A stretch of DNA of 64,000 nt from contig NZ_JAEK01000016.1 in NCBI RefSeq assembly GCF_000518865.1, positions 1 through 64,000 of the forward strand, written 5' to 3'. Below are positions 1 through 64,000 of this stretch, piece after piece; positions within the stretch are counted from its first letter, which is position 1; every line of letters starts with the position of its first letter. Source of the stretch: Bacillus sp. J37 (GTDB lineage Bacteria > Bacillota > Bacilli > Bacillales > Bacillaceae). The position numbers and the translations under genes were made by a program. A model generated the notes under the pieces. It was not told where the DNA came from. It did not search any database and worked only from the letters and a program-made list of their open reading frames with translations.

Positions 1-27
1 GTGATTGTAGGTTTTAACATTAGTCAT
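1..27 (-). CDS. 5' end of a divergent gene, partial
   Basis: Only the first nine codons are inside the window (reading MTNVKTYNH from an ATG whose A is at 27). A GGAGAG ribosome site lies just upstream at about 34-39 (read on the minus strand). The gene points away from the HxlR-type regulator at 133 and shares its intergenic region, the usual arrangement when such a regulator controls its neighbour. Too little is present to name a product. Confidence 0.5.
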
Positions 28-82
28 TTTTTTCTCTCCTTTATTTCAAAGTAAGGTAAGTATAAAATGAATACAAAGAAAA

Positions 83-100
83 AAATAGTACGCACTATTT
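83..100. promoter_or_regulatory. Palindrome AAATAGT-N4-ACTATTT, likely HxlR operator
   Basis: A perfect 7-bp inverted repeat with a 4-bp spacer sits between two divergent genes, 33 bp before the regulator start. HxlR-family dimers bind such short palindromes in shared intergenic regions. Assignment to this regulator is inferred from position. Confidence 0.5.
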
Positions 101-132
101 AGATAGTTACTACCGGAAAGGATAGTGTCAAT

Positions 133-471
133 ATGAGTATGGCTGATTATAAAGAAAAGGGTAATATCCAAGAGACACCTTTCGGATATACATTGTCAGT
201 TGTTGGAGGTAAATGGAAAATGTTAATTCTGTATCTCCTTTCGGAAAATCAACCTGTTCGATTTAATGATATGAAAAGAAGATTAGGAACTATCACCTTT
301 AAAACATTGAGTTCACAACTAAAAGATTTGGAAGCAGATGGGATGGTTAGACGAAAAGAATATCCTCAAATCCCTCCTAAAGTGGAATACAGTCTTACAC
401 ATAAAGCAGAAACGCTATTACCTGTTTTGGAACAGTTATGTGAATGGGGAGAAAAAAACCGCAATAATTAA
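133..471 (+). CDS. HxlR-family winged-helix transcriptional regulator
   Basis: This 112-residue protein is a typical HxlR-family regulator. After a short N-terminal segment it has the family signature GYTLSVVGGKWKMLILYLL, then the recognition region with RFNDMKRRLGTITFKTLSSQLKDLEADG and the wing residues RRKEYPQIPPKVEYSLT. Length and motif order match the family with nothing missing. It is a single-domain cytosolic DNA-binding protein. Many relatives respond to aldehydes, quinones or oxidative stress and control a divergent oxidoreductase gene. Here the divergent gene is cut off by the window edge, so the effector cannot be guessed. A palindrome at 83-100 is the probable autoregulatory site. 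Confidence 0.9.
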   Translation: MSMADYKEKGNIQETPFGYTLSVVGGKWKMLILYLLSENQPVRFNDMKRRLGTITFKTLSSQLKDLEADGMVRRKEYPQIPPKVEYSLTHKAETLLPVLEQLCEWGEKNRNN

Positions 472-709
472 CTTCTTGTTGTATAGCTAATAAGGATCGA
501 TTTGGAAACAGAGTGAGAATAATTCAGTTTCATACTTTAAAGAACAGTTACCTACCTAATATGTAGCTGTTTCCTTATCTAACAGTCGTGTCAGCATTCC
601 TTTAATAATGAAGAGAAACTTTCTTATGGCACAAACAGGGCAGCATTCTTGTATTAAATTAAATCTATCTTATGGCAGAAACGTGGCTGGTTAGCTGAGG
701 AATCAATGT

Positions 710-740
710 AAAAAGGAGGTTAGAATGTTCTAATCTCCTT
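710..740 (-). terminator. Rho-independent terminator of the MarR-rhodanese-EVE operon
   Basis: A 13-bp stem (713-725 with 728-740, one imperfect pair) followed on the minus strand by TTTTT. It overlaps the stop codon of the EVE gene and ends that minus-strand operon. Confidence 0.75.
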
Positions 741-1167
741 ATTTATCTACCATTTTTTCTGCTATTAGTTTATAGTCTTTTTCGCTTATTTCTATATGAC
801 CATATCGAAAGGAATAACCCCAGTATTTTGTATTTTTAATAAATGACAGTTTTGAGATTAGTGGTTTAATTGGTGTTTCAATGCTAGGGAAAAAATCAAT
901 ATTTCTTCGAAAAGGTACAAAATCATTCCCCACATTTACCTGATAAACATCCTCATCAATAATTTTTCCAATAGCAGTAAATTTTTGAAGAGGAGCACTC
1001 TCTTTAAAATTTACCTTAGGAGAGTAAAAAATGATCCAATCACCAGTGCTCATTTTTCTTAAAGGCGCATGTTTGCCATGGCAAAGCTGAGCAAATCCGC
1101 CTTGTACTGCATTTAAAACATGATCACGTGAAGCTACTCCAATCCAAAACCGTCTTGTATTATGCAT
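739..1167 (-). CDS. EVE domain protein (UPF0310 family)
   Basis: The product (142 residues from the chosen start) is an EVE-domain protein: TRRFWIGVASRDHVLNAVQGGF at the N-terminus, then QLCHGKHAPLRKMSTGDWIIFYSPK, and a C-terminal WGYSFRYGHIEIS. EVE domains are PUA-related folds that bind modified nucleobases in DNA or RNA; the cellular role of free-standing UPF0310 proteins is not settled. I chose the ATG at 1167 because related proteins begin a few residues before the (R/Y)FWIG motif. A TTG at 1185 and an ATG at 1179 are in frame and would overlap the end of the upstream rhodanese gene. The overlap suggests translational coupling within a three-gene operon. Confidence 0.8.
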   Translation of the reverse strand: MHNTRRFWIGVASRDHVLNAVQGGFAQLCHGKHAPLRKMSTGDWIIFYSPKVNFKESAPLQKFTAIGKIIDEDVYQVNVGNDFVPFRRNIDFFPSIETPIKPLISKLSFIKNTKYWGYSFRYGHIEISEKDYKLIAEKMVDK

Positions 1168-1172
1168 TAGAG

Positions 1173-1565
1173 TTAGCATCCACAATTATCAGATAGATTA
1201 ACAACTTGAGCAACATCTGATACAGGAAAATTCATTTTTTTCCATGCAGCTATCCCACCAGTCAACTCTTTTACCTTATAGCCACGTTCTAGCAAAAAAG
1301 CTGCTACTTTAGCTGCTGTATTACACCAAACATCCCAACAGTAAACTATAATTTCTTTATCTTTAGGAATCTCATGTAATCGTTCTTGCAGCTCTTGTTG
1401 AGGAATGATGATAGCATCTTTAATTGTTAGACTTCTTACATGTTCAGGACCGTTTCTTACATCAATTAGAAAGTATCTTTCTGGATTGACTTGTGCCAAT
1501 CTCAAATAATCCATAGGACTTACAGTTGCTTCCAGACGTGCATTAAAATAATCAAGTGCATTCAT
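1173..1565 (-). CDS. Rhodanese-like domain protein
   Basis: A single rhodanese domain of 130 residues. Landmarks are the LIDVRNGPEHVR segment near residue 33, the active-site loop beginning IIVYCWDVWCNTAAK, and GYKVKELTGGIAAWKK near the C-terminus. The loop has two cysteines (C-x4-C) where classical rhodaneses have C-x4-R/T, and the protein ends in CGC, so thiol or sulfane-sulfur chemistry is plausible but the substrate is unknown. It lies between a MarR regulator gene (20 bp upstream) and an EVE gene, transcribed in the same direction. MarR-controlled rhodaneses often respond to reactive sulfur or electrophiles; that role is inferred from context. Confidence 0.85.
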   Translation of the reverse strand: MNALDYFNARLEATVSPMDYLRLAQVNPERYFLIDVRNGPEHVRSLTIKDAIIIPQQELQERLHEIPKDKEIIVYCWDVWCNTAAKVAAFLLERGYKVKELTGGIAAWKKMNFPVSDVAQVVNLSDNCGC

Positions 1566-1584
1566 TTAATAGTTACCTCCAGTT

Positions 1585-2004
1585 TTATAATGTATACCAA
1601 ATTTTCACAAGAAACTCCTTCAGCAATTGTTTTTCTTGATGGTTTAAAGGGGTGAGTACTTCTAATTCCGTTTCAATTAGAAATTCCCAACGTGAATCTA
1701 AAACTTGAGTCCCTTTTGATGTGATTAAAAGACTATATGATCTTCTATCATTAGGATTTCTAGTTCTCTCTACAAATCCTAAAGTTTCTAGGTGATCGAT
1801 ATGGCTAACCATAGTCGTCCGATCAATTTGTAGATTTTCGGAAATATCCTTTTGTGAAGAATAAGGGTTTCCACTAATAAATAAAAGGACTCCATATTGT
1901 CTAGCATTAATTTTATAAGGAGTCAGTCCTTCAGCAAACTTAGTTTCCATTTGTTGAAGAACTTTTCCTAGCAAAAAACCATATGATTGATTCCATTTTT
2001 CCAA
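1585..2004 (-). CDS. MarR-family transcriptional regulator
   Basis: A 139-residue winged-helix regulator with the MarR layout: an N-terminal dimerisation helix, a recognition region SSQKDISENLQIDRTTMVSHIDHLETLGFVER, then the wing TRNPNDRRSYSLLITSKG and C-terminal helices. The start is a TTG at 2004, because the frame is closed by a TGA just upstream and AGGAGG precedes it. It is the first gene of a minus-strand operon with the rhodanese and EVE genes. Nested palindromes directly upstream (2024-2071) indicate autoregulation. The inducing ligand is unknown. Confidence 0.88.
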   Translation of the reverse strand: MEKWNQSYGFLLGKVLQQMETKFAEGLTPYKINARQYGVLLFISGNPYSSQKDISENLQIDRTTMVSHIDHLETLGFVERTRNPNDRRSYSLLITSKGTQVLDSRWEFLIETELEVLTPLNHQEKQLLKEFLVKIWYTL

Positions 2005-2023
2005 GTGTAATATTCACCTCCTA

Positions 2024-2071
2024 AATTAATCAGTTTTACTAATAATCAGCATAACTGATTAATTAGTAAAA
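2024..2071. promoter_or_regulatory. Nested palindromes upstream of marR-type gene
   Basis: AATTAATCAGTT (2024-2035) is exactly inverted as AACTGATTAATT (2053-2064). A second pair, TTTTACTAA (2034-2042) and TTAGTAAAA (2063-2071), and a smaller AATCAG/CTGATT pair (2044-2049 and 2055-2060) interleave with it. This is the expected form of a MarR operator covering the promoter of the minus-strand operon. Confidence 0.6.
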
Positions 2072-3102
2072 TTCAAGTGCTTACCTTCGTATATAAAATA
2101 AATAATCTGTTAAAGTTTTCCTTTTATCAAATGAAGTTTTTGAATAAGGTATTTAAACTAGGGGATAACTTCTGGTTCTCTTTTTTATGTAATTAAAGGA
2201 TGAATTTGTGAACGGTTTTACTTAAATAAAACCAGCTAATAGGCAATGAGACCTTTGAATATAGGCTTCCAAAAACTCCTCTATATTCAGGAAAAACCTG
2301 ATCCAAAAGAAAGGGTATGCAGCTGTATTTTGGTCTGTGCTGATACTTCAGCAATACTTTCTTGTTGTCTAGTTAGATTACGAAGGTTTAATAGTTAAAT
2401 TCCTCTTTTTTTATAAGGCTCTAACTCTTCTTTATAAAATAGCTCGCAAAGGTGATAAGAGAGATCGAGTCCCACGGGTGCGACGTTCTACCCCGACTAC
2501 CGCTATAATAAGAAGCAATAGAGTGGGTTTATTGTCAATTCGATATTATGAGTTCATCTTTTTCGTCTTGAGATAGTCAGGTGCTTTAGTTCAAGACCAT
2601 CTTCAACAAACGAAGCGCGAGTGTTGAAGATCTAATTTCACGTTTTATCTAACTAAAATATGTTAAATGCCTTTCCAATCGGATATTATAATGAAAAGTT
2701 TTGAAGAGAGGGAGGAAACTCCCTATTATTTTTAAAGTCTTAACTTCGTGTAAAATATCTATTAACACAACTAGATTTGATACGATTAAACGTCTAAATT
2801 CCTTGGTAGTAATGGGATTGAGGCTCTTTTTTTATTGATTAGGTCCCAACTATAAGTGTTATTAACACGTCTTGGGGAAAAGAAGCACCGAACCTATCAA
2901 TATATCATCTTCATCAATCGGACCAGATTGTTGAAAATCAACTTAAAGATTGTGAAGAATGCAGGTTAGTTTAAAAACGATATACAATAGTATAGGTGAC
3001 AGAAGGATGTTATTTATTGCAATATGCTTGTTTAAAAACCGAGTAAAATACTAAAACTAACCTGATAGGTAATTTAACCTGGAATAATAATGGGGTGATA
3101 TT
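2072..3102. other. 1-kb gap with no recognised gene
   Basis: I see no convincing gene here. Two structures are visible: an inverted repeat ATCTTCAACA/TGTTGAAGAT (2599-2608 and 2622-2631) and a 44-codon open stretch on the plus strand (2843-2974) lacking a start codon and resembling nothing I know. The minus strand near 2470-2515 faintly resembles a tRNA 5' half but does not fold as one. The region reads like decayed sequence. Confidence 0.5.
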
Positions 3103-3264
3103 ATGAGTAAAGCTAAAGGAAAAGGCGGAACAGGGAGAGGAACAGACAAGAAGGGTTGGAATCGTTGGCAAGCTAGTGCAAACAAAAAAAAGAGTGCAAA
3201 ACCTTATATAAGTAAAGGTACAAAAAAAACGAATGTTGAAAATGACTCCACAAGCAATAGTTAA
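3103..3264 (+). CDS. DUF3934 family small basic protein
   Basis: A 53-residue, strongly basic and glycine-rich protein beginning MSKAKGKGGTGRGTDKKGWN and continuing RWQASANKKKSAKPYISKGT. I recognise this as the DUF3934 family of very small Bacillus proteins; its function is unknown. The composition (many Lys, Arg and Gly, one aromatic patch GWNRW) suggests nucleic-acid or ribosome contact, which is only inference. It starts at an ATG preceded by GGGGTGATATT, an acceptable ribosome site. It stands alone, 150 bp before the GNAT gene. Confidence 0.75.
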   Translation: MSKAKGKGGTGRGTDKKGWNRWQASANKKKSAKPYISKGTKKTNVENDSTSNS

Positions 3265-3414
3265 AGTCGCTTTTCCGAAAGTAGGATTGTTTTTTCTTAT
3301 TCAAGTAACGGAGCAGATTAGCTTAACAGGAATTTATCTCTTTTGACTTCAAGTTTTTTTATTGATGTATTATAAAAGAAAGTCTATTTAATACGTTAAA
3401 GGAGATAAATTACA

Positions 3415-3990
3415 ATGAAAATTGATACAAATTTAATATTAGAAGGAAATACAATTACTCTTGTTCCTCTTGAGATGAAATATAAGGAACAAGTATATGA
3501 AGCTATAAAAAGCCCTGATGTATGGAAATATACTTGGAGGGAAGTTAACACATTTGAAGATGTAGAACAAATTTTATCGATAGCTGTACAAAGCAAAAAT
3601 GAAGGCAAGCAATTACCTTTTATAATAAAGGATAAATTGTCAGGTGAAGTAATAGGGACAACTCGTATTGGTGACATAGATACAGCAAATCGAAATGTTG
3701 AAATAGGATGGACTTGGCTTTCTCCATCAGTTTGGAGATCAAAGGTGAACACAGAATGCCAATTTTCGATTAGTGGAGAAAATGTACGCTCTCAAAAAGG
3801 AGTTGAACGAATAGGTGCAGTAGAAGAAGGAATATTTCGTAAACATAGAATTAAGGCAGATGGGACTATTCACGACAATATATTTTACAGTATTGTAGAT
3901 ACCGAATGGATTGATTTTTGTTTTAATAAAATGATTTCTAAAAGGGGACGTCCTTATAAGCGACCAATTAAATCATTCCAGTATTATTGA
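3415..3990 (+). CDS. GNAT acetyltransferase-like gene, probably decayed
   Basis: The N-terminal half matches the RimJ/RimL-type GNAT group ([52 protein letters not shown]). The family normally runs from NTEC through a roughly 25-residue stretch containing part of the acetyl-CoA site before reaching NVRSQKAIERIGA. Here NTEC is followed almost directly by [24 protein letters not shown], so that stretch has been lost in frame. The last codons, from about KRGRP onward, are bioF DNA read in a different frame, so the native C-terminus is also missing. ATG at 3415 follows AAAGGAGATAAATTACA. The protein may still be made but is unlikely to be an active acetyltransferase. Confidence 0.6.
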
Positions 3991-4743
3991 TGGCTGCCGC
4001 CTATCAAAAGCTGACACCGTTATCTATAAACATGTCGTTCTGGATAATCTTGAAGAAAAGTTGAAAGAGACAGCATCTTACAAGCGTTGATTTATTGTAA
4101 CAGATGGAGTATTCAGGACGGTACGATTGTACCTTTGGATAAAATCATGGCACTTGCAAAAAGCTATCAAGCCTGTGTGATTGTTGAAGATGCATATGGT
4201 ACAGGAGTTTTAGGCGATAACGGCAGGGGGACAAGCGAGTATTTCGGGGGAATGCCTGATGTGGTCATTGGAACATTAAGCAAAGAAATTGGATCAGAAG
4301 GAGGTTTTGTCGTTGGTCATAAACTTTAATTTATTTTCTTGTCAATTACGCCCGAACGTTGATTTTTCAAACAGCGATACCACCTGCCAATTGTGCGGCT
4401 GCTTATACCGCCTTGGGAATTATTGAGCAAAGCAAAGAAAAGCGCCAACAGCTTATATCACATGTCTTACAAATTAAGAATGTTAAAGAAATGGGCTTTT
4501 TAGTAAAGGGAGCTGATACACCCATTATTCCAGTTATTGTTGGCGATACGCAAAAAGACTGCAATATTTGCAAAAAAGCTGCAGGAAAAAGGAATATTTG
4601 CACCTGCTATCCGTCCACCAACTGAAGCATTTGGTGAAAGTTGTATTCGGTTAACAGTCACTACAGAACATTGTAAGAATGAAATTAATTATTTGCTGGA
4701 GACATTTAATTTAGTAGGAAAAGAGTTGAATATGATTAAATGA
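3934..4743 (+). pseudogene. bioF: bioF remnant (8-amino-7-oxononanoate synthase)
   Basis: Broken remains of the C-terminal 60 percent of BioF, a PLP enzyme of biotin synthesis. Reading across frames gives [29 protein letters not shown], then (after a TGA at about 4088) FIVTDGVF, DGTIVPLDKIMALAKSYQ, GTLSKEIGSEGGFVVGHKL (stop at 4327-4329), FQTAIPPANCAAAYTALGII, and after another shift LQEKGIFAPAIRPPTEAFGE to GKELNMIK. The order and wording follow B. subtilis BioF closely. There are at least two internal stops and three frameshifts, and the first part of the gene is absent. The Schiff-base lysine region survives as TLSKEIGSEGG. It abuts and overlaps the decayed GNAT gene. Confidence 0.85.
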
Positions 4744-4847
4744 AGGGTTTCTTTGTTACAGGAACAGAACGTGATCCTTTTTTCATAGAAGTGCATGAAG
4801 GGCAGAATCTTTTTAAAAAGATCTCTACCCAATTGGAGGTACCTTAA
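4740..4847 (+). pseudogene. bioD 5' remnant
   Basis: An ATG overlapping the bioF stop (ATGA) starts MKGFFVTGT, the exact opening of dethiobiotin synthetase BioD, whose P-loop should continue DTxVGKT. Instead the frame continues ERDPFFIEVHEGQNL and stops at 4847, so the gene is truncated after nine codons and fused to unrelated sequence. The bioF-bioD order is that of the Bacillus biotin operon, so this supports loss of a biotin operon at this spot. Confidence 0.55.
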
Positions 4848-4875
4848 CTATAGGGAAGTAGAGGAGTTACATCGT

Positions 4876-6117
4876 TTATTTTTCCATTAGATGATGTCTT
4901 TCTCTATAAGATTTCGGAGTAACACCAGTCACTTTTTTAAAGACTTTAGTAAAATAACTTTGATCATTGAAATTTAACATTGTACATATTACAGAAATTG
5001 GTGTTTTACTATGAATAAGTAACTTCTTTGCCTCTTCAATTTTTGTTTGCTGGATATATTCACTAACTGTTATTCCAACTTCTTTTTTAAACAACACGGA
5101 TAGATACTTGGGGCTAAGCTCTGCTTTATTGGCTATATCATTGTGGCTTATGTCGTCATATATATGCTTGTAAATATAATCCTTGCAGGTGGTTATCGTT
5201 TTTGAATAGCGTTCATTTTTTGCCTGTTGCACTTTTACCGCAAATGTATAGAGAACCTCTTTTGCTAATTCTCTAGTTTCATCTATTGTATTGACTTCTT
5301 CTACCTGTTGGATAAAACGGTCATGTAAACTAAAGGCTATTTCATCATGCAACCCGCCTTCTATAGAAGCTCTGGATACTAAAGTAATAAGCGTTATAAT
5401 ATGGTTTTTATTAGAACGGATAAAACTGTTTTTTGATAAAAGACTTGCAACTTCTTCTTCTTTTATATTTGGAAGATTTTTTAACTCCTCCACTCTTCCT
5501 TCCTTAATGATTTCTAACATTTTCTTTTCAAATAATCTTTCATGAGAAGTACTTGATTGTAAATTCTCAGAAACAACTATGTCCACTTTTCCTATTTTTT
5601 CATTAGGCTCCGTTACTTCTCCATTTTTCTCCCACACAGTATCTGTAGAAAGTAATACTTGATTAAGCATAAGAAAGGCCATAGTGCTGATGTTTAATAG
5701 TTTGTCGTGTTTAATAATTGGAACAGACTTATAATATTGGACAACTTTTTCACGTAAAAAAAATGCTCGGGAATCATTGATTATTCCATTTACTCTATCT
5801 TCTGATAACGGATAGGAAAGTGAAGGACCAATTAATACTGTACCAACAAAATCATGGTTATTGAAGACACTTATTAATACGTATTTTTCTGAAAAGATCG
5901 ATTTCTTAATTAAAGGGAAATTGTATTTCTTACTAGCGTAAAAATTTAATTGGGTAAATAGGTTTTGTTTTTGATTTTCATATAAGGGATTAATTAATTG
6001 ATTATTGGAGGATTCATGTATGATCTTCCCACTTGGAGCAATATAAAAAACACGTAAACCAAACGTCTTTGAAATGAGATCGCATATTTTTTTTGTTGTT
6101 TCGATGGGAGAGTCCAT
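4876..6117 (-). CDS. AraC-family regulator with large N-terminal sensor domain
   Basis: A 413-residue regulator. The last ~100 residues form the AraC/XylS double helix-turn-helix (CKDYIYKHIYDDISHNDIA; LSPKYLSVLFKKEVGITVSEYI; ISVICTMLNFNDQSYFTKVFKKVTGVTPKSYR). The N-terminal ~300 residues have no transmembrane segment and look like the PAS/GAF-like sensor found in other Firmicute AraC proteins next to glycosidase genes. It is divergent from the GH1 gene, with a TACCATAA-type motif (6160-6187) in the shared region 43 bp from its own start. It is the best candidate for the local activator of the glycoside island; ligand unknown. The ATG at 6117 is preceded by GAAAGGAG. Confidence 0.85.
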   Translation of the reverse strand: MDSPIETTKKICDLISKTFGLRVFYIAPSGKIIHESSNNQLINPLYENQKQNLFTQLNFYASKKYNFPLIKKSIFSEKYVLISVFNNHDFVGTVLIGPSLSYPLSEDRVNGIINDSRAFFLREKVVQYYKSVPIIKHDKLLNISTMAFLMLNQVLLSTDTVWEKNGEVTEPNEKIGKVDIVVSENLQSSTSHERLFEKKMLEIIKEGRVEELKNLPNIKEEEVASLLSKNSFIRSNKNHIITLITLVSRASIEGGLHDEIAFSLHDRFIQQVEEVNTIDETRELAKEVLYTFAVKVQQAKNERYSKTITTCKDYIYKHIYDDISHNDIANKAELSPKYLSVLFKKEVGITVSEYIQQTKIEEAKKLLIHSKTPISVICTMLNFNDQSYFTKVFKKVTGVTPKSYRERHHLMEK

Positions 6118-6159
6118 GATCTGACTCCTTTCATTATTGATTCTTTTAAGATATTGTAC

Positions 6160-6187
6160 AAAAAAAAATACTTAAATACCATAAAAA
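6160..6187. promoter_or_regulatory. Shared island motif, site A (A-tract, TACCATAA)
   Basis: A run of nine A (6161-6168 region), then TACTTAAA and TACCATAA (6177-6184). The same arrangement recurs before five other island transcription units. It is 147 bp before the GH1 start and 43 bp before the divergent AraC gene. Confidence 0.5.
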
Positions 6188-6330
6188 TTTATTTTCCAGT
6201 GATATGATTTGTTTGTAGTAAACGACCTTAATGTAAAATGACAAGGCTTTCAATTGGCTGTAAGACTTGAATTATTAAATGCTGGTTCTATTAAAGATCA
6301 ATCTGGAGAAAAAAGAAAGGATGAATTTAT

Positions 6331-7626
6331 ATGAAAAAATTTCCTGATAATTTTATGATTGGAGCTGCAACGGCAGCACATCAAGTAGAAGGTAATAATA
6401 TAAATAGTGATTTTTGGGCAATGGAGCATGTTCCTAACTCGATGTATAAAGAGCCATCATTAGATGCTGTAGATCATTATCACAGATATAAAGAAGATAT
6501 TCAGTTATTACTAAATTCAGGATGTAACACTTATAGATTTTCAATTGAATGGGCACGAATCGAACCAATCAAAGGCAATTTCGAGAAAAAAGAAATCGAA
6601 CATTACAGAGAGGTACTTGAATTCTGTCATCAAAATAACGTAACACCTATTGTTACACTTCATCATTTTTCATCACCTAAATGGTTGATTACTGAAGGTG
6701 GATGGGAAAGTGAAACAACTATTGAATACTTCGGGAAGTATTGCCAGTATGTTATTTCAGAATTAGGTCATTTAATTCCTTACGTCTGTACAATTAATGA
6801 AGCCAATATGGGTAAACAAATAACCAAGATTATGAAAAGAATGATGAATTCAAATGGAGACAAGGGAAAGAAAAAAGATAAAAAAGCAGATGTTCAGGTT
6901 GGTCTAAATGTTGGAATGGAAGATAGAATGAAAAACTATTTTCTAGAATTGGGAGAGGTATTTGGAATTGACCCTAGAAACGTACAATCGTTTCTATCTC
7001 CAAGGACTGAAAATGGTGAACTTATCATTATGAAATGCCATGAAAAAGCAAGAAGTGTAATCAAAGAGATTAACCAGGAAATTCAAGTTGGAATTACATT
7101 TTCACTTTATGACCATCAAGCCTTGCCAGGAGGCGAAAAGTTTGTAGAAAAAGAACAGTATGAAGATTTTCTTGTATATCTACCGTTTCTTCAAGAGGAT
7201 GATTTTTTAGGAGTTCAGAATTATTCACGTAAAATTCACGGACCAAATGGAGTTGTTCTTCTAGGTGAAGAAACAAGATTAACAAAAATGGGATATGAGT
7301 ATTATCCAGAGGCACTTGGAAATGTATTAAACTTCGTTTCTCAACATTGGAAAAAACCAATTATTGTTACAGAGAATGGCCTTTCCACTGACAACGATGA
7401 GGAAAGAGTTGAGTTTATCAAACGTGCACTAAGTGGTGTGTATCAATCACTAGAAAATGGGATTCCAGTAATTGGTTACACATATTGGTCTTTACTAGAC
7501 AATTTTGAATGGCAATTGGGGTATGACCAAACCTTCGGATTAATTGCTGTTGATCGTTCTACTCAAACCAGACTTCCAAAAGAAAGCTTAGCAGTTTTAG
7601 GAGATATTAATAAGAATGGACTCTAA
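6331..7626 (+). CDS. Glycoside hydrolase family 1 beta-glycosidase
   Basis: A 431-residue GH1 (beta/alpha)8-barrel enzyme. It opens with FPDNFMIGAATAAHQVEGNN, the GH1 N-terminal signature. The acid/base glutamate is E157 in TINEAN and the nucleophile is E348 in IVTENG; the C-terminal YTYWSLLDNFEWQLGY supplies aglycone and sugar-binding residues. A lysine-rich insertion (about residues 160-185, KKKDKK) follows the acid/base motif and is unusual. No signal peptide is present, so it acts in the cytoplasm on imported glycosides. It heads a run with an SDR and a GH2 gene. The short spacing suggests co-transcription, with control from the region 6118-6330. The exact sugar cannot be read from the sequence. 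Confidence 0.9.
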   Translation: MKKFPDNFMIGAATAAHQVEGNNINSDFWAMEHVPNSMYKEPSLDAVDHYHRYKEDIQLLLNSGCNTYRFSIEWARIEPIKGNFEKKEIEHYREVLEFCHQNNVTPIVTLHHFSSPKWLITEGGWESETTIEYFGKYCQYVISELGHLIPYVCTINEANMGKQITKIMKRMMNSNGDKGKKKDKKADVQVGLNVGMEDRMKNYFLELGEVFGIDPRNVQSFLSPRTENGELIIMKCHEKARSVIKEINQEIQVGITFSLYDHQALPGGEKFVEKEQYEDFLVYLPFLQEDDFLGVQNYSRKIHGPNGVVLLGEETRLTKMGYEYYPEALGNVLNFVSQHWKKPIIVTENGLSTDNDEERVEFIKRALSGVYQSLENGIPVIGYTYWSLLDNFEWQLGYDQTFGLIAVDRSTQTRLPKESLAVLGDINKNGL

Positions 7627-7682
7627 TTAACTAAATCTTTAGTTATTAAAATAATATGAATCTATCTAGAGGTGACATAAAA

Positions 7683-8486
7683 ATGAAAGTATCTGACAAA
7701 GTTCTTGTCGTTACAGGTGCTGGAGGCGGGATAGGTCGTGAGTTAGTTCTTAACCTCCTGTCAAAGGGTGCAAGTGTTGCAGCTGTTGATATAAGTAAGG
7801 AAGCATTAGAGGAAACTGTCAAACAATCGGGAGATAAAAATGGAAAGCTTTCTACACATATTGTGAATTTAACAGAGCGGGATGCTGTGGAGGCACTTCC
7901 AGAGCAAGTAATTGCTTATCATGGGAAAGTAGATGGAATTATTAATAACGCGGGCATTATTCATTCATTTGTGAGTGTCAACGAACTAGAATATGAAAAA
8001 ATTAAAATGGTAATGGATATTAATTTTTATGGGACGCTATTTATGGTAAAGACATTTCTCCCGTATCTTTTAAAAAGACCAATTGCACATATTACAAATA
8101 TATCAAGTATGGGAGGGTTTTTACCTGTTCCTGGCCAAACAATTTATGGTGCATCAAAGGCTGCTGTAAAGCTTTTAACAGAGGGGCTACGTGCTGAACT
8201 TAAAGACACAAATGTGAAGGTAACGGTTGTTTTTCCAGGTGGAGTAAGTACAAATATTATGAAAAACTCCGGTTTAGAGAATGCAGATAATAAAGAGATG
8301 AGTCAAGAAGATGTATCGAAATTATTAACACCTAGTAAAGCTGCAGAAATTATTGTAAATGGAATTGAAAATGATAAGGACCGGGTTTTGGCTGGTAAGG
8401 ACTCTCAAGCGATGGATAAGCTTTATCGTTTAAGCCCGAGAAGAGCATCAGATCTAATTGCTGAGAAGATGAAGGATTTAGTCTAA
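7683..8486 (+). CDS. Short-chain dehydrogenase/reductase
   Basis: A 267-residue classical SDR. It has the cofactor motif VTGAGGGIG near residue 12, DIS at the end of beta-2 (NAD(H) preference by the acidic residue), NNAG, the catalytic Ser-Tyr-Lys with YGASKAAVK, and PGGVSTNI. An in-frame ATG at 7656 exists, but AGAGGTGACAT just before 7683 is the better ribosome site and the family starts near the Rossmann strand. It lies between GH1 and GH2 genes, so it may oxidise or reduce a released sugar or an aglycone hydroxyl; the substrate is unknown. Confidence 0.88.
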   Translation: MKVSDKVLVVTGAGGGIGRELVLNLLSKGASVAAVDISKEALEETVKQSGDKNGKLSTHIVNLTERDAVEALPEQVIAYHGKVDGIINNAGIIHSFVSVNELEYEKIKMVMDINFYGTLFMVKTFLPYLLKRPIAHITNISSMGGFLPVPGQTIYGASKAAVKLLTEGLRAELKDTNVKVTVVFPGGVSTNIMKNSGLENADNKEMSQEDVSKLLTPSKAAEIIVNGIENDKDRVLAGKDSQAMDKLYRLSPRRASDLIAEKMKDLV

Positions 8487-8589
8487 ATCAATCTAAGTTC
8501 TCTCAATCCTTATTGTCAGTAAATTGTAAACTAGTAATCTTATCAAATAATTCTTCACTCTATTAATAGGTAAGCTTGGAGGTACGGAA

Positions 8590-10902
8590 ATGAGAAAAAT
8601 AATCAATTTAAATGAGATGTGGAGATTCTCAAAGCAAGACGAAAAAAGGGCAAAAGAAATTACCTTTAACGATCATGAATGGGAACAGTTGTCATTGCCA
8701 CATACATGGAACGCAATCGACGGAGCAAATGGTAATGAATATTATCGGGGTGCATGTTGGTACCGCAAAGTTGTTAATTTACCAGAATTAGATCAAAATA
8801 ATCGGGTTTTTATAGAGTTTCAGGGAGCAAATAGTATTGCAGATGTTTATTTAAACGGAAAGCATTTAGGTCAGCATCGCGGTGGGTATTCTTCGTTTCG
8901 ATTTGATTTAACTGATCATTTCGAGTTTGGAAAACCGAATGTATTGGCTGTAAAAGTAGACAATTCAGACATTGAAGATGTCTATCCGCTAAGAGCTGAT
9001 TTCACCTTCTTTGGTGGAATTTACCGAGATGTTAATTTAATTGTTGTAAATCCAGTGCACATCGATCTATTAGATCAAGGTTCTACAGGTGTTTATGTCG
9101 TACAAGAAGAAGTAACCGATAAATTAGCGAAATTAAGGTTGAATACACGAATTACTAATGATTTACAAGAAGACAGTAAGGTTAGATTATGGATTGACCT
9201 ATTAGATCAAACAGGCAATTTAGTTAGTAATTGTGGGGCTGAGGTCAACCTTAATGCGGGTGAAACAAAGCCTGTTGATTTAGCTATGAGAATTAATGAG
9301 CCAAATTTATGGAATGGTATAGAAAATGCATATTTGTATGAGGCACGTATCTCTTTACAGCGTTTTAATGATACGGTCGACGAGATTATAGTTCCTTTCG
9401 GTGTTCGTTATTTTCATGTTGATCCAAATCATGGACTCTTTTTAAACGGCAAGAATGTTCGGTTAAATGGTGTAGCTCGACATCAAGATCGAAAAGATAT
9501 GGGGTGGGCTATTACTCATAAAGAGCATGAGGAAGATATGGCATTGATAAAGGAGATTGGGGCAACTTCCATTCGCCTTGCACATTATCAACATGACCAA
9601 TATTTCTATGATCTATGTGATCGTGAAGGAATGGTTGTTTGGGCAGAAATACCATTTATTACTCAAATGTCACTAACTGATTTAACAGGTGAGAATGCTA
9701 AGTCGCAAATGGTGGAATTAATTCGTCAGAACTTCAATCACCCATCCATTCTTTTTTGGGGAATACAAAATGAGATTCAAATTGGCAGCAAAAACGAAGA
9801 AAAGGTTCGTCAAGTTGTTCGTGAATTAAACGAATTATCAAAACAAGAGGATCCAACTCGATTAACTACAATGGCAAATATGTTTATAGTTGACGAGAAG
9901 GATGAATATAACTACATGACCGATGTTATAGGCTATAACAAGTATTATGGTTGGTATAATGGGAAAGCAGAAGACTTCGCTCCATGGCTTGACAGCTTTC
10001 ATGAAACAAACCCAAATACTAGTTTATGTATTTCAGAGTACGGTGCTGAAGGGATTATCGAGTATCACAGTGATGAACCTAAGGTTAAAGATTACACTGA
10101 GGAATATCATGCACTCTATCATGAAAAAACGTGGAAAATATTTAAAGAACGTCCTTATCTTTGGGCAACATATGTATGGAACATGTTTGATTTCGGTGCA
10201 AATGTCCGAGATGAGGGTGGAGTAAAAGGACGTAATAATAAAGGACTTGTTACCTATGACAGAAAAGTGAAAAAAGATGCCTTCTTTATGTATAAAGCAC
10301 ATTGGTCAAATGAACCATTTGTTCATATTGCAGGGAAGCGTTATGTAGAACGTGCAAGTGAAACAACAGATTTGAAAGTATATACCAATTGTGAGCAAGT
10401 TACTTTAATGATTAATGGTGAAGAAATCGAGACTCTATCTGGAATAGATAAGATTATAGTTTTCAAAGGTGTGGATTTAAGTGAAGGGCGAAACCATATC
10501 GAGGTACTAGCTCAGGATGGAAACAATTCATTCTCAGACCAAGCTTGGATTGAAAAGGTTGCGACTGAGAATCCTTGCTATTCTGCACCTGTGGAAGATA
10601 AGGGTGAAATGGTTGCCAACTGGTTTGACTTGCCTGAGTATGACGACGATGAGCCAATAGAAAAAGTAGAAATACCTGATGGTGTTTATTCATCACGCGA
10701 CACCTTACATGATTTAATGGCCAATGACGAAACAAAAGAAATTGTTATAAAAATACTAGGTGATCTTACAAAAATTCCAATGTATGGAATGATGGAAGGT
10801 TTCAAGTTAGATGCTCTAGCATCAATGGATAATGATAGCACTCTATTTAATGAAAAAGTAATAAATCGACTAAACCGTGACTTAGTAAAAGTTACAAAGT
10901 AG
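8590..10902 (+). CDS. Glycoside hydrolase family 2 (beta-galactosidase/glucuronidase type)
   Basis: A 770-residue GH2 enzyme with the family order: a sugar-binding jelly roll (LPHTWNAIDG; YRGACWYRK; GANSIADVYLNGKHLGQH), an immunoglobulin-like domain, then a TIM barrel from about residue 275. The acid/base is E395 in FWGIQNE and the nucleophile E483 in CISEYGAEG; WNMFDFGANVRDEGG marks the end of the barrel. A C-terminal extension of about 150 residues follows, rich in acidic residues. There is no signal peptide, so the enzyme is cytoplasmic. It is the third gene of the GH1-SDR-GH2 run and is followed by a strong terminator. Galactosidase and glucuronidase activities cannot be told apart here. 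Confidence 0.9.
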   Translation: MRKIINLNEMWRFSKQDEKRAKEITFNDHEWEQLSLPHTWNAIDGANGNEYYRGACWYRKVVNLPELDQNNRVFIEFQGANSIADVYLNGKHLGQHRGGYSSFRFDLTDHFEFGKPNVLAVKVDNSDIEDVYPLRADFTFFGGIYRDVNLIVVNPVHIDLLDQGSTGVYVVQEEVTDKLAKLRLNTRITNDLQEDSKVRLWIDLLDQTGNLVSNCGAEVNLNAGETKPVDLAMRINEPNLWNGIENAYLYEARISLQRFNDTVDEIIVPFGVRYFHVDPNHGLFLNGKNVRLNGVARHQDRKDMGWAITHKEHEEDMALIKEIGATSIRLAHYQHDQYFYDLCDREGMVVWAEIPFITQMSLTDLTGENAKSQMVELIRQNFNHPSILFWGIQNEIQIGSKNEEKVRQVVRELNELSKQEDPTRLTTMANMFIVDEKDEYNYMTDVIGYNKYYGWYNGKAEDFAPWLDSFHETNPNTSLCISEYGAEGIIEYHSDEPKVKDYTEEYHALYHEKTWKIFKERPYLWATYVWNMFDFGANVRDEGGVKGRNNKGLVTYDRKVKKDAFFMYKAHWSNEPFVHIAGKRYVERASETTDLKVYTNCEQVTLMINGEEIETLSGIDKIIVFKGVDLSEGRNHIEVLAQDGNNSFSDQAWIEKVATENPCYSAPVEDKGEMVANWFDLPEYDDDEPIEKVEIPDGVYSSRDTLHDLMANDETKEIVIKILGDLTKIPMYGMMEGFKLDALASMDNDSTLFNEKVINRLNRDLVKVTK

Positions 10903-10908
10903 AGAATC

Positions 10909-10941
10909 AAAAGGTGTCTCCTTTAAATAGAGACACCTTTT
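10909..10941 (+). terminator. Terminator after GH2 gene
   Basis: A 12-bp perfect stem AAAAGGTGTCTC/GAGACACCTTTT with a 9-nt loop, seven bases after the stop codon. Confidence 0.8.
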
Positions 10942-11294
10942 GTAATATAGAAAAGCAACTAGCTAAATTGAAAAATCCTTTTGGTTAACTTCTAAGGAAG
11001 GTATTAAGCTCTATCACACCAATTACTTATACTATAAAAACTCGATAGGTTAGTGAAAAAAACACAAAAAAAAGAACGGAAATACCATAAAGGGACATCG
11101 GGAAATGATACTATTAAATTGTTGTAATCGCTTTATTTTCTAATAGCACTTTTATTTAAAGATGTACTTATCCTGTTACTAGCATTGTTAAAAAGCGATC
11201 CTTTTGAATGCTAAAAACTCTAAAGAAAAAATAATTTTGGTTAAACAAATCTATTATAAATTGAAATTTTTATAGATAGTAGGGAGGAATTAAC
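10942..11294. other. Regulatory gap before the GH106-like gene
   Basis: No gene seen. It contains island motif site B (see 11064-11090) and TGTAATCGCTTTAT at 11123-11136, a cre-like sequence that fits the CcpA consensus except for the final CA. Confidence 0.5.
11064..11090. promoter_or_regulatory. Shared island motif, site B
   Basis: A-tract (11066-11073) followed by GAACGGAAA and TACCATAA (11083-11090), 205 bp before the GH106-like gene. Confidence 0.5.
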
Positions 11295-13964
11295 TTGAAT
11301 CAAAAAATAAAGAAATTATTAAATAATGAAGGAAATAATTATATTTTACCATTTTTCTGGTTACATGGCGAGGAAGAGTCAGTATTACGAGAGTATATGG
11401 AGGCAATTCAATCAGCTGGAATAGGAGCTGTTTGTGTGGAAAGTAGACCACATCCTGATTATTGTGGACCGCAATGGTGGCGTGATATGGACATCATCTT
11501 GGATGAGGCGAAAAAGCGTAATATGAAAGTTTGGATCTTAGATGATAGTCACTTTCCTACAGGATTTGCTAATGGGGCTTTAGAAGATGCACCTGCTGAA
11601 TTATGTAGACAATTTCTTTATTATTCTTCAATTGAGGTAATAGGACCAGCAAAATCAGCACAGTTAAATGTTGCTAAACATGTTAAATATGTTAAAAATC
11701 CTTTTGAAACTAGTATGTTTTCTATGCGTGCTAAAAAAGAGAGAAGACAGTTTGATGATGATACACTGCTTAGTGTTTGTGCAGCACGTATTGACCAAGA
11801 CTTTGATGCATCGACTTTAATTGATATTACAGAATTAGTTAAGGATGGAGAACTTGTTTGGGACGTTCCAGAAGGTAAGTGGATCATATATGTAAACTAT
11901 CTTACACGAAATGCAGGAAGTCGTGACAATTATATCAATATGCTTAACCATAAAAGTGCAAGAAAGCAAATTGAAGCGGTATATGAGCCTCACCTTGAAC
12001 GTTATAAAGAAGAGTTTGGAAAAACAATTGCTGGTTTCTTTTCTGATGAACCTGAGCTTGGTAATGGAAAGATGAATGCAAATCAGCCAATTGGTACAGA
12101 CACAGATCTTCCATGGAGTGAAGAGGTAGAAGTGCAAATGAAGGAACGTTTAGGAGCTAATTGGAAAACAAAGTTACCTTTACTTTGGGAAGATGCCAGA
12201 AATACTGATCAAACAGCAGAAGTTCGTTATGTTTACATGGATATTATTACAAGATTGGTTGAAGAGAATTTTTCTAAGCAAATTGGTAACTGGTGTGAAG
12301 AACATGGAGTGGAGTACATTGGGCATTTAATCGAGGATAATAACATGCATGCAAGAACAGGCCCAAGTTTAGGACATTTCTTCCGTGGATTATCTGGACA
12401 ACATATGTCAGGAATAGATGATATTGGTGGGCAAGTAATGCCAGGCGGTGAGATCTATCCAAAGAAAACGATTATTGGTGATCGAGATGGAGAATTCTTT
12501 CATTATATGCTTGGAAAACTCGGTAGTTCCTTTGCAGCCATTGATCCGATAAAGAAAGGTCGCACTATGTGTGAAATATTTGGTGCATATGGTTGGGGTG
12601 AAGGTGTTCGAATGATGAAATATCTAGTGGATCATTTCCTAGTGAGAGGTGTGAATCATTATGTTCCTCACGCTTTTTCTGCGAAGCCTTACCCTGATCC
12701 AGACTGCCCGCCACATTTTTATGCTAACGGTCATGACCCACAGTTCCGACACTTTGGTGCACTGATGAGATACTTAAATCGTATGTGTGCTTTAATTAGT
12801 GACGGAAAACGAGTGACTTCTACTGCTATACTTTATCATGCTGAAGCAGAATGGGCTGGGGAATATATGCTAAATCAGAAGCCAGCACACGTATTGATGG
12901 ATAATCAAATTGATTTTGATATCTTACCGTCTGATGTTTTTACTGAGCTAGACAGATTCAAGACAAAAATAGGCAAGCATTTGCATGTCAATAATCAAGA
13001 ATATAAGTCTTTAATTATACCTTATTCACAATATGTCACTGAAAGTACAGCTAAAGCAGTAATTGAACTTAATAAAGCAGGGCATCAAGTTCTTTTCATC
13101 AATAATTTGCCTAGTGGAATTGTAGATGGAGATAATACGTTACTTGAAGAATTATCTAGTTGTAAGGTGGTTACTTTAGAGACTCTAGTTTCTGCTATAA
13201 AAGAGAATGCTGCAAAAGAAATTTCTGTAGAGCCTGCTTTTTCTATGCTGCGCTATCTACATTATCGTGAAGAAAGTGATTTATATCTCTTCACTAACGA
13301 GAATATGGCAGAGACATTTGTCGGAACTATCACTGTGCCAAATACAGGCCCTGTATACGGTTATGATGTTTGGAATAATGAATTATATGAAGTACGTGCA
13401 GACCACAATGAAGAAGGAACAGTGCTTAGTTTGGAAATTCCGCCATCTCAAAGTGTGGTCGTAGTATTTGATAAATCTGAGGAGATAGAAGTTAAGTCAC
13501 CTGTTTCTTTTGATCAGGAAATTACTCTTGAGGATGGATGGACAATGAGTTTTGCCACTTCAATAGAGTATCCTAATTTTCATGATACACAGGAAGTTTC
13601 TAGCTTAGAGAATATAGGATTGAAGTATCCCGAGTTTTCAGGTTTTATCCGATATGAGAATGAGGTTGAAACTCCTTTGACAAAACAAGCATCTTTAAGG
13701 ATTGATGATGCGTTTGAAGGGGTAGAGGTCTTCATAAATGATGAGTCAGTTGGAATTCAAATAGCTCCACCATTTGTCTTTGATATAAGTAAGCAACTAA
13801 GAGAGGGTAAAAATAAGGTTCGTATTGAGGTCGCTACAACGCTTGAGCGTGAACAACATTTTAGACCGCTTGAGCCTGGTAACTTCTTTGCGGCATTTGC
13901 TAAAGCTCCAATGCTTCAACCTACTGGAATTGTAGGGGATGTTAAAATATTGGTTCAAAAATAA
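11295..13964 (+). CDS. Large glycoside hydrolase, GH106 (alpha-L-rhamnosidase)-like
   Basis: An 889-residue protein that I place near GH106 by overall layout: an N-terminal TIM-barrel-like part (FWLHGEEESVLREYMEAIQS; KVWILDDSHFPTGFANGAL), an acidic motif GFFSDEPELGN around residue 250 likely to hold a catalytic glutamate, a conserved middle domain (GHFFRGLSGQHMSG; FEIFGAYGWGEG-like segment CEIFGAYGWGEGVRMMKYLVDHF), and C-terminal beta-sandwich domains (RIDDAFEGVEVFINDESVG). It starts at a TTG at 11295 seven bases after GGGAGGAA. There is no signal peptide. It is a single-gene transcription unit with its own island motif and a strong terminator. Rhamnosidase activity is an inference from the family only. 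Confidence 0.7.
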   Translation: MNQKIKKLLNNEGNNYILPFFWLHGEEESVLREYMEAIQSAGIGAVCVESRPHPDYCGPQWWRDMDIILDEAKKRNMKVWILDDSHFPTGFANGALEDAPAELCRQFLYYSSIEVIGPAKSAQLNVAKHVKYVKNPFETSMFSMRAKKERRQFDDDTLLSVCAARIDQDFDASTLIDITELVKDGELVWDVPEGKWIIYVNYLTRNAGSRDNYINMLNHKSARKQIEAVYEPHLERYKEEFGKTIAGFFSDEPELGNGKMNANQPIGTDTDLPWSEEVEVQMKERLGANWKTKLPLLWEDARNTDQTAEVRYVYMDIITRLVEENFSKQIGNWCEEHGVEYIGHLIEDNNMHARTGPSLGHFFRGLSGQHMSGIDDIGGQVMPGGEIYPKKTIIGDRDGEFFHYMLGKLGSSFAAIDPIKKGRTMCEIFGAYGWGEGVRMMKYLVDHFLVRGVNHYVPHAFSAKPYPDPDCPPHFYANGHDPQFRHFGALMRYLNRMCALISDGKRVTSTAILYHAEAEWAGEYMLNQKPAHVLMDNQIDFDILPSDVFTELDRFKTKIGKHLHVNNQEYKSLIIPYSQYVTESTAKAVIELNKAGHQVLFINNLPSGIVDGDNTLLEELSSCKVVTLETLVSAIKENAAKEISVEPAFSMLRYLHYREESDLYLFTNENMAETFVGTITVPNTGPVYGYDVWNNELYEVRADHNEEGTVLSLEIPPSQSVVVVFDKSEEIEVKSPVSFDQEITLEDGWTMSFATSIEYPNFHDTQEVSSLENIGLKYPEFSGFIRYENEVETPLTKQASLRIDDAFEGVEVFINDESVGIQIAPPFVFDISKQLREGKNKVRIEVATTLEREQHFRPLEPGNFFAAFAKAPMLQPTGIVGDVKILVQK

Positions 13965-13983
13965 TGAATTTCAAGTGATGGAG

Positions 13984-14016
13984 ATCGGCTTCTAATATGA
14001 AGCCGATTTAGTTTTA
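13984..14016 (+). terminator. Terminator after GH106-like gene
   Basis: Perfect 9-bp stem ATCGGCTTC/GAAGCCGAT, loop of 6, then TTAGTTTTA. Confidence 0.75.
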
Positions 14017-14249
14017 TCCTTAATGCCTGGTGTTTAAGTGAACAATCTAGTAAAGGATAATTTGGAGTTAAGGGCGGGGTCTCTCCTTTAACATTCGAGC
14101 TGAAAGATTTCAATTATATAAAAATTGCAATACTTAGTCATATATACTCATTATTATGAAATACCTCCTTTTCCATTTTAGTGCAAATTAAGGGTTGGAC
14201 ATAAATATAGAAATACGTAAATAGGATGAAAATATTGTGTTTATTCACC

Positions 14250-14273
14250 AAAAACAAGACTAAAATACCATAA
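14250..14273. promoter_or_regulatory. Shared island motif, site C
   Basis: A-tract (14250-14254) then CAAGACTAAAA and TACCATAA (14266-14273), 165 bp before the GPH gene. Confidence 0.5.
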
Positions 14274-14282
14274 CAAATAAAA

Positions 14283-14296
14283 TGTAAGTGCTAACA
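14283..14296. promoter_or_regulatory. CcpA cre-like site TGTAAGTGCTAACA
   Basis: Matches the catabolite-responsive element consensus TGWAARCGYTWNCA at all positions except C to T in the central CG. It lies ten bases downstream of motif site C. Confidence 0.5.
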
Positions 14297-14437
14297 TTAA
14301 AAGTGAGTTACGGGGGTGAGATAAATAATTCCTAAGGTATTTCAATTTATCTTCTTGTGTAATTTCTAAAGCATTTATAAGTCTTTAATTTCCAAAGAAT
14401 GAAAGCGTATTATTCTTGTGTATAGGGAGGGAAAGGT

Positions 14438-15973
14438 ATGTCGCAAAATCAAAAAAGGAAAATTGCGAAAGAACAAAAAGCTATTCAAAAAGCTGAACGT
14501 GAGAAAAAATATCGACGTGCGAAGGCCTGGCAAATGGCTTTATATCCGATTGGTGGATTTGGTCATAATGCATTTATGTTTTTAATGACTCTAGTTTCAT
14601 ATTATGCTGCAGGAATTGTTGGATTGGGTACGGTCATTGCTTCAATCGTTATTACTGGTTCAAGAGTGTTCGATGCTATTACCGATCCGATTATTGGATT
14701 AGTTATAGATAAAACAAAAGGGAAATACGGTAAGGTTAGACCAGTTATTCTTATTGCATATGTTTTAATGTCTATTTCGACCTTACTGATGTTCTTCACA
14801 AACCATTTAGTTCCTGAGGGATTTAAGCTTATTTATTTTATTCTTTTATATATGGTTTTCATTATTGGATATACATTGTCACAAGCCGGATTGAATGTCG
14901 GAAATACAATTCTTACAAATGATCCAGAACAAAGACCATTATTTGGTGGACTTACGATGATATATACGATGGCTTTCTATACAGCTGCGACAGTATATCT
15001 ATCGTTTTATTTAACAGGAAAATATGGTGGTTATAGTAATGTAGGATTATTCCATGAATTTACTATCTTTACTGTAATTATCGCAGGTATCTCATATGGT
15101 CTTGCCATTATAGCTATTTCTTCTAAGGATCGTATTGAAAATTTTGGTACAGGTGATGATTCAGTAACTATTAAGCTGAAAGATTTATGGCCGCTACTTA
15201 AGGGAAATAGACCACTTCAAATGTTTATTATAGCTGCAAGTACAGATAAATTGAGTATGCAAATTGCTGGTAATCAGATTGTGAATGTCATGCTATTTGG
15301 AATTGTACTTGGGAATTATACGATGATGGGGACAACACAAGCAATAGCGCTAATCCCTAATATTTTAGTCCTCCTTTTTGGTATTCGCTTTTCAATGAAA
15401 TTCGGATCGAAAAAAGGATATGTTATAGCAACTTGGGCCTGTCTATTCAGCTATGGACTTCTATTTTTACTGCTATGGCTTGGGGATCCAACACAAATTC
15501 GTATGGATAACATGGGCTTTATGACAATTAGTTTTTTACTTTTATATTTAGTTGGAGGAGCCGTTCGTTATGTAGCCTCTGGGTTAGTCCTTCCGATGTT
15601 AGCAGATGTTATTGATTACAACACGTATAAAACAGATCGCTTTGCAGCGGGTGTAATTTCAACTGTTTATTCATTTATTGATAAAGGAGTTTCTTCTCTT
15701 CAGCAAACATTGGTTGGCTTGATGCTTGCCCTTATTGGGTTTAAAGCAGCATTCCCTGATGTAGAAACACCGTATACTGAAGGGATTTTTTGGGTAACTA
15801 TGTTTTTGTCGATTGGAGTCATGTTAATCGCATGGATCATCTCGTTAATTGCAATGAAGTTCTATGAATTAGATAGAGATCGAATGATTGAAATTCAGGA
15901 AGAAATTGAAGCAAGACGTCAAGCGATCCTGAACAAAGATACCAATACACATCAAGAGAGAATTTTAAAATAA
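14438..15973 (+). CDS. GPH-family (glycoside-pentoside-hexuronide) cation symporter
   Basis: A 511-residue membrane protein of the major facilitator superfamily, GPH branch. After a highly charged cytoplasmic N-terminus (KRKIAKEQKAIQKAEREKKY), about 12 hydrophobic segments follow. The family signature is in the loop after TM2, GSRVFDAITDPIIGLVIDKTKGKYGKVRP, and a second conserved block is LVLPMLADVIDYNTYKTDRFAAG. Such symporters import di- or oligosaccharides or glycosides with Na+ or H+. The start ATG follows AGGGAGGGAAAGGT. It forms a two-gene unit with the SDR at 16009. The transported glycoside is unknown, but the cytoplasmic glycosidases around it need such an importer. Confidence 0.9.
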   Translation: MSQNQKRKIAKEQKAIQKAEREKKYRRAKAWQMALYPIGGFGHNAFMFLMTLVSYYAAGIVGLGTVIASIVITGSRVFDAITDPIIGLVIDKTKGKYGKVRPVILIAYVLMSISTLLMFFTNHLVPEGFKLIYFILLYMVFIIGYTLSQAGLNVGNTILTNDPEQRPLFGGLTMIYTMAFYTAATVYLSFYLTGKYGGYSNVGLFHEFTIFTVIIAGISYGLAIIAISSKDRIENFGTGDDSVTIKLKDLWPLLKGNRPLQMFIIAASTDKLSMQIAGNQIVNVMLFGIVLGNYTMMGTTQAIALIPNILVLLFGIRFSMKFGSKKGYVIATWACLFSYGLLFLLLWLGDPTQIRMDNMGFMTISFLLLYLVGGAVRYVASGLVLPMLADVIDYNTYKTDRFAAGVISTVYSFIDKGVSSLQQTLVGLMLALIGFKAAFPDVETPYTEGIFWVTMFLSIGVMLIAWIISLIAMKFYELDRDRMIEIQEEIEARRQAILNKDTNTHQERILK

Positions 15974-16008
15974 AAGTAGGCTCAAAAGTTAGAAGGAGGA
16001 TTTTTAGA

Positions 16009-16818
16009 ATGACTGATTTTTCAAGTGTAAAGGATAAAGTTGCTATTATAACAGGTGCTGCTGATGGATTAGGAGAGGCAATTGCGCAATGTTATGCAGA
16101 AAACGGAATGAAAATTGTTATTTCGGATGTAAATGTGGATAAGGGTAATAAAGTAGTTGAACAAATTAAATCCACAGGTGGAGAAGCGATTTTTGTTAGA
16201 GCTGATGTAAGTAAAGAGGAAGATGTAAAGAATATGATCAATGTTGCCGTCGAAACCTACGGCCGTCTAGATGGTCTTGTTAATAATGCTGGTATTGCAG
16301 CTCCTAATAGACCGACACATGAATATTCTGTAGATGAATTTGATAAAGTAACATCTGTTGATTTAAAGGGTGTATTCTTGGGGATGAAGTTTGGAATTGA
16401 AGCTATACTTAAGTCAAAATCAACAGGAGGTTTTATTATCAATATTGCCTCATTAGCTGGTTTACTAGGTAATAATTCAATGGGACTTTATACTTCATCT
16501 AAGCATGGAGTTGTTGGGTTAACCAAGAGTGCAGCACTAGATTATGCACCACATAATATTACGGTTAATGCTATCTGTCCGGGAACATTTAGAACCTCCA
16601 TTTGGGGAGAGGCTCCTGAAGAACTTGTTCAACAATATGCAAAAATGTTATCCCCAAATGAAAGATTGGGTGATCCTAAAGAAATTGGTCACCTAGCTTT
16701 ATTCTTAGCTTCTGATCTAGCTCGTTACATCAGTGGAGCAGCAATATCTATTGATGCTGGCTCTAGTGCAGGAAAATTAACACCTGCAAAATGGTCTAAT
16801 CCAGAGATTTTAGACTGA
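16009..16818 (+). CDS. Short-chain dehydrogenase/reductase
   Basis: A 269-residue classical SDR with ITGAADGLGEAIA (cofactor glycine motif), SDVN, LVNNAGIA, a YTSSKHGVVGLTKSAALDYA catalytic Tyr-Lys block and the C-terminal ISGAAISIDAGSSAGK. Acidic residue at the end of beta-2 favours NAD(H). Relatives include hydroxysteroid and sugar dehydrogenases, which sequence inspection cannot separate. It sits 35 bp after the GPH transporter gene behind AGAAGGAGGA, so the two are co-transcribed; that points to a product imported by the transporter as its substrate. Confidence 0.88.
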   Translation: MTDFSSVKDKVAIITGAADGLGEAIAQCYAENGMKIVISDVNVDKGNKVVEQIKSTGGEAIFVRADVSKEEDVKNMINVAVETYGRLDGLVNNAGIAAPNRPTHEYSVDEFDKVTSVDLKGVFLGMKFGIEAILKSKSTGGFIINIASLAGLLGNNSMGLYTSSKHGVVGLTKSAALDYAPHNITVNAICPGTFRTSIWGEAPEELVQQYAKMLSPNERLGDPKEIGHLALFLASDLARYISGAAISIDAGSSAGKLTPAKWSNPEILD

Positions 16819-16832
16819 AAATTTCGGTCACA

Positions 16833-16878
16833 ATGAAAGTAACTTCCTAGATTTAAGGAAGTTATTTTCATTTTTTTA
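16833..16878 (+). terminator. Terminator after the GPH-SDR unit
   Basis: 16-bp stem (16833-16848 with 16856-16871, one mismatch) and a run of seven T. Confidence 0.8.
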
Positions 16879-17240
16879 TAATATTTCAGAAGTGTAAAAT
16901 ACAAAAAAAAACACTAAAGTACAATATAAGATAGCCACAACAGGATAAAATTAGCTAAATCCAAGTTTAATTGGTCACTATATCCTTCAAATCATAAAGA
17001 TTATAAAATATTCATACTTCATACCTTTTTAGTTAGTAAAATAGCTCATCATCATTTCAATCCTCTTAGTTAAGTATACTTCCGGCCATTCTTAAAAAGT
17101 AATTAACTCTTTATGAAAATCATTTGAAACTTTGTTTTAAAGTTAAAATTCGTAACATCACCTCTGATAGTAATATCAACCATAGGGTCGTAGGAAAAAA
17201 TTTAAGTATTTTTATTAAATTTCATTTAGGAGATAAATAT
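16879..17240. other. Regulatory gap before the second GPH gene
   Basis: No gene seen. It carries the weakest copy of the island motif, site D (A-tract 16903-16911, then CACTAAAG and TACAATAT at 16920-16927). Confidence 0.45.
16903..16927. promoter_or_regulatory. Shared island motif, site D (degenerate)
   Basis: Nine A, CACTAAAG, then TACAATAT in place of TACCATAA. Same spacing as the better copies. Confidence 0.35.
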
Positions 17241-18662
17241 ATGGAAACTCCAGAAACAATGTCGATAAAATCTATTAATAACAGAGAAATTGATGATGAG
17301 CAAAGACTTACATTTCGTGAGAAACTTGCAGGCACCCTTGCAGGTTTTAACGGAACTATTCACTCTCAAATGATAGCTGTTTTCCTGCTTTTCTTCTATA
17401 CAGATGTAATGGAAGTGAGTTTAGCATATGTAGCAGGCCTAATTTTAGTTGCACGGATTATCGGTGCAATATCTGCGCCGATATTTGGTATAATCGTAGA
17501 TCGAACAAGTACTCCATGGGGTAAGTTTGTTCCTTGGTACTTGATATTAGGTGTCCCAATTGCAATATTCGGATGGTTAACTTTTACAGATTTTAATTTA
17601 AGTCCAAGGGCAGAATTAGTATACATTACTGTTACATTTGTCATTTATAGTATTTTGGTTGCAAGCTTGCAAGCACCAGCAGCAGCGGTAGGTCCCGCTA
17701 TTACAAAAAGAATTGATGATAGAATTTCAATGGGACAAATCGGATACTTTCTTGTTATGTTGGCAGCAATATTTATTTCAACGGGAGTTCAGCCTTTATA
17801 TAAGGTGTTTGGTGGAGGAAATGACGCGCAAGGTTTCTCTATCTTAATGGGGTTAATAGGTATTTTATGTGTATCTCTTTCCCTTTTTCAAGTCACATCA
17901 CTAAAAGAAAAATACGTGGTAAATCTTAATAAGAAAGAAGATAGGCCTTCCATTAAAGTGTTGCTTAAAGCTGTTTTTACTAATAAAGCGGCTATTATTG
18001 TATACATTTATGTTTTTTCGATTAATATGGCAAATGGTATTAGGTCAGCAGTTATGATTCACTACTTTAAATATTATTTTAATTTTGAGAGTCTTATGGT
18101 TTTATTTGGAATCGTTAGTTTAGTGCCTACTATTCTAGGAGTAATGTTAAGCTCGAAGGTAACGAAACGAATTGGTCTAAAGATGAATGTACTAGCATGT
18201 GCAATTGTAAGTGTTATATCAATGGCGTCTGTCATGTTCATTCCTAATACAACATTCGGCATTGTCATGTTTCTAGTAACAAGTGTGATCGCTAGCTTAT
18301 TTTTAGGGTTTGCGAGTCCCGCTCAAGGCGCAATGTTACCAGCTGCCATGGATTATACAGAATGGAAGTCCGGAATTAATGTCAATGGATTTATGGGTTC
18401 ATTGCAAGGGTTTATGCAAACACTTTCTACAGCTCTTGCTGGTTCAATAGCAGCTACTGGGCTTGCGTTTGTTGGATATGTACCTGGGATTGAACAGAGT
18501 GATGAAACAATCTTCGGATTGAAAATGTTAATGGGATTGCTCCCGTCTATTGTGATTGCATTTACAGTATGTGTTGCTTTCTTTGATTTAACAGAGGAAA
18601 AGCAAGCAAAAATATCAAAAGAACTTGCTGAGAGAAGAAGGCAGGGTGCTTCTAACAATTAA
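17241..18662 (+). CDS. Second GPH-family cation symporter
   Basis: A 473-residue, 12-segment GPH transporter. Its signature AGLILVARIIGAISAPIFGI, then IVDRTSTPWGKFVPW, is the loop motif of the family, and LPAAMDYTEWKSGINVNGFMGS is the conserved late block. The frame is open 39 codons upstream, but AGGAGATAAAT before the ATG at 17241 and the family's usual start make 17241 the better choice. It differs clearly from the first GPH protein, so the two probably carry different glycosides. It stands alone, between its own promoter region and a terminator. Confidence 0.88.
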   Translation: METPETMSIKSINNREIDDEQRLTFREKLAGTLAGFNGTIHSQMIAVFLLFFYTDVMEVSLAYVAGLILVARIIGAISAPIFGIIVDRTSTPWGKFVPWYLILGVPIAIFGWLTFTDFNLSPRAELVYITVTFVIYSILVASLQAPAAAVGPAITKRIDDRISMGQIGYFLVMLAAIFISTGVQPLYKVFGGGNDAQGFSILMGLIGILCVSLSLFQVTSLKEKYVVNLNKKEDRPSIKVLLKAVFTNKAAIIVYIYVFSINMANGIRSAVMIHYFKYYFNFESLMVLFGIVSLVPTILGVMLSSKVTKRIGLKMNVLACAIVSVISMASVMFIPNTTFGIVMFLVTSVIASLFLGFASPAQGAMLPAAMDYTEWKSGINVNGFMGSLQGFMQTLSTALAGSIAATGLAFVGYVPGIEQSDETIFGLKMLMGLLPSIVIAFTVCVAFFDLTEEKQAKISKELAERRRQGASNN

Positions 18663-18663
18663 T

Positions 18664-18703
18664 AAAAGCTTCAATTCCTAATTATGGGATTGAAGCTTTT
18701 TTA
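18664..18703 (+). terminator. Terminator after second GPH gene
   Basis: 15-bp stem AAAAGCTTCAATTCC/GGGATTGAAGCTTTT (one G-U pair) with a 7-nt loop and a T run. Confidence 0.85.
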
Positions 18704-18864
18704 TTACAAAAAAGCAAAATAGAGAAAATTAATAAGAAATTAGAAATAATGCGTTTACAAAGCAAATGTTATCGCATTCATACAGGATGTTATCGTTTAC
18801 TTGAACTTTGTCAAAATTAATTAAAAATAAGATAATTAGAGTAAGGAAGAAAGGAGGTATTCAT

Positions 18865-18987
18865 ATGGAGAAACTGACAAAACTCTTGAATAAATATGGA
18901 AAATACCTATTCGCATATCAAATGGCTGTAAAACCTTGTAGTAAAAGTGAATTAGAATTTATGATTAAAATGTTTAGAAACAATTGA
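18865..18987 (+). CDS. Unrecognised 40-residue small protein
   Basis: MEKLTKLLNKYGKYLFAYQM continues to AVKPCSKSELEFMIKMFRNN and stops. I do not recognise it. The case for a gene is a very strong AAGGAGG seven to eight bases before the ATG, an isolated position between a terminator (18664-18703) and the chemoreceptor region, and amphipathic, basic N-terminal composition. The upstream 100 bp contain cre-like words (TGTAAACGCATTA on the minus strand near 18750; two ATGTTATCG repeats). It could be a small membrane-associated or regulatory peptide. Confidence 0.45.
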   Translation: MEKLTKLLNKYGKYLFAYQMAVKPCSKSELEFMIKMFRNN

Positions 18988-19402
18988 AAAGTATTTTCTA
19001 AGTTTTTCTTCGTTTAATCCTCAAAGGCCAATTGGCCAGCTCATCTTTTTCCACAAATTTAATTATTCCTATTCAATGTATTTTATTTCAATATATAAAT
19101 AGTTGTGTAAGCCTCACTTCACTAAACTGAGGCTTTTTCTCATATACATTGGATTGAAACACAAGTAATGCTTTTTTTTGAGAATACCTTAAATAAACTA
19201 ACTAAAATACCTAAAAGGATACATAGTTACCATAAAAAACAAATTATATTCCTTATAATTTTATGTAAGGGATTTCAATTAAAGTTTGTAAATAGGGGAT
19301 GAGAAAATCATAACATGAAATGTAACTATTGTTGAATATCGATGTAAATAATGTAAGAAAAAAAGAAAGGTAATCTCTCCCCACTTGAAAGGAATAATTG
19401 TA
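18988..19402. other. Regulatory gap before the chemoreceptor gene
   Basis: No gene seen. A short stem GCCTCA-GTTTAG-like hairpin near 19111-19137 followed by TTTTTCTC may terminate the small ORF transcript. Island motif site E lies at 19204-19236. Confidence 0.4.
19204..19236. promoter_or_regulatory. Shared island motif, site E (two half-copies 20 bp apart)
   Basis: TACCTAAA at 19208-19215 and TACCATAA at 19228-19235, exactly 20 bp (two helical turns) apart, after A-rich DNA; 168 bp before the chemoreceptor start. Confidence 0.5.
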
Positions 19403-21118
19403 ATGATGAAATGGTTATTTAATCTGAAAGTTTCTCGCAAGTTATCACTTTTGCTATTTATTTCTATATTATTTTTATTTATAAATGGAGTAGTTGGGAA
19501 CATGAATGCTGCAAAGATGAAGGAGCGTGCAGAAATTATATATGAACAACAGATGCTCCCTTCATATATACTTACTCAACTTTCTAACTTGGATCATAGC
19601 ATGTATCAACTAACGTATGAGGGGCTAACGTCTAAAGATCCTAGTAAAACTGAAGAATCATTGCTGAAAATGGATGATGAAAAAACAAAATTAATAAATG
19701 AATACAAAAAAAATACATCATTAATGGATACAAAAGAAAGTAGTCATATGCAGATGTATATCGATAATGTATCAAACATGAATAAATTGACGAAACAAAT
19801 TTTTGAATATCACAGAGAGGGAAAAATAACAGAGGCATATGGTTTGTATTTAGATGAATTTCGTACGTTACAAAACAAAAATTCCGAGTCGATTAGTAAG
19901 TTGCTTGAAATACACAAATCAGCTGCAACAAAACTGAATTCCCAAAATGATGGGGAGGGACAGAAACTAATTATAACTCTTAGTATAGTTAACTGGGTTG
20001 GAATTATCTTGTTGATAATAGTTAGTCGAAAGATATCGAGTATGATAACAAAGCCAATCACACAACTAAAAACCTTGCTTGGAGATGCTAAGCAAGGGGA
20101 CTTTACAGGAGAAATTACTTACTACTCCAAGGATGAGATTGGCGAACTAATGATATCCTACGATGAAATGAGAAATGGCATTTCATCTATCATTCATAAC
20201 GTTGATCATGCATCGTTACAAGTATCAGCCTCCTCAGAGGAGTTATTTGCAGCTGCTTATCAAAGTAAGGAGGCTAGCGCCCAATCAGCAGTCATTACAG
20301 AACAGTTACTAGATGGTTCGAAAAAACAGTCGAAGGTAATTAATTATAGCACAAATGTTCTTAATGAGATGCTTAGTTTGATAAGTGAATGTTCGTCTCA
20401 TACGAATAAAGTATCTCAGCGCGCTACGGTAACAGATGAGTTAGCTGTAAAAGGTATGACTATTCTCGAAAACGTAAAAAAAGGGATGGCTGAGATTCAA
20501 CAGGATGTTAGTCAATTAAGTTCCTTAATTGAAGGACTTAATGATCATTCGGAGAAAATTGAAAACATAAGTGGAATGATTACTACTATAGCTGATCAAA
20601 CAAACCTTCTTGCATTAAATGCTGCTATTGAAGCGGCAAGAGCAGGAGAGTCAGGAAAAGGGTTTGCTGTTGTTGCCGAAGAAGTGCGAAAACTTGCGGA
20701 ACAATCAGGTAAATTTGCACAACAAATTGACTCAATAGTCCAAGTACTTCAACATGACATTGGAAAATCTTTGTCTTCAATGAGAATAACAAATAAAGGT
20801 GTGAAAGAAGGTAGTATTGCTTCAGAGGAAGCAGAAAAAGCATTCAATCATATACAAACCTCAATCAAGGAAGTGACAAAACTAGTAATAGAATCAGGAG
20901 AATTTATTAGCTCTCTTAAACAAAACACGAACGAGGTACATCACTCCTTCGATAAAATCGCAGAAGTAGCAAATACAGGATTAAAAGGTGCTGAACAAGT
21001 AGCAGCCACAACACAGGAGCAACTTGCCTCATCAGAAGAAATTACAGAAGCATCACGCACACTGGCAAATATGTCTGAAGAGTTAAGAGAATTAGTTATT
21101 AAATTCAAAGTTAAATAA
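19403..21118 (+). CDS. Methyl-accepting chemotaxis protein
   Basis: A 571-residue transmembrane chemoreceptor. TM1 is about residues 14-33, a four-helix-bundle extracellular sensor follows, TM2 is about 188-208, then a HAMP domain ([20 protein letters not shown]) and the signalling domain with the invariant hairpin tip [20 protein letters not shown] and [21 protein letters not shown] at 19385 opens the same frame, but GAAAGGA upstream of the ATG at 19403 marks the start. The gene is in the glycoside island, carries motif site E and is followed 50 bp later by GH43, so it probably mediates taxis toward a sugar or glycoside handled here; the ligand is unknown. Confidence 0.92.
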
Positions 21119-21167
21119 AGTTTTACAAATCTTCGAGAATTATCTTCATTTGAAAGGATTGATTAAA

Positions 21168-22700
21168 ATGATGTATTCAAACCCTATAATTAGTGGATTT
21201 CATCCAGATCCTAGTATCTGTAAGGCAGGAGACGATTTTTATTTAGTTACTAGCTCATTTGACTACTTTCCAGGTATTCCTTTATTTCATAGCACTGATT
21301 TAGTAAATTGGAGTCAAATAGGACATGTGTTAACACGTGAGAGTCAGTTACCATTAACTCGACAACATTCTTTTACCACATCCCAGGGTATTTATGCTCC
21401 TACGATTCGTTATCATAATGGACGATTTTATGTGATTACTACGAATATTACAATTAGAAAGAGTTTCTTTGTATGGGCGGATGATCCGAAAGGCCCGTGG
21501 TCAGAACCAATATTTATTGAAGGATTGTTAGGGTATGATCCATCTTTATTCTTTGATGATGATGGAAAAGTCTATTTGACTGCAGCAAGCTTTCCTGGAT
21601 TTGGACCTGAAGGGATCATTCAAACTGAAATTGATATAGAAACAGGAGAAATGAAAAGTGAAACTCAGTTGATTTGGGAAGGGACAGGTGGAAGTTCCCC
21701 AGAAGGCCCCCATCTTTATAAGATCAATGGAATGTATTATCTATTGATTGCTGAGGGAGGAACAGAATATGGGCATATGGTAACAATAGCACGGAGCAAA
21801 AGTCCATATGGTCCTTTTGAAAGTAACCCTAATAATCCGATTCTTTCAAATCGGAGCAGTACGAAACCAATACAAGCAACAGGACATGCTGATCTGATAC
21901 AAACAGAGGAGGGCTCTTGGTGGGCAGTATTTTTAGGTTTCCGCCCTGTGAAAAGTACCAAGACTCATCATTTAGGCCGTGAAACCAATCTAGCACCAGT
22001 TGAATGGTCTGAAGAAGGGTGGCCAACGATTGGGAATAACGGGCGTGCTGAAGTGGAGAATGAGGTACCAGCACTTCCGATAGGTAATCCAGAGCAGTGG
22101 TTAGAGAAAGAAGATTTCTTAGGTCAAACCCTTGCACCTGTTTGGAACTTTAACCGCAACCCTAGTGAAAATTCATGGTCATTAACTGAAAAACCAGGCT
22201 ATTTATCTCTAATGGGCCAATCTTGTACTTTAAATGATACAGGATCACCAGCTTTTGTTGGACGTAGACAGCAGCATTTTAACTGTGAAGTTTCTACATT
22301 TATGGAATTCACTCCGAAAGAAGATGGAGAAGAAGCTGGCTTAACGGTATATATGAATGAAAAATACCATTATGATATTGCGAAAACATATAAACAAGGA
22401 AAAACTTATCTCATATTCCGCCGTATAGTAGGAAGTATGCAGATAGTAGAAGCTGAAGTTGAATATAATGATGCCAGTGTTATATTAGGGGTTGAGGCTA
22501 CTGATACAAGTTTTACTTTTACGTACTCGTCTACAACCGGCGATGCTGTTGTCATTGGAACTGGTGAAACATCTTTACTGTCTACACAAATTGCTGGTGG
22601 ATTTACGGGACTTTACTTCGCCATGTATGCAACGGGAAATGGTAAGGCTTCGACTACACCTGCATGCTTCGATTTTTTTGAATATAAGCCTGGATTATGA
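21168..22700 (+). CDS. Glycoside hydrolase family 43 (beta-xylosidase/arabinofuranosidase type)
   Basis: A 510-residue GH43 enzyme. The five-bladed propeller has the general base D14 in GFHPDPSI, the pKa-modulating D124 in GYDPSLFFDDDGKVYL and the acid E179 in SSPEGPHLYK. The C-terminal ~190 residues form a beta-sandwich (FLGQTLAPVWNFNRNP; EAGLTVYMNEKYHYD), as in xylan beta-1,4-xylosidases. No signal peptide is present, so it is intracellular. An upstream TTG at 21150 is in frame, but GAAAGGA before the ATG at 21168 is the likely ribosome site. It lies 50 bp after the chemoreceptor gene without a terminator between them, so the two may be co-transcribed. Confidence 0.9.
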   Translation: MMYSNPIISGFHPDPSICKAGDDFYLVTSSFDYFPGIPLFHSTDLVNWSQIGHVLTRESQLPLTRQHSFTTSQGIYAPTIRYHNGRFYVITTNITIRKSFFVWADDPKGPWSEPIFIEGLLGYDPSLFFDDDGKVYLTAASFPGFGPEGIIQTEIDIETGEMKSETQLIWEGTGGSSPEGPHLYKINGMYYLLIAEGGTEYGHMVTIARSKSPYGPFESNPNNPILSNRSSTKPIQATGHADLIQTEEGSWWAVFLGFRPVKSTKTHHLGRETNLAPVEWSEEGWPTIGNNGRAEVENEVPALPIGNPEQWLEKEDFLGQTLAPVWNFNRNPSENSWSLTEKPGYLSLMGQSCTLNDTGSPAFVGRRQQHFNCEVSTFMEFTPKEDGEEAGLTVYMNEKYHYDIAKTYKQGKTYLIFRRIVGSMQIVEAEVEYNDASVILGVEATDTSFTFTYSSTTGDAVVIGTGETSLLSTQIAGGFTGLYFAMYATGNGKASTTPACFDFFEYKPGL

Positions 22701-22796
22701 TCTTAAGAGAATTTTTAGGATGTATGAATAAAGGTTTTAGAAGAGAAATAACACAAAGGGGTAATTTTGGCGTTTTTTAATTACCACACTACTCAA

Positions 22797-22850
22797 AAGG
22801 TATAAGAAAAAAGCGTTCACACATGAATGCTTTTTTCTTATACCTTTTAA
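22797..22850. terminator. Long terminator hairpin after GH43
   Basis: A 25-bp nearly perfect inverted repeat (AAAAGGTATAAG... / ...CTTATACCTTTT) with a 4-nt loop. A- and T-rich at both ends, it could act on either strand. Confidence 0.8.
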
Positions 22851-22948
22851 TCTAACGTAATCAATAAGGATAAGACGAGAAGCAGTACATGGAAGAGTAG
22901 TAGAACCATAAGTTGAACTAGTTATTTTAAATGAGAGGATGAAAAGAA

Positions 22949-24139
22949 ATGGTTAAAGAAAATAAAAATATAGAAGATTACGATATATTTGATAATCTCC
23001 CATTCTATAGATTTCAATTGGTATTTTGGGTAGTCATTGTGTTTATTGCGGCTAATCTACTGCAATTTTTGGAAGAGGCTATGTATGATAAAGCCATTGT
23101 ATTTTTTATATTAATGCTAATTCATTTACTCTTGCATTGGTTCTCTAGGAAATTTAAAAATAAGTATGCTTGGCCTTATCTAATAATACAATGCTCTATT
23201 ATTTTTATTTCTGCCTTTATTATGCCGAGTGGTTCTCCGGCAGTGTTAATTGGTTTATTACCAATAATCATTGCACAAAGTATCTATATATTTGACAATT
23301 CACTTAAAGTAATCATTGTTGTTATACTATTATATCTACCCTATTCTTATGCGGTTAGTGTTAATTATGGCATTCAAGAATTACCGTTTTTTATACCAAT
23401 CCTATTTTTTATTATGGCTATTGCAATTTTTTATTCTATTCTTTATGTGAGACAAGCCAATGCGTGGAGACGAATGCAATACTATTTATCCGAATTACAA
23501 CTAGCCAATCAAAAAATAGAAGAACTTACAATTGTTAATGAAAGAAAACGGATCGCCAGGGATTTACATGATACATTAGCACAGGGGCTTGCAGGATTAA
23601 TTATGAAATTAGAAGCAATAGATATTCATCTACAAAATAATAATTATGAACGTGCGAGGAAAATTGTTCAGGATTCTATGCTTCAGTCAAGAATTACTCT
23701 TAAGGATGCTAGGGAAGCTATCGACGACTTAAGGTCTGTATCTATGACAGAGGCGGATTTTGTAAATGAAGTCGAAAGAGAAATATTAAAATTTACAACT
23801 GCAACATCAATGAATGTTAATAAATCTTTTGTGTCGTTGTCCAGCCTACCAACACATATAAAAAAACATAGTTTGTATGTTATCAGTGAGTGTCTTATGA
23901 ATATAGCCAAACATGCAAAAGCCACTCAAGTCAATATTTCGATTTGGATTAAAGGAGGGGGCCTCTTTATTGAAATTCAGGATGATGGTGTTGGCTTTCA
24001 TCCTGATACAATAGGTAAGAAAGTCGGACATTATGGATTAATAGGACTGAATGAACGGATTCGTATATTAAAAGGAGATATTAAAATCACAAGTGCAAAA
24101 GGAGAAGGAACCGTGGTTTTAGTCAATATTCCTCTTTAA
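22949..24139 (+). CDS. Membrane sensor histidine kinase (NarL-system type, HisKA_3)
   Basis: A 396-residue kinase. The first ~170 residues hold about six hydrophobic segments with very short loops, an intramembrane sensor. A coiled linker leads to the dimerisation/phosphoacceptor box ERKRIARDLHDTLAQG with H207, then the ATPase domain (SECLMNIAKHAKATQV as N-box, DDGVGF, GLIGLNERI). This type pairs with LuxR/NarL response regulators. The matching regulator is most likely the one at 28321, but a ferredoxin reductase, ferredoxin, P450 and sugar-isomerase-like gene lie between them. The kinase gene is bracketed by terminators, so it forms its own unit. Confidence 0.9.
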   Translation: MVKENKNIEDYDIFDNLPFYRFQLVFWVVIVFIAANLLQFLEEAMYDKAIVFFILMLIHLLLHWFSRKFKNKYAWPYLIIQCSIIFISAFIMPSGSPAVLIGLLPIIIAQSIYIFDNSLKVIIVVILLYLPYSYAVSVNYGIQELPFFIPILFFIMAIAIFYSILYVRQANAWRRMQYYLSELQLANQKIEELTIVNERKRIARDLHDTLAQGLAGLIMKLEAIDIHLQNNNYERARKIVQDSMLQSRITLKDAREAIDDLRSVSMTEADFVNEVEREILKFTTATSMNVNKSFVSLSSLPTHIKKHSLYVISECLMNIAKHAKATQVNISIWIKGGGLFIEIQDDGVGFHPDTIGKKVGHYGLIGLNERIRILKGDIKITSAKGEGTVVLVNIPL

Positions 24140-24473
24140 AAAAATAAAAGAAATAAAACAATGTTTGCCCGAAGGTACATGGATTTCATGCCCATTAGTA
24201 CGATATTTTTTATTTGATTATCTATTACAATAGTAATAAAGAAGCTAACTGCATAATAATAGATAAAGAAATTAGATCTAGATTTTGAGTTGGTATAGGT
24301 CAAATAGTAGCCGAAAGATAGTGGGAAAGAAATATTGACTGAAATAGGTAGTTTTTAGAGAACTAATTATATATAAATAGAACATGCCCAATCGTACAGT
24401 TGGTACTTACCCAATTGTACGATTTTTTATTTTGTATTGTTTACTATAATTATTCATGAAAAGGGGGGAAAGG
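24140..24473. other. Gap before the P450 electron-transfer operon
   Basis: No gene seen. It holds the terminator at 24390-24430, 44 bp before the reductase start; no island motif was found here, so the P450 operon may be controlled separately. Confidence 0.5.
24390..24430 (+). terminator. Terminator or leader attenuator upstream of the P450 operon
   Basis: Stem AATCGTACAGTTGG(GT) with 24409-24424, loop ACTT region, then TTTTTTATTTT. It lies 250 bp after the kinase stop and 44 bp before the reductase start, so it may end the kinase transcript or attenuate the following operon. Confidence 0.7.
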
Positions 24474-25490
24474 ATGCAGAACAAGAAAGTATTTGATATT
24501 ACCATTATCGGAGGCGGACCAGTTGGAATGTTTGCAGCTTTTTATGCAGGAATGAGGCAAGCATCGGTAAAAATAATTGAGAGCCTCCCCCAGCTTGGAG
24601 GACAGCTATCCGCGCTATATCCTGAAAAATACATTTATGATATAGCAGGATTTCCTAAAGTTCGTGCTCAAGAACTTATAGACAATTTACAGGAGCAAAT
24701 GAATTTATTCGAGGAACATACAAAACTTTGCCTTGGACAATCGGTACAAAACATTGAAAAAAAGGATGAGGTTTTCAAGATTCAGACAGAATCTGAAACA
24801 CATTTCTCTAAATCAGTTATTATTACAGCTGGAAATGGTGCGTTTCAGCCGAGAAAATTGCCTATTGAAGTACCTGAAAATATAGAAGACTTGAACATTC
24901 ATTACTTTATCAATGATGTAAGTAAGTTTACTGGTAAAAAAGTGGTTATTTTTGGAGGGGGAGATTCAGCATTAGATTGGGCTTTAATGCTAGAGACAAT
25001 CGCTGAAAAGGTTACACTTGTCCATCGACGTGATAAATTTCGAGCACATGAACATAGTGTAGCTCTTCTTGAAAAATCAAAAGTAGAAATTCTTACTCCT
25101 TATATACCCTTTAGATTAGAAGGTCAGGATGCTTTAGAAAAAGTCATTCTTAAAGAAGCTAAAGGAGATTGTGAAATAGAAGTCGAGGCAGACGAAGTGA
25201 TCGTAAACTTTGGATTTGTTTCATCTCTGGGACCTATTAAAGGGTGGGATCTTAATATTAATGGAAACTCAATCGTGGTGAACTCAAAACTGGAAACAAA
25301 TATTGAGGGGATATATGCTGCGGGTGATATTTGTACCTATGATGGGAAAATAAAGCTCATTGCAACCGGCTTTGGAGAAGCTGCAACAGCTGTAAGTAAT
25401 GCAAAAGTTTATATTGAGCCATCAGCAAAAGTACAACCATTGCACAGTACAAGCTTAATGGAAAAGAAAGATAAATCACTGGTACAATAA
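24474..25490 (+). CDS. Ferredoxin/flavodoxin-NADP+ reductase (YumC type)
   Basis: A 338-residue thioredoxin-reductase-like flavoprotein of the bacterial ferredoxin-NADP+ reductase class. It shows the FAD motif [17 protein letters not shown], then [23 protein letters not shown], the NADPH motif [15 protein letters not shown] with [12 protein letters not shown] (basic residues for the 2'-phosphate) and the second FAD motif [14 protein letters not shown]. It lacks the CxxC of thioredoxin reductase, as expected. A start six codons earlier is possible, but AAGGGGGGAAAGG sits just before the ATG at 24474. Its neighbours are a ferredoxin and a P450, so it is probably the dedicated NADPH-linked electron source for that P450. 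Confidence 0.92.
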
Positions 25491-25506
25491 TCAATTTTTC
25501 AATTAG

Positions 25507-25755
<249 letters not shown>

Positions 25756-25812
25756 CGATATGTAATGCAAACTTGACCAATAATAATCAACGTACTATCG
25801 GAGGTGGCCATT

Positions 25813-27045
25813 ATTAATAAAGAAATCATTGCAATGCAAGAAATTACTCAATTTAAATCTAGATCTGAAGAGTTTTTTCCAATAAGTTGGTACAAAAATA
25901 TGTTGATGAATGCCCCAGTATATTATCATAAGGAAACAGATACTTGGAATGTTTTTAAATATAATGATGCGAAAGTGGTTTTGAGTAAACATGAATTTTT
26001 TTCTAGTGTAGGATCAAGAACCACGATAGCTGTAGGTGCGAATAATAAAGAGGGAGAGTTTCCAGAGAAAATAAATGTTACAGAAGTCGATCCTCCCCAG
26101 CATCAAAAAGTGCGCTCTCTTCTGTCAGCTGCATTTACACCTCGCAGCTTAAAAAATTGGGAGCCTCGAATACAAGAAATAGCAACTAAGCTGGTAGATG
26201 ATATGGAAGCTTATGACAATGTAGATATCGTCCAGCATTTCTCAGGTCTCTTTCCTACAATGGTTATGGCTGACTTGATTGGAGTTCCTTCAACAGATAG
26301 TCTATTGTATAAAAAATGGGTGGATATTTTGTTCCAACCTTATACTAAAGGACGGGAAAAAGAAATTGATGAAAAAAAACAGGCTGCTGCTATAGAGTAT
26401 TTTCAATATCTTTATCCACTTGTTGTACAAAAACGGTCAAATCCATCTGAGGACATTATCTCAGATTTAATAAAAGTAGAAATAGACGGTGAAAGGTTTA
26501 CTGATGATGAAATCGTGCGAACAACAATGCTTTTGCTAGGGGCAGGAATTGAAACAACTGGTCATGCAATATCGAGTATATTTTATTCTTTCTTGTATGA
26601 TGATAGTAACTTATATGATCAACTAAGAAATGATTTGGAATTAGTACCAAATGCTGTTGAAGAAATGCTGCGTTATAGATTTCATATTTCTAAAAGAGAG
26701 CGATTTGTAAAACAGGACAACAATCTTTTGGGCGTTGAATTAAAAAAAGGCGAAACAATTATTGTTTGGATGAGTGCTGCAAATTTTGATGAAGATATGT
26801 TTGATAATCCATTTGAAATGAATATCCATCGACCTAACAATAAAAAACATTTAACTTTCGGTAATGGAGCACATTTTTGTCTTGGTGCACCGCTTGCCAG
26901 GTTGGAATTGAATATTGCTTTGAAGACATTCTTACAAAAGTACTCCCATATAGAACCAGTTGAGGCATTTGATCTGGAAAATAGTTTAACTGATTCTGCT
27001 ACAGGTCAAACTTTGACTCAATTACCAATAAGAATATATAGATAG
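25813..27045 (+). CDS. Cytochrome P450, CYP106-like
   Basis: A 410-residue soluble bacterial P450. It shows the I-helix LLLGAGIETTGHA, the ExxR motif (EEMLRYR), and the heme loop FGNGAHFCLGAPLARLE with thiolate C356. Long blocks (FKYNDAKVVL; AAFTPRSLKNWEPRIQEIA; LTDSATGQTLTQLPI) match the Bacillus megaterium CYP106 steroid/triterpenoid hydroxylases. The start is odd: GGAGGTGG (25800-25807) is eight bases before an ATT at 25813, where CYP106 proteins begin (M-N-K-E-V-I); the GTG at 25804 lies inside the ribosome site and the ATG at 25834 has none. I therefore propose ATT initiation. Last gene of the reductase-ferredoxin-P450 operon. The substrate is unknown; a steroid, terpenoid or flavonoid aglycone is plausible. 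Confidence 0.9.
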   Translation: MNKEIIAMQEITQFKSRSEEFFPISWYKNMLMNAPVYYHKETDTWNVFKYNDAKVVLSKHEFFSSVGSRTTIAVGANNKEGEFPEKINVTEVDPPQHQKVRSLLSAAFTPRSLKNWEPRIQEIATKLVDDMEAYDNVDIVQHFSGLFPTMVMADLIGVPSTDSLLYKKWVDILFQPYTKGREKEIDEKKQAAAIEYFQYLYPLVVQKRSNPSEDIISDLIKVEIDGERFTDDEIVRTTMLLLGAGIETTGHAISSIFYSFLYDDSNLYDQLRNDLELVPNAVEEMLRYRFHISKRERFVKQDNNLLGVELKKGETIIVWMSAANFDEDMFDNPFEMNIHRPNNKKHLTFGNGAHFCLGAPLARLELNIALKTFLQKYSHIEPVEAFDLENSLTDSATGQTLTQLPIRIYR

Positions 27046-27074
27046 AGTAAAAGTACTTCTTGAACTATAGTATC

Positions 27075-27111
27075 ACCTCCGATATTAAATTAACTATTCG
27101 GAGGTTTTTTG
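27075..27111 (+). terminator. Terminator after the P450 operon
   Basis: Stem ACCTCCGA/TCGGAGGT with a 15-nt loop followed by TTTTT. Confidence 0.8.
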
Positions 27112-27206
27112 TATTACTCAATTGTTTGGTACAAGAGAGAATATTATGAGCAGGGTATAAATAGTGGATTCCAATCAATTTTACTTATACATTGGTCACT
27201 TTATAA

Positions 27207-27231
27207 TAAAAAACAATTTAAATTACCATAC
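27207..27231. promoter_or_regulatory. Shared island motif, site F
   Basis: A-tract (27209-27213), CAATTTAAAT, then TACCATAC (27224-27231), 155 bp before the sugar-isomerase-like gene. Confidence 0.4.
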
Positions 27232-27385
27232 ATTGATAGAAACAAAATTTAAAATGTATATAGAAATCTATTTATCTAGGGGGAAATTCTAAAGAAAGTA
27301 CTTCATAGTGATGGTAATGAACATAAGTCTTACCTAGGTCGATATAGATTAATTTTATGACTATATAGGTTAGAGGAGGTATAAA

Positions 27386-28231
27386 TTGACTGTTAAAGCA
27401 ATTCAGCAGTTCCAACTCCGTACCGTACTTAGAAATGAGAAAATGGCAAGAGAAACCCTTAAAGCTTTAAAGGATTCTGGATATAATGGAATTGAACTTT
27501 GTGGATTTATGATTAGGAAGGTACCTTATATTGTCCGCATCCTCACATTTTTTGCTGGTATGCCTATAGGACGAAGTGGAAAATTAAACTGGAAGCAATT
27601 AATTACAGAATCCGGACTAAAAGTAGTCAGCATTCATGAGGATCTAGGCAGTATTTTAAACAATCCTCAGAAGATCATTGAGGAAGCAAAGGCATATAGA
27701 ACAAACTGTATCGTAGTAACGGGAATGCACAGGTTTGACTATTCAAACAAACAGGCTGTACTGGAACTTGCAGATAAATTGAATCGTGCTGGTGAAATTC
27801 TGAAAGAAGGCGGGATTTATTTACTGTATCACAACCATAATTGCGAATTTCGTAAAGTTGAGTCGGGGAAAACAGCATTCCAGTTATTGATGGAAAAGAC
27901 AGAAGCGAGTTATGTCAACTTTGAATTTGATTCTTACTGGGCTATTGAGGCAGGCTGTAACGCTTTTGAGCTAATGAATAAACTTGGAAAAAGAATGAAA
28001 CTGTATCATATCAATGATCGAGGAACAAGAGTAACAGGCCGTACCGGATCGATATTGAAGTCTGACAGTATGGAACTTGGTCATGGGAACATAAATCTAT
28101 TAGAACTTGTAGAAATTGCAAAAAAAATTGGTGTAGAAGCTATCATCTTGGAAACTCATAAGAATTGGGTTGATAAATCACCAGTAAAGTCGTTTCAATT
28201 AAGTGCCGAATTTCTCAACAAACACATTTAG
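27386..28231 (+). CDS. Sugar phosphate isomerase/epimerase-like TIM barrel protein
   Basis: A 281-residue protein of the xylose-isomerase-like TIM-barrel superfamily. Metal-ligand motifs are visible: GIELCGF near the N-terminus, YHNHNCEFRK, FEFDSYWAIEAG and LYHINDRG, with a late EAIILETHK. It begins at a TTG seven bases after GAGGAGGT. Members isomerise or epimerise sugars, or act as lyases on 3-keto-glycosides; the sequence alone does not decide. It has its own copy of the island motif (site F) and precedes the response regulator gene by 89 bp, with no terminator evident between. Confidence 0.82.
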   Translation: MTVKAIQQFQLRTVLRNEKMARETLKALKDSGYNGIELCGFMIRKVPYIVRILTFFAGMPIGRSGKLNWKQLITESGLKVVSIHEDLGSILNNPQKIIEEAKAYRTNCIVVTGMHRFDYSNKQAVLELADKLNRAGEILKEGGIYLLYHNHNCEFRKVESGKTAFQLLMEKTEASYVNFEFDSYWAIEAGCNAFELMNKLGKRMKLYHINDRGTRVTGRTGSILKSDSMELGHGNINLLELVEIAKKIGVEAIILETHKNWVDKSPVKSFQLSAEFLNKHI

Positions 28232-28320
28232 TTTTTTGATTTAAAGCATTTGATAAATCAAAAATTAACAATATCATATGAAAATTTAACAAGATACACT
28301 AGCTTAGGAAGGCAGTTTAT

Positions 28321-28974
28321 ATGAAAAAAAATATCTTAATTGTAGATGATCATTTAGTCGTAAGGGAAGGCCTAAAATTGATAATAGAGACAAATGAATC
28401 TTATCAAGTGATCGGTGAAGCCGAAAATGGTCAAGAAGCGATTGATCTCCTCCCACTACATAAAATAGATCTCATATTACTTGACTTAAATATGCCAATA
28501 ATGAATGGTTTAGATACAATCCAGTACCTGAATCAAAAGCAAATTGATATCCCGGTTATTATCCTTACAACATACAATGAGGATGATTTAATGGTAACTG
28601 GCATTAGATTAGGTGCGAAAGGATATCTACTAAAAGATACGAATAGAGATGATTTATTCCGAACAATTGAAGCAGCTTTAAGAGGCGATACCCTTATAAA
28701 GCCGGAAATTATGATAAAGATTTTAAGTTTGAAAGAGAGAAGCGAGCTTGAGGATATTGAAAATAAACAAGAAAAGTCTATTTTAACGGAAAAAGAATTA
28801 TTTATCATACGTGCTGTATCGAAAGGCTACCGAAATAAAGAAATTGCATTTGATATGGGGTTATCTGAGAGAACTGTTAAGGCGCATTTAACAAATATCT
28901 ACAATAAATTGAATGTAGAATCGAGATCTGAGGCCGTTTCTGTTGCTATTAAGAGGGGGGATATTACCCTATAA
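28321..28974 (+). CDS. NarL/LuxR-family response regulator
   Basis: A 217-residue two-domain response regulator. The receiver has the acidic pocket VDDH, the phosphoacceptor D55 in LLDLNMP, and the conserved T/K (ILTTY, LLKD). The C-terminal LuxR helix-turn-helix reads LTEKELFIIRAVSKGYRNKEIA then LSERTVKAHLTNIYNKLNV. It is the natural partner of a HisKA_3 kinase, and the only such kinase in the window is at 22949, 4.2 kb upstream. It may be co-transcribed with the sugar-isomerase-like gene and so respond to the island's own control. Confidence 0.92.
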   Translation: MKKNILIVDDHLVVREGLKLIIETNESYQVIGEAENGQEAIDLLPLHKIDLILLDLNMPIMNGLDTIQYLNQKQIDIPVIILTTYNEDDLMVTGIRLGAKGYLLKDTNRDDLFRTIEAALRGDTLIKPEIMIKILSLKERSELEDIENKQEKSILTEKELFIIRAVSKGYRNKEIAFDMGLSERTVKAHLTNIYNKLNVESRSEAVSVAIKRGDITL

Positions 28975-29091
28975 TTTTCATGAAATTCTAGTTGAATTCT
29001 TTTAGTTTGGTTGATTTATCAATACTTATATAATATTTATTCCCCACTCAATTCAAAATGAGTAGGGGTAAGGGGGGATCCCTATCGAATT

Positions 29092-29132
29092 AAAGCTTTA
29101 ATTCCTAAACAGGTAGGGATTGGAGCTTTTTT
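29092..29132 (+). terminator. Terminator after response regulator gene
   Basis: 16-bp stem with two G-U pairs (AAAGCTTTAATTCCTA with TAGGGATTGGAGCTTT), loop AACAGG, then TTT G TTTTT. Confidence 0.75.
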
Positions 29133-29242
29133 GTTTTTCCATCTATCTAAAGACCATTAATTAATTCGGAAAAGGGTTATTTCAAGTGAAATTTTTCTGT
29201 AAAAAAACCAATATTCCATTAAGGAGTACTGGTCTTCAAAAA

Positions 29243-29416
29243 TTATTTATGTTGTGATGCAAAAAGCGTTTGTATATTATTTATCTCAATTTCTTTCCCT
29301 TTATATGAACTAGACTGGAATGATTTAGAGCTAGAGAGATTATAGTTTCCAGAAATAGTGTATGATTTTGCGTAGTATTCCATGCCTTCAATTAACTTTT
29401 GTAGAAACTTTTCCAT
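29243..29416 (-). CDS. Possible 57-residue small protein, unrecognised
   Basis: Reads MEKFLQKLIEGMEYYAKSYT, then ISGNYNLSSSKSFQSSSYKG and KEIEINNIQTLFASQHK. AGAAGGTAAGAATA precedes the ATG at 29416. I do not recognise it. The amphipathic N-terminus and serine/tyrosine-rich middle do not point to a family. It faces the response regulator gene across two hairpins. The evidence is an intact frame with a fair ribosome site in otherwise empty DNA. Confidence 0.35.
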   Translation of the reverse strand: MEKFLQKLIEGMEYYAKSYTISGNYNLSSSKSFQSSSYKGKEIEINNIQTLFASQHK

Positions 29417-29612
29417 TATTCTTACCTTCTTTCGTATGAACGAAATTTTATGTAATCATTATCGTTTTTCGACTTGATAAAGGCAAAGTCGATGATAACG
29501 GTAGCATTTCTAATGAAAACGAGAACATCCGAGATGAAAACAATTACATGTGTGGATTTCTTAAAATCTCTTTTGTTTAATCATATTTTGTATTTTATAG
29601 CTATTAAAATAG

Positions 29613-29673
29613 TTGACAGTAACTAAAAATAAAATTATTATTTAATGTGTGGTTCACTTAGTAGACAAGTGAA
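29613..29673 (+). promoter_or_regulatory. Promoter and GntR-type operator for the GntP permease gene
   Basis: -35 TTGACA (29613-29618), 17-bp spacer, -10 TATTAT (29636-29641). Just downstream at 29653-29673 is TTCACTT-N7-AAGTGAA, containing ACTTAGTAGACAAGT. This is the same layout as five other promoters in 31-45 kb and fits repression by a FadR/GntR-type regulator. A cre-like TGTAAGGGCTAACA (one mismatch) follows at 29791-29804. Confidence 0.75.
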
Positions 29674-29902
29674 CAAGGAGAGCGATCTACCACCTCTTTT
29701 TACATGCGGCCGATGAGTCCTTAAAAATCGACATGTCTATGTAACAGCTGGCACATAGTTTATTTTATTACATAAGTTTACCGAAAGGTTTGTAAGGGCT
29801 AACAAAGGAAATATAGGAAATTATCAGTTCAAGAAATTCTTTTACGAAAAGTACATTAACAGGATATACTAGATAACTAACATATTAGAACGGAGGGCAA
29901 TT

Positions 29903-31252
29903 ATGCCATTATTATTTACATCTATTGGAGTTGTCATATTACTCATATTAATTATGGGATTTAAACTGAATACCTTTGTGTCACTAATAATCGTATCTTT
30001 TATTGTATCTTTATTATTGGGAATTCCTGCGGGGGATATTGTTCATACAATTGAAAGCGGTTTAGGTGGGACTCTTGGTCATATCGGTTTAATCTTTGGA
30101 CTTGGTGCTATGCTCGGCAGACTGATTGCAGATGCGGGTGGAGCACATCGTATTGCCATGACGTTAATTAATCGGTTTGGGGAAAAGAAAATTCAGTGGG
30201 CAGTGGTGTTTGCTTCGTTTATTGTTGGAATCACTTTGTTTTATGAAGTAGCCTTTGTTTTATTAATTCCGATTATCTTTACAATTGCCAAAGAGTTAAA
30301 CATTTCGATCATTAAGTTAGGTCTGCCAATGAGTTCTACATTATTAGCAACACACTCCTTTCTTCCACCCCATCCAGGTGCGACGGCTGTTGCTGCAGAG
30401 TATGGGGCAGATATGGGGACAGTATTACTCGTCGGTATAGTCATTGCGATACCAACTGTTGCAATTGCAGGAGTGTGGTACACAAGATTAGTAGAGAAAT
30501 GGATGCCGGCTACATTTTCAAGAGAAAGCAATGTAGATTCAATAGGTGAACAAAAAGAGTTTAAAGAGGACGAGACCCCCGGATTCGGAATCAGTGTTTT
30601 TACAGCCATCTTTCCCGTTATTTTAATGACTTTTGGAACAATAGTGGATTTTGTTCAGAGATTAGTAGGTTTTTCAGATAATGGCGTTATCTTATTTATC
30701 CGTTTCATTGGAAACTCTTCTACAGCCATTTTGCTATCTTTATTGTTAGCTATTTACACAATGGGAATTGCTAGGAAGATTCCAATGAGAACATTGATGG
30801 GATCATGTGGAAAATCTATTAATGCCTTAGGAATGCTCCTGCTTATTATTGGTGGAGGGGGAGCTTTTAAGCAGGTTCTTATAGATGGTGGAGTAGGGGA
30901 TTATATCGCTCAACTATTTGAAGGAAAGGCAATCTCACCAGTTTTACTTGCATGGACAGTAGCTGCAATCTTACGTATTGCACTCGGATCCGGCACGGTT
31001 GCTACACTATCAACTGCAGGTTTAGTCATCCCTATATTAAGCCAAACCCCAGACGTAAATTTAGTATTGGTTTCCCTTGCAACAGGGGTCGGAAGTTGTA
31101 TGGGCTCACATGTAAATGACGCAGCGTTCTGGATTGTAAAAGAGTATATGGGAATGACGATGAAGGAAACCTTTGCAACGTATAGTGTTCTTTCTTCTAT
31201 TACAGCTGTAGTTGGATTAGGGTTTATTTTAATTCTTGATGTATTTATTTAG
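29903..31252 (+). CDS. GntP-family gluconate:H+ symporter
   Basis: A 449-residue polytopic permease of the GntP family. Landmarks are GLGGTLGHIGLIFGLGAMLGRLIADAGGA near residue 55, FLPPHPGATAVAAEYGAD in the middle, and GSGTVATLSTAGLV with VGSCMGSHVNDAAFWIVKEYMGM toward the C-terminus. These proteins import gluconate and related sugar acids with protons. It has its own promoter with a GntR-type operator (29613-29673) and a terminator after it, so it is a single-gene member of the regulon that also covers two TRAP transporters. The ligand may be the regulon's sugar acid and need not be gluconate. Confidence 0.9.
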   Translation: MPLLFTSIGVVILLILIMGFKLNTFVSLIIVSFIVSLLLGIPAGDIVHTIESGLGGTLGHIGLIFGLGAMLGRLIADAGGAHRIAMTLINRFGEKKIQWAVVFASFIVGITLFYEVAFVLLIPIIFTIAKELNISIIKLGLPMSSTLLATHSFLPPHPGATAVAAEYGADMGTVLLVGIVIAIPTVAIAGVWYTRLVEKWMPATFSRESNVDSIGEQKEFKEDETPGFGISVFTAIFPVILMTFGTIVDFVQRLVGFSDNGVILFIRFIGNSSTAILLSLLLAIYTMGIARKIPMRTLMGSCGKSINALGMLLLIIGGGGAFKQVLIDGGVGDYIAQLFEGKAISPVLLAWTVAAILRIALGSGTVATLSTAGLVIPILSQTPDVNLVLVSLATGVGSCMGSHVNDAAFWIVKEYMGMTMKETFATYSVLSSITAVVGLGFILILDVFI

Positions 31253-31295
31253 ATATATAAAATAGCGTCTTCTCACAAAGTAGTTACTAGATAAT

Positions 31296-31340
31296 AAAAA
31301 GGTGTTCAAAGAGCCTGGCTTTTTGGAGCATCTTTTTTAT
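31296..31340 (+). terminator. Terminator after the GntP gene
   Basis: Imperfect ~18-bp stem (AAAAAGGTGTTC... with ...GGAGCATCTTTTTT) ending in a T run. Confidence 0.65.
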
Positions 31341-31416
31341 TTTGGATATATGAAATCTTTGATTATAAAAAATAATAGTCCAACTTACATAGTAACAAGG
31401 AAGTATGAAAAAACGT

Positions 31417-31475
31417 TTGACAATTAGTAATATGAAACGTACAATTTAACTACAAGGTTACTTAGTAGACAAGTG
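31417..31475 (+). promoter_or_regulatory. Promoter and GntR-type operator for TRAP operon 1
   Basis: -35 TTGACA (31417-31422), 17-bp spacer, -10 TACAAT (31440-31445), then ACTTAGTAGACAAGT at 31460-31474. Confidence 0.75.
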
Positions 31476-31708
31476 AACAAGGTGAAAAAGATAGTAGTAA
31501 TCTTCATTTCATTTTAAAGAGGTTTATTTACCTTACTTAATATTACTGATTGTGCAGGGTTCTTTTAATGAAGAAGTAATATCTATTTTTATCGAATATG
31601 TAAAGGGTTACATATATTACCTTATTCATATGTGTAATAAACACATGGTCCATGATAAGTAATTTTTATCTTAATAATCTAAACTTAACTTCTTTAGAAA
31701 ATTAAAAC

Positions 31709-31722
31709 TTTAAGCGCTTACA
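31709..31722. promoter_or_regulatory. CcpA cre-like site before TRAP operon 1
   Basis: On the minus strand TGTAAGCGCTTAAA, matching the cre consensus at all but one position. It is downstream of the promoter, so it would act as a roadblock. Confidence 0.6.
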
Positions 31723-31797
31723 AATAATGGGTGTAAATAAGAGTAGGTTTTTCACTATTTAACCCGAAAATAATATGTATCAAAGGGTGGGGATAAA

Positions 31798-32805
31798 ATG
31801 AAAACGCTTCAAAAAATAATGATCATGTTAACAATAGGATTAGCTTTTAGTATATTAGTAGTTTTCTTTACTACTAGTAATGTAGCAGGTTCAAATAACG
31901 AAACTGTTATTAGATTTGGACACGGCGCAGCAGAATCAAATGAACGACATTTAGCTGTTATGAAATTTAAAGAACTTGTAGAGGAAAAATCAGAAGGAAA
32001 AATGAAAGTGCAAGTGTATCCTAATGAACAACTCGGCTCTGAGGCGGAAATGATCGAAAGTGTTACGTTTAATGACCTTCAAATGGTAGCTGCGAGTGCA
32101 TTTAGTCAATATGATCAAAGAATAAGTGTGTTTGAATTACCTTATCTATTTGATTCCTACGAACAAGCGTGGAGTATTCTGGATAGTGATATTGGACAGC
32201 AAGTGGCAAAACCACTATTAGAAGATGGTTTAAGAGTAGTAGCTTATTTCGAGAACGGTTTCCGTCACGTTACTTCAAATAAACCAATTGAAGAACCGGA
32301 AGATTTAGGTGGATTGAAAATTAGAACACCGGAATTTCCATTATCAATAAGTACCTTTAAGGCATTTGGTTCTAATCCAACACCGATGGCATTTGGTGAA
32401 TTATATATGGCTTTACAACAAGGAACTGTCGACGCTCAAGAAAATCCAATTGCGAATACGTATGCTAGTAAATTTAATGAAATTCAAGATTATCTAAATT
32501 TAACTGGACATCAATATATGCCATTACCTGTTGCCATAAGTGAAGAATTTTGGCAAACGCTTACTCCAGAGGAGCAGGAAATTATTAAAAGCAGCGCAAG
32601 TGAAGCTGCAACGTTTCACAGAGATATATTAAGAGATAATGAAGAAAAGATGATTAGCGAACTACAAGACGCTGGCATGACAGTTATTCAACCAGATAGG
32701 GATAAATTTAGAGAAAAAGCTGAAGCCGTTTATGATGCCTATAAAAATAGATTTGGAGAGGAATTTGTTAATAGCCTTTTGAAAGAAGTTGAACAAAACC
32801 AATAA
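31798..32805 (+). CDS. TRAP transporter substrate-binding protein (DctP family), system 1
   Basis: A 335-residue extracytoplasmic receptor of the DctP type. Family features: RFGHGAAESNERHLAVMKFKELVEEKS, FENGFRHVTSNKPI, LKIRTPEFP (the arginine that salt-bridges a carboxylate or sulfonate of the ligand) and ALQQGTVDAQENPI. The N-terminus has a hydrophobic signal (IMIMLTIGLAFSILVVFF) but no lipobox cysteine, so it may be released or stay anchored by its signal segment, unlike its paralogue at 41584. The ligand is therefore probably an anionic, sugar-like molecule. First gene of the P-Q-M operon, 31 bp before the Q subunit. Confidence 0.9.
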   Translation: MKTLQKIMIMLTIGLAFSILVVFFTTSNVAGSNNETVIRFGHGAAESNERHLAVMKFKELVEEKSEGKMKVQVYPNEQLGSEAEMIESVTFNDLQMVAASAFSQYDQRISVFELPYLFDSYEQAWSILDSDIGQQVAKPLLEDGLRVVAYFENGFRHVTSNKPIEEPEDLGGLKIRTPEFPLSISTFKAFGSNPTPMAFGELYMALQQGTVDAQENPIANTYASKFNEIQDYLNLTGHQYMPLPVAISEEFWQTLTPEEQEIIKSSASEAATFHRDILRDNEEKMISELQDAGMTVIQPDRDKFREKAEAVYDAYKNRFGEEFVNSLLKEVEQNQ

Positions 32806-32835
32806 GTTTCAAACTACACATGAGGAGGATATGAC

Positions 32836-33363
32836 ATGAAAGGAATCAAGTGGTTAGATGAATACTTTGAAGAATATATCTTAATCGGATTAAGTATTTT
32901 AACGGTAATGATTGTATTCACACAAGTATTTATGAGATATGTGCTTGGAGAGTCTCTTACTTGGTCAGAGGAAGTTGCAAGGTATCTATTTATTTGGATG
33001 ATTTATGTAGGTATTAGTTATGGAGTAAAAAAAGAGAAACACCTTGGGGTCGATGCATTTCCAATGCTGTTTGAAAAAAAGGGGAAAATTATCATTGATA
33101 TGATAGCTAGTTTCTCATTTTTACTATTTGCTGTTATCATGACTTACTACGGTTTTGATATCGTCCTAAAGGTAACGAGAGAATCAGCTGCATTGGAACT
33201 GCCTCTTGAATGGGTTTATGCTGCCCCTGTCGTCGGAATGATTTTAACGTCGATTCGTCTCATTCAAAAATTAGTTCGTTTAGTAAACCAATTGAAAACG
33301 TTAAATCTTCCTAAGTTTGACAAGAGTGAAGAACAGACTGATCTTCAGGAGGAAATTGTATGA
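32836..33363 (+). CDS. TRAP transporter small membrane subunit (DctQ), system 1
   Basis: A 175-residue four-helix membrane protein: helices near residues 13-33, 45-70 (SEEVARYLFIWMIYVGISYGVKKEKHLGVD, the family signature), 90-110 and 125-145. It forms the small subunit of the Na+-coupled TRAP permease and docks the binding protein. GAGGAGG before the ATG; its stop overlaps the start of the M subunit by four bases, indicating translational coupling. Confidence 0.9.
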   Translation: MKGIKWLDEYFEEYILIGLSILTVMIVFTQVFMRYVLGESLTWSEEVARYLFIWMIYVGISYGVKKEKHLGVDAFPMLFEKKGKIIIDMIASFSFLLFAVIMTYYGFDIVLKVTRESAALELPLEWVYAAPVVGMILTSIRLIQKLVRLVNQLKTLNLPKFDKSEEQTDLQEEIV

Positions 33364-34628
33364 CTAGTTTTGTATTATTTGGTACTTTCTTTTTGTTTAT
33401 GCTACTATCCGTCCCGATTGCGATATCTCTAGGGTTAGCCGGTTTAATTACAGCTGTTTATTCACCGAATATTTCCATTACATTTCTTGCACAAGGCTTT
33501 GTCACTTCGACTGATAATTTCGCGTTAATGGCCATTCCTTTTTTTATCCTGGCCGGTGAGATAATGGGTAAGGGAGGAATATCAGCAAGATTATTTAATT
33601 TAGCTAACATATTTGTAGGACGATATACTGGTGGCTTCGCAATAGCTGCAGTTATCACTTGTATGTTTTTTGCTGCTATCTCCGGATCGGGTCCTGCAAC
33701 AGTAGCAGCAGTTGGGGGCATTATGATACCTGCAATGGTAGCACAAGGCTATGATAGAAAATTTGCAACCGCTGTAATTGTTACGGCAGGATCAATGGGG
33801 ATTATTATTCCTCCAAGTATCCCAATGGTTCTTTATGGAATATCAGGAAACCAGTCAATTGGGGACTTATTCCTGGGTGGTATTATTCCTGGAGTTTTAA
33901 TTGGAATTTGTTTAATGATCTGGTGTTATTTCTATTCCAAAAAGAAAGGGTATTCAGGTACCCAAGAGAGCTTTAGCTTTAAAAAGATGCTTATTGCTTT
34001 AAATCAAGCTAAATGGTCACTTTTAGTCCCAATCATCATTTTAGGGGGAATATATGGAGGGATATTTACTCCAACAGAGGCAGCCGTTTTTGGAGTTGTT
34101 TACGCAGCTTTTGTTAGTATATTCCTGCATAAAGAAATCAAATTCAGCCAATTCCCAAAGATTATTGCGGAAGCGGCTATAAGCTCTGTTGCTATTTTGA
34201 TCATTATTGGAACAGCAAACGCCTTTGGTACTATTTTAACAATGGAGAAAATACCACAAGCTGTTGCTGAGTCTTTCTTATCAGTATCTGAAAACTCAAT
34301 TGTGATCATTTTAATTATCATTCTTCTGTTGCTTATTATTGGATGTTTTATTGATACATCAGCAGCAGTGATTATCTTTACACCAATTCTTTTTCCGGTA
34401 GCAAGCCAAGTAGGTTTAGATCCAATTCACTTTGGAATTATCATGATTGTGACATTATCGATTGGTTTTATTACACCGCCACTTGGTGTAAATCTATTTG
34501 TCGGATCAGGTATATCCGGACTTAGTATGCCTACATTAGTAAGAGCTGTTGTTCCGTTCTTTTTCATCATGCTTGTTAGTTTGGCTATTATTGCGGTTAT
34601 ACCCAAATTAACACTTTTATTACTTTAA
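33360..34628 (+). CDS. TRAP transporter large membrane subunit (DctM), system 1
   Basis: A 422-residue, about 12-helix permease. Signature segments are ILAGEIMGKGGISARLFNLA, AAISGSGPATVAAVGGIMIPAM, IIIPPSIPMVLYGISG and GFITPPLGVNLFVGSGISG, the paired Na+-binding hairpins of this elevator-type transporter. It is the last gene of the first TRAP operon; a short terminator follows. Very similar in layout to the DctM at 43155, so the two TRAP systems arose by duplication. Confidence 0.92.
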   Translation: MTSFVLFGTFFLFMLLSVPIAISLGLAGLITAVYSPNISITFLAQGFVTSTDNFALMAIPFFILAGEIMGKGGISARLFNLANIFVGRYTGGFAIAAVITCMFFAAISGSGPATVAAVGGIMIPAMVAQGYDRKFATAVIVTAGSMGIIIPPSIPMVLYGISGNQSIGDLFLGGIIPGVLIGICLMIWCYFYSKKKGYSGTQESFSFKKMLIALNQAKWSLLVPIIILGGIYGGIFTPTEAAVFGVVYAAFVSIFLHKEIKFSQFPKIIAEAAISSVAILIIIGTANAFGTILTMEKIPQAVAESFLSVSENSIVIILIIILLLLIIGCFIDTSAAVIIFTPILFPVASQVGLDPIHFGIIMIVTLSIGFITPPLGVNLFVGSGISGLSMPTLVRAVVPFFFIMLVSLAIIAVIPKLTLLLL

Positions 34629-34635
34629 GTTTGAG

Positions 34636-34662
34636 TGAGAGATAATATCTCTCCTCTTTTTT
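34636..34662 (+). terminator. Terminator after TRAP operon 1
   Basis: GAGAGATA/TATCTCTC stem followed by CTC and a run of seven T. Confidence 0.7.
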
Positions 34663-34697
34663 TAGCAAAATATAAATTTATTAAAAATAATTTGTAT

Positions 34698-34784
34698 ACT
34701 TAGTAGACAAGTAAAAGTGGAAGATGTATACTACAGGTATAGAAAAACTTGTTAGACAAGTGCGGCATAACTTGTATGACAAGT
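34698..34784 (+). promoter_or_regulatory. Promoter with three GntR-type operators before the split transketolase
   Basis: Promoter TAGACA (34704-34709), 17-bp spacer, TATACT (34727-34732). Operators: ACTTAGTAGACAAGT at 34698-34712 overlapping -35, ACTTGTTAGACAAGT at 34747-34761, and ACTTGTATGACAAGT at 34770-34784. The last two are close to the known B. subtilis GntR operator type (ACTTGTATACAAGT). This is the densest operator set in the regulon. Confidence 0.75.
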
Positions 34785-34834
34785 GAACAACATTATAAGA
34801 TTACAATTTTAAATAAATCATTGAGGTGATAAAG

Positions 34835-35668
34835 TTGAAAAATATAAGTATTGAAGAATTAAAAGACATAGCCATTGAAATGAGAAAAACAGCTGTAACA
34901 ATGATTCACAAAGCACAATCAGGTCATCCGGGTGGGTCACTATCTGCTGCGGACTTAATGACAGCGCTATATTTTAAAGAAATGAACATCGATCCAAGCA
35001 ATCCTAATTGGGAAGATCGTGACAGATTTGTCCTTTCCAAAGGACATGTTTGTCCAATTCTATATTCAGCTTTAGCCTTAAAAGGGTATGTTCCATATGA
35101 CACAATTTACACGTTAAGAGAATATGGCTCTCCATTCCAAGGACACCCAGACATGAAGAAATGTCCTGGTATTGATATCTCAACTGGATCTTTAGGTCAA
35201 GGACTTTCATGTGGTGTAGGGATGGCGATTGCAGGAAAACGAGATAAAAAAGATTATCGTGTCTTCTCATTATTGGGTGATGGTGAATGTCAAGAAGGTC
35301 AGATTTGGGAAGCAGCTCAGACTGCAGTGAAATATCAATTAGATAATTTAGTCGTGTTTGTCGATAACAACAGACTTCAAATCGATGGTTTTACTGATGA
35401 AATCATGCCATTACAAGATTTAGAAAAGAAATTTGAAGTGTTTGGATTTGAAACAAAACGAATCGATGGACACTCAATGGAAGAGATTGTTGAAACTCTT
35501 GATGAAATAAGAGCTGCTAAAAATGGAAAACCAAAATGTATCGTGATGGACACTGTAAAAGGTAAAGGTGTTTCTTATATGGAAGATGTTGCTGAATGGC
35601 ACGGGGTAGCTCCTAATGATGAAGAATACAAACAGGCAATTGGAGAAATCGCAGGGGGGTTAAAATAA
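34835..35668 (+). CDS. Transketolase N-terminal (TPP-binding) subunit, first copy
   Basis: A 277-residue half-transketolase carrying the pyrophosphate-binding domain: SGHPGGSLSAADLMTALYF, RDRFVLSKGH, STGSLGQGLSCGVGMAIA and the TPP/Mg motif GDGECQEGQIWEAAQ ending at VDNNRLQIDG. Such halves work only with a partner C-terminal subunit, here the next gene (TAATG overlap). I start at the TTG at 34835, which follows GAGGTGATAAAG; a GTG at 34826 would lie inside that ribosome site. The pair transfers two-carbon ketol units. With no kinase gene in this regulon, its substrate may be a non-phosphorylated or sulfonated/carboxylated sugar. Confidence 0.9.
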   Translation: MKNISIEELKDIAIEMRKTAVTMIHKAQSGHPGGSLSAADLMTALYFKEMNIDPSNPNWEDRDRFVLSKGHVCPILYSALALKGYVPYDTIYTLREYGSPFQGHPDMKKCPGIDISTGSLGQGLSCGVGMAIAGKRDKKDYRVFSLLGDGECQEGQIWEAAQTAVKYQLDNLVVFVDNNRLQIDGFTDEIMPLQDLEKKFEVFGFETKRIDGHSMEEIVETLDEIRAAKNGKPKCIVMDTVKGKGVSYMEDVAEWHGVAPNDEEYKQAIGEIAGGLK

Positions 35669-36618
35669 TGAGTATCTTAGAAAAAACGCTAACGACAAAG
35701 AAAGCAACTAGAGAAGCTTTTGGTGATGAAATTGTAAAGTTAGGAAAGGAAAATAAAGATATTTATGTCATTGATGTTGATATTGCGAAATCGTGTAAAA
35801 CGAGCAACTTTATTAAACAATTACCTGATCAACATATAAATGTTGGAATTGCAGAGCAAAATGCAGCTGGATTAGCAGCAGGACTTGCAACTACTGGAAA
35901 GATTCCTTTTGTAAGCACTTACGCAGTTTTCGGTTCTTTAAGAATGGCAGAGCAAATTAGACAAGAAGTTTGTTATCCAAACTTGAATGTTAAAATTGCT
36001 TGTTCTCACGGTGGATTAACTCCAGCTAACGATGGTGGAAGTCACCAGGCAATTGAAGATATGGGAGTATTAAGAAGCTTTCCAAATATGACAGTCATTA
36101 TGGGGGCAGATTACTATTCTACTAGAAAGCTAGTTGAGCAAGCGGCAAACATGTATGGTCCAGTTTACCTCCGCTTTACAAGAGATACAGTTCCAATGAT
36201 TTATGACGAAAATGAAGAATTCACAATCGGTAAGGCCAAAAAATTACAAGATGGTTCAGACATTGCTATTATTGCAAACGGTGACACTGTGCGCTTAGCA
36301 ATTGAAGCGACAAAAGAGTTAGAAAAAGAAGGAATCTCTGTCAAGCTATTAGATATGCATACAATTAAACCATTAGACCGTGAGGCTGTGGTTGAATGTT
36401 TAGAAGTTGGAAAAATTATTACTGTTGAAGATCACAATATTTTAAATGGTTTGGGCAGCGGTGTATGTGAAGTTGTAGCAGAAGAAGGCAGAGGTAAGGT
36501 AAGCAGAATCGGGGTTCAGGATCAATTTGGTCAGTCTGCGCCATATGAAAAACTATTAGAACTGAATGGAATCACTGTTGAGAATATTATTGGTACTGCT
36601 AAAAATATGCTTCGATAA
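35668..36618 (+). CDS. Transketolase C-terminal subunit, first copy
   Basis: A 316-residue partner containing the pyrimidine-binding and C-terminal domains: INVGIAEQNAAGLAAGLA with the glutamate that activates the TPP aminopyrimidine, SHGGLTPANDGGSHQAIEDMG, YLRFTRD and a C-terminal regulatory-like domain (LLDMHTIKPLDREAV). It overlaps the N-subunit gene by one base, so the two are made in equal amounts. An SDR gene follows after 41 bp in the same operon. Confidence 0.9.
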   Translation: MSILEKTLTTKKATREAFGDEIVKLGKENKDIYVIDVDIAKSCKTSNFIKQLPDQHINVGIAEQNAAGLAAGLATTGKIPFVSTYAVFGSLRMAEQIRQEVCYPNLNVKIACSHGGLTPANDGGSHQAIEDMGVLRSFPNMTVIMGADYYSTRKLVEQAANMYGPVYLRFTRDTVPMIYDENEEFTIGKAKKLQDGSDIAIIANGDTVRLAIEATKELEKEGISVKLLDMHTIKPLDREAVVECLEVGKIITVEDHNILNGLGSGVCEVVAEEGRGKVSRIGVQDQFGQSAPYEKLLELNGITVENIIGTAKNMLR

Positions 36619-36659
36619 TCTTTGAAATAAATAAATTATAAAATTGGGAGTGGAAGAAA

Positions 36660-37418
36660 ATGTTTCAATTACATGATAGAGTAGCAATCGTAACAGGAAG
36701 TGGATCTAAAAAAGGGATTGGACGTACAATTGCATTAGCACTTGCAAAACAAGGTGCAGCGATAGTTGTAGCTGATTTAAATCTAGAAGGAATCGATGAT
36801 ACTGTAAACGCCATTACTGAAGCTGGTGGTAAGGCGTTAGGTGTAGAATTAAATGTTACAAACAAAGAGTCTGTTGACGCTATGGTAGAAAAAGTACTCG
36901 CAGAATACGGAAGAATTGATATTCTCGTTAATAATGCGGGAATATCTCAAAAAGTAACTGTACAGGACATGACACTTGAGGATATGACGAGAGTCTTTAA
37001 TGTTAATATGTTTGGTCTGTTCCTATGTACTCAAAGTGTACTAGAGCCGATGAGAAAACAAAAGTTTGGTCGCATTATCAACCTTTCCTCTGTATCTGCT
37101 AAAAGAGGTGGAGGAGTTTTCGGCGGAGCGCACTATTCAGCATCTAAAGCTGCTGTATTAGGCTTCTCTAAAAATCTTGCACGTGAAGTAGCTGTGGATG
37201 GCATCACAGTAAACAGTGTTGCACCTGGACTAGTTAACACTGAAATTTGGAAGTCTCTTCCTGAAGAAGATGCAAAGAAGGTTATTGATAGCATCCCAAT
37301 GGGTAGACCTGGTGAAGTTAGTGAAATTGCCTCAGCTATTGCATTCTTAGCGTCAGAAGAAGCATCTTATATTACAGGCGAAGAAATAGATATTAACGGT
37401 GGTTCTCACATGGATTAA
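36660..37418 (+). CDS. Short-chain dehydrogenase in the transketolase operon
   Basis: A 252-residue classical SDR: VTGSGSKKGIGRTIALALA (cofactor loop with the extra SK insertion seen in some sugar dehydrogenases), VADLNLEG (acidic residue at beta-2), NNAGISQ, YSASKAAVLGFSKNLARE and the C-terminal ITGEEIDINGGSHMD. It starts at an ATG after GGGAGTGGAAGAAA. Third gene of the operon driven from 34698-34784, so it probably oxidises the imported compound or reduces an aldehyde left by the transketolase. Confidence 0.9.
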   Translation: MFQLHDRVAIVTGSGSKKGIGRTIALALAKQGAAIVVADLNLEGIDDTVNAITEAGGKALGVELNVTNKESVDAMVEKVLAEYGRIDILVNNAGISQKVTVQDMTLEDMTRVFNVNMFGLFLCTQSVLEPMRKQKFGRIINLSSVSAKRGGGVFGGAHYSASKAAVLGFSKNLAREVAVDGITVNSVAPGLVNTEIWKSLPEEDAKKVIDSIPMGRPGEVSEIASAIAFLASEEASYITGEEIDINGGSHMD

Positions 37419-37431
37419 TTTCTATAGTTAA

Positions 37432-37462
37432 AACAGGCAACCAAGACTTGGCTGCCTGTTTC
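37432..37462 (+). terminator. Terminator-like hairpin after the SDR
   Basis: 14-bp stem AAACAGGCA-A-CCAA / TTGG-C-TGCCTGTTT with a 3-nt loop; the T run is weak, so some read-through into the regulator gene is possible. Confidence 0.55.
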
Positions 37463-37505
37463 AACATTCATTTTAATAGTTTTCTATAACATAATATAGA
37501 GAGAA

Positions 37506-38216
37506 GTGAGGACGATCAATTTTATCCCTGTTTCCAGTAAAAAACTATATATTCAAATTTATAATCAAATACTATCAGAGATTGAAGTTGGCGTAGTTAA
37601 AGAAGGGGAAAAACTGCCTTCGGAAAGAGAGTTATGTGAACTTTTTAATGTGAGTCGAGCACCTGTTAGACAGGCTCTCAGTGCATTAGAGTTGAATGGA
37701 GTTATCTATTCACGCCAAGGGGAAGGCATATTCGTGAAAAATAGTAAGGTTCTTACAGGGAATTTTCAAACATCATTCTTTTTAAAATTGATTTCCCCAG
37801 AGGATATTGTTGAAGCAAGAATGAGTATAGAGCCGTTAATAATTGAATTTGCTGCACTAAGAGCTACAGATGACGATATTAAAGCACTTCAAAAGACGAT
37901 CAAAAAGATGGAAGAAGAAACGAAATCTGGAGTATACGTACCGGAAACAGATGAAACATTACACAAACAAATAGCAGAGGCTTCCCATAATGACTTATTC
38001 ATAAAGTTTATGTCGGCTATTAGTAATGCAATGAAGCAACAGGAAATGTGGCATTTTATTCGAGATAGGACGGTAACCAGACCAGATTATAGAGATATAA
38101 ATTTTAAAGAACACTTATCTCTTATCAAAGCTATTGAGGAACATAATGCAAAAAAAGCAGTAGAATTAATGACCTCTCATATGGAAAATCTTTATGAGCG
38201 ATATTGGAAGGCATAA
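37506..38216 (+). CDS. FadR/GntR-family regulator (FCD domain), copy 1
   Basis: A 236-residue regulator: N-terminal winged helix (KLYIQIYNQILSEIEVG; KLPSERELCELFNVSRAPVRQALSALELNGVIYSRQGEGIFV) and C-terminal FCD ligand domain (ISPEDIVEARMSIEPLIIEFAAL; ETDETLHKQIAEASHN; FKEHLSLIKAIEEHNAKKAVELMTSHM, with the Asp/His metal ligands). Such FCD proteins bind small carboxylates with a metal ion. It lies in the middle of the regulon carrying ACTTGTnnnACAAGT operators and is its probable repressor, together with its paralogue at 39344. The GTG at 37506 is used here; an ATC at 37515 is an alternative discussed in the findings. Confidence 0.9.
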   Translation: MRTINFIPVSSKKLYIQIYNQILSEIEVGVVKEGEKLPSERELCELFNVSRAPVRQALSALELNGVIYSRQGEGIFVKNSKVLTGNFQTSFFLKLISPEDIVEARMSIEPLIIEFAALRATDDDIKALQKTIKKMEEETKSGVYVPETDETLHKQIAEASHNDLFIKFMSAISNAMKQQEMWHFIRDRTVTRPDYRDINFKEHLSLIKAIEEHNAKKAVELMTSHMENLYERYWKA

Positions 38217-38318
38217 TATATAGATGACATGAAGAGATCTTAAATTCTCTATAAACAAAGTGCAATCGTAAAGAAAGCAAATGTAAAAGTAAAAGACTAA
38301 GCTATAAAACAAAGAACA

Positions 38319-38374
38319 TTGACAATTGATGGATTGAAAAGTAAACTAAATATAAGTACGCTTGTATGACAAGT
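38319..38374 (+). promoter_or_regulatory. Promoter and GntR-type operator for the SR1P-isomerase unit
   Basis: -35 TTGACA (38319-38324), 17-bp spacer, -10 TAAACT (38342-38347), operator GCTTGTATGACAAGT at 38360-38374. Confidence 0.75.
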
Positions 38375-38421
38375 ACACAAGTATACGAATTTACGATTAA
38401 TTGAATGGGGGAGAAGAACAG

Positions 38422-38550
38422 ATGGGTACAGTAATTTGCCAAAATTGTAATTCAACGATCGATCACTTTGAAAATGAAAAGGTAACTGTTCTTTATTCTA
38501 AGTGTGAATGCTGTGACAACGCTAAAAAGATTGATCGTACAAAAAAATAA
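38422..38550 (+). CDS. sr1P: SR1P, GapA-binding peptide
   Basis: A 42-residue protein, MGTVICQNCNSTIDHFENEK then VTVLYSKCECCDNAKKIDRT KK. I recognise it as SR1P, the peptide encoded by the dual-function B. subtilis RNA SR1: same start, a CxxC zinc-like motif, HFE(N/D)EKVT(V/T)LY and a second Cys pair. In B. subtilis SR1P binds GapA (glycolytic GAPDH) and alters RNase J1 activity, and SR1 RNA also base-pairs with ahrC mRNA. Here GGGGGAG precedes the ATG. It is unusual that the gene is placed behind a GntR-type operator in a sugar-catabolism regulon and just before an RpiB-type isomerase gene. Confidence 0.85.
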   Translation: MGTVICQNCNSTIDHFENEKVTVLYSKCECCDNAKKIDRTKK

Positions 38551-38657
38551 TTTTATATTCGTTCTTTTTGGAATCAAATGAAAAGGTTTTCAGTTTAATA
38601 ACGTATAACTTAGTAATAAAATCAAAGTTATGGATATACACGAGTAGGAGGGAAAAA

Positions 38658-39107
38658 ATGAAAGTAGCTATTGCATCAGATCATGGTGGTATAACCATCC
38701 GCAAAGAAATTATCTCTTTGCTTGAGGAAATGAATGTAGATTATATTGACTTAGGGTGTGAATGCCAATCCTCAGTAGATTACCCTGATTATGCTGTCCC
38801 AGTAGCAGAAATGGTAGCAAAAGGTGAGGTAGAAAGAGGCATATTAGTGTGTGGCACTGGTATAGGAATGAGTATTGCTGCTAATAAGGTAAAGGGAATT
38901 CGTTGTGCACTTGTTCACGATACCTTCAGTGCTAAAGCAACAAGGGAACATAATAACTCGAATATTCTAGCTATGGGAGAGCGTGTCATTGGTCCAGGAT
39001 TAGCTCGTGATATTACAAAAATATGGTTAACTACCTCCTTCGAAGAGGGCGAAAGACATGAAAATCGTATTAGAAAGGTAACAGAACTTGAAATGCAATA
39101 TAGATAA
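38658..39107 (+). CDS. RpiB/LacAB-type sugar isomerase
   Basis: A 149-residue RpiB-family isomerase: MKVAIASDHGG phosphate-site start, DLGCECQSSVDYPDYA, and the active-site ILVCGTGIGMSIAANKVKGIRCALVHD with C65 as catalytic base. The frame is open further upstream, but AGGAGGGAAAAA directly before the ATG at 38658 and the family start fix it there. RpiB proteins interconvert aldose and ketose phosphates (ribose, allose, galactose, erythrose); related enzymes accept sulfo-sugars. With the split transketolase in the same regulon it forms an isomerase-transketolase route. It is probably co-transcribed with sr1P and ends in a terminator. Confidence 0.88.
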   Translation: MKVAIASDHGGITIRKEIISLLEEMNVDYIDLGCECQSSVDYPDYAVPVAEMVAKGEVERGILVCGTGIGMSIAANKVKGIRCALVHDTFSAKATREHNNSNILAMGERVIGPGLARDITKIWLTTSFEEGERHENRIRKVTELEMQYR

Positions 39108-39115
39108 TGTTATAT

Positions 39116-39146
39116 GAGAGTGATGGTCTGCCCATCACTCTCTTTT
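39116..39146 (+). terminator. Terminator after the isomerase gene
   Basis: Perfect 11-bp stem GAGAGTGATGG/CCATCACTCTC followed by TTTTA. Confidence 0.8.
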
Positions 39147-39266
39147 AATGCTTTGGAAACTAGAGAAGTGGTACGAAGGGGACTTCTGGGTTACCCATAA
39201 AGAAATCAAACAGCAGCAATCAACAAGAATAGCTTCGATATATGTTAAATTAATCCTGTATTAGTG

Positions 39267-39320
39267 TTGCTCTTTAAAAGAGAAAAGCTTATAATTAAAT
39301 GTGTTTTAGTAACGTTTACA
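39267..39320 (+). promoter_or_regulatory. Promoter with downstream cre for GntR copy 2
   Basis: -35 TTGCTC (39267-39272), 17-bp spacer, -10 TATAAT (39290-39295). TAGTAACGTTTACA (39307-39320; minus strand TGTAAACGTTACTA) is cre-like and would block initiation under glucose. No GntR-type operator is visible here. Confidence 0.6.
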
Positions 39321-39343
39321 CGTAAGAATACATATTGAGAGAA

Positions 39344-40051
39344 GTGATTAAAATTAGCTTTAATCGAGTATCCAGTGAAAAATTATATATACAAATTTAT
39401 AATCAAATTCTTTCAGAAATCCAATCAGGATCTTTCAATATAGGTGATAAATTACCTGCAGAACGAGAGCTTTGCGAACAGTTTGGAGTTAGTCGTGCTC
39501 CGATTAGACAAGCATTAAGTGCTCTTGAGTTGAATGGTATCATTTACTCTCGTCAAGGAGAAGGTGTGTATGTTAAAAATACACAAATATTAAATCATTC
39601 TGATTCAGCTTTTATATTGGATTCAACCTCACCAGAAGACATTGTAGAAGCAAGAATGAATATTGAGCCGGTTATTATTAAATATGCTGCACTAAGAGCA
39701 ACTGACGAGGATATTGAGGAACTTCGCTCAACTATTCAAAAAATGGAGGAAGAAACAAAGTCTGGCATATACGTCCCGGATACTGATGAAGCCCTTCATA
39801 AAGGAATAGCAAAGGCTTCTCATAATGACTTATTTATTAAAATTATGGCTGCAATTAGTAATGCAATGAAACAGCAGGAAATGTGGAAGCTCATTAGAGA
39901 TCGGACATTTACTCGTCCAGATTATCGAGACGTTAACTTTGAAGAGCATAAAATGCTTATTAAAGCCATCGAAGAGCATGATGAATTGAAAGCTGTGGAA
40001 CTAATGACGACTCATATGCAGAACCTCTATGATCGATATTGGAAAGATTAA
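39344..40051 (+). CDS. FadR/GntR-family regulator (FCD domain), copy 2
   Basis: A 235-residue paralogue of the regulator at 37506; the two align from end to end (RVSSEKLYIQIYNQILSEIQ; KLPAERELCEQFGVSRAPIR; SPEDIVEARMNIEPVIIKYAAL; RDRTFTRPDYRDVNFEEHKML). The FCD domain is intact. The GTG at 39344 is the start shared with copy 1 by alignment of the leader GAGAGAAGTG; a TTG nine bases upstream and an ATT at 39353 are alternatives. Two near-identical repressors in one regulon may form heterodimers or bind different effectors. Confidence 0.9.
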   Translation: MIKISFNRVSSEKLYIQIYNQILSEIQSGSFNIGDKLPAERELCEQFGVSRAPIRQALSALELNGIIYSRQGEGVYVKNTQILNHSDSAFILDSTSPEDIVEARMNIEPVIIKYAALRATDEDIEELRSTIQKMEEETKSGIYVPDTDEALHKGIAKASHNDLFIKIMAAISNAMKQQEMWKLIRDRTFTRPDYRDVNFEEHKMLIKAIEEHDELKAVELMTTHMQNLYDRYWKD

Positions 40052-40078
40052 TTGTAAAAGAACGGTTATAATAAATGC

Positions 40079-40130
40079 TTAAAGGACTTTATCAAGGTTT
40101 CCATTCTTGATAAAGTCCTTTTTATATTTT
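40079..40130 (+). terminator. Terminator after GntR copy 2
   Basis: Perfect 16-bp stem (40081-40096 with 40106-40121) and T-rich tail. Confidence 0.85.
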
Positions 40131-40176
40131 GGTATAAAAAAGCAACGGAAGGTTCTGAATATTCTTTTGATTTACA

Positions 40177-40238
40177 TTGACATTTAGGTCAAGGGTAGAT
40201 ATACTGTGATTATAAGTTAACTTAGCATACAAGTTAAC
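40177..40238 (+). promoter_or_regulatory. Promoter and GntR-type operator for the dehydrogenase-TRAP 2 operon
   Basis: -35 TTGACA (40177-40182), 17-bp spacer, -10 TATACT (40200-40205), then GTTAACTT-N7-AAGTTAAC (40216-40238), an 8-bp perfect inverted repeat containing CTTAGCATACAAG. Confidence 0.78.
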
Positions 40239-40274
40239 AAGATTATAAGATGACAATATTGTTTTTTTAATTTT

Positions 40275-40288
40275 TGTAATCGCTAACA
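40275..40288. promoter_or_regulatory. CcpA cre site TGTAATCGCTAACA
   Basis: Full match to the cre consensus TGNAANCGNNNNCA, 36 bp downstream of the GntR-type operator. A second near-match, TGTAAGCGATTACT, lies at 40419-40432 close to the dehydrogenase start. Confidence 0.7.
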
Positions 40289-40476
40289 AAATAGTCTCCA
40301 GTTACCTTTTTGAGTTGAAAACATCAGAAGTTCTTAGTAGATTTCGCTTATTGTGTATGGCTTCTGCTGTATGTTACATCCTGTTCTACTCATTAAGGTT
40401 ATGTTTTATCTTTTAAAATGTAAGCGATTACTTGTCTGCGTTGTTCTCATGAAAAATAGCTTAAGGGGGAATGGCT

Positions 40477-41502
40477 TTGAAAGCAGCATTATTTGATAGG
40501 GTTGAACATTTTACGGTCATTGGAAAAGAGGTGCCAAAAATAAAGGGGAATGATGTGTTAATTAGAGTGATAAGTGCCGGGATATGTGGTTCTGATATTC
40601 ATGCATATTTGGGAAAACATCCTTTTCGGCATCCACCAAGCATTTTAGGACATGAAGTAGTCGGCAAAATAATAGAGGTGGGGAATAGTGTCTTAACGTT
40701 TGAAGAAGGAGATATGGTCACGATTGAACCGCAGATTGGATGTGGGAATTGCAATTCTTGTATAAAAGGGGACTACAATCTTTGCGAAGAAAAAGTTGTA
40801 CTCGGAACAACCGAGTGGGATGGGGGGTTCGCAGAATATGTAGTAGCTAAAGAGAAGAGTGTTTACAAACTTCCGAAAACGCTAACGCCAGATTTAGCTG
40901 TCCTTACAGAACCTCTTGCAGTAGGTGTTCATGCTGTAAATATTGCCGAAGTAAAACAGGGAGATAAAGTAGCCATACTTGGTTCAGGACCTATAGGACT
41001 TGTTACGGCAGTTGCTGCTCATGCCAAAGGGGCTGAAACGATATGTCTGACAGATGCCATCGATAAAAATTTAGAAATAGGAAAAAAATTATGTGCAACG
41101 GATGTTGTGAATGTAAGGTATCAATCCTTAAAAGAATATGCTGCTGCTCATATTGGTCAATTTGATCATGTTTTTCTTACAGCGAGTTATGAAACGATAG
41201 TAGATGATGCTTTGAATGTGTTGAAAAGAAAAGGAAAAATCATTTCTATTGCCTTATTCGAAGAACAAATTTCGATTGATTTAAATAGATTGATGATTTC
41301 AGAGATTCAGATATATGGATCTTCAATGTATGTAAAAGAAGACTTTGATATGGCAATTGATATTTTAGCGAGTCGTAAGTATAAGCTTGAATCATTAATT
41401 ACCCATAGGTATCACTTTGACCAGATAAATGAGGCGATGGAAGTAGCCTTAACAAAAAATGGTTCTCCAATAAAAGTGGTTGTTGATATGATGAAAATTT
41501 AG
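40477..41502 (+). CDS. Zinc-dependent medium-chain alcohol/polyol dehydrogenase
   Basis: A 341-residue MDR-family dehydrogenase. Catalytic zinc ligands are C37 in AGICGSDIHAY and H59-E60 in LGHEVVG; the structural zinc site is C89-x2-C92-x2-C95-x7-C103. The NAD-binding fold follows with VAILGSGPIGLVTAVAAH and an acidic residue (TDAID). It resembles sorbitol and threonine dehydrogenases and probably oxidises a secondary hydroxyl of a sugar acid or polyol. I prefer the TTG at 40477, seven bases after AAGGGGG; the ATG at 40471 is too close to that site. It precedes the second TRAP system by about 80 bp and shares its operator-controlled promoter. Confidence 0.9.
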   Translation: MKAALFDRVEHFTVIGKEVPKIKGNDVLIRVISAGICGSDIHAYLGKHPFRHPPSILGHEVVGKIIEVGNSVLTFEEGDMVTIEPQIGCGNCNSCIKGDYNLCEEKVVLGTTEWDGGFAEYVVAKEKSVYKLPKTLTPDLAVLTEPLAVGVHAVNIAEVKQGDKVAILGSGPIGLVTAVAAHAKGAETICLTDAIDKNLEIGKKLCATDVVNVRYQSLKEYAAAHIGQFDHVFLTASYETIVDDALNVLKRKGKIISIALFEEQISIDLNRLMISEIQIYGSSMYVKEDFDMAIDILASRKYKLESLITHRYHFDQINEAMEVALTKNGSPIKVVVDMMKI

Positions 41503-41583
41503 TCTCTACTTTCTTTGTTAAAAGATAGGTGCGTTTTAAAAAAATGCCTATTAAAAATATATATACGATTATAAGGGGGAGTA

Positions 41584-42597
41584 ATGATGAGAAAAACAGC
41601 TTTATCATTTATGTTAGTAATTTTAGTGGTCTTTTTAGCTGCTTGTGGTGGAAAAGAAACATCTAGTGATAGTAAAAAAAGTAATGACAATGGGGACAAA
41701 ATTACGATTAAATTTGCACATAGTGCCGTCGAATCAAACTCAAGACATGAGGCTGCTTTGAAATTTAAATCTTTAGTAGAAGAGAAGTCCAATAATCAAA
41801 TAACAGTTGAAGTTTTCCCAAATGAGGTTTTAGGTAGTGAGCCGCAAATGGTTGAAGGTGTTTCATTTAACGATATTCAAATGGTAGCTGCTAGTACGTT
41901 TGCACAATATGAACCAAAGGTAGATGTTTTTGGGTTACCTTTCTTATTTGAGACAAATGAACAGGCATGGGAAGCATTAGACGGCCCAATTGGTGAGGAA
42001 GTATTTTCAGGATTACTTGATGACAACTTACGTGTGCTGGGACATTTCGAAAACGGATTCAGACATGTTACGAATAATTCAAAACCAATTGAAAAAGTTG
42101 AAGATTTAAAAGGATTAAAGATTCGCACGCCTGAAATGCCTATATTAGTAAGCATCTTTGAATCGCTTGGATCAAACCCTACCCCAATGGCATTTGGAGA
42201 ACTCTATATGGCCTTACAACAAGGTACGGTGGATGGACAGGAAAATCCGATCTCAAATATCCATGCAACGAAGTTCTATGAAGTTCAAAAATATCTAAGT
42301 TTAACAAGTCATTCATATAGCCCAACTACTGTCGCAATAAGTGATGAATTTTGGCAAACGTTAACATCCGAACAGCAGGAAATCGTTCAATCAAGTTTAA
42401 AAGAAGCTTCAACATTTCATAGAGACTTAGTTATGAAGGATGAAGAAACTCTTTTAAAAGAGCTGGAAAAAGAGGGAATGAAAGTGAATAAACCTGATAT
42501 CGCATCTTTTAGAGAAGCTTCCAAATCTGTCTATGAAGAATATGAAGATACTTATGGTAAAGACCTTATCGACCGTATCCTAAAGGCTCAAGAGTAA
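41584..42597 (+). CDS. TRAP transporter substrate-binding lipoprotein (DctP family), system 2
   Basis: A 337-residue DctP receptor, clearly paralogous to that at 31798 (FENGFRHVTNNSKPIEKVEDLKG... LKIRTPEMP; QQGTVDGQENPISN). It carries a lipoprotein signal with lipobox LAAC (C20 or C21), so it is anchored to the outer face of the membrane. The conserved arginine in KIRTPEMP predicts an anionic ligand. AAGGGGGAGTA precedes the ATG; a second ATG one codon later is equally possible. A terminator lies between this gene and the small permease gene. Confidence 0.9.
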   Translation: MMRKTALSFMLVILVVFLAACGGKETSSDSKKSNDNGDKITIKFAHSAVESNSRHEAALKFKSLVEEKSNNQITVEVFPNEVLGSEPQMVEGVSFNDIQMVAASTFAQYEPKVDVFGLPFLFETNEQAWEALDGPIGEEVFSGLLDDNLRVLGHFENGFRHVTNNSKPIEKVEDLKGLKIRTPEMPILVSIFESLGSNPTPMAFGELYMALQQGTVDGQENPISNIHATKFYEVQKYLSLTSHSYSPTTVAISDEFWQTLTSEQQEIVQSSLKEASTFHRDLVMKDEETLLKELEKEGMKVNKPDIASFREASKSVYEEYEDTYGKDLIDRILKAQE

Positions 42598-42606
42598 AAA
42601 GGTGAG

Positions 42607-42654
42607 AAAAGCAGAATCTATCCGAATGGTTATCTTCAGTGGATTCTGCTTTTT
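42607..42654 (+). terminator. Intra-operon terminator between TRAP 2 binding protein and permease
   Basis: Stem AAAAGCAGAATC/GATTCTGCTTTTT with a 23-nt loop. It would make the binding protein in excess over the permease subunits. Confidence 0.75.
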
Positions 42655-42671
42655 ATAAAGGGGGTAAATTT

Positions 42672-43145
42672 ATGTCGGTTATAAAATGGTTAGATGAGAA
42701 TATAGAGGGCTTCTTACTTATTTTACTTAGTATCCTAACAGTAGTAGTCGTTTTTATCCAAGTGTTTATGAGGTATGTATTAAGTGCCTCTCTTGTTTGG
42801 TCAGAGGAATTAGCCAGGTATGCTTTTATATGGATGATTTATATTGGGGTAAGTTATGGAGTAAAACGGCAAGCACATATAAGCGTTGACGCATTGGCAA
42901 TGCTGTTTAAAAGGAAAGGTAAGTTTTTGTTAGCCATGTGCGCAAATTTAGCATTTTTAGCATTTGCTGTTATTCTCATATACTTCAGTTTTGAAGTCGT
43001 CATTCAAGTTACACGTACTTCACCGGCTTTAAATATACCTATGCAATGGGTGTATGCAGCTCCAATGGTTGGATTATTATTAACGGCTATTCGAATCATT
43101 CAAAGAATGAAAATTCAATTTGATCTATTTAGATCTGGGGAGTAG
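42672..43145 (+). CDS. TRAP transporter small membrane subunit (DctQ), system 2
   Basis: A 157-residue four-helix protein with the DctQ signature SEELARYAFIWMIYIGVSYGVKRQAHISVD. An in-frame ATG at 42639 would start inside the terminator stem, whereas AAGGGGGTAAATTT directly precedes the ATG at 42672. Paralogue of the DctQ at 32836. The M subunit gene begins ten bases after its stop. Confidence 0.9.
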   Translation: MSVIKWLDENIEGFLLILLSILTVVVVFIQVFMRYVLSASLVWSEELARYAFIWMIYIGVSYGVKRQAHISVDALAMLFKRKGKFLLAMCANLAFLAFAVILIYFSFEVVIQVTRTSPALNIPMQWVYAAPMVGLLLTAIRIIQRMKIQFDLFRSGE

Positions 43146-43154
43146 GTGATAAGT

Positions 43155-44435
43155 ATGACAGCACTTGTATTATTTGGTAGTTTCGTATTCTTTTTACTTT
43201 TAACTGTTCCTATCGGTATATCTCTGGGATTAGCTTCTCTTGTCACAATTTTGTATGCAGATGTCACATCAGTTGAATATCTCGCACAAAGTCTTGTTCA
43301 ATCTACTGATTCATTTCCTTTAATGGCAGTTCCTTTCTTCATTTTAGCAGGAGAGATTATGGGGAAAGGTGGAATATCAGAGCGTCTTTTTAAGCTGGCT
43401 AATGTTTTTGTTGGTAATTTTACAGGTGGTTTCGCAATGGCGGCGGTACTGACTTGTATGTTTTTTGCAGCGATTTCCGGATCTGGTCCTGCAACAGTTG
43501 CAGCAGTTGGAGGGATTATGATTCCAGCAATGGTTGGATATGGCTATGATAAAAAATTTGCTACCGCAGTTGTCGTAGCTGCCGGTGCACTAGGTATTAT
43601 CATTCCACCAAGTATCCCTATGGTTATATACGGTGTATCTGGAAGTGTATCAATTGGTGATATGTTTATTGCCGGTATTATACCTGGAGTACTAATTGGT
43701 GTCGTAATGATGGCATGGAGTTATATTTACTCGAAAAAGAATAACTATAAAGGAAATGGTGAAAAGTTTACATTTAAAAGAGCGCTATCCGGGATTAATG
43801 AGGCGAAGTGGGCCATATTTATTCCTATCCTTATCTTAGGAGGCATATATGGAGGTATCTTTACACCAACAGAGGCGGCTGTAGTTGCTGTTGTATACGC
43901 GGCAATTATTAGTATTTTTGTTTATAAAGAGCTGACATTTAAAACATTTCCTAAAGTATTAAAGGATGCAGCATTAACATCTGCAACAATATTAATTATT
44001 ATTGGGACGGCAAATGCATTTGGAAGAATTTTAACGATGGAACAAATTCCTAGATTGGTAGCTGATTCATTGTTAAGTGTATCGTCTAATCCTCTTGTCA
44101 TATTATTGCTTATTAATCTCTTGCTATTATTTGTTGGAATGTTTATGGATACTGTAGCAGCAATCATTATATTAGTTCCAATCTTATTGCCTATTGCCAT
44201 TAATATTGGAATCGACCCAATTCAGTTTGGAATTATCATGATTGTAAACTTGGCAATTGGTTTTATCACTCCACCAGTAGGTGTAAATCTATTTGTTGGG
44301 TCTGGAATATCGGGGTTATCAATCGAGTCTCTTGCTAAAGCTACGGTTCCATTTTTTATTGCGATGATTTTAAGTTTAACGGTTATTACAGTCATTCCTG
44401 AAGTGTCTCTGTTCTTGGTTGAGTTTTTTAAATAA
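43155..44435 (+). CDS. TRAP transporter large membrane subunit (DctM), system 2
   Basis: A 426-residue permease with about 12 helices and the same landmarks as system 1 (ILAGEIMGKGGISERLFKLA; AAISGSGPATVAAVGGIMIPAM; GFITPPVGVNLFVGSGISG). TAGGTGATAAGT precedes the ATG at 43155, and a GTG three codons earlier overlaps that ribosome site. Last gene of the dehydrogenase-TRAP 2 unit; I see no clear terminator after it, but a fresh promoter for tpx begins only 20 bp downstream. Confidence 0.92.
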   Translation: MTALVLFGSFVFFLLLTVPIGISLGLASLVTILYADVTSVEYLAQSLVQSTDSFPLMAVPFFILAGEIMGKGGISERLFKLANVFVGNFTGGFAMAAVLTCMFFAAISGSGPATVAAVGGIMIPAMVGYGYDKKFATAVVVAAGALGIIIPPSIPMVIYGVSGSVSIGDMFIAGIIPGVLIGVVMMAWSYIYSKKNNYKGNGEKFTFKRALSGINEAKWAIFIPILILGGIYGGIFTPTEAAVVAVVYAAIISIFVYKELTFKTFPKVLKDAALTSATILIIIGTANAFGRILTMEQIPRLVADSLLSVSSNPLVILLLINLLLLFVGMFMDTVAAIIILVPILLPIAINIGIDPIQFGIIMIVNLAIGFITPPVGVNLFVGSGISGLSIESLAKATVPFFIAMILSLTVITVIPEVSLFLVEFFK

Positions 44436-44456
44436 AAAGAAATGAGACTATGGATG

Positions 44457-44514
44457 TTGACAAGGACAATATGGAAAAGTAAACTTTAGTTATTGGATTA
44501 CTTAGTATACAAGA
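44457..44514 (+). promoter_or_regulatory. Promoter and GntR-type operator for tpx
   Basis: -35 TTGACA (44457-44462), 17-bp spacer, -10 TAAACT (44480-44485), then ACTTAGTATACAAGA (44500-44514). Same geometry as the sugar-gene promoters, placing thiol peroxidase in that regulon. Confidence 0.7.
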
Positions 44515-44599
44515 ATACAAACGAGTTAGGTTGATAGTTAATTTGTTTGTATTCATTAGATAAGTGTATCCAATGTTTAGACATAAAGGAGGAATTGGT

Positions 44600-45100
44600 A
44601 TGGCTTCAGTTACATTTTTAAATGACCCTGTTACATTAGTAGGAAAAGAAATAAAAGTCGGAGACACTGCACCTGATTTTGTAGTACTTGATAATGATTT
44701 ATCACCGGTAAGACTTGAGGATTCTGAAGGAAAGGTACGCTTAATTTCAGTGGTACCTTCACTTGACACTGGGGTTTGTGATGCACAAACTCGTCGTTTC
44801 AATGAAGATGCTTCTAGTGTAAGCGGTGTAGAAGTGTTAACAATCAGCGTTGATTTACCATTTGCACAAAAAAGATGGTGTGGATCAAAAGGGCTTGAAA
44901 ATGTTAAAACGCTTTCTGATCACCGTAATCTTTCATTTGGTGAAGCGTATGGCGTTCATATTAAAGAATTACGTCTTTTAGCAAGAGCCGTTTTTGTTAT
45001 TGATTCAAGTGATAAGGTTACATATGTTGAATATGTAAACGAAGTTTCAAATCATCCTAATTATGAGGCAGCAATTGAAGCTGTTAAAGCAGCACGATAA
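44600..45100 (+). CDS. tpx: Thiol peroxidase Tpx
   Basis: A 166-residue atypical 2-Cys peroxiredoxin. The peroxidatic cysteine is C60 in [16 protein letters not shown] and the resolving cysteine C94 in [11 protein letters not shown], at the spacing of known Tpx proteins. It reduces H2O2 and organic hydroperoxides using thioredoxin. The frame opens 12 codons earlier, but AAAGGAGGAATTGGT before the ATG at 44600 fixes the start. It is unusual that its promoter (44457-44514) carries the operator of the neighbouring sugar-acid regulon. Confidence 0.93.
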
Positions 45101-45121
45101 GAAAAAATAATATTACTATAG

Positions 45122-45158
45122 AAAAGGAGGGTTCTTTGAGTTAGAGCCTTCCTTTTTG
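45122..45158 (+). terminator. Terminator after tpx
   Basis: Imperfect 13-bp stem AAAAGGAGGGTTCT / AGAGCCTTCCTTTTT with a T run. Confidence 0.7.
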
Positions 45159-45228
45159 TTATCGGTATTTTTATCAAAAGGTTGATCACATACTTTCAAA
45201 TTGCACATTTTCTCTAGAAAAATTTTGT

Positions 45229-45315
45229 TTAAACCTCTGTACTTACATGCAAAAAGGTATCTAATGTGACTCGAACACGGTGATGTCCTAGTACAGCTTT
45301 TGAATTTCACCTAAT
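45229..45315 (-). pseudogene. Tyrosine recombinase (integrase) C-terminal remnant
   Basis: On the minus strand, LGEIQK (frameshift) AVLGHHRVRVTLDTFLHV STEV then stop matches the last motif of phage-type integrases (LGHSSIxxTLDxYxHV). The catalytic tyrosine position is phenylalanine (TLDTF), and the reading frame is broken, so it is a dead fragment of about 28 codons. It marks past insertion of a mobile element between the sugar-acid regulon and the LacI operon. Confidence 0.5.
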
Positions 45316-45956
45316 GCCATTTATGTTGGCATGTATATATTTTAATTTCTAAACGCTACTTTAGCTTTGTATACAGAAGAAAGTTCTGTTACTACTTTAA
45401 TAACACTTAATGGATCCAACTCCTCTTAACTTATCCAAAAAACAAAAAGACGGCTACTTTATCATAAGAATATAGTTTTCCCACTAGTTGAGAAAAACAA
45501 TAAGTCCCCCCAGTACTGTCCCATTGTAATACTGAATTTGCCTCTATTTTTAATACTAAAAACTTTTATCTATGGGTATAATCTTGCTGTCTCATTTTCA
45601 CGACTTTCCATTTTATTTTCCGAATGACCTTTTCTCTCCGTTTAAAACACCTCTATGTAATCGTGATAGATTTAAACTATTTCGGAAGTGTTACTTCCTT
45701 GTCTCAAATATCTGGGTCTCTCCACAACAATAAATTACAGTGGATCTGGAAGTGTACAAACATTGGTAGACGATCAGTAGAATAGAGTTTAACAGTATAG
45801 TTGGGACTAGGGACACGCTTTTCACCTTTGAAAATTCAAATGATTCCAATTTATGGAATTATTGGATAAAATGCTTGGATTTCCCCTGTATAATGAGTAA
45901 TAATGTAAAGAATGATGAAATTTCTAATAAATTTATGTCGAAAGGGATGAATAAAA
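45316..45956. other. Gap without recognised genes
   Basis: About 640 bp with stop codons in all frames that I checked by eye and no structures of note. With the integrase fragment at its left edge it reads like eroded mobile-element DNA. Confidence 0.45.
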
Positions 45957-46259
45957 ATGTATGAACACATGGTATTTTTTAAATTTAATGAATTTTTAAC
46001 ACCGGAGAAAGAAAAGGAATTACTTGGAAGACTTAATAGCTTTCAAGATAAGATTCCTGGTATTAAAGAATTAACGGCAGGATTTAACGTTACAGAGGAA
46101 GTGGAAAATATGAAGGGGTTTACTTTAGGGCTGCGAGTGACTTTTGAAAATAAGAATGCTCTGGACAATTATGGGCCTCATCCAGTTCATCAAGAGTTTG
46201 TGGGATCATTAGAAGGAGTTATTGAAGACGTGGTTGTTGTTGACTATCCTTTTGCGTAA
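45957..46259 (+). CDS. Dabb (stress-responsive alpha/beta barrel) domain protein
   Basis: A 100-residue ferredoxin-like fold of the Dabb family: MYEHMVFFKFNEFLTPEKEKELL, IPGIKELTAGFNVTEE, FTLGLRVTFENKNALDNYGPHPVHQEFV and a final VVVVDYPF. The invariant central HP-x-HQ histidines are present. Dabb proteins act as small dimeric enzymes or ligand-binding proteins; many are of unknown function. It starts at an ATG after AAAGGGATGAATAAA. It is a single gene closed by a strong terminator, with no obvious link to the operons on either side. Confidence 0.88.
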   Translation: MYEHMVFFKFNEFLTPEKEKELLGRLNSFQDKIPGIKELTAGFNVTEEVENMKGFTLGLRVTFENKNALDNYGPHPVHQEFVGSLEGVIEDVVVVDYPFA

Positions 46260-46351
46260 AAAGAAGGGTTTCATATGAGAGTCGTATTGACTTGCCTGGT
46301 AAAACATATTTTAAGGAGAACTAGGTTTTTTATCTTAAGTAGACAATAAAT

Positions 46352-46404
46352 TAAGGAGGATGTTTATTAGAAATAGCCTAGTAATCATCCTCCTTATATT
46401 TTTT
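46352..46404 (+). terminator. Terminator after the Dabb gene
   Basis: Stem TAAGGAGGATG/CATCCTCCTTA extended by inner pairing (ATTAG/CTAGTAAT), then TATTTTTTA. Confidence 0.8.
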
Positions 46405-46473
46405 AGTCACTATTGGTCTCTAACCTTACATGATTCTTTAGTGATCAAATAGGTCAATGAGAACAAAAAATCT

Positions 46474-47565
46474 CTAGTTTATTAAAGTACTAGAAATTTT
46501 ATTAGGTTTTACTTCATCAGTCATATTTTCATTTTTATAAAAAGTACTGGATTTTCTTACCACTAATTCAGTATCAATAAACATATTTATTCGATCAAAA
46601 TCGTTATTTTCGATTTGATTAATAAGTTGTTCAACTGCTATTGCAGCCATCTTTTCTTTCTTTACATGAATAGTTGTTAATTCTGGAGTAATAACCTGGG
46701 ATTCAAAAATATTATCAAATCCTATTACCGATATCTCATCAGGTACACGAATTCCTAACTCAAGTAGTGATTTAATCACGCTAATTGCAATATAGTCTGC
46801 TTCACAAAACAAAGCTGTAGGAAGATTGTGTGAACGCTTTTTTATCTTTTCTATAAAGACATCCTGGGAGGAAATGGTTGTTGGTGATAGAAAAAATACA
46901 TTTTCGTTCTTAATTTCTAAACCATGTTCACTAAGTGACTGTAAAAACCCTATTTTTCTCATTTCGAAATTATACATTCTTGAATTAGACTCTATATAAC
47001 CAATTTCACTGTGCCCTAATTCAATAAGATGCCTTCCTGCTAAATATGCCCCATGGACATTATTCATTACAATAAAATTGGTATTTAATGTTTCAAAGCA
47101 AGTATCGAGAACAACTAAATTTTGTTGAATAGTCGATACTATGTTGATTTGTTCAGGTGTTAAGTTTGTTCCCAATAATAAAATACCTGAAGATGGTTGC
47201 TCTTGCTCAAGTCTTGTTAATTCTTCTTTTAACATATTAATGTCAACTGATGTTACTAATAAGGAATATCCGCTGGGGTTAACCTGTTTATCAATATTAT
47301 TTATTAGCTCCATAAAAAAAGGAAGTGATTCATAGTGTTCCGTCACAATTCCTGAGTTTGTACAAGCTACAAACCTTAATAATTTATTTCGGGTCTGAAA
47401 GTATTGCTCAGCTTTTAGAATCGGACGTGGAATATACCCGTGTTCTTGTGCGATTTTGACTATTTTATCTCGAGTTTCTTCACTCACACCATTTTTTCCA
47501 TTTAAAGCTAAAGAAACAGCTGATTTTGAAACATTTGCTAATTTAGCGATATCATCTAGTCTCAT
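46474..47565 (-). CDS. LacI-family transcriptional regulator
   Basis: A 363-residue LacI/GalR regulator. The headpiece is MRLDDIAKLANVSKSAVSLALNGKNGVSEETRDKIVKIAQEHGYIPR, followed by a hinge and a periplasmic-binding-protein-like core (LGTNLTPEQINIV; LIELGHSEIGYIESNS; ALFCEADYIAISVIKSLLELG; VIGFDNIFESQVITPELTTI). It is divergent from the isomerase-transketolase-kinase-ABC operon and is the expected repressor, releasing DNA when the pathway sugar or its phosphate is bound. Three inverted repeats built from ACTAAA half-sites lie between it and the operon, one of them close to its own start, indicating autoregulation. Confidence 0.92.
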   Translation of the reverse strand: MRLDDIAKLANVSKSAVSLALNGKNGVSEETRDKIVKIAQEHGYIPRPILKAEQYFQTRNKLLRFVACTNSGIVTEHYESLPFFMELINNIDKQVNPSGYSLLVTSVDINMLKEELTRLEQEQPSSGILLLGTNLTPEQINIVSTIQQNLVVLDTCFETLNTNFIVMNNVHGAYLAGRHLIELGHSEIGYIESNSRMYNFEMRKIGFLQSLSEHGLEIKNENVFFLSPTTISSQDVFIEKIKKRSHNLPTALFCEADYIAISVIKSLLELGIRVPDEISVIGFDNIFESQVITPELTTIHVKKEKMAAIAVEQLINQIENNDFDRINMFIDTELVVRKSSTFYKNENMTDEVKPNKISSTLIN

Positions 47566-47637
47566 CTAATTTCTCCTGCCTATTTAAAGTTTATATGAAT
47601 TAAACTAAATATTTTTATGTATTATAGCATAAATAAA

Positions 47638-47659
47638 ACTAAACATGATATCGTTTAGT
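47638..47659. promoter_or_regulatory. LacI-type operator 1, ACTAAAC-N8-GTTTAGT
   Basis: Perfect 7-bp inverted repeat 73 bp upstream of the LacI gene start. Confidence 0.5.
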
Positions 47660-47751
47660 CTGTTGGTAATAATAATGATCAGCATATTCATTGAGGAATG
47701 AAGAGTAAAATTAAGTTTTTAAATAAACTTTTATATAAATTCCAATAAAAT

Positions 47752-47769
47752 AACTAAAAAATATTAGTT
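47752..47769. promoter_or_regulatory. LacI-type operator 2, AACTAA-N6-TTAGTT
   Basis: Perfect 6-bp inverted repeat immediately upstream of the -35 box of the operon promoter. Confidence 0.45.
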
Positions 47770-47776
47770 GAGTTTA

Positions 47777-47841
47777 TTGACCTACTGAAAAAAATGAATT
47801 ATTATACATTTATAACACATTCAAAAACTAAAAAGTTTAGT
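47777..47841 (+). promoter_or_regulatory. Operon promoter with LacI-type operator 3
   Basis: -35 TTGACC (47777-47782), 17-bp spacer, -10 TATTAT (47800-47805), then ACTAAA-AAG-TTTAGT (47827-47841), placed about 15-30 bp past the predicted transcription start. Confidence 0.65.
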
Positions 47842-47913
47842 AATTTAGTTTATGTATACGCTTTAAAATTAAAATTGACCTAAATTCAGACCATTTCTTG
47901 GAGGTAACTACTC

Positions 47914-49350
47914 ATGCAAAGATTAAAGTTAGGTTTTGCACCTACACGTCGATTTGTTTTTAGTAAAGAAGATGCACTGAAATACAAAAACTTAATAAGA
48001 GAAAAAATTGAAAGCTTCGGATTGGATATTGAGATTGTTGATTTAGAGGGGATTAACGACGAAGGGCTATTACATGAACGCCTTGAAGAGCCTGCTATTA
48101 TTAAACGTTTTAGAGATGCTGAAGTGGATGCGCTGTTTTTCCCTCACTGTAATTTTGGAACTGAGGATATTGTTGCTCGTGTGGCAAAGGCTATTGGAAA
48201 GCCGGTATTGCTTTGGGGGCCTAGAGATGAAGCTCCACTAGAAGATGGTATGCGCCTTCGTGATTCACAATGTGGAATCTTTGCAACAGGGAAGGTTTTA
48301 AGACGATTTAATGTAAAGTTCACTTACATTACGAACTGCCGCGTTGATGATCCAATCTTCGAGAGAGGTTTTAAAAATTTCATTGGTGCTGCAAATGTAG
48401 TTAAGCATTTTAGTAGTTTAAGAATTTTACAGATTTCAACTCGACCTTCTGATTTCTGGTCAGTTATTTGCAACGAGGGTGAGTTATTAGAGACATTTGG
48501 TATTCAAATCCATCCTATCACTCTAGATGAGTTAAAGAAAACAACGTTAAAAATAGAAAAGACGGATAGTCCTGAATTAGATGAGGCTATGAATTATATC
48601 AAGGAAAAGCTTGATTGGAGCTCAGTGACTGAAGAAGATGTTAGACGAATTGCATCATTAAAAGTAGCCATGAAACAGTTGGCTGAAGATACAAGGAGTA
48701 CAGCGATTGCCATCCAATGTTGGTCAACACTACAAGATATTATTGGCATCATGCCTTGCTTAGCAAATGCAATTTTAACGGATGAACAAATTCCAGTTAC
48801 TTGTGAAACAGATATCCATGGAGCGATTACATCAATTATGGTTCAAGCAGCAACATTAAATACGCATCCAACATTTTTTGCCGACATCACGGTTCGTCAT
48901 CCTGAGAATCCAAATGGTGAATTATTGTTCCATTGTGGGAACTTCCCTGTTTCACTAAGTAAAGAAGAAAAACCAAAATTAAACAAGCATTTTTTGTTTG
49001 ATGATCATTCTCCAGGAACTCATGAAGGTGAAATTAAAGGTGGAGAAATGACTTTAGCTCGTTTTGATGGAGACCATGGAGAGTATTCAATCTTTCTGGG
49101 GAAGGCAAAAGGAATTGAAGGACCATTTACCAGAGGTTCATATGTATGGGTTGAGGTAAATGACTGGCCATTATGGGAAGAAAAATTAGTTAAAGGCCCA
49201 TATATTCATCATTCGGTAGGAATTCATGCAAACGTAATCCCGGTCCTATTTGAGGCATGTGAGTATATTCCTGGTTTAACACCTGACCCGGTTGATCCGA
49301 CAGAAAATGAAATTAGAGCATGGTTACGTGGTAGTGATCTTAACAAATAA
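47914..49350 (+). CDS. Sugar isomerase of the L-fucose/L-arabinose isomerase superfamily
   Basis: A 478-residue protein with the layout of the fucose/arabinose isomerase superfamily: an N-terminal Rossmann-like domain (VDALFFPHCNFGTEDIVARVAKAIGKPVLLWGPRD), a substrate-binding middle domain (LKVAMKQLAEDTRSTAIAIQCWSTLQD; CETDIHGAITSIMVQAAT) and a C-terminal barrel (FHCGNFP; GEYSIFLGKAKGIEGPFTRGSYVWVEV; GIHANVIPVLFEACEY). Glutamate/aspartate and histidine metal ligands are present. It would convert an imported aldose to its ketose. First gene of the LacI-controlled operon, 28 bp before the transketolase pair; ATG after CTTGGAGGTAAC. Its sequence does not identify the sugar; the operon suggests a pentose such as apiose. 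Confidence 0.85.
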   Translation: MQRLKLGFAPTRRFVFSKEDALKYKNLIREKIESFGLDIEIVDLEGINDEGLLHERLEEPAIIKRFRDAEVDALFFPHCNFGTEDIVARVAKAIGKPVLLWGPRDEAPLEDGMRLRDSQCGIFATGKVLRRFNVKFTYITNCRVDDPIFERGFKNFIGAANVVKHFSSLRILQISTRPSDFWSVICNEGELLETFGIQIHPITLDELKKTTLKIEKTDSPELDEAMNYIKEKLDWSSVTEEDVRRIASLKVAMKQLAEDTRSTAIAIQCWSTLQDIIGIMPCLANAILTDEQIPVTCETDIHGAITSIMVQAATLNTHPTFFADITVRHPENPNGELLFHCGNFPVSLSKEEKPKLNKHFLFDDHSPGTHEGEIKGGEMTLARFDGDHGEYSIFLGKAKGIEGPFTRGSYVWVEVNDWPLWEEKLVKGPYIHHSVGIHANVIPVLFEACEYIPGLTPDPVDPTENEIRAWLRGSDLNK

Positions 49351-49377
49351 ATTGTGAAAAATGGGAGGGTTCTTATT

Positions 49378-50208
49378 ATGGAAGAGATTGCATTTTTGAA
49401 AAGAAAGGCGATAGAAATTAGAAAATCACTATTAACGATGATCTATGAGGCAAGAACAGGTCATACGGGTGGCTCGTTATCAAACACTGATATTTTAACT
49501 GTTCTTTATTACAAGATTATGAACATTGATCCAAACAATCCAAATTGGGAAGAGCGTGATCGTTATGTTCAAAGTAAAGGACATTCAGTTGAGTCTTTAT
49601 GGGCTATTTTAGCTGATAAAGGCTTCTTTCCGAAAGAAGAACTAAAAACATTTTCGAAATTTAATTCCAGGCTAATTGGGCATCCGAATAATAAAGTACC
49701 TGGCATTGAGATGAATACAGGTTCATTGGGGCACGGTTTACCAATTTCGGTTGGTATGGCTTTAGCTGCTAAGATGGATGGAAAATCTTATCGGGTTTAT
49801 ACCTTAATGGGAGACGGAGAGCAGGCTGAGGGCTCTGTATGGGAAGGTGCGATGGCAGCTTCACAATATAAACTGGATAATTTAACGGCAATTATTGACC
49901 GAAATCGCCTGCAAATTACGAATACCACAGAAGATGTCATGGGTCTTGAACCACTTGGAGATAAATGGAGAAGCTTTGGATGGGAAGTTGTTGAAGTAGA
50001 AGGAAATGATGTGAAAGAACTAGTTAATGTATTCAGTCATACTCCAAAAACTCCAGGGAAACCAACATTAATCCTAGCTAATACAGTAAAAGGAAAAGGA
50101 ATTTCGTTTGCTGAAAATCAAGTAGGCTGGCATCACCGCGTTCCAACTGAAGAAGAATATAACCTAGCTATGGAGGAACTTTCAAAACAATTGGAGGTTT
50201 TAGTATGA
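49378..50208 (+). CDS. Transketolase N-terminal (TPP-binding) subunit, second copy
   Basis: A 276-residue half-transketolase: TGHTGGSLSNTDILTVLYY, YVQSKGHSVESLWAILADKG, NTGSLGHGLPISVGMALA and the TPP/Mg motif GDGEQAEGSVWEGAM ending at IDRNRLQI. Clearly diverged from the copy at 34835. An upstream in-frame ATG exists at 49354, but GGGAGGGTTCTTATT precedes the ATG at 49378. The gene overlaps the C-terminal subunit gene by four bases. In an operon with an isomerase and a sugar kinase, it should act on the resulting ketose phosphate. Confidence 0.9.
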   Translation: MEEIAFLKRKAIEIRKSLLTMIYEARTGHTGGSLSNTDILTVLYYKIMNIDPNNPNWEERDRYVQSKGHSVESLWAILADKGFFPKEELKTFSKFNSRLIGHPNNKVPGIEMNTGSLGHGLPISVGMALAAKMDGKSYRVYTLMGDGEQAEGSVWEGAMAASQYKLDNLTAIIDRNRLQITNTTEDVMGLEPLGDKWRSFGWEVVEVEGNDVKELVNVFSHTPKTPGKPTLILANTVKGKGISFAENQVGWHHRVPTEEEYNLAMEELSKQLEVLV

Positions 50209-51170
50209 AAAATGTTGCAGTGAAAACATCAAAAGGTAATAAAATAGCCAATCGCCAGGCGATTAGTGAAATATTATTAGAACTTGGTAAAAAAGATAAA
50301 GATCTATTAGTGCTAACAAGCGATTCTAGAGGCTCTGCTTCAATGGTACAGTTTGGAAAAGAATTGCCAGAACAAATTGTTGAGGTTGGAATTGCTGAAC
50401 AAAATATTGTTGGGATGGCATCTGGGTTGGCTCATTCTGGTAAAAAGCCGTTTATTGCTTCACCAGCTTGTTTCTTAAGTATGAGAAGTATTGAACAAAT
50501 TAAAGTAGATGTTGCCTATTCACAAACAAATGTAAAGTTGATCGGGATAAGTGGAGGAGTTAGTTACGGTGCGCTTGGTATGTCACATCACTCCTTACAA
50601 GATATAGCAGTAACACGTGCGATACCTGGCCTTGATGTGATGATGCCTGCAGATCGTCATGAAGCTAAGAAGATGATTGAAGCTTTAGTTGAAAGTGACC
50701 GACCAGCCTATGTAAGAATTGGGCGTAATCCAGTAGAGGATTCCTATGTATCAGATGAATACGAATTTGAAATTGGTAAAGCGGTTACGATGAGAGAGGG
50801 TAGTGATTTAACGATTATTGCTAGTGGAGAAACGGTTCGTGTAGCATTAGACTCTGCAGAAGCACTTGAACAAGAAGGAATTAATTGTAGAGTAATCAAC
50901 ATGCACACAATCAAGCCTTTAGATGAAGAAGCTATTATTAGAGCAGCGCGTGAGACTGGAAAAATTATTACGATTGAAGAGCACAGCATACATGGTGGTT
51001 TAGGTGCAGCTGTTGCTGAAGTGGTCATTCAACATCAACCGGTTCCATTGAAAATCATTGGAATACCAGATGAACCTCCTATTACTGGGAATACTGCTGA
51101 AGTCTTTAAGCATTATGGGATTAGTGTCGATAATGTGAAAAATATCGCTTTGCAATTGAATAACAATTAA
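50205..51170 (+). CDS. Transketolase C-terminal subunit, second copy
   Basis: A 321-residue partner subunit with VEVGIAEQNIVGMASGLAHSG (TPP-activating glutamate), GISGGVSYGALGMSHHSLQD, YVRIGRNPVEDSY and the C-terminal domain (INMHTIKPLDEEAIIRAARETG). It starts at an ATG overlapping the previous stop (ATGA) with TTGGAGGTTTTAGT as ribosome site. Split transketolase pairs like this one are used in dedicated sugar pathways rather than in the housekeeping pentose phosphate cycle. Confidence 0.9.
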   Translation: MKNVAVKTSKGNKIANRQAISEILLELGKKDKDLLVLTSDSRGSASMVQFGKELPEQIVEVGIAEQNIVGMASGLAHSGKKPFIASPACFLSMRSIEQIKVDVAYSQTNVKLIGISGGVSYGALGMSHHSLQDIAVTRAIPGLDVMMPADRHEAKKMIEALVESDRPAYVRIGRNPVEDSYVSDEYEFEIGKAVTMREGSDLTIIASGETVRVALDSAEALEQEGINCRVINMHTIKPLDEEAIIRAARETGKIITIEEHSIHGGLGAAVAEVVIQHQPVPLKIIGIPDEPPITGNTAEVFKHYGISVDNVKNIALQLNNN

Positions 51171-51183
51171 TCGAGGGATAGAT

Positions 51184-52671
51184 ATGACAACAAACTATAT
51201 ACTTGCGATCGATCAAAGCACATCAGGTACAAAAGCTTTAGTTGTAAATTCAGATGGAGAAATTACACATAAAACTGCGCTAGCCCATAAACAATACTAT
51301 CCAGAGTCAGGGTGGGTTGAGCATGATCCAATAGAAATCTATGAAAATGTAAAACATGTGATAACAGAGGTTGTTCAATTTGCCTCTGTTTCTCTTAATC
51401 AATATAAAGTGTTGGCTTTAACAAACCAAAGGGAAACCATTGTCGTTTGGGATAAGGAAACAGGAATTCCTGTTTATAATGCAATCGTATGGCAATGTAG
51501 AAGAACATCTGATTCTTGTAAGGGCTTAAAAGAAAAAGGATTTGAAGATAAAATCCAATCTAAAACAGGCTTAACGATTGACCCTTATTTTTCTGCGTCA
51601 AAGATAAGTTGGATTTTAGATCATGTTGAAGGTGCAAGAGAAAAAGCAAATGAAGGAAAACTATTACTTGGAACGATAGATAGTTGGTTAATTTGGAAGT
51701 TAACGGGTGGAAGCGTTCATGCAACTGATTATACAAATGCAAGTAGAACACTTCTATTTAATATTCATACCCTTGCTTGGGACGATGAATTATTAGAGAT
51801 ATTCAATATCCCGAAAACAATGCTACCAGAGGTGAAAAGCTCAAATGATATTTTTGGTAGAGTAAATGATCCTAATCTTTCTTTTTTAGGATTACCGATC
51901 TCGGGAATCATAGGTGATTCACAGGGCGCCTTATTTGGACAAAAGTGCTTTGAAAAAGGAATGGCAAAAGCAACCTATGGTACGGGTACTTCTGTCATGA
52001 TGAATACTGGTCATTTAGTAAATGCACAAAATGGTTTAGTTACATCTGTTGCATGGGTGATTGATGGTGAAGTAAGTTATGCACTTGAGGGGATTATCAA
52101 TAGCACGGGTGATGTTCTGAAGTGGGTGAAAGAGGATCTTGAGTTATTTAGTGATTTCTCAGAGGTTGAATCTCTCGCAACTTCTATCCCGGATAATCAA
52201 GGCGTATACTTAGTTCCTGCATTTGTTGGTTTAGGTGCACCTTATTGGAATCCATATGCACGAGCTGCCATCTTGGGAATGAATCGAAATTCAGGGAAGG
52301 CACATATTATTCGTGCAGCATTAGAAAGTATCACCTATCAAGTATCTGACGCTATTGAATTAATGAAAAATGAATCAAACATTGAGATAAAAGAGTTAAA
52401 AGTAGACGGTGGTGCGACAAGTAATTCATTTTTAATGCAGTACCAAGCTGACATGATTGGAAGTGATGTTGTTGTTTCACTAGTGGCAGAACTTTCTTCA
52501 TTAGGATCTGTGTACTTAGCTGGATTAGGTGTTGGGATATGGAATTCGATTGATGAGATACAACGGCTAAATCAGGAAAGTAAGAAATATCAACCAGTTA
52601 TTTCAAGTGAGTTGAGAGATCGTTATTATCAAGGTTGGCAAGAATCGGTAAAGAGCGTTTTAGTTAAATGA
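51184..52671 (+). CDS. FGGY-family carbohydrate kinase
   Basis: A 495-residue sugar kinase of the FGGY family: LAIDQSTSGTKALVVNSDGE (phosphate loop of domain 1), GWVEHDPIEIYENV, VWQCRRTSDSC, GDSQGALFGQ with the catalytic Asp, GTGTSVMMNTG and KVDGGATSNSFLMQYQADM (the family signature). It resembles glycerol kinase in its first motif but lacks parts of the glycerol pocket I would expect, and the operon context (isomerase, transketolase) argues for a ketose. It would phosphorylate the ketose made by the isomerase before cleavage by the split transketolase. Starts at 51184 behind CGAGGGATAGAT. Confidence 0.88.
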   Translation: MTTNYILAIDQSTSGTKALVVNSDGEITHKTALAHKQYYPESGWVEHDPIEIYENVKHVITEVVQFASVSLNQYKVLALTNQRETIVVWDKETGIPVYNAIVWQCRRTSDSCKGLKEKGFEDKIQSKTGLTIDPYFSASKISWILDHVEGAREKANEGKLLLGTIDSWLIWKLTGGSVHATDYTNASRTLLFNIHTLAWDDELLEIFNIPKTMLPEVKSSNDIFGRVNDPNLSFLGLPISGIIGDSQGALFGQKCFEKGMAKATYGTGTSVMMNTGHLVNAQNGLVTSVAWVIDGEVSYALEGIINSTGDVLKWVKEDLELFSDFSEVESLATSIPDNQGVYLVPAFVGLGAPYWNPYARAAILGMNRNSGKAHIIRAALESITYQVSDAIELMKNESNIEIKELKVDGGATSNSFLMQYQADMIGSDVVVSLVAELSSLGSVYLAGLGVGIWNSIDEIQRLNQESKKYQPVISSELRDRYYQGWQESVKSVLVK

Positions 52672-52771
52672 TCAAATAAAGGGTTACTTATGTGTTTTGT
52701 ATGATTAATAAGAAATTTAGAGTTGCCCTTAATGAGAGTGCTTTTATTAACTATATTCTAGACAAAGTTTT

Positions 52772-52785
52772 TGTAACCGCTAACA
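52772..52785. promoter_or_regulatory. CcpA cre site TGTAACCGCTAACA
   Basis: Full match to the cre consensus, 28 bp before the ABC ATPase start. It places the ABC importer genes under catabolite repression, either as a roadblock in the long operon or at a local promoter. Confidence 0.65.
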
Positions 52786-52812
52786 ACAAGTGGATAGAAA
52801 TGGGGTGGGAAT

Positions 52813-54297
52813 ATGGAATTAAGAATGAGTGGAATTTGCAAAAGTTTTGGGGCTGTTCAGGTATTAAAAGATGCTGGGATCCATGTGAAAGAAAAGGAAA
52901 TACACGCATTAATGGGTGAAAATGGAGCAGGTAAGTCTACTTTAATGAAAATACTAACAGGTGTCTATACAAAGGACACCGGAGATATAGAAATAAACGG
53001 AGAACTTTTTGAGTTAACTAGTATAAAGGATAGTGAAAATAAAAAAATTGCTTTTATTCATCAAGAACTCAATGTTTTAAACGAAATGAGTATTGTGGAT
53101 AATATGTTTTTGGGTAAGGAAAAAAAGAATAAATTAGGCCTAATAGATAAGAAAGCAATGGTTAAAATAGCAAAGGAAAAGCTTCAAATGCTGGGCTTAG
53201 ACATTGATCCAAGCACACTTATTAAAGATATTTCTATAGGAAGTCGCCAGCTTGTAGAGATAGCAAAAGCATTATTAATGGATGCAGAGCTTATTATCAT
53301 GGATGAACCTACTGCTGCATTAACCGATAAAGAGATAGCCTTATTATTTAAAATTATCAGGGAACTAAGAGATAAAGGGGTTTCTTTTGTTTATATATCA
53401 CATCGAATGGAAGAAATCTTTGACATTTGTGATGAAATTACCATTATGCGGGATGGTGCCTATATTGGTCAAAAAACAATTAAGGAGACCTCTTTCGATG
53501 AAATCGTAAGTATGATGGTAGGCTACGATTTAGATGAACGGTTCCCGAGGATTGAAATCTCTCCTGGTGAAACCATACTATCAGTTAAAGATTTGTCTCA
53601 AAAAGGTAAATTTGAGAATGTCAGTTTCGATGTTAGAAAGGGAGAAATTTTAGGTTTTTCAGGACTTATGGGTTCAGGAAGAACAGAAGTTATGCATGCT
53701 ATATTTGGTAGTACCAAATTTGATTCAGGAGAAATTCACATAAGTGGAAAAAAGGTTAATATTAGTTCCCCTATTGTCGCAAAACGAATGGGACTTGGTT
53801 TTATTACAGAAGATCGAAAAAATGAAGGACTAATCTTAGATTTTTCAGTTAGGGATAATATGGCCTTACCATCTTTATCTTCATTTGCGAATAATAAACT
53901 AATAGAAGATAGATCTATAAGAAGTATGGTAGAAGAGTTCATCGGAAAGCTAAAGGTAAAAACAGCAAGCCAGGAAATTTCAGTTGGAAAGCTAAGTGGG
54001 GGAAATCAACAAAAAATTGTCATAGCCAAATGGCTAATAACGAATCCCAAAATACTTATCCTGGATGAACCTACACGCGGTGTTGATGTTGGTGCGAAGA
54101 AGGAAATCTATGAAATTATTAATCAATTAAAAAAGGCTGGTGTAGCAATTATTATTGTATCAAGTGAATTGCCTGAAATACTTGGTATTTGTGATCGCAT
54201 TGCAGTGATGCATGAGAAAAAGTTAGTGAAGATTTTTAATAGAGACGAATCAACACAAGAAAGTGTCATGCAATATGCTGCAGTGGGAGGGATATAA
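52813..54297 (+). CDS. Ribose-type sugar ABC importer, double ATPase (RbsA/MglA type)
   Basis: A 494-residue protein with two tandem ABC cassettes. The first has Walker A GENGAGKST, signature ISIGSRQLVEIAKALL and Walker B LIIMDEPTAAL; the second, typically for this family, lacks a good Walker A (SGLMGSGRTEV) but has KLSGGNQQKIVIAKWL and LILDEPTRGVDVGA. It powers a CUT2-class importer for a monosaccharide. It begins at an ATG after GGGGTGGGAAT; the permease gene starts one base after its stop. Confidence 0.92.
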   Translation: MELRMSGICKSFGAVQVLKDAGIHVKEKEIHALMGENGAGKSTLMKILTGVYTKDTGDIEINGELFELTSIKDSENKKIAFIHQELNVLNEMSIVDNMFLGKEKKNKLGLIDKKAMVKIAKEKLQMLGLDIDPSTLIKDISIGSRQLVEIAKALLMDAELIIMDEPTAALTDKEIALLFKIIRELRDKGVSFVYISHRMEEIFDICDEITIMRDGAYIGQKTIKETSFDEIVSMMVGYDLDERFPRIEISPGETILSVKDLSQKGKFENVSFDVRKGEILGFSGLMGSGRTEVMHAIFGSTKFDSGEIHISGKKVNISSPIVAKRMGLGFITEDRKNEGLILDFSVRDNMALPSLSSFANNKLIEDRSIRSMVEEFIGKLKVKTASQEISVGKLSGGNQQKIVIAKWLITNPKILILDEPTRGVDVGAKKEIYEIINQLKKAGVAIIIVSSELPEILGICDRIAVMHEKKLVKIFNRDESTQESVMQYAAVGGI

Positions 54298-54298
54298 A

Positions 54299-55297
54299 AT
54301 GGCTAATCTCGGTAATATCTATCGAAAGAATGGAACTGTACATGGAGAGAGTGAAGAAAAAGCTAACCTTAGTAATATATACCGGAAGTATGGAACAGTA
54401 ATTGCCCTATTTGTATTAGTATTAATTATTTCAATAATGAATTCTAAGTTTCTATCAATGTATAATATTTTGAATGTTTTCCGTCAGGTTTCAATAAATG
54501 GTTTAATTGCTTTTGGAATGACATTCGTTATTCTAACCGGCGGAATAGACTTATCAGTAGGTGCCATTTTAGCTTTAACAGGAATGGTGTTAGGGTTAAT
54601 GGTTGCGTCAGGTACACCTGATTTAATAGCAATTCCATTAGTGTTGCTATTAGGAGCGTTATTAGGATGGTTTAATGGAGTACTTATCTCAAAAGTTAAA
54701 TTACAGGCGTTTATTGTTACTTTGGCAACAATGACGATGTTTAGCGGGATAACGATGATTATTTCTGATGGTATTCCAGCAATGGGTATAACAGAGAATT
54801 CTCCAATATTAAATTTCTTTAGCCAAGGGGATATTTTGGGTATTCCATTTCCGATGATTATTCTTCTTGTTGTCTTTGCCCTATTGTTAATAATACTCCA
54901 AAAAACAGTCTTTGGTAGAGGCGTATATGCTATCGGTGGAAATGAAGAAGTTGCAAGATTATCTTCATTACCAACAGATCGAATTAAAACATCAGTATAT
55001 ATTATAAGTGGTGTTATGTCTGCGTTAGCTGGTGTTATATTGACATCCCGTCTAAGTTCTTCACAACCTACTGCTGGTGCTGGCTTTGAACTAGACGCTA
55101 TTGCAGCAGTTGTTATTGGTGGTACTAGCTTAGCGGGTGGAAAAGGAAGGTTATTTGGAACATTAATTGGAGTCCTTATTATCGGTGTACTAAATAATGG
55201 ATTAAATATTATCGGTGTATCTGCATTCTATCAGCAATTCATTAAAGGGCTAGTGATACTCCTTGCGGTGATTTTGGATCGTAAGAGTTCTAGATAA
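54299..55297 (+). CDS. Ribose-type sugar ABC importer, permease (RbsC type)
   Basis: A 332-residue permease with 8-10 hydrophobic helices and the CUT2 signature VILTGGIDLSVGAILALTGM and VIGGTSLAGGKGRLFGTLIG. GGGAGGGATATAAA precedes the ATG at 54299; the upstream frame opening at 54263 lies within the ATPase gene. Unusual: the N-terminus carries a tandem duplication, ANLGNIYRKNGTV (residues 2-14) and ANLSNIYRKYGTV (residues 22-34), before the first helix. The DNA of the two copies differs at many silent positions. Confidence 0.92.
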   Translation: MANLGNIYRKNGTVHGESEEKANLSNIYRKYGTVIALFVLVLIISIMNSKFLSMYNILNVFRQVSINGLIAFGMTFVILTGGIDLSVGAILALTGMVLGLMVASGTPDLIAIPLVLLLGALLGWFNGVLISKVKLQAFIVTLATMTMFSGITMIISDGIPAMGITENSPILNFFSQGDILGIPFPMIILLVVFALLLIILQKTVFGRGVYAIGGNEEVARLSSLPTDRIKTSVYIISGVMSALAGVILTSRLSSSQPTAGAGFELDAIAAVVIGGTSLAGGKGRLFGTLIGVLIIGVLNNGLNIIGVSAFYQQFIKGLVILLAVILDRKSSR

Positions 55298-55325
55298 TTC
55301 AGCTAACTATTAAGGGGGAGAAAAA

Positions 55326-56252
55326 ATGAAGAAGTTATTATTAGTTTTGCTTTCAATTTTGACATTTATGATGGTAGCATGTAGCAATCAATCCAGTGGA
55401 GATGGAGGAAAAGAAAAAATAGCTTTATTAATGGCTGACTTAGGAAACCCTTTCTTTCATGTACTTCGTGATGCTGTTGTCGAACAGGGTGAAGAACTAG
55501 GATATGAGGTATTAGTCTACGATGGACAAAATGACCCTTCTAAGCAACCTTCTCAAGTAGAGGATGCCCTTCAACAAGGAGTAAGCGCTATCGTAATCAA
55601 CCCTGGAGATGAATCGTCGACAGCAAACGCTCTAAGGGATGCTATCGCACAGGATATTCCTGTTGTAACAGTTGATAGATCAGTAGATGTAGAAGGTGTT
55701 TTATCATATTTAGTGACTGATAATTTAAAAGGTGGAAAGCTTGTAGGAGAATGGTTACAAGAAAAATTACCTGAAGGTGGTAAGGTCATTCATATTGAAG
55801 GTATTATCGGTACAGCTCCACAACGAGAACGTGGGGGCGGCTTCTTAAGCGTTATTGATCCAGAACAAAACCCGGATAGTGAATTTGAAATTTTGGACAC
55901 AGCAGTTGGTGATTTCTCAATGGCACCTGCGGAAAGTGCAATGTCAGATTTTTTAGCAAAACATGATGATATTGATGTGGTATTTGCTCAAAACGATACA
56001 ATGGCAGTTGGAGTAGCACGTGCAATTGAAACGGCCGGACGACAAGATGATGGAATTATTGTTATCGGTTTTGATGGAGCGAAAGAAGCGTACGATTTAA
56101 TAGATAAAGGAGAAATGGAAGTAACAGCTGTACAAGATTTTGAATTTATCGGTTCTGAAGCTGTTAATTATGTACACGACTTCTTGAAGGATGGTAAAAA
56201 ACCTGAGGAAAAAGTATTGGTTGATGTTTATATGTCAGATGAAAAAAAGTAA
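55326..56252 (+). CDS. Ribose-type sugar-binding lipoprotein (RbsB type, Peripla_BP_4)
   Basis: A 308-residue binding protein. The signal peptide ends in a lipobox (MMVAC, C19), so it is membrane-anchored. The core shows IALLMADLGNPFFHVLRDAV, VLVYDGQNDPSKQ, GVSAIVINPGDESSTANALRDA, VVTVDRSVDVEGVL, VFAQNDTMAVGVARAIE and VIGFDGAKEAYDLIDKGEM, as in ribose-binding proteins, with Asn/Asp/Arg residues for sugar hydroxyls. The binding proteins reported for D-apiose belong to this same fold class. It follows the permease gene by 28 bp behind AAGGGGGAGAAAA. Confidence 0.92.
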   Translation: MKKLLLVLLSILTFMMVACSNQSSGDGGKEKIALLMADLGNPFFHVLRDAVVEQGEELGYEVLVYDGQNDPSKQPSQVEDALQQGVSAIVINPGDESSTANALRDAIAQDIPVVTVDRSVDVEGVLSYLVTDNLKGGKLVGEWLQEKLPEGGKVIHIEGIIGTAPQRERGGGFLSVIDPEQNPDSEFEILDTAVGDFSMAPAESAMSDFLAKHDDIDVVFAQNDTMAVGVARAIETAGRQDDGIIVIGFDGAKEAYDLIDKGEMEVTAVQDFEFIGSEAVNYVHDFLKDGKKPEEKVLVDVYMSDEKK

Positions 56253-56274
56253 GAAAATAGATTGCTAGTTCCTT

Positions 56275-56304
56275 AAGTCTCTCGGTATATTAGACGGGGG
56301 ACTT
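56275..56304 (+). terminator. Hairpin between binding protein and DUF1593 genes
   Basis: Stem AAGTCTCTCG/CGGGGGACTT (two G-U pairs), loop of 10, weak T run. Probably a partial terminator. Confidence 0.5.
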
Positions 56305-56370
56305 TGTATTTATTTAATATTTGAAATATTTACTCATTAGAAAACTTTTATTTTTAGGAGAAGTGATAAT

Positions 56371-57894
56371 ATGACTAGGGATAAGAAGCTTCGTACCGTA
56401 GTTTTGCACGACCCAGAGCTTGATGATCTTAATACGATCATTCGATATCTGCTCTACAGTCATCAATTTGAAACAGAAGGACTGATTTATTCAAGTAGTC
56501 GATTTCATTGGAAGGGTGACGGCAAGGGTACATTATTCAGTGGGGAGTCTGAACATTCTCAGCTTGGAATAGGACCGATTCCTCAATGGCGATGGGATGA
56601 GGGCTCATGCTTTATGGAGGATGCTGTCGAAGCCTACGCCGAAGTGTATCCGAATCTTTTGGTTCATGCAGAAGGTTACCCACACCCTGATGAGTTACGC
56701 TCCCGGATTTATGAGGGCAATGTGGAATTTCCAGGAGACATTTCAAAGGACAGTCCAGGATCAGATCTCATCAAGGAATTGATTCTAGATGATAAGCCGG
56801 GCAAATTATACTTGTTAACGGGAGCGGGCCAATCAACGATCGGAAGGGCTCTGAAGTCAATTGAAGAGGAATACAAGAATAGTAGTCAATGGAAGAATAT
56901 TTATGAAAAGATTGCCAAAAAGGTAGTCATCCAGTCATTTGGTGATCAAGATGGAGTCTACGAATCCTATATTGGTCCAATTTGGCCAGATATTGAATTT
57001 CGTGAAATGGCAACATCAATCTGGGGATACCCCGCACGTAGAGTAGTTCTACCTGAGGACCGTCATTTTCTTTCAGCTGCATGGACGCGTGAAAATATAT
57101 CCAACGTCGGACCTTTCGGAGAGCTTTATATGGTTTGGGGAGATGGAAAACAAATGCATAAGAATGATATTACTGACTTTTTCGGATTTGCTGGTGTAAC
57201 TGTAGAGCAACTTAAGGAACTCGGTTACATACCGTGGTATGGTGGGGTTGAAGAGCCCGGTTCCTGGATATCCGAGGGTGACACATCGATGTACATGAAT
57301 CTCCTGGACAATGGCCTTGATGCTCATGTGGATGCAAGCTTTGGTGGCTGGGGAGGTAGAAACGGCAAAGACATTGATCCTAATGGCATGGCTTCAAAAG
57401 ACTATTCTTCCTCACGTTGGTTCGGAGCTGCTCAACGAGACTTTGCAGCTAGGATGCAGTGGACTATTACACCGGAATATAAGGATGCAAATCACCATCC
57501 AGTTGTCGAGGTAGTCGGCTTGGAGAACACAGTTGTTAGACCTGGGCAAACCATTATCTTAAAGGCGGTTGTTAAGGATCCAGATGGAGATAATCTTACA
57601 GGTCACTGGTGGCAATATGAGGAAGCAGGTACTTATCCTGGACAGATAGACTTAATTTCCGATGGGGAAGAACAAAATACTAAGTCGGAGAATTTCTATC
57701 CATTTGTTGTTCCGTCTCCAGGTTCACCAGAAATTGCAAAGTTAATAAAAGATGAGATCAAGGTAATAAGTCAATTTACTGTACCTACAGATGCTGTTAA
57801 TGGGCAAACGCTACACTTTATTCTCGAAGCAACGGACAATGGTGATAAACCTTTAACATCATACAAGAGGGTAGTATTAACTGTCTCAAGATAG
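56371..57894 (+). CDS. DUF1593 protein with nucleoside-hydrolase-like fold (Sde182 type)
   Basis: A 507-residue protein. The N-terminal ~300 residues match the DUF1593/Sde182 nucleoside-hydrolase-like domain: RTVVLHDPELDDLNTIIRYLLYSHQFETEGLIYSSS carries an Asp cluster (D14, D18, D19) that recalls the DxDxxxDD calcium and ribose site of nucleoside hydrolases; DKPGKLYLLTGAGQSTIGRAL and GGWGGRNGKDIDPNG follow. The last ~130 residues are an immunoglobulin-like domain (VRPGQTIILKAVVKDPDGD). No signal peptide is seen, so this member is cytoplasmic, whereas many relatives are secreted. It sits at the end of a sugar-import operon. A hydrolase of furanosides is a reasonable inference; no activity is established from sequence. 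Confidence 0.82.
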   Translation: MTRDKKLRTVVLHDPELDDLNTIIRYLLYSHQFETEGLIYSSSRFHWKGDGKGTLFSGESEHSQLGIGPIPQWRWDEGSCFMEDAVEAYAEVYPNLLVHAEGYPHPDELRSRIYEGNVEFPGDISKDSPGSDLIKELILDDKPGKLYLLTGAGQSTIGRALKSIEEEYKNSSQWKNIYEKIAKKVVIQSFGDQDGVYESYIGPIWPDIEFREMATSIWGYPARRVVLPEDRHFLSAAWTRENISNVGPFGELYMVWGDGKQMHKNDITDFFGFAGVTVEQLKELGYIPWYGGVEEPGSWISEGDTSMYMNLLDNGLDAHVDASFGGWGGRNGKDIDPNGMASKDYSSSRWFGAAQRDFAARMQWTITPEYKDANHHPVVEVVGLENTVVRPGQTIILKAVVKDPDGDNLTGHWWQYEEAGTYPGQIDLISDGEEQNTKSENFYPFVVPSPGSPEIAKLIKDEIKVISQFTVPTDAVNGQTLHFILEATDNGDKPLTSYKRVVLTVSR

Positions 57895-57949
57895 AAGTCG
57901 GAGAACTTTTATAACTACAACTTTAAAAATTAGCATTCATTTTTGTGTT

Positions 57950-57990
57950 AATCCTTATCTACCTTTTTCAGGGAGATAAGGATTATTTTC
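57950..57990 (+). terminator. Terminator after the DUF1593 gene
   Basis: Stem AATCCTTATCT-A-CC / GGGAGATAAGGATT with a 7-nt loop, then ATTTTC. Confidence 0.7.
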
Positions 57991-58022
57991 ATATTATTCA
58001 ATGCAGCAGCTGGAGGAGCGAT

Positions 58023-59783
58023 ATGAAACAAAAACCTACTATATTATTACAAATGATTATTGGATTTTCTATTATCATGATTATAACCATCTCAATAAGT
58101 AGTTATTTTTCTTATCGGTTTTCCTCTAAGGTGGTAGTTAATAAAACATCACAATACTTACTAGAGTCGGTTATTCAAATGAGTGGGAAAATAGATCGTA
58201 TGCTAGAGGAATATGACCGTCTTTCGCTAAGGATTGCCTTACATTCTGATACGCAGGAATATTTAAAGAATATAAATGAAAAACCACTTGGTCGAGAAGT
58301 TCGTGATTATAATGTTCAAAAAGTGATTACGCATGAACAGGCCTATCTTGGAAATGAATTTTTGGTAGAACTCGTTGGCAACCAAGGGGAAGGAGGATTC
58401 TACCATCCATTTCATATTAAACAGATGGATTGGTATCCATTCCTTGATTCAGCTGGAGGGATGTTCTGGACAACGAATAATATGTTATATGACATAGAAA
58501 CGGAGGATTTGATTCATGGCATTTTAGGTGTAAGAGAGATTAAAGATTATTCTCATCCATCTCAAAATATTGGTTATATGCTAACAGTAATTCCAGTTGA
58601 AGCTACGGAGGATGTTGTTGGAAATTTCCTTGCAAATCCTTCTAATAAGGTTCAGGTTATTGACTCAACGGGACGTATATTGTACTCAACTGACTCAGGT
58701 GAGTTTGGCCAAATTATAGACGGTCCTTTCCTGGGAGAGGTTCACGATAGTAAAAATAATGGAAATATCACACAGGAGGAAATAGATGGAAATTCGGTGT
58801 ATATCTCATCTTACACATCAAACTATAGTAACTGGACAGTAGTTACTTATATAGATGTTGAAGAAGCCGTAATGGATTTAAAAGGAATGAAAAATAGTAC
58901 GTTTTTTATCGTGATTCTTGGAATTATTGCTTCTTTATTATTTTCTTCCTTCTTCTCATGGTCATTATCGAGGCCGATAAGAGATTTAGCTTCCCGCATG
59001 TCTAATCTAAAAAGAGGAAAATTAAAACCCTATACAGGAACAATGAATAATAGAGAGGTTACTGTCCTTTACGATAGCTTTAATCATATGATCGAAAATT
59101 TAGAAGAAACAATAAGGATTTTGTCTTTTAAACAAATAAGAGAAAAACAGGCACAACTAATCGCAATGAAAGCTCAATTTCAACCTCATTTTTTATACAA
59201 TTCACTCAATACCATTTATTATTATGCAATAAGTGAAAAGGAAAACAAGCTTGCAGAGATGGTATTGTCATTAAGCGAACTTCTGCGGTATAGTATCCAA
59301 CCTGGATCTGAATTTGTACGGCTAAAGGAAGATTTAAAGCAATTAAACCATTATATTGAACTACAACGTTATCGCTATGAAGATAAACTGCAAATTAAGA
59401 TGAATGTGGAAGAAGAACTTCTCGAATTTCCAGTAATGAAGCTGTTACTACAGCCCCTAGTAGAAAATGCGATTACCCATGGATTAGAGAGTATAAAAAG
59501 AAAGTATTGGTTAATTAATATTTCCATTACAAAGGAAGACAACATGGTTAAATTCATTGTAGAGGATAATGGAAAAGGTATGAACGAAGAAGAAATGGAA
59601 AATGCTTTGAAATACAATGAAGATCTAGAATCTGAGACCGATAAAATGATGCATTCAGGAATTGGACTTTCCAACCTGCATCATCGGGTCAAATTGATAT
59701 ATGGTAATCAGTATGAACTTGAATTAAGTTCTAGCTCTTTGGGAGGACTTAAAGTTCAGCTCGTAATTCCTTTTCTACAATGA
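58023..59783 (+). CDS. YesM-type sensor histidine kinase
   Basis: A 586-residue membrane kinase. One helix near residues 10-30, an extracellular Cache-like sensor to about 295, a second helix (FFIVILGIIASLLFSSFFSW), HAMP (RPIRDLASRMSNLKRGK), then the His_kinase domain with AMKAQFQPHFLYNSLNTIYY (phosphoacceptor His) and an ATPase domain (PLVENAITHGLES; VEDNGKGM; GIGLSNLHHR). The frame is open upstream to 57945, but that stretch includes the terminator at 57950-57990; GGAGGAGCGAT precedes the ATG at 58023. It pairs with the next gene, 20 bp downstream, and presumably senses the sugar handled by the ABC system that follows. Confidence 0.92.
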   Translation: MKQKPTILLQMIIGFSIIMIITISISSYFSYRFSSKVVVNKTSQYLLESVIQMSGKIDRMLEEYDRLSLRIALHSDTQEYLKNINEKPLGREVRDYNVQKVITHEQAYLGNEFLVELVGNQGEGGFYHPFHIKQMDWYPFLDSAGGMFWTTNNMLYDIETEDLIHGILGVREIKDYSHPSQNIGYMLTVIPVEATEDVVGNFLANPSNKVQVIDSTGRILYSTDSGEFGQIIDGPFLGEVHDSKNNGNITQEEIDGNSVYISSYTSNYSNWTVVTYIDVEEAVMDLKGMKNSTFFIVILGIIASLLFSSFFSWSLSRPIRDLASRMSNLKRGKLKPYTGTMNNREVTVLYDSFNHMIENLEETIRILSFKQIREKQAQLIAMKAQFQPHFLYNSLNTIYYYAISEKENKLAEMVLSLSELLRYSIQPGSEFVRLKEDLKQLNHYIELQRYRYEDKLQIKMNVEEELLEFPVMKLLLQPLVENAITHGLESIKRKYWLINISITKEDNMVKFIVEDNGKGMNEEEMENALKYNEDLESETDKMMHSGIGLSNLHHRVKLIYGNQYELELSSSSLGGLKVQLVIPFLQ

Positions 59784-59803
59784 GATAACAGAGGAGGGGT
59801 AAG

Positions 59804-61054
59804 ATGAAAATATTGCTCGTAGATGATGAACCATTCGCCTTACGGACGCTTAAAGAAATGATTCAAGATGCAAAAAGTAGCTGGGAGATAGTAGCGGCTG
59901 TTGAAGATGGTGAAGAAGCCATTACGATTCTACAGAAGCATGAAGTTGATTTGGTCATATCTGACATTCGCATGCCTGCAGTAGACGGTTTGGGATTAAG
60001 TAAATATATTGAAGAGAATTTCTCTAATATAAAAGTAATCCTATTAACTGGATACAAGGATTTTGGATATGCTCAGCAAGCTCTCAGGTGTGGAGTAGTT
60101 GATTATCTTTTAAAACCCAGTTCCTTTGAATCTCTTTTTGAATCAATTGAAAAAATCGAAGACTGTATTTTGAAAGAGAAATATGTAAATAGATTAAGAA
60201 AGAAACGAGAAAGAGATATACTAGAAAAACGGTTAGACGATCTACTTTTTGGTTTACCTATCCCACTTTATGATGATGAATTAATACCTAGATTTAATGA
60301 AATATTGATCTTCACCTGTTGTATAAAAGAAGCTAGCGCACTTCAAGCGGGTTGGGTGGAGATTAATGCATATTCAGCAATTAAGAATATTATTGAGGAA
60401 TGGTTCCTTACTTTTGGGAAAGCGTATGTCATTGTTCAGGAACAACATATTGCTGTTATTGTTTTCTTTAATGATAGTGAAGATAAAAGACTGGTTTATA
60501 AGGAAATATTGAGCCGTCTTTATGAACTAATTCGTGCACTGTTAAAATTTGAGTTATTAATAGGATTTGGCTTTCCATGCAGTAATTTAACAGAACTTCA
60601 TTTCCGTTATAAAGAAAGTATGTATGCCATGGAAGAAGCAAGAAAAAATAATGTTTCTACTATTAGCTTTTATGGAGATATCGAGCAAAATACAGATAAA
60701 GTTAAACAACTTGAAAAAAAATATGAAGGAAAAAAGAACCGTCGTGTTATTGAAATTATACTTGAGAAGATGAGAACCTATCTCTTCGAGGATTTAACCT
60801 TAAAATTATTAGCAGAAGAAGTTTATTTGAATCCAACTTATCTTGGGAGAATTTTTAAACAGGAAACAGGCGAGAGTTTTTCCAGCTATCTCATCAATCT
60901 GCGTATTGAAAAAGCTAAGGAATTGTTGAGGAACCCTGCATTAAAAATTTACGAAGTTTGCGAACAAGTCGGTTATAATGACCCAGCTCATTTTACTCAT
61001 GTGTTTAAAAAATCTGTAGGAATAACACCACAGGAATATAAAATGAGATCTTAA
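59804..61054 (+). CDS. YesN-type response regulator (receiver plus AraC DNA-binding)
   Basis: A 416-residue regulator. The receiver has VDDEPFA, phosphoacceptor D54 in VISDIRMP, T in LLTGYKDFGYAQ and K in LLKPSS. A variable middle region follows, and the C-terminus is an AraC double helix-turn-helix (LFEDLTLKLLAEEVYLNPTYLGRIFKQETGESFSSYL; IYEVCEQVGYNDPAHFTHVFKKSVGITPQEYK). GAGGAGGGGTAAG precedes the ATG. With the YesM-type kinase it is expected to activate the CUT1 sugar importer genes that begin 260 bp downstream. Confidence 0.93.
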   Translation: MKILLVDDEPFALRTLKEMIQDAKSSWEIVAAVEDGEEAITILQKHEVDLVISDIRMPAVDGLGLSKYIEENFSNIKVILLTGYKDFGYAQQALRCGVVDYLLKPSSFESLFESIEKIEDCILKEKYVNRLRKKRERDILEKRLDDLLFGLPIPLYDDELIPRFNEILIFTCCIKEASALQAGWVEINAYSAIKNIIEEWFLTFGKAYVIVQEQHIAVIVFFNDSEDKRLVYKEILSRLYELIRALLKFELLIGFGFPCSNLTELHFRYKESMYAMEEARKNNVSTISFYGDIEQNTDKVKQLEKKYEGKKNRRVIEIILEKMRTYLFEDLTLKLLAEEVYLNPTYLGRIFKQETGESFSSYLINLRIEKAKELLRNPALKIYEVCEQVGYNDPAHFTHVFKKSVGITPQEYKMRS

Positions 61055-61058
61055 TATG

Positions 61059-61100
61059 AAAAAGAATGGTCAATAAGTTATCGTTGATCATTCTTTTTTT
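61059..61100 (+). terminator. Terminator after the two-component genes
   Basis: 14-bp stem AAAAGAATGGTCAA / TTGATCATTCTTTT (one G-U or A-C pair) with a T run. Confidence 0.82.
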
Positions 61101-61121
61101 GTTGTTCATTAAAGAAGTTTT

Positions 61122-61217
61122 TGAAAGCGCTTTTAAATTAGTTGTAAAAACACAAGATATATCACATTCACCTCCTATTAATCAAAAATAAACTATAGGA
61201 TAATGAAAGCGTAAACA
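61122..61217 (+). promoter_or_regulatory. Two cre sites upstream of the CUT1 importer
   Basis: TGAAAGCGCTTTTA (61122-61135, one mismatch) and TGAAAGCGTAAACA (61204-61217, full consensus match) lie before the permease gene, indicating strong CcpA control. The island motif is not present here. Confidence 0.7.
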
Positions 61218-61313
61218 GTATATGGTTGTTTCGAATTAAAAAAGATATAAAAATTTAAGTGACAAAGGACCTGGTAAGTTGTATTTAGACTGCTTTTAAT
61301 AGGAGGGGATCTG

Positions 61314-62249
61314 ATGAAACAAGAAGTAATAGAAAAAAGTGTACCTATTTCAAGTCCACAAAAAATAGTAAGAAAGACGGAATTAAAACGGACTTTGAAG
61401 CCGATATTGTATATGCTTCCGGCTCTAATTATTTATATAACTGTTATCGTAATACCTACATTTTATACTTTTTATCTTAGTCTCTTTGAATGGAATGGTG
61501 TTTCTGTTGAGAAAATCTTTGTAGGTTTCGGTAATTATATTAACTTATTTACAAATGACACCGTATTTTTAAAAGGGTTGAAAAATAATGTTATCTGGAC
61601 TGTCTTGTCATTAGTTTTTAGTATGGGATTTGCACTTTTACTAGCATTAATGCTAAATAAAAGTTTTAAAGGTAGAGCGTTGTTTAGAGCTGTTTTCTAT
61701 TTTCCATTTATTCTATCAAATATCGTTGTTGCGATCATCTGGGTATGGATTTATCACCCAAATATGGGGTTGCTAAATGAATTACTTAATAAGGTAGGAA
61801 TTGATAGCATTCCATGGTTAGCGGATCCAAAAATTGCTTTATATGCCGTATTTATTGCTGCGACATGGCAACATGTAGGAAGTTCAATGGTTATTTTCTT
61901 AGCAGGATTACAATCAATGTCGAAAGAGCCGTTTGAAGCAGCAAAAGTAGATGGAGCAAATAGTTTTCAAGCATTTTACAATATCACATTACCGCTTTTG
62001 CGAGAAACATTTATTATTGTTTTTGCTACAACGTTATTTTATTCAATGAGAGTGTTTGACATCATTTATGCGATGACTGGTGGTGGACCGTCACATAGTA
62101 CACAAGTTTTAGCTTCATGGATGTATTATCAAGGATTTACGTTAAATAATGTTGGAACTGGTTCTGCTATATCTATGATTCTATTATTCCTGGTTATGAT
62201 CATAGCTGTACCATATATTTTATGGCAAGGTAAAAAATCACATGTTTAA
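61314..62249 (+). CDS. CUT1 sugar ABC transporter permease 1 (UgpA/MsmF type)
   Basis: A 311-residue six-helix permease of the carbohydrate uptake 1 class, with a charged N-terminus, LYMLPALIIYITVIVIPTFYTFYLSLFEWNG as first helix and the ATPase-contact EAA loop FEAAKVDGANSFQAFYNITLPLL. The ATG at 61314 follows AGGAGGGGATCTG. The partner permease follows within ten bases and the binding protein comes third. There is no ATPase gene in view; CUT1 systems commonly share a MsmX-type ATPase encoded elsewhere. Confidence 0.92.
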   Translation: MKQEVIEKSVPISSPQKIVRKTELKRTLKPILYMLPALIIYITVIVIPTFYTFYLSLFEWNGVSVEKIFVGFGNYINLFTNDTVFLKGLKNNVIWTVLSLVFSMGFALLLALMLNKSFKGRALFRAVFYFPFILSNIVVAIIWVWIYHPNMGLLNELLNKVGIDSIPWLADPKIALYAVFIAATWQHVGSSMVIFLAGLQSMSKEPFEAAKVDGANSFQAFYNITLPLLRETFIIVFATTLFYSMRVFDIIYAMTGGGPSHSTQVLASWMYYQGFTLNNVGTGSAISMILLFLVMIIAVPYILWQGKKSHV

Positions 62250-62266
62250 GAGGGAGTGTGAAAAAG

Positions 62267-63085
62267 TTGAAACCGTCTAGGTTGTTATTTTATATCTTTA
62301 TTACTTCGTTTGCTTTGGTCTGGTTAATACCCGTGTTCTTTCTATTCTTAACTTCACTAAAATCCAATGGCGATTTATTCGGGAATCCACTGTATGCCCT
62401 GCCGGAAGAATTTCAATGGGGAAATTTTGTGGAAGCTTGGAAAGAAGGAAATTTAGGGATGTATATGAAGAATAGTCTGATCATCTCCGTCATTAAAGTT
62501 CCACTAGGTATTTTTGTGGCTGCGTTAGCGGCGTTTGGTCTAACTCGTCTTAACTTTAAATGGGAAAAACCCGTCTATTTGTTTATTATCTTAGGAATGA
62601 CAATCCCATTTCAGGCTTGTTTAGTCCCGTTGGTTATTATGTTAAATAAGGTGAATCTAATGGATACACACGTTGGATTAATCTTTATCTATATAGGCTT
62701 TGGTATACCAATGGCAACTTTAATTTTATATGGATTTTTTAAAGGAATTCCTAATGAATTAGATGAGGCAGCTAGAATAGATGGGTGCAGTGACCTCTTT
62801 TTATTCCTGAGAATTATTTTACCAGTAGCATTACCAGCCATTTCAACTCTAGTCATTTTAGACTTTTTGGCAACATGGAATGAATTTCTGTTAGCTCAAA
62901 TTTTCTTGACATCGGATGAACTTAAAACAATTACAACAGGAATCATGTCATTCAAAGGCGAGTATTCTACAAATTATCCGCTAATGATGTCAGGTGTTCT
63001 ATTATCGGTTTTACCTGTTCTTCTTGTCTATCTTATCTTCCAGAAACATTTTGTGAATGGTTTTGGTGGAGCAGTAAAAGGTTAG
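62267..63085 (+). CDS. CUT1 sugar ABC transporter permease 2 (AraQ/MsmG type)
   Basis: A 272-residue six-helix permease: LFYIFITSFALVWLIPVFFLFLTSLKS at the start, EAA loop LDEAARIDGCSDLFLFLRIILPVALPA and the C-terminal FQKHFVNGFGGAVKG typical of the family. GTG at 62258 is possible, but AGGGAGTG abuts it; the TTG at 62267 has the better spacing. It forms the heterodimeric permease with the preceding gene. Confidence 0.9.
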   Translation: MKPSRLLFYIFITSFALVWLIPVFFLFLTSLKSNGDLFGNPLYALPEEFQWGNFVEAWKEGNLGMYMKNSLIISVIKVPLGIFVAALAAFGLTRLNFKWEKPVYLFIILGMTIPFQACLVPLVIMLNKVNLMDTHVGLIFIYIGFGIPMATLILYGFFKGIPNELDEAARIDGCSDLFLFLRIILPVALPAISTLVILDFLATWNEFLLAQIFLTSDELKTITTGIMSFKGEYSTNYPLMMSGVLLSVLPVLLVYLIFQKHFVNGFGGAVKG

Positions 63086-63093
63086 GATTGATG

Positions 63094-63138
63094 GTAATAG
63101 AATACAATGATTTAAATTTTATGTTCTATTACTTTTAA
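63094..63138 (+). terminator. Weak hairpin between permease and binding-protein genes
   Basis: Stem GTAATAGAA/TTCTATTAC with a long loop, followed by TTTTAAT. It may stabilise or separate the two parts of the transcript. Confidence 0.4.
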
Positions 63139-63195
63139 TATACAAGTTTTAAGAGAGAAAAATATTTTTCATTAAACAAACAAGGGGAGATCCAA

Positions 63196-64000
63196 ATGAA
63201 AAGATTGTTTTCAATTACAATGATCACAGTGTTAGTTTTATCAATCTTAAGTGCATGTAGCTCAAAAGGGAATGAAAGCGCTAATAGTAGTGAATCAGAG
63301 GACAAAATTACGGTTGAATTTTGGGGTCTTGATACTCAGAAACGTATATATGAACCAGTTATTGAGGATTTTGAAAAAGAGCATCCTGAAATTGACATCA
63401 GTTATTCGACTAGAACAGTTGATGCTCATAAGGAGGGGTTAAAAGTTGCCGCTTCTTCTGATACAATGCCTGATGTCTGGTTTAACTGGGGAGGAACATT
63501 AGGTTCATTCTATCCGGAAAACGGGTTGACACTTGATTTAACAGAACATGCTGAGCAAGGAAAATGGAATGAATTATATTTAGAGACTGCACTTGAATTA
63601 ACAAAGTTTGAAGAGAAAATTACCGGGGTACCTACAAAACTTGCAGGCTTAGGTATTTTCTATAGAAAAGATATTTTTGAAGAACAAGGTATTGAAGTAC
63701 CAAAAACGTTTGACGAGTTTGAAGCAGTTATGGCGAAGTTAAAAGATAATAATATTACTCCTGTTTCAGTTGGAGGAAAATTCGGATGGCATACAATGAG
63801 ATTTACTGAAGCAGTTCTAGAGCATTATGCAGGGCCTGAGTTAAAAGATCAGTTAATTAGCTTAGAACAATCCTGGGATAACCCAGCTGTTGAAGAAACT
63901 TACGCAAAATTAAAAGAGTGGGAAGGAAAAGGATATTTCCCGACAGGATTTATTACAGCAGATCCTAATGAAGCTAAGATGCCATTCTATAGTGGAGATG
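63196..64000 (+). CDS. CUT1 sugar-binding lipoprotein, 5' part
   Basis: The frame is open to the window end (268 codons). A signal peptide ends in the lipobox LSAC (C21), followed by a Ser/Asn-rich linker and the mature protein: KITVEFWGLDTQKRIYEPVIEDFEKEHPEIDI, SSDTMPDVWFNWGGTL, LTLDLTEHAEQGKWNE and GVPTKLAGLGIFYRKDIFEEQGIEVPKTFDEFEAVM. This is a SBP_bac_1-type solute-binding protein for an oligosaccharide. Strong AAGGGGAGAT precedes the ATG. It is the third gene of the CUT1 operon. A cre-like word at 63273-63286 inside the coding region is probably chance. Confidence 0.9.
   Translation, partial: MKRLFSITMITVLVLSILSACSSKGNESANSSESEDKITVEFWGLDTQKRIYEPVIEDFEKEHPEIDISYSTRTVDAHKEGLKVAASSDTMPDVWFNWGGTLGSFYPENGLTLDLTEHAEQGKWNELYLETALELTKFEEKITGVPTKLAGLGIFYRKDIFEEQGIEVPKTFDEFEAVMAKLKDNNITPVSVGGKFGWHTMRFTEAVLEHYAGPELKDQLISLEQSWDNPAVEETYAKLKEWEGKGYFPTGFITADPNEAKMPFYSGD

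Follow-up and report, generated by a model that had tools for sequence, protein, structure and literature searches.

A transketolase-centred regulon of Bacillus sp. J37 with a second SR1P copy: a candidate kinase-free route for small sugar acids

The D-apiose transketolase pathway (AptAB) reportedly uses a split transketolase with G3P as the acceptor, and is said to need a kinase and ABC import. The RuMP gene sets of methylotrophs carry extra pfk, fba, tkt and rpe genes, and in Bacillus subtilis the small protein SR1P binds GapA, which competes with transketolase for G3P. In the sulfo-transketolase pathway, SqwGH is described as a two-subunit transketolase whose two-carbon donor is an anionic, non-phosphorylated ketose and whose acceptor is G3P, accompanied by SqwI, a PF02502 isomerase (PMC9594981, PMC11659671). 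The cluster reported here shares with that pathway, as described for Clostridium sp. MSTE9, a split transketolase and a PF02502 isomerase, and with the D-apiose pathway a split transketolase with G3P as the proposed acceptor.

In the window, i.e. the whole 64,000-nucleotide stretch of DNA that was analysed, open reading frames (ORFs) and family profiles delimited a cluster at 29903-44435, with all features on the forward strand. It starts with a GntP-family permease (29903-31252; TIGR00791, 582.1 bits for a cut-off of 293, and PF02447) and a first TRAP transporter (31798-34628), assigned by family profiles and comparison with solved receptors and made up of DctP (31798-32805), DctQ (32836-33363) and DctM (33360-34628). 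These are followed by the N-half of a transketolase, carrying the ThDP domain (34826-35668; PF00456), its C-half (35668-36618; PF02779/PF02780), an SDR, which we propose to be a sugar-acid dehydrogenase (36660-37418; PF13561), and a FadR-type GntR regulator (37506-38216; PF00392 and PF07729). Downstream lie RpiB, ribose-5-phosphate isomerase B (38658-39107, with an ATG start at 38658), a second FadR-type GntR regulator (39335-40051; PF00392 and PF07729), a zinc dehydrogenase (40471-41502), and a second TRAP transporter (41584-44435), composed of DctP (41584-42597), DctQ (42639-43145) and DctM (43146-44435). Family profile searches found no kinase gene among the ORFs of 29903-44435, pentulose kinase included, in agreement with the earlier note, which had reported no sugar kinase; in this the cluster differs from the apiose route. 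Another cluster of the window (46474-56252) is closer to the D-apiose layout. Two genes had been overlooked by the earlier note, those encoding SR1P (38422-38550) and the thiol peroxidase Tpx (44564-45100). No transketolase cluster of this kind was described in any title or abstract opening found in the literature.

On sequence grounds, the cluster is a single regulon under one common operator, RCTTRKHWKACAAGT. Seven exact forward sites were found (29656, 31460, 34698, 34747, 34770, 38360 and 40220), every one of them upstream of a cluster gene (7/7); with at most one mismatch, both strands of the window held 11 matches at eight places, versus 0.73 expected. These sites and the gene families agree with the earlier view of the transporters, split transketolase, RpiB-type isomerase, SDR and zinc dehydrogenase as one regulon. 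Operator and promoter scans placed a promoter with an operator ahead of GntP (29613-29670; TTGACA-17-TATTAT, operator 29656-29670), the first TRAP transporter (31417-31474; operator 31460-31474) and the zinc dehydrogenase (40177-40234; operator 40220-40234). The transketolase genes were preceded by three operators (34698, 34747 and 34770) and a promoter-like match at 34704-34732 (34698-34784 in all), and the SR1P-rpiB unit by TTGACA-17-TAAACT and the operator 38360-38374 (38319-38374). At six units, namely these five and Tpx, the operator began 12-14 nt past the -10 box of a promoter-like match, for Tpx through the one-mismatch site 44500 only; the promoter scan as a whole gave 79 matches versus 59.8 by chance (sd 6.9), a modest excess. 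Tpx, which spans 44457-45100 with its promoter and operator and was present in 14 of 48 related stretches, is a possible further member of the regulon. Neither regulator gene nor the second TRAP transporter had an exact operator of its own. Outside the window, the genome contained only two exact sites, and since both lie within ORFs, a regulon reaching further was rejected as far as exact sites are concerned. Only exact sites are informative genome-wide, because the one-mismatch counts (28 + 24) fall below those of a reversed-pattern control (56 + 65); six of the 35 outside one-mismatch places were inspected, five lying within ORFs and one (C27:6465) between unrelated genes.

The cluster transketolase belonged to a separate clade in the tree (48 rows, support 100/100), hosted by Bacillaceae, Paenibacillus, Staphylococcus, Clostridium and spirochaetes, a dedicated lineage that favours the earlier proposal of two-carbon transfer by the split enzyme. 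It retains residues aligned with an Arg, Ser, His, Asp and Arg of the ordinary transketolase of the genome, which we take to have substrate-site roles. Across the 48 related loci, the core consisted of TktN (47), SDR (47, within 9 kb), FadR-GntR (38) and TktC (46 by ORF calls, and 48 once tblastn was applied to L040 and L041), with exact operators ahead of TktN in 29 of 46 loci. Outside the clade, a sister locus (L110) showed the order PfkA-transketolase-ZnDH-TRAP, without an SDR. Plasmid records gave four transketolase matches, all below 60% identity; the one inspected, from Enterococcus gilvus, belonged to an rpiB-fsa-Dha-transketolase cluster.

Around the constant transketolase core, TRAP, GntP, MFS of the galactonate-transporter kind and TTT swapped for one another; within 9 kb of the 48 loci, we counted MFS at 23, TRAP at 14 and GntP at 8, with two kinds at some loci. 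This exchange supports the earlier suggestion of an anionic substrate, and on sequence evidence the substrate of the cluster is probably anionic. The receptor arginine previously proposed to bind an acidic group is also conserved: R160, R181, N221, E86 and F204 of DctP were the same in all 14 receptors of the alignment. These residues align with R152, R173, N213, D76 and Y196 of 4P47, positions named in PMC11668362, so that the cluster receptors carry the Arg, Arg, Asn, acidic and aromatic set of hydroxy-carboxylate DctP proteins.

We interpret the cluster, with a probability of roughly 0.55, as a regulon for small sugar-acid catabolism in which the transketolase replaces a sugar kinase, under additional control by SR1P. 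By family, GntP and the two TRAP systems would import an anionic C4 or C5 hydroxy-acid, of which the SDR and/or the zinc dehydrogenase would oxidise the next-to-last hydroxyl, yielding HOCH2-CO-(CHOH)n-COOH; the presence of two receptors and of two dehydrogenases would be explained by a pair of epimers converging on one ketol-acid. From its family and residues, the transketolase would then transfer the HOCH2-CO unit to G3P; the products would be xylulose-5-phosphate and a shorter aldehyde-acid (glyoxylate if the substrate is C4, tartronate semialdehyde if it is C5). Repeated transfer from one substrate is possible but not required. As related loci suggest, RPE, RpiB or RpiA would lead into the pentose-phosphate pathway, and PfkA and aldolase would return hexose phosphate to the acceptor G3P. 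The FadR-type regulators would act as inducer-responsive repressors, binding the observed operators just downstream of the -10 boxes, and SR1P, under the same operator, should bind GapA and tune the use of G3P at the enzyme competing with transketolase. Carbon would thus be fixed on a sugar phosphate, with acceptor-regenerating enzymes in the gene set, as in methylotroph RuMP sets; the unit here, however, would be a two-carbon ketol derived from a sugar acid instead of formaldehyde.

As to chain length, a tentative C4 version has D-erythronate and L-threonate oxidised at C3 by the SDR and the zinc dehydrogenase to the same 3-oxo-tetronate, from which the transketolase would form xylulose-5-phosphate and glyoxylate. 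The two top solved matches of the zinc dehydrogenase were indeed threonine 3-dehydrogenases, which oxidise a C4 acid at position 3; however, its score was far below the threonine 3-dehydrogenase cut-off (208 versus 380), and ketose reductase, alcohol dehydrogenase and L-idonate 5-dehydrogenase were nearly tied, all below their cut-offs. The SDR was matched by broad models only. For the receptors, we presume the assignment of pantoate or erythronate to individual solved entries. The best-scoring solved TRAP receptors belong to a group that partly holds these two ligands, but they are distant neighbours and the ligands had often co-purified (PMC11668362). Moreover, no glyoxylate enzyme was recognised among the matches listed for the related clusters inspected, and two of these clusters contained a tartronate semialdehyde reductase, which suits C5 better.

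The corresponding C5 version, which we regard as doubtful, would convert D-arabinonate and/or L-xylonate to 4-oxo-pentonate, and the transketolase would release tartronate semialdehyde, to be reduced to glycerate, along with xylulose-5-phosphate. The reductase was above its cut-off of 397 in the L018 cluster (435.6) and just under it in L055 (393.7), where its gene lies between TRAP and transketolase. Of 40 host genomes, 27 carried a homologue (E <= 1e-60) and 13, including the window species, did not, and the reductase was rejected as a universal partner. Two loci from spirochaetes (L053 and L106) have a D-2-hydroxyacid dehydrogenase immediately behind TktC, at the position that the SDR takes elsewhere; these spirochaete dehydrogenases nevertheless stayed under every specific cut-off, and in L107 the gene is on the opposite strand, at a distance of about 2.5 kb.

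It is rather unlikely that the transketolase set serves merely to raise the capacity of the ordinary pentose-phosphate pathway, with breakdown of the imported acid left to enzymes encoded elsewhere in the genome. Clustered RpiB, RPE, PfkA and FBA are all pentose-phosphate or glycolytic enzymes, which favours this reading, but the transketolase forms its own clade, accompanied by a dehydrogenase and an acid transporter, and both exact operators found beyond the window sit in coding DNA. The preferred sugar-acid pathway draws support from the related loci: among the 48 stretches, RpiB was found in 18, PfkA-type proteins in 15, RpiA in 3 and FBA in 3, and RPE only in the L023 cluster (312.5, cut-off 212.6); PfkA, FBA and RPE were absent from the window cluster, where RpiB alone was present. 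All three FBA proteins and all three RpiA proteins, the latter replacing RpiB at Staphylococcus loci, exceeded their cut-offs, as did two of the three PfkA proteins tested against TIGR02482, the third (L027) being slightly under (365.8 versus 371.35).

RpiB itself scored 170.3 bits, above the ribose-5-phosphate isomerase B equivalog cut-off of 138.65 (TIGR01120), with the conserved residues present in the alignment; it shared 76% identity with the RpiB encoded at the glyA-upp locus of the same genome and grouped with other RpiBs on short branches in the tree. Since it is so close to the genome's own ribose-5-phosphate isomerase, and since RpiA replaces it or RPE, PfkA and aldolase join it in relatives, the cluster RpiB most likely acts on pentose-phosphate products. 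This does not support the earlier note's view of the isomerase as an analogue of SqwI, taken as that enzyme is described.

A sulfosugar or C6 uronate/aldonate shortened twice by the transketolase, with RpiB isomerising the C4 intermediate, would account for the enzyme families shared with SqwGH/SqwI (PMC9594981), but is very unlikely. Here, unlike in the sulfo-transketolase pathway, the ketone would arise by a dehydrogenase reaction, the isomerase has the score of a ribose-phosphate enzyme and is close to the housekeeping one, with RpiA in its place in Staphylococcus, and the receptors resemble carboxylate binders. At the position of Asn77 in the isethionate receptor, they carry an acidic residue; because that sulfonate receptor (IseP) keeps both arginines too, a sulfonate is still a possible substrate. 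The ORFs of 29903-44435 included no SqvD, SqwF, SQase, sulfoquinovose isomerase, sulfoacetaldehyde reductase/dehydrogenase or sulfonate exporter. Of 398 genomes searched for the SftI (sulfoquinovose isomerase) family, 18 gave a total of 19 matches (E <= 1e-60), none above the cut-off; ten SftI regions in ten genomes (one on a 5.6-kb contig), compared by BLAST with the window proteins, mostly contained ABC, GlpK and Pfk-like proteins and no split transketolase. Membership in the sulfo-transketolase pathway was rejected, RpiB being of the ribose-phosphate type and the regulon lacking sulfonate genes; what stands of the earlier sulfo-transketolase reading is a kinase-free scheme with an anionic substrate and two-carbon transfer by a dedicated transketolase. 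Least likely of all is a C3 route from glycerate to hydroxypyruvate, the classic decarboxylating transketolase donor, which would fit the D-2-hydroxyacid dehydrogenase at the usual place of the SDR in L053 and L106 but would waste carbon relative to glycerate kinase, and we know of no SDR or zinc dehydrogenase of these kinds that oxidises glycerate.

The 42-aa ORF at 38422-38550, between an operator and rpiB, is the second SR1P copy of the genome (PF13790, 71.9 bits, cut-off 26; no match in an NCBIfam search), and it lies within a stretch (38370-38570) matching the SR1 sRNA model RF02376 over its full length (positions 1-210). This match scored 38.2 bits, versus 35.2 for the canonical SR1 of the same genome, which by eye adjoins a speA-like gene; both are below the gathering threshold of 45. 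RF02376 matched six of nine SR1P stretches, one of them above 45. SR1P-type ORFs preceded rpiB in 12 of 18 clusters versus none of 17 other rpiB loci, but only nine of 22 SR1P-like ORFs had an operator within 200 nt at no more than one mismatch (exact in five); about half of the cluster copies were divergent. The locus thus resembles SR1/SR1P of B. subtilis in its Pfam SR1P protein and its full-length, sub-threshold sRNA match, but whereas the canonical SR1 is described as repressed by CcpN and CcpA (PMC8152036), the cluster copy stands behind a FadR-type operator, ahead of rpiB. No second SR1P copy of this kind was found reported in the portions of the literature covered. We put forward, as a possibility only, that an SR1/SR1P duplicate was captured by the sugar-acid regulon; with the acid present, the peptide would then bind GapA and hold back or re-tune G3P oxidation, keeping G3P as transketolase acceptor. 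Alternatively, RNA decay or the level of gapA mRNA, instead of G3P flux, may be the route by which SR1P acts.

If the capture of SR1P is true, a substrate-induced small protein would reroute glycolysis at the enzyme level. The cluster copy makes the physiological role of SR1P directly testable: its regulon is defined, as is the competing enzyme, GapA, and natural paralogues are available that could be exchanged for the canonical protein. Overall, if the proposed pathway is true, chain-shortening by transketolase would be a general kinase-free way of using anionic sugars, and not a speciality of sulfoquinovose.

All cluster genes lie on the plus strand (29903-44435), in the order GntP, TRAP transporter, split transketolase (TK), SDR (the proposed sugar-acid dehydrogenase), FadR-type GntR regulator, RpiB, a further FadR-type GntR regulator, zinc dehydrogenase (ZnDH) and TRAP transporter. 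ORF and family calls agreed with the gene list of the earlier note, and no kinase was found among the ORFs at 29903-44435. Two plus-strand genes had been overlooked: a 42-codon ORF encoding SR1P (38422-38550) and a gene for the thiol peroxidase Tpx (44564-45100). Tpx genes neighboured the TK cluster in 14 of the 48 related stretches. The cluster proteins were 99-100% identical to those of Metabacillus halosaccharovorans (L009).

The 15-base motif RCTTRKHWKACAAGT was present at seven exact plus-strand sites in the window, each located 5' of a cluster gene, which bears out the single regulon that had been proposed. With up to one mismatch, 11 matches were found on both strands of the window, versus 0.73 expected. 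At six units (GntP, TRAP1, TK, SR1P-rpiB, ZnDH, and Tpx), the motif started 12-14 nt past the -10 element of a promoter-like sequence; that of TK was weaker (TAGACA), and the Tpx unit (44457-45100, plus strand) carried an operator with one mismatch at the same promoter spacing. The top three plus-strand matches of the promoter scan belonged to these six units, and the scan overall gave a modest excess (79 matches versus 59.8 by chance). Two exact sites were detected in the rest of the genome, both within coding DNA, while the one-mismatch motif was less frequent there than its reversed control and is uninformative. Among the related loci, an exact site lay within 300 nt of the gene for the TK N-terminal half (TktN) in 29 out of 46, and in none when the same stretches were reversed.

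A scan of bacterial genomes yielded at least 80 related loci; the first 48 (L009-L056) were used for the following counts. TktN and SDR were each found in 47 loci, and the C-terminal half (TktC) in all 48 (46 by ORF calls and two more by tblastn); 38 loci had a FadR-type regulator. The kind of transporter present within 9 kb varied: MFS in 23 loci, TRAP in 14, and GntP in 8, with a TTT transporter in spirochaete loci and Liv-type ABC or other carriers in single loci (by eye). The MFS protein tested was closest to the D-galactonate transporter model, below its cut-off (299.8 versus 395). The spirochaete TK clusters L053, L106, and L107 combined the TTT transporter with a D-2-hydroxyacid dehydrogenase and two TIM-barrel isomerase-like genes, of which the one tested was closest to xylose isomerases; L107 additionally encoded a ribulokinase and, by eye, a cupin resembling lyxose isomerase.

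The TktC proteins of this set formed one clade (support 100/100; 48 of 75 tree rows). Clostridium rows were placed among Bacillaceae with moderate support (89/88), and this placement points to transfer. The clade was rare in the samples drawn: of 299 genomes from the order, 6 (own genome counted) had a TktN with at least 78% identity, and the clade was found in 3 of 392 genomes of the spirochaete phylum and 4 of 398 genomes of the phylum of the Tissierellia locus (query genomes counted), one of these last four matches (57%) being just outside it. Clostridial clusters L133-L142, examined by eye and BLAST, mostly carried an SftI-like isomerase with Pfk-like and aldolase-like genes, as well as a sugar ABC transporter and GlpK/GlpA-like genes; they may represent another sulfosugar or glycoside route.

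At the positions that align with the substrate-site Arg, Ser, His, Asp, and Arg of the genome's ordinary TK, the cluster TK kept its residues. A second sugar cluster in the window (46474-56252) comprised another split transketolase, which lacked the residues aligned to His and Asp kept by the first, an Rbs-type ABC transporter, a LacI-type regulator (by eye), a FucI/SftI-type isomerase (NF048012, 108 bits versus a cut-off of 700), and a kinase above the glycerol kinase cut-off (627.6 versus 590). Its layout is similar to that of the D-apiose transketolase pathway, although the kinase score instead favours glycerol.

Kinase-free transfer of a C2 unit from an anionic sugar is likely. Two chain lengths can be proposed. 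Tartronate semialdehyde reductase, found in two clusters (one above and one just below the curated score), suggests a C5 acid; it was absent from 13 of 40 hosts, including the window species. A C4 acid is suggested by solved neighbours of the receptors, from a group reported in part with erythronate or pantoate (PMC11668362), and by ZnDH, whose top solved matches were threonine dehydrogenases by a narrow margin. The dehydrogenase type may be interchangeable among loci: SDR was the dehydrogenase in most, L110 (outside the TK clade) had ZnDH without SDR, and in two spirochaete loci a D-2-hydroxyacid dehydrogenase, below every specific cut-off, was directly 3' of TktC. Two arginines, an asparagine, an acidic residue and an aromatic residue were invariant in all 14 aligned TRAP receptor rows; PMC11668362 names their positions in 4P47 and its relatives. 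The isethionate receptor keeps both arginines but has asparagine in place of the acidic residue, which makes a sulfonate substrate appear less likely. The likeness to the sulfo-TK route for sulfoquinovose is loose.

The proposal that the isomerase is an analogue of SqwI is most likely wrong: RpiB scored above the curated ribose-5-phosphate isomerase B threshold (below those of the erythrulose-4-phosphate and galactose-6-phosphate isomerases), a second rpiB product at the glyA-upp location was 76% identical to it, and three Staphylococcus clusters had RpiA. In a 35-row tree, 11 of 17 non-cluster RpiBs, including the glyA-upp copy, formed a clade (99/93) adjoining the cluster copies and joined to them by short branches. 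Of the other six, four fell among Bacillaceae cluster rows, one stood alone nearby, and one was clostridial, as is RpiB in the cluster of Clostridium drakei. PfkA-type genes were present in the clusters of 15 loci, an aldolase (FBA) in 3, and ribulose-phosphate epimerase (RPE) in the Domibacillus cluster L023; in Clostridium magnum, RPE was farther off, beyond an opposite-strand gene. RpiB or RpiA, PfkA, FBA, and RPE are the set needed to convert xylulose-5-phosphate to hexose phosphate and then to glyceraldehyde-3-phosphate (G3P), the TK acceptor, and their presence favours a phosphorylated product over isomerisation of a shortened acid. The usual PfkA motif is GGDGS. This was found in 2 of 14 cluster PfkA proteins, with GGEGS in 10 (L013, L017, L019, L021, L022, L023, L025, L027, L029, and L034) and no match in 2; GGEGS possibly reflects an altered sugar-phosphate substrate, such as sedoheptulose-7-phosphate.

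The ORF at 38422 was identified as SR1P by Pfam (71.9 bits versus a cut-off of 26), with no NCBIfam match, and the SR1 sRNA model spanned 38370-38570 at full length (38.2 bits, below the curated 45). The genome's other SR1, adjoining a speA-like gene, scored lower (35.2 bits). The genome thus carries two SR1/SR1P copies, one of them in this regulon, where promoter and operator are followed by SR1P and then rpiB. A profile built here detected an SR1P-like ORF within the 900 nt 5' of rpiB in 12 of the 18 cluster loci and in none of 17 other rpiB loci (3.4-kb stretches), and anywhere in 19 of 48 TK loci, sometimes before TRAP or near Pfk genes. With the Pfam model and coordinates, a copy exceeded the cut-off in 17 of the 30 host clusters searched, with 3 more just under. 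The typical form occurred in about 10 loci and a divergent one in Neobacillus, Oceanobacillus, and a few others; an operator (at most one mismatch) was within 200 nt of the SR1P-like ORF in 9 of 22 cases. In the Domibacillus genome of L023, SR1P also preceded a partial rpiB match on a different contig (G1103 contig C41, L230); this might be another TK cluster, or the remains of one.

According to two reviews (PMC8152036, PMC7430163), SR1P of B. subtilis binds GapA, promotes its interaction with RNase J1, and accompanies higher gapA mRNA, with disagreement as to stabilisation; the 23 homologues listed in 2012 were all at one genomic location. GapA and TK both consume G3P, and the cluster copy might slow, sustain, or redirect GapA. 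Of the findings here, this copy of SR1P is the greater surprise.
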